Positions 1 to 34,321 of a stretch of DNA of 34,321 nucleotides are shown piece by piece. Source of the stretch: a virus. The DNA is taken from the IMG/VR virus record IMGVR_UViG_3300032092_000123, positions 1 to 34,321 of that record; one strand, 5' to 3'. Every line of letters starts with the position of its first letter. Position 1 is the stretch's first letter. The position numbers and the translations under genes are program-made. A model generated the notes under the pieces. It was not told the DNA's origin and did not search any database. It saw only the letters and a program-made list of their open reading frames with translations.

Positions 1-306
1 ATTTTGCTGCAAATTAATACCCTCAGCTAAAAAATAAACGACTCGAGCGTAATATGGATAAACCTTTTTAATCATTATCCTATCTGTGAGCTTGTCGATT
101 TCCGCCTCGTATTTTGCTTTGTATACCTCCGCATCCTTTTCCTCCGCCTCGTAATACTCATAATAAGCACTCTGAATATTTACAAGCTCTTGGGGTTTTG
201 TAGGCTCTACAAAGTTTAAAAAGTCGATGTACTGCTTCAGGTTCACGTCCGCCAAAGATTCTGGAAAGGTAAATTTACCGCCCTCGCTGGTATTATACGT
301 CTGCAT
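1..306 (-). CDS. Tail assembly chaperone, N-terminal part (gene split by the ends of the circular map)
   Basis: This is the 5' part of a gene that continues at the other end of the window. The ATG is at 306-304, after a stop overlap of 14 nt with the preceding 121-residue gene. It reads MQTYNTSEGGKFTF, then an acidic, Tyr/Glu-rich helical stretch, and runs into MIKKVYPYYARVV, which is the same sequence found at 34235. Joining at the 121-bp identity gives an uninterrupted 253-residue frame ending at 33705. The last 40 bases here (1-40) differ at six positions from the copy at 34161-34200, so residues near the edge are uncertain. The role is inferred from the second half of the gene and the frameshift signal there. 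Confidence 0.7.
   Translation of the reverse strand, partial: MQTYNTSEGGKFTFPESLADVNLKQYIDFLNFVEPTKPQELVNIQSAYYEYYEAEEKDAEVYKAKYEAEIDKLTDRIMIKKVYPYYARVVYFLAEGINLQQN
41..161. repeat. Left copy of the terminal 121-bp identity
   Basis: These 121 bases are identical to 34201-34321. The flanking bases 1-40 align with 34161-34200 at six mismatches. The identity marks a circular map of about 34,160 bp. Confidence 0.9.
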
Positions 307-658
307 TTTTCTTTTTACCTTTTGCTTTCGCCTCTCTAAATTCGTCCGTTTCGCTTACCGCTAAAACGTTATTAAGCTCCTCAATATCAAATTGTGAAAC
401 CTTTACGTCCTTATTCCTGAGCTTGGCAGCATCGATTAATGAAATTGGCTTTTCCTTTAGTACGACGTTAGCTGTTAAGGCGTTCTCCTTTATAGCTATC
501 TCCCTTTTGAATTTGTTTTCATTCTTTAGGATACCTTTGTGCTTTCCCTTCATATATAGGGCGGTTTGGTTGAATAATGATTTTGTGCTAAAGTCGTGAG
601 AATAGGCATTCAATATTGCCATCCATCTTGCACCGACCTCGAATTCCTCGTTTGTCAT
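293..658 (-). CDS. Hypothetical protein, 121 aa, between terminase and tail chaperone
   Basis: The chosen start is MTNEEFEVGARW at 658; a longer in-frame version would overlap the upstream membrane-protein gene and adds an unlikely basic leader. The product is rich in Lys, Glu and Asn, with no membrane segment or recognisable catalytic motif. The C terminus (EFREAKAKGKKKNADV) is strongly basic. It follows the 83-residue membrane protein by 17 nt and overlaps the tail-chaperone start by 14 nt, so it belongs to the late packaging and tail operon. By position it may be a small virion or neck protein, but nothing in the sequence proves that. Confidence 0.6.
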   Translation of the reverse strand: MTNEEFEVGARWMAILNAYSHDFSTKSLFNQTALYMKGKHKGILKNENKFKREIAIKENALTANVVLKEKPISLIDAAKLRNKDVKVSQFDIEELNNVLAVSETDEFREAKAKGKKKNADV

Positions 659-675
659 AAAATTGTATTTAAGTA

Positions 676-927
676 TTAAAAAAATTGAGTTACTATTATC
701 GCCCCTGCAGCGTATCCGAGCCCGTAACAAAAAGCAAGTTTCGCTCTCTGTCGGTTGTTCTTAGCTTCGATTTGGTACGCAAGGAAGGGAAGCGAGAGAA
801 ACGGACCAATAAAAGCCCAGAATATCATCTTAAACATTGACTTTTCCGCTACTGCAGTAATATAAAACGTGCTCGCTATTTCGATTATAAGCGCAGCAAT
901 AAACAGAATGATATATTTCCTACCCAT
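676..927 (-). CDS. Small membrane protein, 83 aa
   Basis: The protein has three hydrophobic stretches: about residues 4-24 (IILFIAALIIEIASTFYITA), 34-52 and 66-82. Between the second and third lies a charged loop (EAKNNRQR). It starts inside the 3' end of the large terminase gene (8 nt overlap), so it is translationally coupled to it. Small membrane proteins in late operons can be holins, superinfection-exclusion proteins or lysis accessories. No motif allows a choice, and a separate UviB/BhlA-like holin candidate lies at 13913-14437. Confidence 0.6.
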   Translation of the reverse strand: MGRKYIILFIAALIIEIASTFYITAVAEKSMFKMIFWAFIGPFLSLPFLAYQIEAKNNRQRAKLAFCYGLGYAAGAIIVTQFF

Positions 928-2110
928 AGGCTAAAATGTTTTTACTATGACCTTTTTTAAGCATTCCGAGAGCCCAATATCTGCAGGCATCCCAAGCGTG
1001 ATTGAAAGCGTCAACGGGTTGGGGTAATTTTCGCCCGTCCTTAGTTTCCTTCCATTTGTAATTTTGCGCCTCCTTAATCCAGTTTATGCTCTGCTTTGAT
1101 ATATTTACTTTTCCGAATTGCTTAATAAGATTTATCGAATAAGCGACCGAGTCCGCTCCTTTATCTGCAGGGTGAATATTCCAACCGTACATCTTTAGCT
1201 CTGCGATGCTTTTTGGGTCGGCTGAGTCCGCAAAGATTGTGTCTTGTTTTCTTATTCCGAACTCCTTTAGTAAGTTGTTTATATCTCGATTTGTGAGCCC
1301 CGTTTGATATATTACCTCCCTGACAAATATCTCCCCCTCCGATACTCCGCACTCAACCAAAGTGGTCGGGTCGTTGGTGAAGCCAAAGTCCATACCGAAG
1401 CCGTATTTATCTAAGTGGGTCGGCATTTGGTCAACTATTCTATAATCAAAAACAGCCCCCTCAATTTTACCAGTCTGCCCGAGCCCGTATACCCTCCAAA
1501 GCATCGGGTCCTTTTCTTTTAATGCTAATATTCCGTCGACTATTGACTGACTGACAAAATGATTATGCATAAAGTTGGAAATAAAATAAGCTGTTTGAGG
1601 TTGCCCAATTAACTTTTCGTGAGCCCAGAACTCTTGGTTCGGGTTGTAATCGATAAAAACTTTCTTTGACGTCCTAAGGTTCAACTCGTTAAATATGTCC
1701 CAGTGTACCCCGTTTGCCTCGTTTACAAATAAAACTTGTCGCTTTCCGTTCTTTGCATCCTGAGACGTTTGGTAGGAGGTAAACTCAATAAGTGAACCGT
1801 TGTTAAATTTATAGCTCTTTGTACTTTTATTAAATTGCCCGTCAAGGCTTGCCAGTATGAAGGGGGTTTCCGATACAATTTTTTCGCTGTCCCTTATAGA
1901 GCCCTTTGCGAGGTTTGGGTAGTCCTGACCAACAACCGTAATAATCCAACCCTCATTCTCGATAGCCAAAACAAAAAGAACCTGCATTATTGCATATGTT
2001 TTCCCCGCTGCCGTTCCGCCTTGATTTATGCAAATAACCTTTTTTGAGGGGTCAACATTTGCGAAAAGCTCGGGGGTTTTGTTCCACCTAAAGAGTGAGG
2101 TTGTGTTCAT
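920..2110 (-). CDS. terL: Terminase large subunit
   Basis: This is the ATP-driven DNA packaging motor with its headful or cos-cutting nuclease. The N-terminal ATPase has Walker A GGTAAGKT at residues 31-38, Walker B VLFVNE at 126-131 and a downstream VFIDYNPN strand near 151-158. The C-terminal RNase H-like nuclease shows Asp241 in GMDFGFTNDPT, Asp295/Asp298 in FADSADPK, and Asp374 in NHAWDACRYW. At 396 residues it is typical of the PBSX-like terminase families, though slightly short. Its start overlaps the small-subunit stop as ATGA (2107-2110). Both nuclease and ATPase residues are intact, so it should be functional. Confidence 0.93.
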   Translation of the reverse strand: MNTTSLFRWNKTPELFANVDPSKKVICINQGGTAAGKTYAIMQVLFVLAIENEGWIITVVGQDYPNLAKGSIRDSEKIVSETPFILASLDGQFNKSTKSYKFNNGSLIEFTSYQTSQDAKNGKRQVLFVNEANGVHWDIFNELNLRTSKKVFIDYNPNQEFWAHEKLIGQPQTAYFISNFMHNHFVSQSIVDGILALKEKDPMLWRVYGLGQTGKIEGAVFDYRIVDQMPTHLDKYGFGMDFGFTNDPTTLVECGVSEGEIFVREVIYQTGLTNRDINNLLKEFGIRKQDTIFADSADPKSIAELKMYGWNIHPADKGADSVAYSINLIKQFGKVNISKQSINWIKEAQNYKWKETKDGRKLPQPVDAFNHAWDACRYWALGMLKKGHSKNILAYG

Positions 2111-2442
2111 TGCTCAGGTTTAAAAGGGAGTTTTTCTTTGCCCTCAATAACATTTATAGTAAAATCGATTTTCTCTCCCTCTGCCCCCGTTATTTCCGTT
2201 TTCTGCGTCGGCTTCCCGTAGGTATAACTCAACAACATTTCGACGGCTTTTAAATCCCCCTTGAGGGCTTTATTAACTACAACGGTCATTAAGCCATCGA
2301 TAAGCTGGCTATTGTTTTTCTCTTGGCTCAGTAGGTCTTTGAGTACCTCTTTAATGTCTCTAAGCGAGCCCTTCGGTCTTCCGTTCGGGTTTCCCGTTTG
2401 CCCTTTTTTGAATTTAAACTTTTGAATATCCTCTTTACTCAT
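2107..2442 (-). CDS. Putative terminase small subunit (DUF5681-like N terminus)
   Basis: The preferred start is MSKEDIQKFKFKKGQ at 2442 (111 aa); an upstream ATG at 2520 would overlap the previous gene. The N terminus carries the pattern KKGQTGNPNGRPKGS, which defines the DUF5681-type domain often found just before phage terminase genes. A helical region with DLLSQEKNN and VEMLLSYTYGKPTQK follows. DUF5681 plus the ATGA overlap with the large terminase supports a DNA-recognition role in packaging. I see no clear helix-turn-helix, so the small-subunit call rests partly on position. Confidence 0.7.
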   Translation of the reverse strand: MSKEDIQKFKFKKGQTGNPNGRPKGSLRDIKEVLKDLLSQEKNNSQLIDGLMTVVVNKALKGDLKAVEMLLSYTYGKPTQKTEITGAEGEKIDFTINVIEGKEKLPFKPEQ

Positions 2443-2461
2443 ACGTGCTGTTTTTGTGCTG

Positions 2462-2770
2462 TTATACTTTAGCCCTGCCAGTCGCAGCGTGAAGCTTTGA
2501 ATAATCTCTAAACCCTGCAATATAGCTCTTATAGTTAATATACTTTTGGTTGTCTAAGTTCCTATAATACCAATCCGTAATAAGCTCAGCGGGTTGGTTC
2601 GTGTCTATGTCGGTACGTATGTCGTCAAAGTCAAAGTAAAAGTCCGATATGACTGCAATTGTCCCTATTTCGTTACCAATCCACCCGTCGAACAAAAGGT
2701 CTTGTTTATCGCAAAAGGCTTCGACGTACGCCTCACAAACTTTATCGTATTGTTTCTTAATATTTTTCAC
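2462..2770 (-). CDS. Hypothetical acidic protein, 102 aa
   Basis: The start codon is GTG at 2770 and overlaps the TGA of the preceding 56-residue gene (GTGA), as expected for coupled translation. The protein is rich in Asp, Tyr and aromatic residues (DFYFDFDDIRTDIDT), with no recognisable domain. It ends 20 nt before the putative small terminase start. It is probably an accessory protein of the packaging segment. Confidence 0.55.
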   Translation of the reverse strand: MKNIKKQYDKVCEAYVEAFCDKQDLLFDGWIGNEIGTIAVISDFYFDFDDIRTDIDTNQPAELITDWYYRNLDNQKYINYKSYIAGFRDYSKLHAATGRAKV

Positions 2771-2937
2771 AATTGCAATAATTTTTTTAAGTCCTCAAAT
2801 ACCCCGCTCAGGTTATCAATCTTCGACTCGAGCTGCTCATCGCAGGGGTTGTCCATTTGTACCCAGCTGAGAGCTTCCAGAAATCCCCTTAGGTACTCGA
2901 ATTTCCGTTTTAATCTTTGTCTTTCCGTGTGAGTCAT
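2767..2937 (-). CDS. Small hypothetical protein, 56 aa
   Basis: The ATG at 2937-2935 overlaps the TGA of the upstream gene (ATGA), and its own TGA (2769-2767) overlaps the GTG of the next gene. The two four-base overlaps fill the space between 2770 and 2934 exactly and are strong evidence that it is translated. The protein begins MTHTERQRLKRKFEYLRGFL and is charged and helical, with heptad-like leucines towards the C terminus (LSGVFEDLKKLLQL). It may be a short coiled coil. Function unknown. Confidence 0.6.
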   Translation of the reverse strand: MTHTERQRLKRKFEYLRGFLEALSWVQMDNPCDEQLESKIDNLSGVFEDLKKLLQL

Positions 2938-3395
2938 TTTTCCAAGCTTTCTACTTTTCTAATTGCCCAAGCGATACCCTCATCTCCGCCCCAAGCGTCC
3001 CACATCAACCCGCCACAACCCTCATTATAGGGTCGGTCCTTATTCTGTTTGTGCCTTATAAATGCTGCCATCCTTTTGATTGTTTCTAAGCTTATCGGCT
3101 CTCGGTTCGCTAACTGGTTAGCCCGTGCCCATCCGACAAGAGTCCCGCACCCTCTCGGGTTGCCGTTTTCCTCTTTCCACTTTAGAGCCCTCTTTGCATT
3201 GTTGACGGCTGACTCTGGGTAATCGGTAAAGCTTTCGCCCCGCACCTGAGCACTTTTTTCGCTCTCGTAAGTAATTGAGCAAACTGCATAACGTTGCCTT
3301 ATGTCGGTGTACTCTGATTGCATTATCTTGCTCTCCATACATCGATTAATAAAGTCGTCGATATTTTCTCCTTTTTTTGGAAGTGGTATTGGCAT
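2934..3395 (-). CDS. Phage protein with KGE...RCM and GCGGLMWDAWGG motifs, 153 aa
   Basis: The N terminus (MPIPLPKKGENIDDFINRCM, then QRYAVC) matches a short leader motif common on phage head-protease and packaging-associated proteins. The second half contains AVNNAKRALKWKEENGNP, GWARANQLANREPISLETIKRM, AAFIRHKQN and EGCGGLMWDAWGG, a conserved domain found in many phage structural loci, alone or fused to prohead proteases. Conserved Cys, Trp and His residues suggest a compact fold. I do not know its biochemical function. It lies between the TET/JBP-like gene and the terminase genes, with a 1-nt gap on one side and ATGA coupling on the other. Confidence 0.65.
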   Translation of the reverse strand: MPIPLPKKGENIDDFINRCMESKIMQSEYTDIRQRYAVCSITYESEKSAQVRGESFTDYPESAVNNAKRALKWKEENGNPRGCGTLVGWARANQLANREPISLETIKRMAAFIRHKQNKDRPYNEGCGGLMWDAWGGDEGIAWAIRKVESLEK

Positions 3396-3396
3396 A

Positions 3397-4239
3397 TTAT
3401 TTATTTTGAGTATTATTTCGTGGGTCTATATTTTCAGCTCTTTTCTTTGCTCTTTGAGTGCTTAATTTTTGCAGCCTTTCGACTTCCATTTTAAAAGGAT
3501 AGCAATGCTTCATATTTTCCAAAGTATAATAAACTATCGAAGCACGATAAGGGTTCTTTTTAGTTTGAATAATAGGCATCACCCCGTGAATTTCATTTTG
3601 CCCGTCAAAAACTGCTAAGCAGCAATCACCTTGCTCGAGTGCGAAACCATATTCAGGAAAAACAAGTTCGCCCCCTAAAATTCCGTCTTTTAAAATTAAA
3701 ACGTTTGAAAGGTTGCCTCTGAAATTTCCCGTGTCTTTGTGGTATTTTATAGCGTGGTTGACATTTATATTTGCCGTTGTAAATGGTTGATTTTCATTTA
3801 ATAAATAATCATTATTTACATTTTCTTTAATTACATTTAAATCGTGATTATATTGCTCAGGTAAATATTTTTCATAAATACTGGTTAAAACCTGCATAAA
3901 AGTAAAAAGCCTCTGAGCGTTTAATTTTTCTGATTTCGTTTTTTCTGAGAATCGACAATAATCATTCCTTAGTGGAATTCTGGGAAGCGAACCAAAGACA
4001 CTTGATTGAGTAGGTAAAGCTCTTCGAGTTCTATATGTTTTGACATATTTTGTTTCAAGTGTAGCCTTTCTTATTTCGTTTATTAATTCGTGCTTAATCT
4101 TTATATAAATACCGACAACCTTTCCATTTTTTGTAAATAAAGTATCACTATCAATTAAAATTGAATAATCACTTTTTGCAGGCGTTTGCTTTATTAAGTT
4201 ACTGCAATCTTTAATTTTTACAAGTTCAAATGTTTTCAT
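3397..4239 (-). CDS. TET/JBP-like 2-oxoglutarate/Fe(II) dioxygenase (DNA base oxygenase)
   Basis: The double-stranded beta-helix signature is clear. The iron ligands are His167-x-Asp169 in AIKYHKDTGN and distal His218 in NEIHGVMPI, and the 2-oxoglutarate-binding Arg is probably Arg232 in YRASIVYY. Between them lie GGELVFPEYGF and EQGDCCLAVFDG, as in the TET/JBP family, and an upstream stretch around residues 84-97 (GSLPRIPLRNDYCR) also fits. Family members hydroxylate 5-methylcytosine or thymine in DNA, often as the first step of hypermodification. The gene is more AT-rich than its neighbours, which suggests later acquisition. It overlaps the ParB-like gene by 14 nt, so the two are co-translated. 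Substrate is not determinable here. Confidence 0.8.
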   Translation of the reverse strand: MKTFELVKIKDCSNLIKQTPAKSDYSILIDSDTLFTKNGKVVGIYIKIKHELINEIRKATLETKYVKTYRTRRALPTQSSVFGSLPRIPLRNDYCRFSEKTKSEKLNAQRLFTFMQVLTSIYEKYLPEQYNHDLNVIKENVNNDYLLNENQPFTTANINVNHAIKYHKDTGNFRGNLSNVLILKDGILGGELVFPEYGFALEQGDCCLAVFDGQNEIHGVMPIIQTKKNPYRASIVYYTLENMKHCYPFKMEVERLQKLSTQRAKKRAENIDPRNNTQNK

Positions 4240-4858
4240 TTTCCATAATTTTTAAAATAATTTGACTATTATCTTCGAGGTTGTACTTTAATTGCTTTGC
4301 TTCAAACCATTTTACAACTTTCTCAAAAGTTTCATTTTCATAAACCAAAAACATTCTTTTTAATTCTGAATTCATAAACTTATCGAGCTTACTCAATTGG
4401 TCTAAGCCCTCGTAATCTTCATTATTTGTTAAATTATCTATAAAGTTAGGAACTTCCATCCCCCACTCCTCCAGTTCCAGAGCATCCCACTCATTAGCCA
4501 AATTTTCCCAGTCATTCTCCCCGAAAGCGACATTGTCCTTAATCGTAATAGCTCGCAATTGTTCAGCTGAGTAGTCCGCAGGAAGTACCTTGCAGGGTAG
4601 CTCTTTATATCCGAGTTCCTTACAAGCCGTGAATCGCATATTACCCCCGATAATAACAAATTTATCATTATACGGGTAAACAATAAGCTCCCGAGCCCCA
4701 AGCATTTCGGGATTGCCCTCGATAGACTTTTTTAGCTTTTCGAACTTTGCGTCCTTAATTAAGCGAGGGTTTTTTGGTAGTCCGTCAATCTGCCCCTTGT
4801 TCTGCTCAATAGAGCTAACTTGGATTAACTTACTTTTGATAATTTCAATTTTTTGCAT
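4226..4858 (-). CDS. ParB-like (ParB/Srx fold) protein, 210 aa
   Basis: The N-terminal ParB-like domain shows an initial strand KIEIIKSKLIQVSSIEQN, a basic NPR motif (KNPRLIKD), and the ParB box as VIIGGNMRFTACKELGYKELPCKV near residues 68-91. The tail EQLRAITIKDNVAFGENDWENLANEW is the usual continuation in phage ParB-like proteins. The superfamily includes nucleases, CTPases and kinases, so activity cannot be fixed. It is the first gene of the late operon, starts about 20 nt from the divergent promoter and overlaps the TET/JBP-like gene. That pairing suggests a role in DNA modification rather than partition. Confidence 0.75.
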   Translation of the reverse strand: MQKIEIIKSKLIQVSSIEQNKGQIDGLPKNPRLIKDAKFEKLKKSIEGNPEMLGARELIVYPYNDKFVIIGGNMRFTACKELGYKELPCKVLPADYSAEQLRAITIKDNVAFGENDWENLANEWDALELEEWGMEVPNFIDNLTNNEDYEGLDQLSKLDKFMNSELKRMFLVYENETFEKVVKWFEAKQLKYNLEDNSQIILKIMENENI

Positions 4859-4870
4859 TATATTTGTACT

Positions 4871-4904
4871 TTTGATGCGAATATAGAATTATTTTGTAAA
4901 TTTG
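4871..4904 (+). promoter_or_regulatory. Bacteroidetes-type promoter of the single plus-strand gene
   Basis: TTTG at 4871-4874 and an exact TAnnTTTG box (TAAATTTG, 4897-4904) lie 22 nt apart. The ATG follows 20 nt after the -7 box, leaving a short A-rich leader without a Shine-Dalgarno sequence. The element interleaves with the minus-strand promoter at 4878-4909, so the two may exclude each other. Confidence 0.65.
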
Positions 4905-4909
4905 TCAAA
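4878..4909 (-). promoter_or_regulatory. Bacteroidetes-type promoter of the late packaging/tail operon
   Basis: Read on the minus strand, TTTG (4909-4906) is followed after 20 nt by TATATTCG (4885-4878). This is one mismatch from the Bacteroidetes -7 consensus TAnnTTTG, and the spacing agrees with the -33 TTTG. It lies 20 nt upstream of the ParB-like start codon and diverges from the plus-strand promoter over the same bases. Confidence 0.6.
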
Positions 4910-4924
4910 CAAAAACGTTAAATT

Positions 4925-5257
4925 ATGAAAAATCTTAAAACTTGTGTCGTTATTGCTGCCGAACTTATTACGAGCATCGGGAAAGTAGTTGAGGACAAAA
5001 AAGTCCAATTTTCGGAAATTCTGGGCTTGGCTCCTGAGCTTTTTAAAATACCAAAGTTGGTGTCGAACCTTGATGAGGCAATCCTCGAACTCAAGGCGGG
5101 TATCTCTCCAGAATATGCAAACGAGATTAAGTCGGAGGTTGCTGCGAGGCTAAAGCTCGATAATGCCAAAGCCGAAATTATAGTCGAGGCAACAATTAGT
5201 TGGTTGCTCATTACATCGAGTACCGTTATGCAAACAATATCTCAGTTAAAGAAATAG
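4925..5257 (+). CDS. Conserved-type small phage protein, 110 aa (only plus-strand gene)
   Basis: The product begins MKNLKTCVVIAAELITSIGK and continues with EDKKVQFSEILGLAPELFKIPKL. Small proteins of this style (hydrophobic helix, then a DGK.....D..KL segment) occur in many flavobacterial phages without known function. The C terminus is again helical and hydrophobic (IIVEATISWLLITSSTVMQ), so membrane association is possible, but no clear single-spanning segment is visible. It has its own promoter (4871-4904) and terminator (5286-5310), which makes it an independent unit facing away from everything else. A regulatory or lysis-related role is possible. Confidence 0.75.
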   Translation: MKNLKTCVVIAAELITSIGKVVEDKKVQFSEILGLAPELFKIPKLVSNLDEAILELKAGISPEYANEIKSEVAARLKLDNAKAEIIVEATISWLLITSSTVMQTISQLKK

Positions 5258-5285
5258 TTTTTCATTTTAGTTTTTTAGAAGTGTG

Positions 5286-5310
5286 CCCCGTAGAGATACG
5301 GGGTTTTTTT
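5286..5310 (+). terminator. Rho-independent terminator of the plus-strand gene
   Basis: A perfect 7-bp stem CCCCGTA/TACGGGG with a GAGA loop is followed directly by seven T residues (5304-5310). It lies 28 nt after the stop codon of the plus-strand gene. Confidence 0.88.
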
Positions 5311-5314
5311 ATGC

Positions 5315-5342
5315 AAAAAGCCGTCCCAAAGTTGAGACGGCT
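5315..5342 (-). terminator. Rho-independent terminator at the end of the early operon
   Basis: On the minus strand the stem AGCCGTC (5342-5336) pairs with GACGGCT (5325-5319) across a 10-nt loop and runs into TTTTT. It lies convergent to the plus-strand terminator, four bases away, so the two transcription units are insulated from each other. Confidence 0.82.
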
Positions 5343-5371
5343 AATAATAACAAACAAACTACAGAAAGGAA

Positions 5372-5473
5372 CTAAATTTTATTATTATAGTTACCGATTT
5401 TTTGTTTTGCAGTCGCTAACATAGTAATTCCGACTCCAAGAAAAAAACCAGTACATAAAGAGAATAGTATCAT
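5372..5473 (-). CDS. Possible 33-aa membrane peptide
   Basis: An ATG at 5473-5471 opens a 33-codon frame (MILFSLCTGFFLGVGITMLA, then TAKQKIGNYNNKI) that ends at 5372, just before the early-operon terminator. It has one clear N-terminal transmembrane segment of about 20 residues and a basic tail, a common form for small phage membrane peptides. The leader is A/T-rich, like those of other genes here. Evidence is limited to its shape, its place between RadC and the terminator, and the lack of any other gene there. Confidence 0.45.
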   Translation of the reverse strand: MILFSLCTGFFLGVGITMLATAKQKIGNYNNKI

Positions 5474-5493
5474 TTTATTGAATTTTAAAGGGT

Positions 5494-5928
5494 TTATAAA
5501 TAACAATTGTCACGGAAAGAAAAATAATTGCTCTCAGTCAAGATTATGTGGTCCAATACCTTAACATCGAGTAAATCAAGAGCTTTAACAATCTTATTCG
5601 TAATTTCAAAATCTTGCTCACTGGGGCGAAGGTTTCCGCTCGGGTGGTTGTGAGCTAATATAACCCCGCTTGCAAGGTTTTCGACTGCATACTTAGCAAT
5701 TAGTTTGATATCGACAATAGTTGAGCATATTCCGCCCTGAGATATTTTTGCGTAGCCAGTTGTCTCGTTTCTCCTGCTCAGGGTTAAAATAAAAAAACTC
5801 TCAAATACGTTTATATCCTCAAAGTAAAATTGGCGTATAAAATCTGCGCTTTGCTTGCTCTCGCTTATTTGTATGCTCGGGAATTCTGATTGAACTTTTT
5901 TAAGCGTGAAAAGTGGTGTCGTTTTCAT
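5494..5928 (-). CDS. radC: RadC-like JAB/MPN-domain protein
   Basis: The JAB/MPN metalloprotease-like core is complete: Glu44 in VFESFF, His93 and His95 in ILAHNHPSGN, Ser98 and Asp106 in RPSEQDFEI. The product (144 aa) lacks the N-terminal helix-hairpin-helix of bacterial RadC, as is usual for phage and plasmid copies. RadC-family proteins are tied to DNA processing and anti-restriction loci, but their reaction is unsettled. Its leader has two tandem decamers (TTTGAAGTGT and TTTAAAGTGT on the plus strand, 5931-5950), shared with other early genes. It is the last large gene of the early operon. Confidence 0.85.
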   Translation of the reverse strand: MKTTPLFTLKKVQSEFPSIQISESKQSADFIRQFYFEDINVFESFFILTLSRRNETTGYAKISQGGICSTIVDIKLIAKYAVENLASGVILAHNHPSGNLRPSEQDFEITNKIVKALDLLDVKVLDHIILTESNYFSFRDNCYL

Positions 5929-5951
5929 TGTTTGAAGTGTTTTAAAGTGTT

Positions 5952-6431
5952 TTATCGAATATTTAAAGATACATTTTCCACAATAAGAGCCCCGTCGATT
6001 ATTTGACCTCCCTCGAGTGCTTCCTTTAATGCTGTTTTGTTCGGCTCGGTCTTAATACGCAAAAATTCGGTCGGGATAAGGCTTTCGTCCGTAATTGATA
6101 CAGACTTACTCTTCCTGCTCGATATTGTCACAAAAGCCGTTTTTATTTGCCCGTGAGCGATAACTGACTCGAGTAGCGTGTCGGCTAATTTGTCGGCCGA
6201 GGTTTCGTAACGTTTTGCTATCTCCTGCAGGCGTTTTATTTCGCTTTTAATCAGCTCCGCTTGAGACTTTAATTGCTTAATTACATAAACATACCCTTCG
6301 CCTTTAGTAAGTCGCTCAGACTCGGAAATTTCGAGGGCTGCCTCGAGCTCTGGGGTCATTTCTCCCCCGTTGTTTTCAATCTCGTTGTAAATTTCGTACA
6401 ACTCCGCATCGATGTTAAATAGATTTTTCAT
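5952..6431 (-). CDS. Gp157-family (siphovirus Gp157) protein
   Basis: The 159-residue product has the Gp157 layout: an N-terminal acidic helical region (NIDAELYEIYNEIENNGGEM), a long coiled coil with KSEIKRLQEIAKRYETSADKL, then ITDESLIPTEFLRIKTEPNKTALKEAL and GALIVENVSLNIR at the end. The family is widespread in phage early regions and has been linked to phage resistance in Streptococcus thermophilus, but its molecular role is unknown. Two tandem TTTGAAGTG elements (6434-6452 on the plus strand) lie directly before the ATG. The gene sits downstream of the terminator that closes the 6500-6775 unit. Confidence 0.85.
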   Translation of the reverse strand: MKNLFNIDAELYEIYNEIENNGGEMTPELEAALEISESERLTKGEGYVYVIKQLKSQAELIKSEIKRLQEIAKRYETSADKLADTLLESVIAHGQIKTAFVTISSRKSKSVSITDESLIPTEFLRIKTEPNKTALKEALEGGQIIDGALIVENVSLNIR

Positions 6432-6452
6432 TGTTTGAAGTGTTTTGAAGTG

Positions 6453-6480
6453 AAAAAAATACGGTTTGAGGCTGACCGTA
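6453..6480 (-). terminator. Terminator of the 91-aa cassette gene
   Basis: On the minus strand TACGGT (6480-6475) pairs with ACCGTA (6465-6460) and is followed by seven T residues. An alternative GGTTT/AAACC stem overlaps it. The same layout, with related sequence, occurs at 23670-23701. Confidence 0.7.
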
Positions 6481-6499
6481 AACCTTAATGTTTTGATTA

Positions 6500-6775
6500 T
6501 TATCTTAATTCATAAGCAAAAAGACATTGAAATTCTCCGTTTTTATCTTTTTTAAGAAATGGTTCATAGTCACTTGTTTTATAAATATCTTCTGTGTCCC
6601 AGAATTCGCTATTAAATGCCACCTTATAATCTAAAAACATTATAATAACTGGGTGCTCCTCGCCATAAATTGGGTGTTCAATTAATTGAATTTCTTGACC
6701 ACGTTTGTTTTTGAATTGCGATAAAATTGTTGGAGACAAACTTTGTAGTTTAGTGAAATTTAATTTCTGTAACAT
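6500..6775 (-). CDS. Hypothetical protein, 91 aa, in a moron-like cassette
   Basis: The start MLQKLNFTKLQSLSP at 6775 is preferred; an ATG further up lies upstream of the promoter-operator and would not be transcribed. The product has no recognised domain, with HPIYGEEHPVIIMFLDYKVAF in the middle. It is AT-rich and is enclosed by its own promoter-operator (6819-6856) and terminator (6453-6480). This matches the cassette at 23670-24164 and is typical of a moron, a phage gene carried with its own regulation. The leader has an ACACTTCAAAA element 15 nt before the ATG. Confidence 0.65.
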   Translation of the reverse strand: MLQKLNFTKLQSLSPTILSQFKNKRGQEIQLIEHPIYGEEHPVIIMFLDYKVAFNSEFWDTEDIYKTSDYEPFLKKDKNGEFQCLFAYELR

Positions 6776-6818
6776 AATCTTAATTTTTTGAAGTGTGTAA
6801 ATATTTATTTCCGTATTT

Positions 6819-6856
6819 GTTGTTACAAAGGTATAACAACTATTTAGAATAAAAAA
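6819..6856 (-). promoter_or_regulatory. Promoter with palindromic operator, copy 1
   Basis: On the minus strand a T6 run (6856-6851) lies 17 nt before the -7 box TACCTTTG (6833-6826). The box is flanked by perfect arms GTTGTTA and TAACAAC, giving a 7-8-7 palindrome at 6819-6840. The same arrangement occurs at 13777-13796 and 24130-24149. Confidence 0.75.
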
Positions 6857-6883
6857 CATTTTTGCACTTTTTTTTTAAAAATT

Positions 6884-7390
6884 TTAAAACTTTTTTCTTT
6901 TTTGATACGAAATAGCCTCCAAACGAGCCCGAAGTGCCAATTTATACGCATCTCTTTTGTCCTGCTCACCCTTTAGCCCCTTGTAATTTTGCACCGAGTA
7001 CCCAGACTCTTTGAGTGAAAATTGCATCGTTCTATTATCCCATTTTGTCCCCTTCTCGGCAGGGCTAACCGAATAAACCCCTATTTTGAGCCGATGCTTT
7101 GCGTAATCGACAGACATTTGAGAAACTGCCTGATTTTTTCCAACGTCTCTGGATATCTTTTCCCGAGCAGGGGCTGAGCGTATTTTCGGGCTTATAAAGG
7201 TGTGATTTGTTTCGTTGCTATTCTCAATGCAAATAAAAGCCTCGAGGTTATTGTCGGCAATCTTATCGATAAATTCTACAAAGTCAATAAAGGTTTTCAT
7301 TTGCTGAAAGTCTGCGATATTGTCATTAAGTACGCAAACGTAAAAACCGCCCTCTCTGAATGCTGGGTCGACCCCTATGTATAGTGTCAT
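6884..7390 (-). CDS. RuvC-like Holliday junction resolvase / RNase H-fold nuclease
   Basis: The protein begins LYIGVDPAFREGGFYV, the first strand of an RNase H fold with Asp8. Glu56 (FICIENSN), a helix GKNQAVSQMSVDYAK, the lysine loop VSPAEKGTKWD (about 108-118), and Asp144/Asp147 in GEQDKRDAYKLALRA follow. This order of acidic residues fits phage RuvC-type resolvases that clear branched DNA before packaging. The length (168 aa) is normal. Its start overlaps the PD-(D/E)XK-like gene by 4 nt (ATGA). I rate the resolvase assignment likely but cannot exclude another RNase H-fold nuclease. Confidence 0.7.
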   Translation of the reverse strand: MTLYIGVDPAFREGGFYVCVLNDNIADFQQMKTFIDFVEFIDKIADNNLEAFICIENSNETNHTFISPKIRSAPAREKISRDVGKNQAVSQMSVDYAKHRLKIGVYSVSPAEKGTKWDNRTMQFSLKESGYSVQNYKGLKGEQDKRDAYKLALRARLEAISYQKRKKF

Positions 7391-7878
7391 TTTTTTATTA
7401 TGTATTCAGATATAGCGACTAAATCCAAACTTTTGACTAAGGTCATAACGTCTTTGCGATTCTCTCGTCGGAAAATATGATATAACTCTCGGTTCGTCAT
7501 TGGCTTTTTATCCTTGCAAACTACTTTAATAAATTCCTGCAGGGTTTCCCTCTTTACCAGTACATAACACCTATTAAGCTCAAAAGCGAATAAATCCGCC
7601 TCGCCATACAACCAACCGAAATCCCCGTTTACGTTCTTAATCTCTACCCAGTGATAGTCCTCGTTTGTTTCCGCATCGCTTCGGTTGAGCTTCCTTAGTG
7701 CCTTTACATCGATTTTCTCTTTGCCGACCATTAAATCCCAGTGCTCAAGAATATCTTGCTCAGGTGTGGCAAATACAACGTCTGTAATATCATAACTTAG
7801 CTCCTCGCATAAAGAAACAGCGAATTGATATTCTGCGAGCTTACCGACTTTAAACTGCTCCGTTTCTGTTATATTCAT
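7387..7878 (-). CDS. Putative PD-(D/E)XK-family nuclease-like protein, 163 aa
   Basis: Candidate active-site residues appear in the usual order: Glu16 in VGKLAEYQFA, Asp48 in EHWDLMVGKE, and the Asp-x-Lys of KIDVKALRKL (Asp57, Lys59). An EIKN strand and a Trp-rich patch (FGWLYGEADLFAFEL) follow. This is the pattern of small phage PD-(D/E)XK nucleases. The gene lies between the RuvC-like nuclease and a 63-residue gene, with 1 to 4 nt overlaps on both sides. A role in recombination or host DNA breakdown is inferred. Confidence 0.6.
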   Translation of the reverse strand: MNITETEQFKVGKLAEYQFAVSLCEELSYDITDVVFATPEQDILEHWDLMVGKEKIDVKALRKLNRSDAETNEDYHWVEIKNVNGDFGWLYGEADLFAFELNRCYVLVKRETLQEFIKVVCKDKKPMTNRELYHIFRRENRKDVMTLVKSLDLVAISEYIIKK

Positions 7879-8069
7879 TATTCAAGTGTTTTAACGTACT
7901 CTAAAAATTCGTCCCAAGTTCTTTTTCTCATAAACTTTGCGACTTTTTTGTCTATAAAGGCGTCCTTTGCCTCGTGATATATGTACTCAGTACCGTTTAT
8001 TTTTATTCCTCCAAATCTTACCCCGATGCTAATGTAAGGCTGTTGAGAGGCGTTTAAAATTACTTTCAT
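7878..8069 (-). CDS. Hypothetical protein, 63 aa
   Basis: Overlapping start and stop codons couple this gene to both neighbours: ATGA with the transglycosylase-like gene and TAATG with the nuclease-like gene. The protein has a beta-rich first half (PYISIGVRFGGIKINGTEYIY) and a basic helical second half (DKKVAKFMRKRTWDEFLEYV). No family is recognised. Tight coupling in the early operon is the main evidence that it is expressed. Confidence 0.55.
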   Translation of the reverse strand: MKVILNASQQPYISIGVRFGGIKINGTEYIYHEAKDAFIDKKVAKFMRKRTWDEFLEYVKTLE

Positions 8070-8533
8070 AGCTTTCTATATTTGTTTAGATAATTTAATG
8101 TAGCGTTTGATTTGTACCCCTCTGAGCCTCCGCACCACATTCGAGCGAGTTCCTCGTACGTTGGATAGTTCCCGTACTTTTGAGCGTAAAGGTGGCAGAA
8201 AATCCCCATCGTTGCCCAGAAGACCCGCTCCGAGTTTTCCCTGCCGTACATATCATCGTGAGAGTAGTTGAGTAGGTCTTTCATTCCTGAGCCCTTGACA
8301 CAAATCTCGTAAATCTGAAAGCGTCCTTTTCCGTGCCCGCCTACCTCGTTTATTGTGTCAGTATTCCCGCTTTCAATCTCCCCAATTTTTCTAATGAAGT
8401 CAGAGTCTGGGTCGCAGGTGTCTCGGGTAATGGTTACCGTTTGGACTATTATTTCGGGCTCTGGCTTTGGCTTGTTACCCGCATAAATTAGGGCAATGAT
8501 TAGTGCGGAGACTAAAATTATATCTTTTATCAT
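8066..8533 (-). CDS. Membrane-anchored lytic transglycosylase/lysozyme-like protein
   Basis: An N-terminal hydrophobic segment (IILVSALIIALIYAG, residues 5-19) followed by a Pro-rich linker indicates a signal anchor. The globular part has FIRKIGEIESGN (candidate catalytic Glu54) and GHGKGRFQIYEICVKG, the E-S...G.(F/L)Q pattern of lysozyme-like transglycosylases. Towards the C terminus lie YPTYEELARMWCGG and ATLNYLNKYRKL, as in that fold. The likely action is cleavage of periplasmic peptidoglycan. The gene sits among early genes, away from the LDT-like endolysin and the holin, so it could act in lysis or at another stage. Confidence 0.7.
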   Translation of the reverse strand: MIKDIILVSALIIALIYAGNKPKPEPEIIVQTVTITRDTCDPDSDFIRKIGEIESGNTDTINEVGGHGKGRFQIYEICVKGSGMKDLLNYSHDDMYGRENSERVFWATMGIFCHLYAQKYGNYPTYEELARMWCGGSEGYKSNATLNYLNKYRKL

Positions 8534-9261
8534 TCAAATAATTTTTGTTGTGAAAAATGATTATTTATTCGTTTTATTGCTATGTCGAAATATTTTTTAT
8601 TTATTTCAGAACCAATAAAATTTCTTTTTTCTTCTATACAAGCAATAGCTGTCGTTCCACTACCTATAAAAGGGTCTAATATTAAATCTTGTTTATTTGA
8701 TGACACTAACAATATTTCTCTTATTAAATCTATTGGTTTTTGTGTTGGATGAATTTTATTTGATACATTATATCTTTTTACTTTATTGTATAAATAATTT
8801 TCCTCTCTTTTATTTAATGCCGTTCCATAATCATACAAACGAACTATATATTCAATGTTTTGAGAAAATCTGTTTTTGTTAATAATTGATAGAGGTTTTT
8901 CCCAAATCAAAATAGAAAACATAAAATTATTTTTTTCAGCCCACATTGCATAATAAGGAACTAATGTATCATTGCAAAAAATATAAGCGTTCATTTTTTT
9001 CATAACTCTTCTGAATTCTGGTAATAATATATTTATATCTTCATCGGTAAAATCAGACATTGTTTGCATCATCATACCATCTGGTTTAAATAAATTACTA
9101 TTAGCAAATTTACTATCAGTTTTATATTGTTTCCTTTGTGAATAAGGTTTCCCAGGACTTTTTTTGTGCCAATATGGTGGGTCGGTTATGATTAAATCTA
9201 TACTATTATCTGGAATATGTTTTAAAGTATCTAAACAATTTTCATTATATATTTTATTCAT
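8530..9261 (-). CDS. DNA amino-methyltransferase (class beta layout; N6-adenine or N4-cytosine)
   Basis: The preferred start is MNKIYNENCLDTLKHIPD at 9261 (243 aa); another ATG at 9285 adds eight residues and is possible. Motif IV is DLIITDPPYW near residues 22-31 and motif I, LDPFIGSGTTAIACIEE, comes later, so motif IV precedes motif I as in class beta enzymes. The target domain lies between. DPPY favours N6-adenine, but N4-cytosine is not excluded. No restriction endonuclease is adjacent, so it is an orphan that may protect phage DNA. It is clearly more AT-rich than the genes around it, a sign of transfer. Confidence 0.88.
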   Translation of the reverse strand: MNKIYNENCLDTLKHIPDNSIDLIITDPPYWHKKSPGKPYSQRKQYKTDSKFANSNLFKPDGMMMQTMSDFTDEDINILLPEFRRVMKKMNAYIFCNDTLVPYYAMWAEKNNFMFSILIWEKPLSIINKNRFSQNIEYIVRLYDYGTALNKREENYLYNKVKRYNVSNKIHPTQKPIDLIREILLVSSNKQDLILDPFIGSGTTAIACIEEKRNFIGSEINKKYFDIAIKRINNHFSQQKLFE

Positions 9262-9274
9262 ATTTACCATATTT

Positions 9275-9583
9275 TTAGTTTGCATAACTTATTATTTGTT
9301 TTAAGACCATTTCGTGGCATTCGGCAAAGGTGTTGAATACTTTCTTCCCGAGCCTACTATCAAAAAGCATCTTGTCTTTGTACTCTATGTGATAGTGATA
9401 CTCACCGCACAAATACTGGATAACTTCGCACTCGAAAAGTCTGTATTTGTATGTCGTTTTCATTTTGTAGGCTTTTTGTTTCTCGAGCCCAGTATGGTAA
9501 AGAAAATAAGTGCAGGGTCCGACGTCTTTACGCTCTCTGCCTGCTTCCTTATATTGGTGAAATATGAATCCAGTAATAGTCAT
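9275..9583 (-). CDS. Hypothetical protein, 102 aa
   Basis: The protein is aromatic-rich with scattered Cys and His (CTYFLYHTG, FECEVIQYLCGEYHYHIEYK), perhaps a small metal-binding fold, but no standard zinc motif can be drawn. A second possible start is MKTTYKYRLFECEV, 40 residues in. It begins 1 nt after the DnaC-like stop and ends before the methyltransferase start chosen here. Function unknown. Confidence 0.55.
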   Translation of the reverse strand: MTITGFIFHQYKEAGRERKDVGPCTYFLYHTGLEKQKAYKMKTTYKYRLFECEVIQYLCGEYHYHIEYKDKMLFDSRLGKKVFNTFAECHEMVLKQIISYAN

Positions 9584-9584
9584 T

Positions 9585-10457
9585 TTATTGTCTTTTTGAT
9601 TGTCCGTTTAATTCAATAATGTTTAGCATCTCTCTGAGCCTATCTACCACCCTGCGGTCGTACTTATCCGCAAAAGTACCGAAGCCGAAATTTTGCGAAA
9701 AGCCCAGATTAGTTGTAATATGAAAAACTTTTCCGCTTTTTAAAAATCTTTCGTAAAGAATATTTACAAGCTCAGTAAAAATACAAATTTTGTTACCGTA
9801 GTGGTTCGCCTTGTCCTCGAATCCGACGTCATCATAACAGCAAGAGCCTCGGGTATATTCAGGAAGTACCTCGACCCCGTGTTGTTGGACCGCCCGAGCA
9901 ATTTCCTTCATATCGTGAATTTTAAACTTATTAGCGTTATCCTGAGTAAATTCGCTAAAAACCTGCATTGTTAGACTTTTACCCGTCCCGACGTCACCAA
10001 ATAAGCATATTCCTTTTTTTACGTTGTACGGGCTATTTTCGTCCCTTATAAAGTAGTTTGTCAGGTTTCTATAAATTTCCTTGTCCTTATCGCTCAGGCT
10101 TAGCTCCTTTTCGATTCTTTCGAGCTTTGCCTTTAGTATCTTTGATATTTCTTTTCTCGCTTCCTCATATGTCTTGTTTACGAAAATAGGATTTTGGAGT
10201 TTAGGCTTTTCCATTGTTTTGACATAATCAAAATATTGTTTATTCCTTTGCTCCTGCTCCTCGCTTAATTTATAGCTGTTCCTTTTGTCTTTAGCTTCCT
10301 GCAAAGTCTGGATTCTTTTCTCCTTTCCGCTCAGGGCGTCAGCGAGTTGTTTTTGGAGTTGCTCGAAGTGGTTTTCGCTATCTGTCCAGAGACCTTTTGC
10401 TCTTTGCTCCTCGACAAATTTTTCGTAAATTTTTTTGTTATAATCTTGCTCATTCAT
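9585..10457 (-). CDS. DnaC-like helicase loader (AAA+ ATPase)
   Basis: The 290-residue protein has a long charged N-terminal coiled region (1-120), as in helicase loaders, then an AAA+ module: Walker A GDVGTGKS (154-161), Walker B in CCYDDVGFE (about 206-214), sensor I in VFHITTNLG, and an Arg-rich DRRVVDRLREM that fits the arginine finger. Loaders of the DnaC/IstB type place the replicative helicase on melted DNA. It lies directly after the DnaD-like initiator gene with a 2-nt gap, the usual initiator-loader pair in siphophages. No phage helicase was recognised, so it probably recruits the host DnaB. Confidence 0.85.
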   Translation of the reverse strand: MNEQDYNKKIYEKFVEEQRAKGLWTDSENHFEQLQKQLADALSGKEKRIQTLQEAKDKRNSYKLSEEQEQRNKQYFDYVKTMEKPKLQNPIFVNKTYEEARKEISKILKAKLERIEKELSLSDKDKEIYRNLTNYFIRDENSPYNVKKGICLFGDVGTGKSLTMQVFSEFTQDNANKFKIHDMKEIARAVQQHGVEVLPEYTRGSCCYDDVGFEDKANHYGNKICIFTELVNILYERFLKSGKVFHITTNLGFSQNFGFGTFADKYDRRVVDRLREMLNIIELNGQSKRQ

Positions 10458-10459
10458 AG

Positions 10460-11296
10460 TTAGAAGATTTTGTAAGTTAATGGTTGAGGTGTATACCCAG
10501 TTTCGGGCTGAGACTTATTTTTTTGATGCTCGATTATTTGTTTCTCATCGAGGAATGTTCCTTGCCAACCGTTTGCTATCGCTTTTGTAATGCTATCCAA
10601 TACCATACCTTCCCCGTATTTTTTTAATTGCTCGCTCCATTGTTCCAATTTTGTTTGCAGAGACTTTTCGGACCTATAAGGTTTCTTTATTTCTTTTCGG
10701 TACTCGATGAACTCCTGAGCTGCTTTTATCATTGCAGGGCTAAAATTATCTGGGTAGGTCTGTTCTTTTTTTGGCGCAACTTTTTTTTGTGTTTTTTCTT
10801 TTTTAGCATTTAGGTTTAAATCTTTATTCTCAGAAAAAAAAGCGTCAGCGTTATTATTATTATATTCTATATTCTTATATTCTATATTATTTATATTATT
10901 AATTGTTCTCCCTTTTGTAGAATCAAGTTTAGCACTTTTGTAGAAACTTGAATTTACTTTTAGGCTTAACAAGTTTATCAAATTTTCGATACAAGATTCG
11001 TCTATTGAGTAATGCTTGACAGCTGGTAAACCTTTGAGTTTTGTTTTTAAAATACCTTTTTGTTCTAATTCCTTACAACACCTTTGCTGAACTTTTGCGC
11101 TGAGAGTTGTTTGCTCTTCTATTTCCGCCTGAGTGCGAAAAAAATACCCCTCCTTAAGTTTACCTTCACTCTCCCAATAAAGTTGTGAGCCTGCCAAATC
11201 TGCAAACAATACAGCCGATTCGAGCCCGACTATCTTTGCGAGTTGTTTGTTGACGGTTAAAAATGATTTTGCCGATAATAATGTGAGTATATTCAT
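10460..11296 (-). CDS. DnaD-like phage replication initiator (replisome organiser)
   Basis: The start MNILTLLSAKSFLTVNKQL at 11296 is preferred; an extension to 11326 would begin inside the terminator-like hairpin. The N-terminal winged-helix region includes AEIEEQTTLSAKVQQRCCKELEQKGILK. A low-complexity Asn/Ile/Tyr linker follows (residues about 140-160), then a C-terminal helical domain ending in ITKAIANGWQGTFLDEKQ, typical of DnaD/DnaB_2-type initiators. These proteins bind the origin and help load helicase with a DnaC partner, which is the next gene. The linker DNA carries four tandem heptamers (10862-10890), a possible intragenic origin. Confidence 0.75.
   Translation of the reverse strand: MNILTLLSAKSFLTVNKQLAKIVGLESAVLFADLAGSQLYWESEGKLKEGYFFRTQAEIEEQTTLSAKVQQRCCKELEQKGILKTKLKGLPAVKHYSIDESCIENLINLLSLKVNSSFYKSAKLDSTKGRTINNINNIEYKNIEYNNNNADAFFSENKDLNLNAKKEKTQKKVAPKKEQTYPDNFSPAMIKAAQEFIEYRKEIKKPYRSEKSLQTKLEQWSEQLKKYGEGMVLDSITKAIANGWQGTFLDEKQIIEHQKNKSQPETGYTPQPLTYKIF
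10862..10890. repeat. Tandem heptamers inside the initiator gene
   Basis: Three exact ATATTCT units (10862-10868, 10869-10875, 10877-10883) and a fourth variant ATATTAT (10884-10890) lie in an A/T-only stretch from 10851 to 10905. The coding effect is a low-complexity linker, so the repeats may be tolerated there and used as DNA sites, as the intragenic origin of lambda gene O is. Confidence 0.6.
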
Positions 11297-11309
11297 ATTT
11301 GTAAAAATT

Positions 11310-11406
11310 AAAAAAACCCGAGACAATTTAAAGAGGTAGGAGTCTCTTATAAACTGAAACGGGTTAATGATATTTTTTTTTCTTATATTCGTTTTAAGCT
11401 CCTACC
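11310..11406 (-). ncRNA. Structured leader / attenuator candidate before the replication initiator
   Basis: In transcript order on the minus strand it holds GGTAGGAG (11406-11399), AACCC (11365-11361), GAGAC (11346-11342), CTCCTACC (11342-11335), then GTCTC and GGGTT (11324-11315) running into a U tract. GAGAC/GTCTC and AACCC/GGGTT can form a terminator-like hairpin whose loop holds CTCCTACC, an exact 8-base complement of the upstream GGTAGGAG. The hairpin ends 14 nt before the initiator start. A pseudoknot or competing terminator/antiterminator folds are possible. Confidence 0.6.
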
Positions 11407-11427
11407 CAAAAAACAAATATGTTTAGC

Positions 11428-11440
11428 ATTCGAGTCGAAT
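11428..11440. repeat. Short perfect inverted repeat
   Basis: ATTCGA and TCGAAT flank a single G. It lies between the candidate promoter and the leader structure and could be a protein-binding site near the start of the replication transcript. Confidence 0.4.
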
Positions 11441-11473
11441 TAAGTTGGTCACCGAGAGCACCCAAATGCAATA

Positions 11474-11481
11474 CAAAAATA
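11474..11481 (-). promoter_or_regulatory. Candidate -7 box of a promoter for the replication genes
   Basis: On the minus strand this reads TATTTTTG, an exact match to TAnnTTTG. A T7 run lies about 16 nt upstream at the -33 region. It would start a leader of about 170 nt that includes the structured element at 11310-11406. The -33 box is weak, so the call is tentative. Confidence 0.45.
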
Positions 11482-11520
11482 CAAAAAGCATCTGAATAAA
11501 AAAACTTTTAAGGCTCTTTT

Positions 11521-12357
11521 CTATAAAAATACCTTTTGCTCGGATATTTTTTTCAATGAAATTTTTGGATAAGCTTCTCGCTCAGAATCAAAAGCTAACT
11601 TTTTAAGTACAATTCCTTTAATATAACAATTCCAAGCTTTTATCATAAAAATTGTTTTTAAAGTTTGGTTTATTTTTTTCTGGCTCATCTTATCCTGCAT
11701 AAATCTATTTCTAAGCAAAAGCATTGTTTCATTTGTCACATTTATACCAGTACAAAGCTCATTCATAAAATTTATTGCAAGCTCTGAATCTATTTCTTTA
11801 AATACTGAATAAAACCCACCAATAAAACTTTTAGGCAATATTTTTGCAAAACTCATATACCAATTATGTGATTTTTTACAAACCTCCTGCCACAAAATTT
11901 CATTATCATAATACTTTTGTAAAAGCTGAGCATTTGTAAGCCTCATATCCTTTTGCCCAGATGTAAAATGATTATTTTTTAATAAATAATAAGTTTGAAT
12001 TATCGAAGGGATTGAACTATCATTTGTTATTTTATTAAGTTTAAAAACATCTGTAGCACTCCTAACTGAGCCAGTATCCAAAACATCACTAACAGAGTCC
12101 TCAAGACCGTAGGCAATATGAAAAAATATAGGAGTATTTGCTTTCACTATTGCATAAAGTCTGTGCTGCCCATCTAAGATAATTCCAGATTTTGATATTT
12201 TTATTACCTCTCCCGTGTCTTCCTTCCACCTACCCGCTAAAATATCTTTTGTGTATCTACTTACAACCTCAGCTCTTACTCGTCTATTATTGATATTGGC
12301 TTCGAGTAATTCCTTCGCTCTGGAAGGAGTGATTAATTCTTTTTTAAATTCTAACAT
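11521..12357 (-). CDS. DGQHR-type ParB-like domain protein, 278 aa
   Basis: The N-terminal part has YTKDILAGRWKEDTGEVIKI followed by GIILDGQHRLYAIVKA (DGQHR at residues 62-66), then FFHIAYGLEDSVSDVLDTGSVRSATDV. This is the ParB/DGQHR-like domain found in many phages and mobile elements, where it is thought to act on or bind nucleic acid. The rest is helical and rich in Lys, Leu and Asn without other motifs. The gene is more AT-rich than its neighbours. Its leader carries one ACACTTTAAAA element. Exact activity is unknown. Confidence 0.7.
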   Translation of the reverse strand: MLEFKKELITPSRAKELLEANINNRRVRAEVVSRYTKDILAGRWKEDTGEVIKISKSGIILDGQHRLYAIVKANTPIFFHIAYGLEDSVSDVLDTGSVRSATDVFKLNKITNDSSIPSIIQTYYLLKNNHFTSGQKDMRLTNAQLLQKYYDNEILWQEVCKKSHNWYMSFAKILPKSFIGGFYSVFKEIDSELAINFMNELCTGINVTNETMLLLRNRFMQDKMSQKKINQTLKTIFMIKAWNCYIKGIVLKKLAFDSEREAYPKISLKKISEQKVFL

Positions 12358-12389
12358 AAAATAAGTTTTTTAAAGTGTTTATAAATAAT

Positions 12390-12791
12390 TTACGCTATCG
12401 ATATGCTTTTTGTCATATAGTCGACAATCGCTACCGACAAAGTCCTTTTGTTCGCCCCGACGACGTTGTGGTTTCTGTCGCTTCTTTTGACCCCTACGGC
12501 ATTTATTTGCTCGATAACGGCTTGGAGGTTCTCAAAGATTTCTTTTTTCATCTCGTCCGATATTTTGCCAGCTGAGTAATGAGCACTAAATTTCTTTAGC
12601 ATAGCTTCAAAGGTAGAAGCTTTACTCAGATTATGAAGCTCAGCGAGGTAACTGATAACGACATTAACTTTAGGAGTCATTTTCAACAAAACTTGTTTGT
12701 TTCTCTTGCTGACCTTTTTACGCTCCATTGGGTACAATAGAGCGTTCAAAGTCATTTCTACCTCAGGGGCGATACTGATAATAATTAGCAT
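12390..12791 (-). CDS. Putative ribbon-helix-helix regulator, up to 133 aa
   Basis: The segment KVSKRNKQVLLKMTPKVNVV, followed by ISYLAELHNLSKASTFEAMLKKF, reads as an N-terminal beta strand and two helices with the spacing of MetJ/Arc-type ribbon-helix-helix proteins. The C-terminal part is helical and basic (GVKRSDRNHNVVGANKRT). The start is ambiguous: ATG at 12791 overlaps the ERF stop, while MERKKVSKRNK at 12728 gives a shorter product that begins right at the domain. As the only clear small DNA-binding candidate in the early operon, it is a good candidate to bind the palindromic operators. Confidence 0.55.
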   Translation of the reverse strand: MLIIISIAPEVEMTLNALLYPMERKKVSKRNKQVLLKMTPKVNVVISYLAELHNLSKASTFEAMLKKFSAHYSAGKISDEMKKEIFENLQAVIEQINAVGVKRSDRNHNVVGANKRTLSVAIVDYMTKSISIA

Positions 12792-13354
12792 AGGTTTAAA
12801 AGTTCTTTTTGATGTTTAGTTAATAAATAATGTTTTTCTACGTCCTGCAGGCGGTCGGGATTATTCAAAAGCCATTCAACTAACTTTTGCATCTCCTCCT
12901 CAGTTTTTACCTCCTTTCTCGGTTTCGGCTTTTCGAGTTGCTCTCTTTTTATACTGCCTGCACTCTGGGCGTCGTCGTCAATATCAACACTAATTCCGAG
13001 CATAGCAGAAAGGGCGTAACGTTTAGCGTATGTAATACCCCCTCCAAGCTCCTGCAAGGCGTTTGTGCCCTTATTCCCGCTCATCGGGGAGAAAGGCATC
13101 TCCGACTGGATATATTGCCCTGAGACGTGATATAAAGCCGTTACGAGGTATTCACCCGCTAATGCCTGAACTATCGCCAAGTTGTTAGCCGAAAGTATCG
13201 GGCGTATTGTGTGCAGGATATTGTCAAGGCTCAAATATTTGTTTTGCAAATGGTTGTTCTTTGCATCCTTTTTGAGCCCTGCCTTTTGGAACTCAGCGTT
13301 GAACTTTACGAGTGACTGGATAAGCTCGTTGATGTTTTCAGATTGTTTGTACAT
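12785..13354 (-). CDS. erf: ERF-family single-strand annealing protein
   Basis: The start MYKQSENINELIQSLVKF at 13354 gives 189 residues and places the tandem decamer leader directly upstream. The ERF pattern is clear: NKYLSLDNILHTIRPILSANN, QALAGEYLVTALYHVSGQ, MPFSPMSGNKGTNALQELGGG and ITYAKRYALSAMLGISVDIDDDAQ. ERF proteins anneal single strands during phage recombination and genome circularisation. The C-terminal 50 residues are variable and basic, as usual. A longer upstream frame exists but crosses the repeats and is not expected to be used. Confidence 0.88.
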   Translation of the reverse strand: MYKQSENINELIQSLVKFNAEFQKAGLKKDAKNNHLQNKYLSLDNILHTIRPILSANNLAIVQALAGEYLVTALYHVSGQYIQSEMPFSPMSGNKGTNALQELGGGITYAKRYALSAMLGISVDIDDDAQSAGSIKREQLEKPKPRKEVKTEEEMQKLVEWLLNNPDRLQDVEKHYLLTKHQKELLNLC

Positions 13355-13375
13355 TTTAGAAGTGTTTAGAAGTGT
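13355..13375. repeat. Tandem TTTAGAAGTGT elements upstream of erf
   Basis: Two exact copies (13355-13365 and 13365-13375) with a 10-nt period lie immediately before the erf start. Equivalent pairs precede RadC (5931-5950) and Gp157 (6434-6452), and single copies precede other genes. Confidence 0.65.
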
Positions 13376-13412
13376 AAAAATTGCAGTTGGTCGGATACTG
13401 CTCCCCGTGGTT

Positions 13413-13733
13413 TTATCTTTGCTTTTGCTCTTCGTACCACATTTGAGCTTTTTGGTCCTCGGTGTACTCAACCTCAGGTCTTGAAGGAGTACCCTCTCTC
13501 ATTTCCAAAACCTCGTCAAACGTCGGTACTACTCTCTTAATTGCTTTGCCAGTCAGCTCCTGAATTTGCAATAATTCGGTGTGAGTAATTTCATAAAGCT
13601 CAATGATTGAGTTAATGTCTTGCTCGTCATTGTCGGCTAATGCAATAAATAGGTTAAGAATTGCATTTGCAACCTCCTTAGAGGTGTAATTTGATTCCCA
13701 AATAAGTCTGTAATAAATTTTTAAAGTTTTCAT
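13413..13733 (-). CDS. Hypothetical protein, 106 aa, first gene of the early operon
   Basis: The start MKTLKIYYRLIWESNYTSKEV at 13733 is preferred, about 40 nt after the expected transcription start. The product is helical and acidic (DNDEQDINSIIELYEITHTELLQ), with no family recognised. It is the first gene behind the palindromic promoter at 13777-13811 and precedes erf. Its leader carries the ACACTTCAAAA element. An upstream extension would begin inside the operator, which argues against it. Confidence 0.6.
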   Translation of the reverse strand: MKTLKIYYRLIWESNYTSKEVANAILNLFIALADNDEQDINSIIELYEITHTELLQIQELTGKAIKRVVPTFDEVLEMREGTPSRPEVEYTEDQKAQMWYEEQKQR

Positions 13734-13776
13734 AATTAAAAGTTTTGAAGTGTGATTGATATTCTTTTCTGATTTG

Positions 13777-13811
13777 TTGTTACAAAGGTATAACAAAGGA
13801 ATTTAAAAAAA
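13777..13811 (-). promoter_or_regulatory. Early promoter with palindromic operator, copy 2
   Basis: The -7 box TACCTTTG (13790-13783, minus strand) is enclosed by perfect arms TTGTTA and TAACAA (13796-13791 and 13782-13777). A T7 run at 13811-13805 lies at the -33 region. From the T run to the box it matches copy 3 (24130-24164) almost base for base. Confidence 0.75.
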
Positions 13812-13853
13812 GAATATTTAGTAAAAAATCTTTTGCAAAAAGTAAAAATAATT

Positions 13854-13887
13854 AAAAAAAGCTGCCAACCTCCCCAGATTAGCAGCT
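13854..13887 (-). terminator. Strong terminator closing the head/lysis operon
   Basis: On the minus strand AGCTGCTAA pairs with TTGGCAGCT (9 bp with one G-U) around a 10-nt loop, followed by a run of seven T residues. It lies 26 nt after the holin stop and insulates the head block from the early promoter at 13777-13811. Confidence 0.88.
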
Positions 13888-13912
13888 AAAATCAACCTAT
13901 TTAACCGAAATA

Positions 13913-14437
13913 CTACTTTATTTTACTTTGTAAATCCTTTATCATTTGGTCCTTTGCCTCAAGTTGTTGCTTTATTAACTCGTTGTGTTTATTGTGGACG
14001 TCCTGAAATTCCGTGAGGGTTTCTTTGTGCTCCTTCCTCAATAGCTCAGTCTCTCCGCTAAAGTGTTGCATCTGTTCCTTAATCTGCCCCTTCATATTTT
14101 GCAGCCAGTACCACAAAACAGCAACGACGCCAAATTTTGATATAATTTCAAAGACCGTGTTTTCGATGCTTACCTCCGCCCCAGTGAAGAGGAAGAGACC
14201 GCTCAGGGCTAACACGTCGGGAATTAAAGATTTGTCCATTTGTTTAGGTTTGTAATCTATGAGGGGTAGGTATTTTACCCACCAAAAGTTTATATTTTTA
14301 TTGTTTTTAATTTGCTTTAAAGGTAGTACAAAATTTCCGTCGGCATCCTCCTCAGGGGTAAAAAACTTATTGAGGTTGTATTTTTCGCCCTCTAAAGCTT
14401 CTTTCTCGTCCTCAGCTAATAAACCGACCTTTGGCAT
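13913..14437 (-). CDS. UviB/BhlA-like putative holin, 174 aa
   Basis: The start MPKVGLLAEDEKEAL at 14437 overlaps the previous stop by one base (TAATG). After an acidic N-terminal 70 residues, two hydrophobic stretches follow, LIPDVLALSGLFLFTG (71-86) and FEIISKFGVVAVLWYWL (96-112), and then a long coiled coil to the C terminus (EQMQHFSGETELLRKEHKE). A membrane segment with FGVVAVLWYWL and a charged coiled tail matches UviB/BhlA-type holins. The gene is last in the head operon, before a strong terminator. Lysis timing is the likely role. Confidence 0.6.
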   Translation of the reverse strand: MPKVGLLAEDEKEALEGEKYNLNKFFTPEEDADGNFVLPLKQIKNNKNINFWWVKYLPLIDYKPKQMDKSLIPDVLALSGLFLFTGAEVSIENTVFEIISKFGVVAVLWYWLQNMKGQIKEQMQHFSGETELLRKEHKETLTEFQDVHNKHNELIKQQLEAKDQMIKDLQSKIK

Positions 14438-14670
14438 TATACTTCGTATTGAGCCAACCAAATATTTACCATTGCAGGAATATCATCATCATCCCAAGTT
14501 TCTGTATAAGGCATATCTTCAGCAATTACTCCAAATTCAGCTGTGTCTGTTGACAATACAACTAAAACAGACAATAACTTATCAATTGCTTTATCTTGTA
14601 TTGTATTAAGATTTATAAAAATTGTAGGGTTTACAATCTGTACATTAAATTGTGGGAAACTGTATGTCAT
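14437..14670 (-). CDS. Hypothetical protein, 77 aa
   Basis: The product begins MTYSFPQFNVQIVNPTIFIN and has a beta-rich first half and an acidic second half (DMPYTETWDDDDIPAMV). No family is recognised. The DNA is more AT-rich than the portal and capsid genes and belongs to a patch (14437-15283) with the DUF1566-like gene. It overlaps the holin start by one base and may assist the fibre-like proteins. Confidence 0.5.
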   Translation of the reverse strand: MTYSFPQFNVQIVNPTIFINLNTIQDKAIDKLLSVLVVLSTDTAEFGVIAEDMPYTETWDDDDIPAMVNIWLAQYEV

Positions 14671-14686
14671 TGAATTATTTTTTATG

Positions 14687-15283
14687 TTATAAAAGAATTG
14701 TTCCTGTTACTGTAAAAGTTCTGCAAACAATATATTGATTAAATTGTGAAAATCTATCAACGGATGTTATTGTTCCGTTTGAACTTGCATATTTAAAAAC
14801 TGCTGTAGCTGTTTGTCTTGTTGATGTATTTAAAGAAACTGCGCCTAAACTAAAAGGTGCATATTGTATAAAATTATTTAGATATGTATAATTTGGTAAA
14901 GACATAATTTCATTTATATTCGGTATTCTCCATCCCGAAGAAAAACCACCTATACTTAACAATAATGCGTCTGCAATATCTTGTGACCAGGTTCGTGTTG
15001 GGCTTGGTCCTCTCAATGTATTACTCCAACCTAAAACGTTATTTCCGTCAAAAGTTGACCAATCTATAATAATGGTATTTGTATAGGTTTGATTTCCAGT
15101 TGTACTTGTGAATCTGTTAGTATTACCAAAAGGATTGTTTTGTGCAAGAACTGAAAAACTTGTATTTCTTCCTGCTTCAATATCACCATCATCACCAGTT
15201 TGCTGTGATACTGTTTGCCCAGTTTTCATCAACTTTGCACTTGTTAAAAATGCCTTTGTTGCTTTGATATAATTCCCTATCAT
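14687..15283 (-). CDS. DUF1566/Lcl_C-like protein, probable virion adhesin
   Basis: Near the middle the protein has TWSQDIADALLLSIGGFSSG followed by WRIPNINEIMSLP (119-130), the hallmark of the DUF1566 (Lcl C-terminal) fold, with VCRTFTVTG near the end. In phages this domain sits on tail or fibre proteins and, like other C-type-lectin-like folds, can bind surface sugars or proteins. At 198 aa it is one domain with a short N-terminal part. It follows a fibre-like protein and precedes lysis genes, so a host-recognition role is inferred. The region is AT-rich. Confidence 0.65.
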   Translation of the reverse strand: MIGNYIKATKAFLTSAKLMKTGQTVSQQTGDDGDIEAGRNTSFSVLAQNNPFGNTNRFTSTTGNQTYTNTIIIDWSTFDGNNVLGWSNTLRGPSPTRTWSQDIADALLLSIGGFSSGWRIPNINEIMSLPNYTYLNNFIQYAPFSLGAVSLNTSTRQTATAVFKYASSNGTITSVDRFSQFNQYIVCRTFTVTGTILL

Positions 15284-15288
15284 AATTT

Positions 15289-16497
15289 TTACGCTTTTGT
15301 TATATTAAGATTTGTTACCCCTGCAAGCGATGCTGTTACCGTAATTTTACTACCTATTAAAATAGTATTTGTCAAGGTATAAGCAGCACCATCATCCAAA
15401 ATAGTAATTGTCGGAGCATTTTTAATATTTGTAGTTGTGTTTATTTTTAGGTCGTATGGAGCATAAAAATCAACCGTTAAAGCATCCATAAGCTCAACCG
15501 TATAAATAATGCCACGATTAACCCAAAGTGTGCCGTTATACTCCAAAAAATTACCATTGGCAGCACTTGTTATGCTTACATTATGCAACTCATCAAGTTC
15601 ATAACCGTTGTCAATTTTAACATAGATTTTGCCTTTTGAAGCGTGAGCATATTCTACATATCCGACACGAACCTCGTGAATCGGTGCGCTCGGTTTTACG
15701 TTTGTTATTGCTCCAAAAGTAGTTCCGCTCAAATATAAAGAATCACCATCTGCCCACGTTTCACCCTGCAAACTTCCAGATGTGTTAATATTTTCAATTG
15801 TGCCAACAGTCTGAATAAACCCCTCTTGATTGCCATTTATATTCTCAGCAACTAATCCAAGAGTTCCAGCACTATTTACGTCAGAGTCAGCCCTTGCAAG
15901 CTTTACAGAAAGTCTTTGACCCGTAGCACCCGCAACGATGCAAACTTGATAATTAGAAGCCAATAAATTGACAAGCGGTGTTGTTTTATTTACAACTCTT
16001 GCAAATTCCTGAGTTCCGATTTTCAGCTTTATTGAACCACCTGAAACCCCACCGACAAAAGTACCATAATTGGCATCAAAAGTAATTTGACCAGAAACTG
16101 GATTAACCGTACTACCTAAATTAAAAGTAATGGAGTCAGTATTTAAAAGGTCGTTATTGTTTAGGTCTATATCGTTTGCTCCTGCAGTATTGCCAGCAAT
16201 TAAGACCGTCGCTAAATCGTCACCACCCTCCCCGCTTAACTCAAAAAAAAAATCAGCCGATAAAAGCGTAATTAAGTCGTTCGCATCGCCCGTGAAAGGG
16301 ATTGCGGCTGCAGGCTCAACCTGAGTATTTTGTACCTTCTCGACAATAATACCCGCCCACTGATTAAAGCCAAATTTTACGATAATTTCGTTGTCGCCCT
16401 TAACCTCTAAAGAGTTGACGTTTATTAATACCTTTGAGACGTTGCCCGAGGTATCCGTCAAAAGTACATTGCCCGAAGTCGTTTTTATTATGTTCAT
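15289..16497 (-). CDS. Fibre-like structural protein, 402 aa
   Basis: The first 100 residues (NIIKTTSGNVLLTDTSGN, NQWAGIIVEK) are followed by repeated beta-rich motifs: GGSIKLKIGTQEFARVVN, VCIVAGATGQRLSVKLARADSD, SGSLQGETWADGDSLYLSGT, PSAPIHEVRVGYVEYA and NGYELDELHNVSI. Such beta-rich units with GLxxExI, YLS and HxVRVGY occur in phage head- or tail-fibre proteins. It is rich in Asn, Thr, Gly and Ser with few Cys. It lies between the adaptor and the DUF1566 gene, so head fibre or receptor-binding protein are both possible. Confidence 0.6.
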   Translation of the reverse strand: MNIIKTTSGNVLLTDTSGNVSKVLINVNSLEVKGDNEIIVKFGFNQWAGIIVEKVQNTQVEPAAAIPFTGDANDLITLLSADFFFELSGEGGDDLATVLIAGNTAGANDIDLNNNDLLNTDSITFNLGSTVNPVSGQITFDANYGTFVGGVSGGSIKLKIGTQEFARVVNKTTPLVNLLASNYQVCIVAGATGQRLSVKLARADSDVNSAGTLGLVAENINGNQEGFIQTVGTIENINTSGSLQGETWADGDSLYLSGTTFGAITNVKPSAPIHEVRVGYVEYAHASKGKIYVKIDNGYELDELHNVSITSAANGNFLEYNGTLWVNRGIIYTVELMDALTVDFYAPYDLKINTTTNIKNAPTITILDDGAAYTLTNTILIGSKITVTASLAGVTNLNITKA

Positions 16498-16498
16498 A

Positions 16499-17128
16499 TT
16501 AGTAAAATATTACGTTTGTTGATGTATTCTTTTTTAGTTCGCAGGCTCGACAATGGTTGCCAGTGTGCTCATAATATCCGCAATTGCATAAAGTACCACA
16601 ATGACCGCAATCATCGTCACACGGGCAATTTCTGGAGTCAAATAGGGGAAAGTCTGCTTTATTTTTGCAAAGGTAGTTTTCGAGCAAAGGTTTTAAATTG
16701 TCAATCCTTTGTATCATATTGTCTTGCAGGAATCTCACACCACCAACTCCAGTATTTTGAGCAAATTCCGAGTCGTTGGAATAAATACCCTTTGAGCTGA
16801 CTTGCATCGCTACAAAAGGAAGCACCTCGTAAAATACCGAATAAGCCGTGTATCTTAGTAAGTAAGCAGTCCAGAAAGCCTCATAAACTGGATTTGTCGG
16901 GAACTTTAAAACAATCGCCCCGACCGACGGATTGTAATTACTCTCTGCAGGATTCTGCTCTAAAATCATATCCTCGTAAAGATTGGAGCCGAGCACGGGT
17001 AATATAAAACGCTCCTCGCTATCCTTAACGTGAGGGCTAATTTGATTAAGGTCAAATCGAGCCGTTACGGGAACTGGTCTGTATACGCCCGTATTGACGA
17101 CTTCAGCGGGTTTAATTAGTGTTTGCAT
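16499..17128 (-). CDS. Head-tail adaptor (DUF6712-like) with Cys-rich tail
   Basis: The N-terminal ~150 residues follow the pattern of Bacteroidetes phage adaptors: ISPHVKDSEERFILPVLGSN, FPTNPVYEAFWTAYLLRYT and NTGVGGVRFLQDNMIQRID. They should sit under the portal. The last ~55 residues are unusual, with nine Cys at 154, 168, 170, 174, 177, 181, 183, 193 and 196 plus two His (188, 192), in CPCDDDCGHCGTLCNCGYY and HTGNHCRAC. This looks like a zinc-ribbon-like metal site added to the adaptor. The start overlaps the portal stop by 17 nt. Confidence 0.7.
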   Translation of the reverse strand: MQTLIKPAEVVNTGVYRPVPVTARFDLNQISPHVKDSEERFILPVLGSNLYEDMILEQNPAESNYNPSVGAIVLKFPTNPVYEAFWTAYLLRYTAYSVFYEVLPFVAMQVSSKGIYSNDSEFAQNTGVGGVRFLQDNMIQRIDNLKPLLENYLCKNKADFPLFDSRNCPCDDDCGHCGTLCNCGYYEHTGNHCRACELKKNTSTNVIFY

Positions 17129-18506
17129 CGTCTTCTATGTCTTGAGTTTCTGATTCTTGAAGTGGCTCAAATCCGAGCTCCTGCCTCATCTCATTAGCCG
17201 TTAAAATCTTTTCGACTGGTATATCTCCCGCAAAGCTGACGGGCATCGGCTTAGATATATCCAAAGCAATATTCAACCAATTTTCGCCCAAATATTTACC
17301 CGCATCTTGGATAATAGGATTAAGGAACTTTGTTAAAAATAACCTTTGCATCGGTCTAATTACCGTATGATAAACAATGTCGAACTCTGAGCGGATTTGC
17401 TGATTAGTTCCTAAACTTCCCGCAGTTCTCAACCCCGTGAGCGATACCGACCAACGATGAGCAGCGATTATATTTGTCTGTGCTAAGTTTTGAAGCGTCA
17501 TAAATTCGCCCTCAGAGGAAGAGTTTAAAACTTGCACGTCACTTTTATAGGTCGGGTCTCTTAATGCCTGAATAAACATTTTTGAGTTGTTCCCAGTACC
17601 CGTAAAGCAATCTTTCATTGCTCGGACCACTTGCTGAGCCTCCTCTTGATTAGCTGAGCCAAAAAGACTAATAATAGCCGAAGGAGTAAAGCCGTTCTCA
17701 AACTTTGATTGGTTATATTTCGGAATCCTATATTCAAGCTCCGCCCAGATTTTAGCACTCACCCAATCGGGAATCCCCCAATAAACCAAAGTTGGCTCAT
17801 AATTTTTCAGATGTATTATACTTTTTTCTACGTTCCCGAACTTTTCAAAGGCGGGAAATATTGGAAGGTCTGTGGCATTGGCGGGAGTTATGTCCCACGC
17901 TTCTTCAAACTCACTCGATACCCCTATATGAGTAGGGTAAATTTCGTCTTTTTTAGCCTTTCGAGGTCTGCACCAATTTATCGGCAAAGGTCTTAAATAA
18001 TATTTTCTTGTCTGACCTACCTTAATACGTTGTATCTCGACAAAAGCATTGCCAAAGCAGGCAAAGTCCTTTGCAATTTTACTCGCAACCTCCTCGATAT
18101 TTTCGCCCTCAGGCGTTACCGACGTCAGCCAAATGTCTAAGCTTTCTTTTTGGTCCTCAGTAATAGCCTCGAGTTCAGTTTTGGCAGCTTTTGCCGAGCT
18201 TAAAACAGACATAGAGCTATAAGGTACACAATAAAAGCCGTCGCCTAAAAAATAATTGACCTTTTGTTGGATAATTCCTGCAGTCGTAGGGCTATTGTTT
18301 GTAATAGCTTGTATTCGGTCTAAACGGCAAAGGTCGTACGTAGAAAAGGGGATATATTCCCAGACCGTGCGGTCCAAAATTTCTTTGGTAGGCTCCCTGA
18401 ATATATCGTCAACCTTAAAAGGGCTTAACCCGAGATTTAAGCCACCAAAAGCATAAACCTTTTTTTCGTCCTTATTTTCCGTTTTAGGCGAATTTCTCCT
18501 ATTCAT
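17112..18506 (-). CDS. Portal protein
   Basis: At 464 residues it is HK97-type in size. Features include a leader with YAFGGLNLGLSPFKVDDIFR, the segments PFSTYDLCRLDRIQAITNNS and VNYFLGDGFYCVP, an alpha/beta wing with ASKIAKDFACFGNAFVEIQR, the crown-like KFENGFTPSAIISLFGSAN, and a stem stretch AQTNIIAAHRWSVSLTGLRT followed by SEFDIVYHTVIRPMQRLF. It forms the dodecameric DNA entry ring and docks the terminase. It lies after the capsid and tube-like genes, unlike the usual portal-protease-capsid order. Its 3' end overlaps the adaptor gene. Confidence 0.88.
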   Translation of the reverse strand: MNRRNSPKTENKDEKKVYAFGGLNLGLSPFKVDDIFREPTKEILDRTVWEYIPFSTYDLCRLDRIQAITNNSPTTAGIIQQKVNYFLGDGFYCVPYSSMSVLSSAKAAKTELEAITEDQKESLDIWLTSVTPEGENIEEVASKIAKDFACFGNAFVEIQRIKVGQTRKYYLRPLPINWCRPRKAKKDEIYPTHIGVSSEFEEAWDITPANATDLPIFPAFEKFGNVEKSIIHLKNYEPTLVYWGIPDWVSAKIWAELEYRIPKYNQSKFENGFTPSAIISLFGSANQEEAQQVVRAMKDCFTGTGNNSKMFIQALRDPTYKSDVQVLNSSSEGEFMTLQNLAQTNIIAAHRWSVSLTGLRTAGSLGTNQQIRSEFDIVYHTVIRPMQRLFLTKFLNPIIQDAGKYLGENWLNIALDISKPMPVSFAGDIPVEKILTANEMRQELGFEPLQESETQDIEDDANTN

Positions 18507-18696
18507 TAGTATTAAGTTCTGTTTCTTTGCTTAAATTGTCTACAACCTTGTTTTTGGGCTTTTTACCTACGAACTCAACTCCTTTGTGTCCTGAATGGAA
18601 AAGATGTTCGAGTTGGTCCTGAGTCGCCTCATCAAGGTTGACCATAAATTTACTGCAAGTTACTAAACAGCCCTTGAATTTATCAGTTACTTTATA
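18499..18696 (-). CDS. Small head-associated protein, 65 aa
   Basis: The start MYKVTDKFKGCLVTCSKFM at 18696 is preferred to one 39 nt upstream. The protein has VNLDEATQDQLEHLFHSG, then HKGVEFVGKKPKNK, a form common in small proteins of Bacteroidetes phage structural operons. It overlaps the portal start by 8 nt. Position suggests a minor head or connector part; function not known. Confidence 0.55.
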   Translation of the reverse strand, partial: YKVTDKFKGCLVTCSKFMVNLDEATQDQLEHLFHSGHKGVEFVGKKPKNKVVDNLSKETELNTNE

Positions 18697-18768
18697 CATA
18701 AAATGAAATTTTAACAAAAAAAGGGAGAGAAACAATAAGCCCTCCCCCTCCCTTCGATATTATTAAAA

Positions 18769-19302
18769 CTATACTGGGATAACTACTGAAGCCTCCAAAG
18801 GTAGAGCCTGAACGGTGCCTCTTGAAGTTAAAGTAATTGTGCTTTGGTTTTGGTCGTTAATAGCCGTACCCGTAACCGTCTCAAAGTTAGTAAGCTGAGC
18901 AGCATAAGAAATTCCCAAGGTCGTTAATTCTTTTGGAGCACCCCACAACCAACGTGAGCCGTTGTTTTCCTCGTGGATAACCACGAACCCGCAGCAACAA
19001 TCTTGCAGCTCTTGAATTGCCTCTCTCGTCGTCAAAGCGTGGCAAGGAAAGATAGCAACTAAAGTCTGAGTGATAACCGTATTACAATTAGCACGTTCGC
19101 CAGTTTCGGTAAAGTTGGCGGTCTCCTGATAGGGTTCAAACTCATAGAATTTTGCAGCACCAACCATCGTAATAGTGTCCACCTCGCCTGCTGTGATGTT
19201 CAAAGATGCGATATCCTCCTTTGATGCGACCCAGAATTTAGCGACACCCCCTGCGCAAGAGTTAGCGCAATTTATTGTTAAACCTGATGTTAAGCAAGAC
19301 AT
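18769..19302 (-). CDS. Structural protein, possible major tail tube protein
   Basis: The 177-residue protein starts MSCLTSGLTINCANSCAGGV, with a Cys-rich head, then FWVASKEDIASLNITAG, GAAKFYEFEPYQETANFTET, VAIFPCHALTTREAIQELQD, GFVVIHEENNGSRWLWGAPK and TITLTSRGTVQALPLEA. The order of strands, ENNG turn and terminal beta strand resembles tail-tube-like proteins of flavobacterial siphophages. An alternative is a head decoration protein, since it follows the major capsid gene by 26 nt. The tube call is likely but not certain. Confidence 0.55.
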   Translation of the reverse strand: MSCLTSGLTINCANSCAGGVAKFWVASKEDIASLNITAGEVDTITMVGAAKFYEFEPYQETANFTETGERANCNTVITQTLVAIFPCHALTTREAIQELQDCCCGFVVIHEENNGSRWLWGAPKELTTLGISYAAQLTNFETVTGTAINDQNQSTITLTSRGTVQALPLEASVVIPV

Positions 19303-19328
19303 ATTTTTTGTTTTTTTAGGTTATTAAA

Positions 19329-20318
19329 TTAGTATGCAACTGTAATGAGGTCAGAATGTTTGTAGTTGAAACCTAAGAAAAACTTTGATTTAACTTTCAA
19401 TTTCTCCTCTTCCTCATCGTGCCAAGCCATCGCTTGATTCACGGGGTTAACAATATCCGTTGCTAAGACCATATTTGTGCGCTCTGTATAAAGTACAAAG
19501 TTTGCATCTTGTATACCGAGGTAACTATTAGCGTATTGCTGCCAGTCGTACATTGGCATAACTTCAATACCATTAAAGCTCAAACGCTGAGTTCCGTCAG
19601 TTAGCAAAGTTAAGTGAGCTGCTGAGCTTACACCATTATTTTGTAGGTCCTGAAGGTATTGTCTGTAAACATTAGCAGAAACCAAAAGCACTTTTTGAGC
19701 CTCAGGAACGGCAGCCAAAACATTAGAGCTATTTTCCCATACCGCTGTCAAAAGGTCGATGCCATCACCCGCAGAGAGTGGAGTACCTGAGTTTGAGTTG
19801 ATGTAAGGCACTAAGTTATTAGCAACCAGCTGAGGGATATAAACCGACCACATTCCGTCCGTCAAGTTTACCGCATCGTCCACGCTTGCTTTGTTACCAA
19901 AAAAAGCAATTTTCAACATTTGCTTTTTAAGAGCCTGCACCATACGGGTCATAAGTATTTGCATAAATACCGTGCCTTCCAAATTTGTTTGATTTGTACC
20001 CGCTTTAAGTTTTTGCTTATAAACCGTGCCTACAAACTCATCATAGCAAAGCTCCAAATTTACTTTGATTTCATCGACCTCAATACAACGCTCGAACAAT
20101 CCGAGTGCACCTCTTGGAGTCCAACCGCAGCCGTTAGCAAGTTGCATAATATCTTCCATTACACCAACGTAGCCGATTTGCTGCTTATTATTTACGAGCA
20201 CCATTGTCTCGAAAAGTGAATCTATTTCAGCGTCAAAAAATACTGGTTTAAAGAGCATTTCCTGAGCCTGAGTTCCAACGAGACCAATACGAAATTGACC
20301 TGCTTCAAAAGTTGCCAT
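19329..20318 (-). CDS. Major capsid protein
   Basis: The 329-residue product begins MATFEAGQFRIGLVGTQAQE and contains a long helix region with TVFMQILMTRMVQALKKQML (spine-helix-like), then IDLLTAVWENSSNVLAAVPE, KVLLVSANVYRQYLQDLQNN, FNGIEVMPMYDWQQYANSYLG and NFVLYTERTNMVLATDIVNP, as in HK97-like capsid proteins of Bacteroidetes phages. It has no scaffold domain of its own; that is fused to the protease upstream. A 259-residue beta-rich protein is encoded just before it. The leader is AATAAATAATAAT with no Shine-Dalgarno sequence. Confidence 0.75.
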   Translation of the reverse strand: MATFEAGQFRIGLVGTQAQEMLFKPVFFDAEIDSLFETMVLVNNKQQIGYVGVMEDIMQLANGCGWTPRGALGLFERCIEVDEIKVNLELCYDEFVGTVYKQKLKAGTNQTNLEGTVFMQILMTRMVQALKKQMLKIAFFGNKASVDDAVNLTDGMWSVYIPQLVANNLVPYINSNSGTPLSAGDGIDLLTAVWENSSNVLAAVPEAQKVLLVSANVYRQYLQDLQNNGVSSAAHLTLLTDGTQRLSFNGIEVMPMYDWQQYANSYLGIQDANFVLYTERTNMVLATDIVNPVNQAMAWHDEEEEKLKVKSKFFLGFNYKHSDLITVAY

Positions 20319-20349
20319 ATTATTATTTATTTAGATTTAAGTTAATGAA

Positions 20350-21129
20350 TTATACCGTTAGAGTCCAAGTTACTACTAAAGTAATATTTCCTCCGTTGCT
20401 TACAAAGTTAATATCTCCATTCTGAGCACCCGCTCCGAGATTGCCGTCAGCAACCGCAGACAAAGTGTATTTTCCGCCTGGGTAAATAACGCCCGCAAAT
20501 TGTGGAAGACTCGCACTAAGTACGTCAGCGACTGGAGTAGCACTTGCAACCGTCAAAACCGTTGTGCCAGTGTTATGCAATTCAACTTGGAAAGGAATAT
20601 CCGCCCCATTAGGGAAAGAGCCAAGAGCAAGAGTCGTAATCGTAACCGTACCATCAACCTCATAAAGAGCCAAAACTGGGGCTTTTGCCGTAACCGTGTC
20701 AAGGGTTAAAGCTCCCGTCGAAGCGTCAAAGCTAAACGAGTAAGAAGTCTTACAATTGCAGCTAATCAAATCGCCTTCGCCAGTTTCCATAACAACGGTC
20801 ACCGTCCACTCGTCACCAAGTAAACCCGTATTTGAAACCTCAACGTCTGGGTTAATGCCAGTACCGACTGCAGTAACAAAGTTTCCTCTTCCGTCTGTTA
20901 CACTCAATTTAATGTATTTAAAATCATATCCGCTTGTAGGGGAAGCGAGGTCAAGACCGACAACTCCCATCCCATTGTAAAGCTCAGCGACAAGCTCAAG
21001 AGCGCAATTTCCGCACTGCTCGATTCTCAAAATTTCGGCATTGGCAGGATTCGCAAGTGGGTTAAAACGACCAACGAAAAACTCCTCGCTGTTGCCCTCC
21101 TGAAAAAAGTTTTCTTTATTGAATGACAT
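20350..21129 (-). CDS. Structural protein with Ig-like C-terminal domain, 259 aa
   Basis: The N-terminal half has CGNCALELVAELYNGMGVVG, SGYDFKYIKLSVTDGRGNFV and LISCNCKTSYSFSFDASTGA. The C-terminal ~110 residues (TITTLALGSFPNGADIPFQV, HNTGTTVLTVASATPVADVL, GAQNGDINFVSNGGNITLVV) are beta-rich with GG/NG turns, like an ASPM/Ig-type domain. Such domains on head proteins act as decoration or adhesion. Directly between protease and capsid genes, it is probably a decoration or cement protein, perhaps with a small Cys metal site. Confidence 0.55.
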   Translation of the reverse strand: MSFNKENFFQEGNSEEFFVGRFNPLANPANAEILRIEQCGNCALELVAELYNGMGVVGLDLASPTSGYDFKYIKLSVTDGRGNFVTAVGTGINPDVEVSNTGLLGDEWTVTVVMETGEGDLISCNCKTSYSFSFDASTGALTLDTVTAKAPVLALYEVDGTVTITTLALGSFPNGADIPFQVELHNTGTTVLTVASATPVADVLSASLPQFAGVIYPGGKYTLSAVADGNLGAGAQNGDINFVSNGGNITLVVTWTLTV

Positions 21130-21134
21130 TGTTT

Positions 21135-21527
21135 TTAATTTTTATTTATTAAAGAATTGATAAACCTTGATGCCTCAGTAATTTGCTCAGATGTGAAACC
21201 GCTAACGGGTTTAACGCTCTCGGTCGTTTCTGTTTTGTAGCTAATTTTAGCTTGTATTTCCGCCTCCATTGCTTCGAGTTGCTTTCTTTTTTCAGATAGT
21301 CTATTTTCTAAGTCTGAAAGTTCGGAAGCCTTTGCGCTAACCTCTGGAGTCTCAGCAACCGCCTCGATAGGCTCGCTTTCCTTTGCAGGCTCTTCGACCT
21401 TTTCGCTTCCTTCCTGAGCTGTCTTTATTGGTTCGGTTGTTTCCTGCTTAACCTCTTCGGTTATCTCAGCATTGAGCCCGAGCCAAGAAGCCAAAAGCTT
21501 TAGAAAGCTCTTTTTTTCTGCTGTCAT
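21135..21527 (-). CDS. Possible nested scaffold protein from an internal start
   Basis: An ATG at 21527-21525, in frame with the protease, opens MTAEKKSFLKLLASWLGLNA at the start of the acidic coiled region (residue 209 of the fusion). An A/T-rich leader (TTTTATTAAAT) stands before it, like those of real starts in this genome. It would give a separate 130-residue scaffold, as with C/Nu3 in lambda. There is no direct proof of use. Confidence 0.45.
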   Translation of the reverse strand: MTAEKKSFLKLLASWLGLNAEITEEVKQETTEPIKTAQEGSEKVEEPAKESEPIEAVAETPEVSAKASELSDLENRLSEKRKQLEAMEAEIQAKISYKTETTESVKPVSGFTSEQITEASRFINSLINKN

Positions 21528-22151
21528 ATTTAATAAAATTTGTTTTGGAATGTTTTTAAAATTAGCCTCCGCCCTTACTTGAGCGAACGTTTCTTGGTAT
21601 ATTTTATTTTCGCTTTCGCTTTCCTCTGTTATCATATCGATTAAGCCAAAGTTCATTGCCTCGTCAGATGTTAGCCACGTTTCAGCGTCCATCATTCTTT
21701 TAATTTCTGCGTATGTATCCTCCTCGCTCCCGTTCATTAGCTTATTATTCTTTTTGACCTTAGCAACGTAAATACTTAACATATCCTCGTCAACCTTTTT
21801 GAGTAGCTCGATTGTATTTTGCATTTCGTTAGCGTTCCCAGTTACATATCCCCAAGAATTATGGAGCATAAAAAACGAGTTCTTACTCATCTGTACTTTT
21901 TTCGCAGCGAGTAAAACAATTGTCGCAGCCGATGCTACAATACCTATTCCCCTGCTAATAGTCGAACCGCTATAATTTTTGATTAGTGCCTGCATTGCCA
22001 ACCCCTCGAAAACATCCCCGCCTGAGCTACTAACATTAAGGATAATTTCCTGCCCGCCTGCATTGGTTAAAGCCGTCTGGAGCGTGTCTTTATTTTGACC
22101 GTCTTTTCCTCCTATTGTCCCGAATATATTAAACTCTAAAGCCATTTTCAT
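21135..22151 (-). CDS. ClpP-like prohead protease fused to a scaffold domain
   Basis: The start MKMALEFNIFGTIGG at 22151 is preferred (338 aa); a longer frame crosses the promoter. The ClpP/S49-like core has SSSGGDVFEGLAMQALIKN, nucleophile Ser74 in IVASAATIVLLAA, His97 in FFMLHNSWGYVTG, and Asp155 in MMDAETWLTSDEA. The last 130 residues are acidic and coiled (TEEVKQETTEPIKTAQ and SDLENRLSEKRKQLEAMEAE), a scaffold-type segment. Lambda-like phages use such fusions with an internal start. It is the first gene behind the TATCTTTG promoter and after a terminator. Confidence 0.85.
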   Translation of the reverse strand: MKMALEFNIFGTIGGKDGQNKDTLQTALTNAGGQEIILNVSSSGGDVFEGLAMQALIKNYSGSTISRGIGIVASAATIVLLAAKKVQMSKNSFFMLHNSWGYVTGNANEMQNTIELLKKVDEDMLSIYVAKVKKNNKLMNGSEEDTYAEIKRMMDAETWLTSDEAMNFGLIDMITEESESENKIYQETFAQVRAEANFKNIPKQILLNMTAEKKSFLKLLASWLGLNAEITEEVKQETTEPIKTAQEGSEKVEEPAKESEPIEAVAETPEVSAKASELSDLENRLSEKRKQLEAMEAEIQAKISYKTETTESVKPVSGFTSEQITEASRFINSLINKN

Positions 22152-22162
22152 TGTATTTAAAG

Positions 22163-22194
22163 CAAAGATATTTTTGTCCCTCCTCAAAAAAAAA
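22163..22194 (-). promoter_or_regulatory. Promoter of the head operon
   Basis: On the minus strand TATCTTTG (22170-22163) matches the Bacteroidetes -7 box TAnnTTTG, and a T-rich tract (22194-22186) ending in G lies at the -33 position. The predicted start of transcription is only a few bases from the protease ATG, so the mRNA is nearly leaderless. It lacks the palindrome of the early promoters. Confidence 0.55.
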
Positions 22195-22203
22195 CGATTA
22201 AAC

Positions 22204-22229
22204 AAAAAAAGCACCCCCGAAGGAGTGCT
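22204..22229 (-). terminator. UUCG-capped terminator between the tail/lysis and head operons
   Basis: On the minus strand AGCACTCC pairs with GGGGTGCT (8 bp with one U-G) around TTCG, followed by seven T residues. It lies 27 nt after the 146-residue gene stop and just ahead of the head promoter. Confidence 0.9.
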
Positions 22230-22255
22230 AATTGAAACAAACTATTTTAAACTAA

Positions 22256-22696
22256 CTAAAAAGGCAGCTCATCGGCATAATTCATAAACTCTTTATGTAA
22301 AATGCTATTTAGCTTTTTTGTTGACATTCCGAGCAACTTTGACAATTCTTTCGGGGTCTCATTCTGCCCATTACAAGATAAGCTCAAAATATCGTAAAAC
22401 GTCGCAGGGCTTATAAAAATCTCATTTTTAGGATGCCTATAAAACATTGACCGACCTTTTATATTGTACTCCCTTCCATCCGCCTTGATGTAAAAGTCAA
22501 TTGAACTATAAGCGTGAACGGGCTGAACAATCTTTGCTCGGGGCATATAGAACGTAAATTCGCCCTCCTTACCTTTGTAGTGTACCCTTGCTCGAGGAAC
22601 TGAGCTTTTGTGGTGGGTATATTCTAAAACCCTGACGATAATGTCGTCATTGCGGTTTATGTCGTTGCGGTCGTACCAGCTGCAAAATACATACAT
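22256..22696 (-). CDS. Hypothetical protein with HTH-like C terminus, 146 aa
   Basis: The first 90 residues are beta-rich and basic (RVLEYTHHKSSVPRARVHYK, FYMPRAKIVQPVHAYSSIDF). The C-terminal part has NETPKELSKLLGMSTKKLNS, which reads like a helix-turn-helix with TPKELSKLLG and STKKLNSIL as the two helices. A regulatory role in late expression is possible. It follows the L,D-transpeptidase-like gene and is the last gene before the terminator at 22204-22229. Confidence 0.5.
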   Translation of the reverse strand: MYVFCSWYDRNDINRNDDIIVRVLEYTHHKSSVPRARVHYKGKEGEFTFYMPRAKIVQPVHAYSSIDFYIKADGREYNIKGRSMFYRHPKNEIFISPATFYDILSLSCNGQNETPKELSKLLGMSTKKLNSILHKEFMNYADELPF

Positions 22697-22702
22697 AGTT
22701 TT

Positions 22703-23329
22703 TTAGATTTCTATTAGTGTGAAGTTAATTAATTGATTAGCTTTAAAAATCTTTATAGCCTCGAACCATCTTGAGTCAGGAACAACCATACACCCCGCAC
22801 TCCATTGGTCAACAATTGACCCGAGTCCGCCCCTATGAAAGTTAATTCCATAATACCCCCGAGTCTTTACCACCTTATCAACTTTGCGGTCTTTATTCCC
22901 GTCCCTGAATACCTCAATCGCACCCTCCTGATAAAAGTAAGGAGCACCGAGCCAAAGCGATTTCCAATTGGCTGAAGTGGTGAACCGATGAGAGCTGATA
23001 ACTTGCTGCTCGCAGGCGACCGCTGTCCCCGTGATGCCTCCAACCGTGACTGGGTTAAATATCCAATAGTCGCCCGCTAAGGTGGTGCAGGGTAAAATCA
23101 TATCAGCTACCCGATTACTAAACCTTACCACAACGTCATTAAACTTATTATCAAATGCCTGAGCCATACGGACCCACACAAAGTCTGTCACGGGCTTAAC
23201 CCATCCTCGTTTGTCCATTTCCGAGTCGATGTACTGCTTCGCCCCTGCAAGGCTGAGCGGTCCAATTAAGCCGTCAATCGAGCCCGAGTAAAATCCTTTG
23301 TTCTTGAGTAGTTGCTGAAAGTGTCTCAT
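22703..23329 (-). CDS. L,D-transpeptidase-like endolysin with peptidoglycan-binding domain
   Basis: Residues 1-35 (HFQQLLKNKGFYSGSIDGLI) follow the PG_binding_1 pattern of peptidoglycan-binding domains. The C-terminal half carries GINFHRGGLG (His165) and DQWSAGCMVV (Ser177, Gly179, Cys180), the H...S-x-G-C signature of YkuD-type L,D-transpeptidases, where Cys is the nucleophile. Phages use such folds as cell-wall enzymes. The likely target is the peptide stem of periplasmic peptidoglycan. There is no signal peptide, so release depends on a holin. It lies in the late tail and lysis block. Confidence 0.7.
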   Translation of the reverse strand: MRHFQQLLKNKGFYSGSIDGLIGPLSLAGAKQYIDSEMDKRGWVKPVTDFVWVRMAQAFDNKFNDVVVRFSNRVADMILPCTTLAGDYWIFNPVTVGGITGTAVACEQQVISSHRFTTSANWKSLWLGAPYFYQEGAIEVFRDGNKDRKVDKVVKTRGYYGINFHRGGLGSIVDQWSAGCMVVPDSRWFEAIKIFKANQLINFTLIEI

Positions 23330-23340
23330 TGTTTTATGTT

Positions 23341-23649
23341 TTAATATTCGTTATATAAATGTCCTGCGAGGTCACAAAGTTTTTGATAAGGGCAATTTTC
23401 CCCGCCTGACTGCTCGTTAACCCAGTCCCAAATCAATACATTCTGTTCCTCCGAATATTGGTCTCGATTCCAATGTATATCCTCTAACCAAATATAATCT
23501 TCGCCCTTGTCATACCCTCGAAAGCCGTGACATTCATAAGCCCCGATGCCGTCATTTTGGAGGGAAAAATCATAATTGTAGGCGAAAAATTCAACCTCTC
23601 CCAATATTGGAAGCTCAATAAAAATATCAATATATCCTGCGTTGCTCAT
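23341..23649 (-). CDS. Hypothetical acidic protein, 102 aa
   Basis: The protein is rich in Asp, Glu, Trp and Tyr (IFIELPILGEVEFFAYNYDF, DYIWLEDIHWNRDQYSEEQN), with a likely globular beta-rich core and a Cys pair near the end (ENCPYQKLCDLAGHLY). No family is recognised. It begins just downstream of the terminator at 23670-23701 and has a single ACACTCTAAA-like element in its leader. Function unknown. Confidence 0.55.
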   Translation of the reverse strand: MSNAGYIDIFIELPILGEVEFFAYNYDFSLQNDGIGAYECHGFRGYDKGEDYIWLEDIHWNRDQYSEEQNVLIWDWVNEQSGGENCPYQKLCDLAGHLYNEY

Positions 23650-23669
23650 AATTTAAAATTTAGAGTGTG

Positions 23670-23701
23670 AAAAAAAAGTTCGGTTTTGTAGGTTAACCGA
23701 A
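23670..23701 (-). terminator. Terminator of the 122-aa cassette gene
   Basis: On the minus strand TTCGGTT pairs with AACCGAA (7 bp, 9-nt loop), followed by C and a T8 run. Its sequence is related to the terminator at 6453-6480, including an alternative GGTTTT/AAAACC pairing. Confidence 0.75.
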
Positions 23702-23715
23702 AACCTTTGATAAGG

Positions 23716-24084
23716 TTATTTTTGAAATGATTTTTTTTGTTTTAATTCCTTAATATGTTTTTTTAGTTCGTCGATTTCATAAGCTGTTTTATTACTTATC
23801 GATACTAATTTATGATTGCTTTTTGTGCTATTTATACATAGATATCCAGTTATGTATATTTCATCTTCTAAAGATATTATTGCTGAAGGTTGATTGGTGA
23901 GTAGTAGTTCGCCATTGTTCAATTGGACAGCCACAAAAATTGATAAATTTTCGGGTTGATTTGGATGTAATACTGAATAAGCCCAATTATATTGCTTTTC
24001 AGATAACCAAGCTGTTTTATTGTTAGATTGTGCTTTTTTCCAAATCTCAATAATAATGTTTTGAATTTTAATTTTCTCATTCAT
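23716..24084 (-). CDS. Hypothetical protein, 122 aa, in a moron-like cassette
   Basis: The product begins MNEKIKIQNIIIEIWKKAQS and ends in a Lys-rich coiled coil (ELKKHIKELKQKKSFQK). The middle is beta-rich, NLSIFVAVQLNNGELLLTNQ. No family is recognised. It is AT-rich, sits behind the palindromic promoter at 24130-24149 and ends at a terminator, so it is a single-gene unit inside the tail block. It shares this design but no clear protein similarity with the 91-residue gene at 6500-6775. Confidence 0.6.
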   Translation of the reverse strand: MNEKIKIQNIIIEIWKKAQSNNKTAWLSEKQYNWAYSVLHPNQPENLSIFVAVQLNNGELLLTNQPSAIISLEDEIYITGYLCINSTKSNHKLVSISNKTAYEIDELKKHIKELKQKKSFQK

Positions 24085-24129
24085 AATAGTTAGTTTTTTG
24101 AAGTTTAAATAATTCCGTTTCCGTATTTC

Positions 24130-24164
24130 TTATTACAAAGGTATAATAAAGGAATTTAAAAAAA
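24130..24164 (-). promoter_or_regulatory. Promoter with palindromic operator, copy 3 (compensated arms)
   Basis: The -7 box TACCTTTG (24143-24136) is flanked by TTATTA and TAATAA, where the other copies have TTGTTA and TAACAA. Both arms have changed so that the palindrome stays perfect. A T7 run at 24164-24158 fills the -33 region. Confidence 0.75.
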
Positions 24165-24178
24165 GAGTCTTTGGTCAA

Positions 24179-24197
24179 TTATTTTTTCAAAAAATAA
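24179..24197. repeat. AT-only 9-1-9 inverted repeat after the tail-block gene
   Basis: TTATTTTTT and AAAAAATAA flank one base. It follows the stop of the 108-residue gene and precedes the third palindromic promoter. It is a weak terminator candidate with no U run of its own. Confidence 0.4.
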
Positions 24198-24205
24198 AAA
24201 TATTT

Positions 24206-24532
24206 TCAAATGTCGAACTTATTCGGGAAAAAGTACGTGTAATGATTGCTCAGAATGTTATAAATAGCCGTCTGTTCAAGAGGTAAAACCTTTGTCAACT
24301 CATTAACCGCCCTATCTTTTTTCTCATACTCAACTATAAATACTGGATAGAGCTTAATTACGACATACCGATTTATTATTGACTGCCTGACAATATTGTG
24401 ACGGATAAAGAAAGCTATAATCTTTTCAAGTTGAGGTATCTCCCCGAGCTTTTCGCTTAGTTCATCAGTCAATAGCTTACAAAATAAACGTCGGCTATTC
24501 TTTTCTCGGTCACGGCTATAATTCTCAATCAT
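24206..24532 (-). CDS. Hypothetical protein, 108 aa
   Basis: The protein is basic and helical (NSRRLFCKLLTDELSEKLGE, FIRHNIVRQSIINRYVVIKL) with a C-terminal TVxPLEQTAIYN-like stretch (KVLPLEQTAIYNILSNHYTY). It overlaps the 78-residue gene by 4 nt. No family is recognised. Its position between the tape measure and the AT-rich cassette suggests a regulatory or nucleic-acid-associated role, but this is only inferred. Confidence 0.5.
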   Translation of the reverse strand: MIENYSRDREKNSRRLFCKLLTDELSEKLGEIPQLEKIIAFFIRHNIVRQSIINRYVVIKLYPVFIVEYEKKDRAVNELTKVLPLEQTAIYNILSNHYTYFFPNKFDI

Positions 24533-24765
24533 AGAAAATTGTTTCTAAAATACATTATTACTTTGCCTTTACACGCCCTGCAGGAATAATCTTTTTGGAC
24601 CCGCTTTTCTACCGTCTCACCCCTGCCCAGAGTTTTGATGTACCGATAGTAAAGGTAAAAAAGTCTGCGGAGGTCGGCATCATTAAACAGCATATTACTT
24701 TTATTTCGGGTCATTATTTCGATAACCTCCTCTCTGCTATCTTCGGGAATTTCTCTAATATACAT
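24529..24765 (-). CDS. Hypothetical protein with CRAC motif, 78 aa
   Basis: The product has a helical N-terminal part (EEVIEIMTRNKSNMLFNDAD) and ends with SCRACKGKVIMYFRNNFL, where two Cys spaced by two residues could be half of a metal site. It begins 3 nt after the tape-measure stop, so it is translated with it. No family is recognised. Confidence 0.5.
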   Translation of the reverse strand: MYIREIPEDSREEVIEIMTRNKSNMLFNDADLRRLFYLYYRYIKTLGRGETVEKRVQKDYSCRACKGKVIMYFRNNFL

Positions 24766-24768
24766 AGC

Positions 24769-27700
24769 TTAAATTTGTGCCGTGACTCTTATTTCTTTCC
24801 GCTCGTTTCGTGCTTTGTCGACTTGGTCTTCCGTGCTTGCCGTGTAAACAACCTGCAGCCTATCGATACGGTTCTGGGTTTCAATAATCAAATTTTGCAT
24901 CACGTTAAGTCGGTTCGCTTCCTCCGATATTGAATTCAATTGGTCAGTAAGGAAGCCAGACGGAGCACCAACTAAACCACCCGTCGCAAAGTTAGGAATT
25001 TTCGCAGCCTTTAAAGCCCGATAGCCGATTCTTTTTTGCTGAGACTGATTAAGTACAACCTCTCCCGTCTTTAGTGTCGCCAGTACATTATCCCCGTTCG
25101 ACAAAGGCTTTATATTGCCTCCGCTCGTAACTTTGCCACCATTGGCAAATTGGACAACCTCGTCACCCATACCAACGACCCCACCTCGAGCAAGTGGCTG
25201 AGCTGCGATTATACCCGTCTGGGCAGCTCCCAGAATCCCAGCTATCACGGCTGCAGGAATATTCGGAGCGGGAGGTGTAAAATAAGCTGCCGAAACTGCT
25301 AAAGCCGTATTAATAATTGATTGTAAAATCGCCTGAGCTTTTTGCTGTTTTGCTGCTTTCTTTGCAAGTTCCTCTTTTGCCTGCTCTAATTTCTGGGCGT
25401 TAGCAATCTCCGTCTCGAGTTGTTCCTCAAAAAACCTACGTCTTAATCCAGTGCTATTGTCGATTTCTTCCTGAAGGCGGTCTTGTCTTTGTTGGCTACG
25501 TTCCAATGCTTCATCGTATCTTGCTTCCTGCCTTTCGTTTGCTACATTTAAAGCGTCAAAAAATACGTCGGTAAAATCTTTGATAACATTTAAAGCGTCC
25601 TCAAAGCTCTTTTTACGGGCTGCAAGTTGCTCGTCGGCATTCTTTTTAACGTTCTTTGTTTCTTGGTTCTCTATGTCTGAAAGCTCTGTTTTAAGCCTTT
25701 GACGGGCTAATAAAACCGCATCGTATTCCTCTTGCTTTATTCCAACCTTTAGCTTTCCGTTTTCGTCTAACATCTGAGCCTCGGCATCGTCAAGAGCTTG
25801 TATTTTGTTGCGAATATTGGCGATTTTGTCCGCTGTCTCCTGCTCAGCTGCCAGTCTTATAAGCTCCTCTCTTTTCTTTGCGTCCTTTTCGTTTTTCAAT
25901 AGCTTGTTAAGGGTTTCCTTATTTTTAAGGTCTCGCATTTCGCCAACCATATCGATGTAATCGAGTTCCTCCTCCAGAATTCTGTCCCTAAAATCTCGCA
26001 ATTGCTCAGCCGTTTCAAGTTCCTTTTCGAGGTCGTCCTTTCTGAACCCTGCTTTTGCATTTGAAATATCCGTCTCAGTTTGTTGGACAATCTCTTTTTT
26101 GATTTTACCAACCTCCGCAGCGACCGATTTCTCCTCTTCCGCTGCCTCTTTAATAGCTTTTGCGTTATCGTCCCTGATTTTTTGTATTTCTTTAGGATTA
26201 AGAGCCAATTTTATAGCCTCTTGAAGTTGTTTCTGCCCCTCAGCTAATCTTTTTTTGTTTTCATCTTGAAACTTTGCGAATTGTTCGTCTAAGGTCTTGA
26301 GTTGCTTTTCCCCGTTAAGCTGAATTTCTTTTAATTGTCTTTCTCTGTCGTCCTTAATGTTTTTGATGTTTTCTTCAATATACCTCGCTTGTAATTCGGC
26401 AATAAGAGCCAGAGTATTTTTGCGCACTTGGACCTCATTCTCTAAAAACTTATTTCGCTCGTCGGTTAATTTTTTAACTGCCTCCGTATATTTACGAGCA
26501 TCATCCTCTGCTTGCTGTTGAGCTTTTCTCTTTTCCTCATCCCTCTTCGACTGCTCATCAAATTCCTTTTGTTGTTGTTTCATCTTTTCCGCTGCAGCTT
26601 TCTCGTCCGCCTGCATTTTACTTTTCATCTCTTCCTCAGCCTTTTTTTGAGCGTCGGTATTTTCATTAACAGCGTCGGTGTTTTCGTCTGTTACTGCCGT
26701 ATAAGCTGCGACAGCCGTTCCCGCTGCAACTAACCCAGTTAGTGCAAGCCCTAAAGGATTCGCCCGAACGGCTGCGTTAAATGCCAATTGAGCCGCTTTT
26801 GCTGTATTTATTATTGCCGTGTAAGCGATTACAGCCCCGTTGTAAATTACGAGAGCAGCACTCGATAAAGCCGCAGCAATACGTCCCGCATTCATAGCCA
26901 AAGTAAACACTCCGAGAGCCACAGAAACCGCAGCCAAAACTGGAGCGATTGACGTCATAGCCTTATAAATCCCCGCCATTAGATTTATTAAAAATGTTAT
27001 TGGCGATAATATAAATTGAATAGTAGTTCCAATTAGCTGGAATAGGTCAACACTTTGCCCCGCAGGAACAAACAAACCAATTAAGGTACTGATAAAGTCA
27101 TAAACAGATTTCCCAAGTTCAAAAAATGCCTTCCCGATAGGGCTCAGAGCATTAAACAAAGCTAATAAAACGTTGATAATTGCCCCGCCTGCAGCGTTTT
27201 TAAACTCCTTAAATGTTAAAATCAAATCCTTAGACTTTTTAGCCGTCTCGATTTGTGAGCTTGCAAGTTCCCTATTAGAATCTAATAGCCTCCGATTATC
27301 TTTTGCAAGTTCCGATACCTCCGCCCCTGCCTCGACAAAAGCTGCAGGCATCTCCTTTATTTTTTCTAAGTAGTCGTTCGCATTACCACGCCCCTCAACT
27401 AAAGCTCCCTCCAGTTTACCTACTGCCTCCTCAAAGCTTATACCCATACTTTGCGCCAATGATTTCGCAGCAGCTGAGATTGTCTTTGCATCCGTACCGA
27501 AAGTGTTAGCCAATGCAGAAGTCTGGGCAGCGACATTATCCAAACTCTCCCCATATAGTCCCGAAAATTCCATAACGGTCATACGGGTCTCATTTACCTT
27601 TTTGTTAAACTCCTCAAGGTTCGTAATGGCTTTATTTATAAGGTTGGCAGCCTGAAATGCCACAAAGCCAATTGTCAGAGCTTTACCGAAAGTATTAAGA

Positions 27701-28218
27701 TTGCCCTCACTATTTCTTAATTGCCCCGCAAAAGCCTCAAAACCAGGGATTGATGCATAAATTACTCGGGTAACTCTTGCAAATGTTTTGGGATAATTAC
27801 CGACATTTCTTTGAAACTGCCCGACCTGAGCGTCCGCCTTTTTTAACGTTTGGTCGAGTTGCTGAATTTCTTTTTTTAGCTTGTCGAGTTCCTCCGCACT
27901 TTTCGAACCATCAAGAGCAGCGTTCTTAAATTCCTTCCTAAGCCTATTTAATTTAGCACTCGCTTTGTCATACGCCCCGAGCGAACTTTCCTCTAAGAAT
28001 GATTTATTGACGTCGTCCTGAGCCTTTTTAAGAGCCTTTTGCTGAGCCGTTAATTTTCCAACCGTTTCGCTCAGTTCCTTAAATTCCTTTTTACCCTCTT
28101 CGGTTGTCAAATCGAGAGCGTTCATTTGTTTTGTAGTGTCTGAAATTGCAGCGTTCAAAGAATTTATTGAATTTATGCCGTCTATTTCGATTGTAAAACC
28201 GACTACCGTTTGTGCCAT
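24769..28218 (-). CDS. Tail tape measure protein, 1149 aa
   Basis: The protein is long, Ala/Lys/Glu-rich and mostly coiled. The N terminus, VGFTIEIDGINSINSLNAAI, is followed by a coiled coil (KLTAQQKALKKAQDDVNKSF). Hydrophobic Ala/Gly segments lie around residues 385-500 (VLAAVSVALGVFTLAMNAGR, ALTGLVAAGTAVAAYTAV), as in tape measures that insert into the host membrane. The middle has long charged coils (KQQQKEFDEQSKRDEEKRKA), and the end has a GG-rich stretch (RGGVVGMGDEVVQFANGG). At about 0.15 nm per residue a tail near 170 nm is expected, which fits a siphovirus. No peptidase domain is seen. Confidence 0.88.
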   Translation of the reverse strand: MAQTVVGFTIEIDGINSINSLNAAISDTTKQMNALDLTTEEGKKEFKELSETVGKLTAQQKALKKAQDDVNKSFLEESSLGAYDKASAKLNRLRKEFKNAALDGSKSAEELDKLKKEIQQLDQTLKKADAQVGQFQRNVGNYPKTFARVTRVIYASIPGFEAFAGQLRNSEGNLNTFGKALTIGFVAFQAANLINKAITNLEEFNKKVNETRMTVMEFSGLYGESLDNVAAQTSALANTFGTDAKTISAAAKSLAQSMGISFEEAVGKLEGALVEGRGNANDYLEKIKEMPAAFVEAGAEVSELAKDNRRLLDSNRELASSQIETAKKSKDLILTFKEFKNAAGGAIINVLLALFNALSPIGKAFFELGKSVYDFISTLIGLFVPAGQSVDLFQLIGTTIQFILSPITFLINLMAGIYKAMTSIAPVLAAVSVALGVFTLAMNAGRIAAALSSAALVIYNGAVIAYTAIINTAKAAQLAFNAAVRANPLGLALTGLVAAGTAVAAYTAVTDENTDAVNENTDAQKKAEEEMKSKMQADEKAAAEKMKQQQKEFDEQSKRDEEKRKAQQQAEDDARKYTEAVKKLTDERNKFLENEVQVRKNTLALIAELQARYIEENIKNIKDDRERQLKEIQLNGEKQLKTLDEQFAKFQDENKKRLAEGQKQLQEAIKLALNPKEIQKIRDDNAKAIKEAAEEEKSVAAEVGKIKKEIVQQTETDISNAKAGFRKDDLEKELETAEQLRDFRDRILEEELDYIDMVGEMRDLKNKETLNKLLKNEKDAKKREELIRLAAEQETADKIANIRNKIQALDDAEAQMLDENGKLKVGIKQEEYDAVLLARQRLKTELSDIENQETKNVKKNADEQLAARKKSFEDALNVIKDFTDVFFDALNVANERQEARYDEALERSQQRQDRLQEEIDNSTGLRRRFFEEQLETEIANAQKLEQAKEELAKKAAKQQKAQAILQSIINTALAVSAAYFTPPAPNIPAAVIAGILGAAQTGIIAAQPLARGGVVGMGDEVVQFANGGKVTSGGNIKPLSNGDNVLATLKTGEVVLNQSQQKRIGYRALKAAKIPNFATGGLVGAPSGFLTDQLNSISEEANRLNVMQNLIIETQNRIDRLQVVYTASTEDQVDKARNERKEIRVTAQI

Positions 28219-28219
28219 A

Positions 28220-30364
28220 TTATACGTTTACTTTTGATTGTATTTGTGTATTTTGAATTCTGTCCTCAGCGTCCACCTCTTTAAAATCTTGTATTAAATA
28301 AGTCTTTGTTGACCCGCTTTTCGATACATTAAAAGCGTTCACCTCCTGCAGGATATAAGTATCTGAGTTTATTATTACCCTATGTCTAAACGTTAAATTT
28401 TGTATCATAACTATGTCCCAGTACATATAAATTTCGAGCTGTTTGCCATTCTGCCAACGTACCAACTCAGGTAAATAAAATCGTTTCATTAACCCAGAAA
28501 TATTAAACCCGTTAACCACGTCGTCCGAAAAGCTGAGCGAAGTCTGGAATCCTGCCGTGTCATTATAATCGACCATATATGTCGCAGGGGGTTGGTTTGG
28601 AGCGACCCCGCCCGAGGTTTTGACATTTGCCAAACCATTATACCCCGCTATAAGTTGCTCGCTAATCATAAGTCTTGGCAATACGTCAATATTCTTTTGG
28701 GTACTCGTCGACGTTTCAAGGTAATTTGTCGACCAAATTATCGGAATAATTACGTCTTTATCGCTTCCAGTTGCTTTTATCTCACTATCTACTATTGTAA
28801 TGGTCGGAGCAAAAAAAGGATTTTCGAGGACGTTCGGGTTGGTACTAAACCTATTCGGTTGGAAGTTGTATCGAGCCTGCAGGAGCCCGACGTTTTGCCC
28901 CTGATTCATTGCCTCGATAGTTGCGTCGTTGTTGTCCTCCTTCCAAATTAAAGTGATTGAGCTGTCCATCTTAGTCTCAGAAACAAGCTCACCGCCTTTG
29001 AGTAAATCTACCTTATTTGTGAGGTTGTCGTTGCGATAATAAAAGCCCGTTTTGAACTCCCGAACGTTTGGAAGTGGGAAAGCTCTGTCCTCTAATAAAT
29101 AGCGGTCTGCAGGGTCGATACGTACCGACCTCGCCCCCTCGTCTGTTTCAAAAACTAAATTGAAAGCGTGAGCAAGTCCTTTGATAAAATCTAAAGCGGA
29201 CCAACGTTTATTGATTAAGTATTTAAAATCTAAATTTATATTGTCGGCTATTTCTGCCTCCCCTATTATGTCATAATAAAAATCTAATTCAAAAGGTGCT
29301 GAACCTAACCCGAAAGATAAACCCATTGCAAGAGTATCACCCTGAGTTAAATTTAGTACAAAGGAATAATTTAATATTGAATCTACATTTATTACTGGTT
29401 GTTCAATATATGTCCAAGTAGGTGGGAAAGTAGTCCATTCGCCATTTAAACCATAAAAAAAACTTGGGTCGACCGAACCCGCTACATTTGTAAATATTGC
29501 CTTTAAAGAAATTAAATAAAAGCCAGTATAAGGAGCTGTATAAATACCAGTCAAAGGGTCGTAAGGGTTCGGTCCAATTGTAGGAGCAACCGTCTGAAAA
29601 GGAAAAACAAAAGGGTATTCAATAACATTTATAGGAGGATTCCATAAATAATTAGCACTTATATTCAAATACTCAATACCAAACTCTGGGTCATTTATTG
29701 TATTGCTTAACGGAATTGATAAAATCAATTTACTAAACCAATCCGTCGTAATAAAATTGGAAGCTATTGTGTACCCTATCGAAGCGAATATCTTTTCCAA
29801 AATATGCCTGACAAAAAGAGCGGGAGTTGACTCCAAAGCATCCGCCTGCCCAAATACGTCCCAGTCCCTCCACTTAATCAAAACATACTTATAAAAGTCC
29901 GTTGCATAGGTATAATCCCACGCCAAAACAATAGCATCCCGCTCGTAAAGGTGTGAGCCGAAATCGAGTTGGTAAAGGTAGGTCGTTTTGAGCCTTATCG
30001 CCCAGTCTGAGTTATTGCCGTAAAAAGCAACCTTGTAAGTTTTGCCCTGCCAACTATAAAGGTCTGGTCTAAGTGTAACCGACTGAAGTTGACATTTACC
30101 TATAAAAAAGGGTTGCCCGTCAACCTCGATACTCGCATCTAAAAAAACCTGCTCATTTATTGTTATGCCTCCAACGTCCCAGAACCTATTAAAAATATCG
30201 TCATTTTGTTTCGTAGAGGGTAACTCGAAAGAGTACTCCGACCGACTGCCCGTGTTAATATTCAACCCGTCCCGACTCCTAAGCGAATAGGTCAAAGGTA
30301 GGTTGAGCCCCTGCGGGGGAAGGTCTGCCAGTTTTCCGTCGATAATTACCCGTATATCTGCCAT
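28220..30364 (-). CDS. Large tail-tip/baseplate protein, 714 aa
   Basis: The N terminus, DIRVIIDGKLADLPPQGLNL, has a beta-rich opening (IDGKLADLPPQGLNLPLTYS, ELPSTKQNDDIFNRFWDVGG) like distal-tail or Tal-type proteins of flavobacterial phages. A middle stretch with YTGFYLISLKAIFTNVAG is beta-sandwich-like. The last 300 residues include KRWSALDFIKGLAHAFNLVF and FYYRNDNLTNKVDLLKGGEL, as in hub proteins. It lies next to the tape measure with a 1-nt gap. It probably forms the tail tip. Confidence 0.65.
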   Translation of the reverse strand: MADIRVIIDGKLADLPPQGLNLPLTYSLRSRDGLNINTGSRSEYSFELPSTKQNDDIFNRFWDVGGITINEQVFLDASIEVDGQPFFIGKCQLQSVTLRPDLYSWQGKTYKVAFYGNNSDWAIRLKTTYLYQLDFGSHLYERDAIVLAWDYTYATDFYKYVLIKWRDWDVFGQADALESTPALFVRHILEKIFASIGYTIASNFITTDWFSKLILSIPLSNTINDPEFGIEYLNISANYLWNPPINVIEYPFVFPFQTVAPTIGPNPYDPLTGIYTAPYTGFYLISLKAIFTNVAGSVDPSFFYGLNGEWTTFPPTWTYIEQPVINVDSILNYSFVLNLTQGDTLAMGLSFGLGSAPFELDFYYDIIGEAEIADNINLDFKYLINKRWSALDFIKGLAHAFNLVFETDEGARSVRIDPADRYLLEDRAFPLPNVREFKTGFYYRNDNLTNKVDLLKGGELVSETKMDSSITLIWKEDNNDATIEAMNQGQNVGLLQARYNFQPNRFSTNPNVLENPFFAPTITIVDSEIKATGSDKDVIIPIIWSTNYLETSTSTQKNIDVLPRLMISEQLIAGYNGLANVKTSGGVAPNQPPATYMVDYNDTAGFQTSLSFSDDVVNGFNISGLMKRFYLPELVRWQNGKQLEIYMYWDIVMIQNLTFRHRVIINSDTYILQEVNAFNVSKSGSTKTYLIQDFKEVDAEDRIQNTQIQSKVNV

Positions 30365-30365
30365 C

Positions 30366-31622
30366 TTAATTCTGTTGTACGCTTATATTATTTGATTCGA
30401 CAAAGTTAATTGTAACGTTCAAAAGTTCGTTATTTTCTGAGGTCGTTATGCTGCTATCCGTAATAACAACCGCAACCAACCCGTCCGAAGTTTCAAGGTA
30501 TACCTCAGGAGAACTTAAAAGCTCAGCAATCCAAAGACCTTCAGCTTCCGTATAAAATTTACTTTCGACCTCATACTCTACCGATACATCTTGAGCAATT
30601 TTAAAGAGCCCCCTATCGTAAATTGTCGTTGGTGGTGTGTTATAGGTCCACGTCTGGGGAACTTGAGCCAATTCGGATTTATTCTTTTGCTTGATAGTCT
30701 TTTTGCTGCTAAAGGTGTATGCATCCGCCCCTCCTAACCTATTAAGCCAATGCAATCGAGTTGAACGCTCAGCGCAACACTCAATTTTTTTAAATACTCT
30801 ACTTTCAGATGCCTGAACAAAAAGCCAATTGCCCCCGATTAAATAAGCATTGCCGACATACACTCGATACTCTGCTAAATTAGGGTCTGACATATTAACT
30901 GAGCCGTCAAAATATACCTGAGTCGCAAGGTTTATCATTCCAACCCCGATAGTTGTCGGGATTAAATTTGCGTTTGGAGTAATAGAAAAAAGCCCGCTAT
31001 CAATAAGCACTCCCCCAGAGTCGACCGTTTCAATTCTAACAGCATTGCAAAGGTTAGGGATAAAGCTAATATAATGATTTTCATTGGAGCAAATCGGGTA
31101 CGGGTTCCCAATTACATTTGGAAAGTTAGTTAAAAAAGGAGTAGCAGCCGAGCCCGTCACCATACTATAAGCATCCATTCCCATAGCTGCGAAGTTTCGA
31201 GTTTGCCTCGTTCCGTTCGTAGCAGGGTAACCCGTGCTAATTATGTCCGTTGTTATAAATTGGGTTAATAAGCCCGTCACGGGGTCATTGTACAAATATG
31301 ATATGATAAGCCCGACTTGAGTGTGGCAATCCGTATTTGAGACGTTTAAGGGCACTCCTAAAGTGTCAGGAAAGACCGTTGTTTTTGCCGTGCTTTTTGG
31401 AGCTGAGTAGGTCTGCAAAACCTTTGCCACGTCAAACTCAAAATAATAAGTCGTGCCGATAAAATACAAAGGGCTTTTTGACATAGACGTCACCCCCACG
31501 GAATCGACCACAATCGACGCCTGAGCCAAAACTAAAGCGTTTGCACTTGTCATACTTACCAAAAACTTATTCGGTCTGTATTGACTATTTAAAGCAAAAG
31601 GCGGAGCAGTTACTAAAGGCAT
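30366..31622 (-). CDS. Tail protein with LNRLGG motif, 418 aa
   Basis: The product begins MPLVTAPPFALNSQYRPNKF and contains RSTRLHWLNRLGGADAYTFS, the LNRLGG motif found in tail proteins of Bacteroidetes phages, then TYNTPPTTIYDRGLFKIAQD and VYLETSDGLVAVVITDSSIT. The order of beta strands suggests a distal tail or minor tail protein. It lies between the 714-residue tip protein and a 104-residue gene, with short spacers. The exact role is not known. Confidence 0.6.
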   Translation of the reverse strand: MPLVTAPPFALNSQYRPNKFLVSMTSANALVLAQASIVVDSVGVTSMSKSPLYFIGTTYYFEFDVAKVLQTYSAPKSTAKTTVFPDTLGVPLNVSNTDCHTQVGLIISYLYNDPVTGLLTQFITTDIISTGYPATNGTRQTRNFAAMGMDAYSMVTGSAATPFLTNFPNVIGNPYPICSNENHYISFIPNLCNAVRIETVDSGGVLIDSGLFSITPNANLIPTTIGVGMINLATQVYFDGSVNMSDPNLAEYRVYVGNAYLIGGNWLFVQASESRVFKKIECCAERSTRLHWLNRLGGADAYTFSSKKTIKQKNKSELAQVPQTWTYNTPPTTIYDRGLFKIAQDVSVEYEVESKFYTEAEGLWIAELLSSPEVYLETSDGLVAVVITDSSITTSENNELLNVTINFVESNNISVQQN

Positions 31623-31624
31623 AG

Positions 31625-31939
31625 TTATTTATTTAAGTAGTCGTTTAATTCGCTGTCCTTTGTTGTATTGTTATTAAACTCATTAACAAAAGATTCATAG
31701 CTTGTCGGTTCTCCCAGTTGAGACCATAAAGAAACACGGGCAAAAGCTAATTTTTGGCTATCCGTTGCACTTTCATAGTCTGCGGATAATGCCGTTGGTA
31801 TCATTACAACGTTATATAATTTGTAAAAGTCAACACTCCAAAAGGCAAAGACTTTGTAAGTGGCGTAAATGTCCGCCCCTGCATCTTTTAAAGTATCATT
31901 GAGGCTTTTCGCCAATAATGCTGCATCCGTTGAGTTCAT
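31625..31939 (-). CDS. Small tail/neck protein, 104 aa
   Basis: The helical product contains TDAALLAKSLNDTLKDAGAD and KLYNVVMIPTALSADYESAT, ending in NEFNNNTTKDSELNDYLNK. No family is recognised. ATGA coupling (31936-31939) ties it to the gp10-like gene upstream in the transcript. It is probably a neck or tail-completion accessory. Confidence 0.55.
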   Translation of the reverse strand: MNSTDAALLAKSLNDTLKDAGADIYATYKVFAFWSVDFYKLYNVVMIPTALSADYESATDSQKLAFARVSLWSQLGEPTSYESFVNEFNNNTTKDSELNDYLNK

Positions 31940-32481
31940 ATGTTAGAATATTTTATTTGTAGTGAATCGCTGCCTTTCTTTTTTACATCCGCAAAAGCAC
32001 CGACAAAAAGTAAACTTATAAGATTTTCGAGAGCGTCGCTTATCAGAGCTTGCACCTCATCGGAACTATCTTTGATTGCATTGTCAACCGCCCCGATTTT
32101 ACCGTCTAAAGGCATCCCCTTCTTTTTTTGTTTATAAGCAATGGCAAAAGCAATCCTCTCCGCTTCCTTATCATTAACACTAAAACGCAATTTTGCATAA
32201 GCTTTAAGCCCGTCGATATACTTTGAACTTTTCGCTCCTGAGTTTGGGCTAAAAGGAATTCGCTCAGGTGTAACTCCATAATTTAAAATCATTCCGTAGT
32301 CCAAAAGCGTGAACTCAATATAAGCACTATTGACCGTCGCTTTGACATTATAGTCGATACTATTAACCAAAGCGCCCGTAAGCTTTCGCCCCTGCAGGAT
32401 AAAAGCCTTTTTAACTGCCTCAGTCACTACCTTTCCGATATCCTCCCCGAGCTTTTGATATATTTGTTGTTCTTTGCTCAT
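31936..32481 (-). CDS. HK97 gp10-like neck protein, 181 aa
   Basis: The protein begins MSKEQQIYQKLGEDIGKVVT and has KKAFILQGRKLTGALVNSID, YIEFTLLDYGMILNYGVTPE and KAYAKLRFSVNDKEAERIAF. The KLTGALVNSI...Y...Y...G pattern resembles HK97 gp10-like tail-component proteins, which act at the head-tail joint. The C-terminal ~50 residues are acidic and hydrophobic (VQALISDALENLISLLFVGA). It is coupled by 4-nt overlaps to both neighbours. Confidence 0.65.
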   Translation of the reverse strand: MSKEQQIYQKLGEDIGKVVTEAVKKAFILQGRKLTGALVNSIDYNVKATVNSAYIEFTLLDYGMILNYGVTPERIPFSPNSGAKSSKYIDGLKAYAKLRFSVNDKEAERIAFAIAYKQKKKGMPLDGKIGAVDNAIKDSSDEVQALISDALENLISLLFVGAFADVKKKGSDSLQIKYSNI

Positions 32482-33332
32482 TGTATTAAAATAGAATTGC
32501 TTGTTTGACTTGCTGACCCTACTATATTAGTTGCTGTTACCTCGCAAGTTATTATTTGACCTAAGTCAGATAATACGGTTAAATACTGGGTATTTGTTTC
32601 GCCAACAATATCCACTCCGTTTCTTTTCCATTGATAGGTAAATATTATCGGTAATGTTCCCGTCCACGTTCCATTGTCAATAACTTTTAATAAGGAGCCT
32701 ACCAAATTCTTTCCAGCTATTATCGGAGGCGATGTGTTAACTGGTGCGCTCGGTAGCTCCTTTTCTAAGTCAGTGACCACTGGGGGTAAAGAATTAAAAG
32801 GGCTCGGAAGGGCTGCAATGTCAACCGTATCGATAGGACATTCCCAGACATACCAAATTGTAAATTGTATATCGAGCAAAACTAAATTTTCATTATGTGC
32901 GTCACTCAAGTAGTCAATCCGAATAGGGTTTTGTACTCCCGTTTGCATATGGTTGGCAGGAAGACGGGCGACTCTGTTATATTCCGAAAGTATGTTTATT
33001 GCAAGGGCTTCTAAATCCGCCTGAGCTTCGACAATGGATTGATTAACATATTGATTTTGGTTGTCATAATATTGCTGCTTACTGACTACCATACGACATT
33101 GTAAAGTACCCTTGACCGACTTTTCTTTTATCTCGATGTTTGCCGTTGGGTACATCAATTGAACCGCAGGATAAACCCTGCCGAGAGCATTGTTACCCGT
33201 CCAATTGTTTGTAATATTTGCGTTAATATCCGAATACCAACCATAGTGATAAAAACCTATTCGCCCAGCTGTTTGTTGGTTTATGCCGATGCAAACTTGA
33301 TTAAAAAGGTTCGATATTTGTACTATATTCAT
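32478..33332 (-). CDS. Neck/tail protein with C-terminal Ig-like domain, 284 aa
   Basis: The first ~190 residues (IVQISNLFNQVCIGINQQTA, IGFYHYGWYSDINANITNNW, GTLQCRMVVSKQQYYDNQNQ, LVLLDIQFTIWYVWECPID) look like a tail-completion or terminator protein. The last ~85 residues form an Ig-like domain: VGSLLKVIDNGTWTGTLPII, FTYQWKRNGVDIVGETNTQY and QIITCEVTATNIVGSASQTS. Such domains are common accessory modules on virion surfaces that bind host sugars. It is coupled by 4-nt overlaps to both neighbours. Confidence 0.6.
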   Translation of the reverse strand: MNIVQISNLFNQVCIGINQQTAGRIGFYHYGWYSDINANITNNWTGNNALGRVYPAVQLMYPTANIEIKEKSVKGTLQCRMVVSKQQYYDNQNQYVNQSIVEAQADLEALAINILSEYNRVARLPANHMQTGVQNPIRIDYLSDAHNENLVLLDIQFTIWYVWECPIDTVDIAALPSPFNSLPPVVTDLEKELPSAPVNTSPPIIAGKNLVGSLLKVIDNGTWTGTLPIIFTYQWKRNGVDIVGETNTQYLTVLSDLGQIITCEVTATNIVGSASQTSNSILIQ

Positions 33333-33529
33333 AGGTTATTATGCATTTTAGCGACCACAAAGCCGAGTAAAAACAAAAGAGCTGATGATATTGCCCTTAC
33401 TACATCCGTTCCAACCAATACCGCTATAATTAGCGCAGCCGTGCCAAAGATACTAACTAAAATAATAATCGACGTCAATAATATGTCAGGTCTCAGCCTC
33501 ATTTTGTTACGATTTTTAAAGGTTCTCAT
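33329..33529 (-). CDS. Small membrane protein, 66 aa
   Basis: After a basic start (MRTFKNRNKMRLRPDILLTS) two hydrophobic segments follow, ILLTSIIILVSIFGTAALII and VVRAISSALLFLLGFVVA. The product probably spans the membrane twice. It overlaps its neighbours by 4 nt on both sides. Holin, antiholin or another tail-associated membrane role are all possible. Confidence 0.55.
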   Translation of the reverse strand: MRTFKNRNKMRLRPDILLTSIIILVSIFGTAALIIAVLVGTDVVRAISSALLFLLGFVVAKMHNNL

Positions 33530-33819
33530 TTTGTTTCGTTAAGCTTTCTTTGGTAATCCGACTCCGCTTTGCAGGCTGCGAGGTATGTAAAAGCTTCGTA
33601 TAAATCCGCCTGCTCTGCCGATTGTAAGGGGGTCATATCTGGTCGGTTAAAGATACCACTTTCCGCAATTGTTTTGAGCGTCAAGTACCAACCGAACTGC
33701 TCGTTTAGTCGTTCGACTCCCGCTTTAATTTCCCTAAATCCTGAGCTTGAGTATAGGCTCGCAAACTTAGAATAGATATTTCGCTTCGCTTCAGAAAAAA
33801 AAAAGATACCCTCAAACAA
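33526..33819 (-). CDS. Frame -1 extension of the tail assembly chaperone (long product)
   Basis: This frame opens at 33819 only with a TTG codon and reads through the T10 run into SEAKRNIYSKFASLYSSSGF, ending LNETK. Its real use is probably as the C-terminal 89 residues (33795-33529) of a fusion made by slippage on the T run. It matches the usual pattern of a short G product and a longer GT product in tail chaperone genes. As a stand-alone gene it lacks a normal start. Confidence 0.65.
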   Translation of the reverse strand: MFEGIFFFSEAKRNIYSKFASLYSSSGFREIKAGVERLNEQFGWYLTLKTIAESGIFNRPDMTPLQSAEQADLYEAFTYLAACKAESDYQRKLNETK

Positions 33820-34321
33820 TTTTCTAAACTCCAGTTCATAAACATCTCTTCACGCTTCATTAAAGCATCTGAGTATATTTCCCCTTCTTTGCGGACCAAT
33901 ACGCACATAATTTTAGCAAGAGCAAGCCAATTGCCGTTCTCCAAATCTTTCATATTAGCCTCGAACTGGGATGCCTCGGCATATTCGATTAACTTTGCCT
34001 TTTCCATATAGCGCAGGGGTAAATACCAAAGTTCATTGTCTACCAAAATTACATTCGAGTATTCAGGCTCTTGAATATTGTTAAGTATTTCGACCACCCT
34101 CGAATAAAGAAACTGCAAGTGTCCGAGGTTCATACCGTCCCCGTGCTTTTTACCTCCTAAAATTTGCTGCTCAGTAATACCCTCAGCGAAAAAAGAAACG
34201 ACTCGAGCGTAATATGGATAAACCTTTTTAATCATTATCCTATCTGTGAGCTTGTCGATTTCCGCCTCGTATTTTGCTTTGTATACCTCCGCATCCTTTT
34301 CCTCCGCCTCGTAATACTCAT
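33705..34321 (-). CDS. Tail assembly chaperone, C-terminal part of the zero-frame product
   Basis: This is the body of the gene that begins at 306 across the join. It continues IMIKKVYPYYARVVSFFAEG and contains KHGDGMNLGHLQFLYSRVVE, LPLRYMEKAKLIEYAEASQF and NGNWLALAKIMCVLVRKEGE, then MFMNWSLENCLRVSFFFL. The order of a mixed alpha/beta domain, a conserved L-A-x-I-M-C-x-L-V segment and a hydrophobic FFF just before the slip site is typical of tail assembly chaperones, which coat the tape measure. The zero-frame protein is 253 aa; the slipped form would be 313 aa. It lies several genes upstream of the tape measure. Confidence 0.7.
   Translation of the reverse strand, partial: EYYEAEEKDAEVYKAKYEAEIDKLTDRIMIKKVYPYYARVVSFFAEGITEQQILGGKKHGDGMNLGHLQFLYSRVVEILNNIQEPEYSNVILVDNELWYLPLRYMEKAKLIEYAEASQFEANMKDLENGNWLALAKIMCVLVRKEGEIYSDALMKREEMFMNWSLENCLRVSFFFLKRSEISILSLRAYTQAQDLGKLKRESND
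33795..33804 (-). promoter_or_regulatory. T10 slippery run for programmed -1 frameshift
   Basis: Ten T residues on the minus strand lie at zero-frame codons TCT TTT TTT TTT. A -1 slip joins FFF to SEAKRNIY and avoids the zero-frame stop at 33705. Either ribosomal frameshifting or transcription slippage could use it. A natural or assembly-derived indel is an alternative. Confidence 0.6.
34201..34321. repeat. Right copy of the terminal 121-bp identity
   Basis: This is the second copy of bases 41-161. Joining at the identity restores the reading frame of the tail chaperone gene without change. Confidence 0.9.

Follow-up and report, generated by a model that had tools for sequence, protein, structure and literature searches.

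The window, by which we mean the whole 34,321-bp IMG/VR phage sequence analysed (38.9% G+C), has no GATC, CATG, CCGG, CGCG or CTAG and a single GGCC. These absences are specific to palindromes, independent of codon usage, and lineage-specific among close relatives. The best explanation, to which we give a probability of roughly 0.9, is that the words were purged by purifying selection through Type II restriction enzymes of the host, with several specificities; several such enzymes would have been present in one host population. A preliminary description had suggested selection against several restriction specificities, and the analysis supports this with six words eliminated and a seventh, GCGC, apparently in progress.

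The record represents a nearly complete tailed-phage genome, whose host is probably an aquatic member of the Bacteroidota. The phage encodes a terminase, a portal protein, a head protease and a tape-measure protein (Table 1), and nearly all genes lie on the minus strand. Among the window proteins scanned, which represent part of the open reading frames, structural, packaging and replication genes were found and no integrase was. A megablast search of an annotated phage collection with positions 1–25000 returned no near-identical phage genome.

Table 1. Coordinates of features in the window
Feature	Position	Strand	Remark
GCGC sites (19), scattered	891..34014		
Terminase large subunit (Terminase_3C)	920..2110	-	query for finding relatives
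Conserved 153-aa gene (phrog_2859)	2934..3395	-	terminase-side border of modification cassette
TET/JBP-type oxygenase (PF12851, E 2e-17)	3397..4239	-	swappable modification cassette
ParB-like protein	4226..4858	-	opposite border of modification cassette
RadC-like JAB protein	5494..5928	-	occupies the place of the DNA methyltransferases of G001, G002 and G004 beside Gp157
Siphovirus Gp157 family protein	5952..6431	-	holds the sole GGCC
Sole GGCC	6195..6198		inside Gp157-like gene; GGCT there in G001 and G004
N6/N4 DNA methyltransferase (PF01555, DPPY motif)	8530..9285	-	G001 has no aligned counterpart at this place
ERF-family recombinase	12785..13471	-	
Portal protein	17112..18506	-	
ClpP-type head maturation protease	21135..22214	-	
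Tail tape-measure protein	24769..28218	-	

Words were counted against a second-order Markov model on both strands and against 500 shuffles of synonymous codons within genes (30.9 kb of coding sequence), which keep protein and codon usage. The counts are 0 for GATC (Markov expectation 61, codon-shuffle mean 60.0), CATG (53 and 44.8), CCGG (76 and 34.9), CGCG (36 and 37.5) and CTAG (41 and 49.3), and 1 for GGCC (56 and 36.0), at position 6195. GCGC occurs 19 times against a Markov expectation of 41, and its coding part holds 18 copies against a codon-shuffle mean of 52.1, about threefold down. The observed values of these seven words were reached in none of the 500 shuffles. The control palindromes are normal or higher than expected, with observed and Markov counts of 89 and 82 for GTAC, 93 and 92 for ACGT, 170 and 170 for TCGA, 157 and 155 for TGCA, and 178 and 203 for AGCT. 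The preliminary description had listed GATC, CATG and CCGG as absent and GGCC as occurring once near 6197. These counts were confirmed, lying far below the Markov expectation and below anything that codon shuffling produced; the list was incomplete, as CGCG and CTAG are also missing. Its remark that other palindromes are common applies to GTAC, TCGA, TGCA and ACGT, but not to the depleted GCGC.

Across all tetramer classes, only the six words fall to 25% of expectation or less, and no non-palindromic tetramer is wholly missing. The six are recognition sites of Type II enzymes, namely DpnII/MboI (GATC), NlaIII (CATG), HpaII/MspI (CCGG), ThaI/BstUI (CGCG), BfaI/MaeI (CTAG), and HaeIII (GGCC). 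The window hence combines two features of Type II site avoidance, a significant lack of words against a compositional null and the identity of these words as palindromic Type II sites. The sole GGCC is a private synonymous change at the third position of a serine codon (TCA to TCG on the minus strand). Some longer words are depleted as well, including CCWGG (4 seen, 15 expected from the codon shuffle), GGNNCC (10 and 34), and GCSGC (3 and 24.5). The non-palindromic CGCCG (0 and 24) and ACAGG (1 and 47) are also depleted; this would not be expected from ordinary Type II systems and counts against the best explanation.

A bias in mutation or codon usage, of the phage or of its host, with no selection by restriction, is a highly improbable cause of the pattern. 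Some codon-context bias does exist, as ACAG is seen 91 times and expected 209 times from the codon shuffle. However, the shuffle retains 35–60 copies of each missing word, which largely refutes such a bias, and among tetramers a zero count is found only for palindromes, with GTAC, TCGA, TGCA and ACGT normal. The bias also fails on relatives having 80% identical terminases, in which GATC is near normal; CATG differs between two of them that share 87% identity.

The terminase search found 10 viral contigs at 32–96% identity, and the eliminated subsets of words differ among close relatives. G001 (terminase 96% identical) avoids all six words and has normal GCGC. In G002 (80%), CCGG, GGCC, CGCG and CTAG are nearly gone, GATC is seen 63 times against 87 expected, and CATG 40 against 76. 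The same four words are nearly gone from G004 (80%), which has 3 CATG for 62 expected and a normal number of GATC (77 for 82). G005 (79%) is low in CTAG and CGCG and has 35 CATG for 87 expected, the others being nearer normal. CCGG and CTAG are gone from G007 (75%), and GATC, GGCC and CTAG are nearly gone from G008 (63%). In a comparison set of 67 sequences, each 9 kb or longer and with fragments and bacterial loci included, the window's six is the largest number of eliminated palindromic tetramers. An artefact of assembly or sampling, e.g. from restriction-digested libraries, is hardly credible: the record is a virus contig of a public collection with no isolate, yet G001, a separate record with 82% identity in the aligned part, shows almost the same word profile, and other relatives from the same collection contain the words.

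CTAG is rare in 32 of the 67 sequences, whatever else is eliminated. Its absence is therefore weak support for a host enzyme; the rarity need not require one, which counts against the best explanation for this word. The rarity of CTAG in bacteria and phages for structural reasons, together with loss of GATC through methyl-directed repair or signalling, forms an explanation of its own that dispenses with restriction. It gains from the behaviour of CTAG and from phiX174, which also has no GATC and is discussed with regard to mismatch repair (PMC5014478). We consider it very unlikely, as it leaves the loss of CCGG, CGCG, GGCC and CATG and their lineage-specific switching unexplained, and GATC in G007 is about twice as frequent as expected (195 against 100).

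Other words deviate among the relatives. GTAC is under-represented in G007 (L116; 28 against 63 expected). In G008 (L117, L118), palindromes with ACG, TCG or GCG are almost absent, and hardly any are expected from the trimers, while CCGG exceeds expectation (52 against 36), an indication of unusual CpG usage. The non-palindromic CAGG is eliminated in six of the 67 sequences, among them L086 (G019; 0 against 78 expected), L088, L057, L058 and G007 (L116), and CCAG in four, namely G008 (L117/L118; 1 against 169 expected), L027, L066 and L079. Ordinary Type II avoidance does not predict these CAGG and CCAG losses.

We then inspected how sites were lost in aligned DNA. None of the 29, 48 and 49 GATC sites of G002, G004 and G005, respectively, is kept in the window; the kept fractions of TCGA are 36/89, 35/84 and 23/64, about 40%. 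About half of the losses are synonymous, and the others fall in codons in which the protein changes too, in proportions resembling those of control words. The window and G001 align over 11.7 kb with 81.7% identity. Each control palindrome has 37–71 unshared sites in this comparison, and the six words combined have 4; it follows that new sites do arise but are eliminated again, and tolerance of new six-word sites has been near zero since the two phages split. As in site avoidance generally, sites borne by relatives were lost by mutation and new ones were not tolerated. Over the same 11.7 kb, GCGC goes from 21 copies in G001 to 4 in the window, with 13 losses synonymous and near-normal numbers in outgroups. 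This looks like an ongoing purge on the branch leading to the window; GCGC is apparently the seventh word, now being purged in this lineage. A single purge is also seen between G002 and G004, which are 87% identical over 25 kb. They share 31 GATC sites and no CATG site, with 27 CATG in G002 and 3 in G004, so that CATG has been purged in one of the pair.

The preliminary description had further claimed that the selection was long and reached into genes that look recently acquired. The latter claim holds, as none of the sites occurs in three segments lacking an aligned counterpart in G001 (TET, 3407–4441; RadC region, 5378–5924; methyltransferase, 8494–9272). Long selection suits some words, but not GATC, apparently lost on the branch shared with G001, nor GCGC, apparently going now. 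Residual sites of G001 were also inspected for clustering in a segment unaligned to the window, but 3 of 8 in 2.4 kb were too few. Two stretches of the window, 5950–6431 and 9583–10507, are 82–84% identical to G002 or G004 against a background near 74%, pointing to local recombination in the early region.

According to the restriction explanation, the phage lineage would meet hosts whose Type II restriction-modification systems cut GATC, CATG, CCGG, CGCG and GGCC; a CTAG-cutting system is less certain, and a GCGC-cutting one would have been added lately. An unmethylated site in an infecting genome would usually be cut, and newly arising sites would be removed by selection, often with the proteins unchanged, until none remain.

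The locus between the ParB-like gene and the conserved 153-aa gene adjoining the terminase carries DNA-modification genes that differ by phage. The window has a TET/JBP oxygenase there, whose HxD...H...R catalytic residues were found by eye in the translation. Domain and residues are those of a TET/JBP system; DNA modification itself is predicted from the sequence. The cassette consists of a methyltransferase fused to ParB in G001; a DpdA-like transglycosylase, QueC, QueD, QueE and FolE (7-deazaguanine) in G002; a C5-methyltransferase in G004; a TAGT glycosyltransferase in G005 and G012; TAGT and TET in G011 and G019; and a 7-deazaguanine set in G010. In G007, a PAPS-reductase-like gene adjoins a ParB-like gene. 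The first 139 residues of the window's ParB-like protein are 94% identical to the N-terminus of the G001 fusion (L106:12538-13746), after which G001 has the methyltransferase domain and the window has a short tail and a separate TET gene. A clean swap is seen between G010 and G011, whose alignable 7 kb, flanking the locus, show 94% identity. A 7-deazaguanine pathway (L124:4320-8020) and TAGT plus TET (L123:13147-14776) replace each other between flanks that are 91–96% identical. Both phages lack GATC, CCGG and CTAG despite their different cassettes, so elimination outlasts cassette swaps.

Type IV enzymes attacking the phage's own modified DNA, instead of Type II enzymes, might also drive the loss of words. 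In favour, the window has genes for a TET/JBP enzyme and a methyltransferase, and C5-methyltransferases and glycosyltransferases are encoded by relatives. But the same three words are at zero in G010 and G011 with different cassettes, the scanned window proteins yielded no C5-methyltransferase, and phages avoid Type IV sites weakly (Rusinov et al., PMC6286503); this makes a Type IV origin very unlikely. For the Type II explanation, in turn, the phage's own methyltransferase and TET/JBP enzyme count as a difficulty, since they could relieve selection. We also considered whether a modification cassette replaces site avoidance, and found no simple rule across relatives. Few words are avoided by G005 (TAGT), and G002 (7-deazaguanine) avoids a smaller number than the window does; G011 and G019 (TAGT and TET) and G010 (7-deazaguanine) avoid many. 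Coliphages with hydroxymethylated cytosine show little avoidance (Rusinov et al., PMC6286503); the many words avoided by TET-bearing phages here speak against a protective modification of the whole genome, or in favour of a recently acquired cassette. At even odds, the two anti-restriction layers run on different clocks, word elimination being slow and genome-wide (more than ten percent divergence) and the cassette being exchanged whole between near-identical phages; the word spectrum would then be a record of the restriction repertoires that hosts had in the past, and the cassette of their current ones.

The preliminary description had named flavobacterial hosts for comparison; the data support a host at the level of Bacteroidota. 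The best terminase matches in sequenced genomes are mostly from Bacteroidota and at best about 49% identical, so prophages give no host genus. A Shine-Dalgarno-like stretch precedes 1 of 35 window gene starts, and a scan for Bacteroidota promoters (TAnnTTTG with a -33 box) gave few sites. Of 296 Bacteroidota genomes, those with matches to the enzyme families DpnII (GATC), HaeIII (GGCC), HpaII (CCGG) and ThaI (CGCG) numbered 10, 4, 8 and 5, respectively, several of the DpnII matches being short and weak; ICEA, a CATG enzyme family, had one short weak match in 198 genomes. The phylum hence does contain enzymes for GATC, GGCC, CCGG and CGCG, each confined to a few percent of its species (1–3% of the sampled genomes). 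No single genome with all these specificities was found among those searched (296; 198 for ICEA); this and the near-empty ICEA result count against the best explanation.

The window is an extreme case of known restriction-site avoidance, and its swappable cassette belongs to known enzyme families. Avoidance of Type II sites by non-temperate dsDNA phages has been described (Rusinov et al., 2018, PMC6286503, citing Sharp, 1986, and Rocha, 2001), and about one-tenth of viral genomes were found to have eliminated sites wholly or almost wholly. Like those phages, the window is from a dsDNA phage in which short palindromic Type II sites are entirely or almost entirely gone. Unlike in that account, it has lost six tetramers together with a seventh apparently in progress, and its sister phages allow single purges to be ordered relative to each other; in the available text of Rusinov et al., no figure was found for the number of words one genome can lose. 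phiX174 likewise has a short palindromic word wholly missing, but this is one word in a small ssDNA phage in a mismatch-repair context (PMC5014478), against six here. The cassette families of the window and its relatives are the known 7-deazaguanine (Hutinet et al., 2019, PMC6884629), TET/JBP (PF12851) and TET-associated glycosyltransferase (PF20691) systems. They differ from those systems in replacing each other at one locus in close relatives, alongside site elimination; a limited literature search found no earlier description of cassette exchange in this phage group.

From the words that are missing, one could read which restriction enzymes an uncultivated phage has faced, and host restriction repertoires would be predictable from a virus genome alone. 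As individual words are still present in some relatives, partly purged in others and wholly purged in others again, it may be possible to measure in nature how fast restriction drives evolution. The persistence of eliminated words through cassette swaps is relevant to the question of whether one strategy can stand in for the other.
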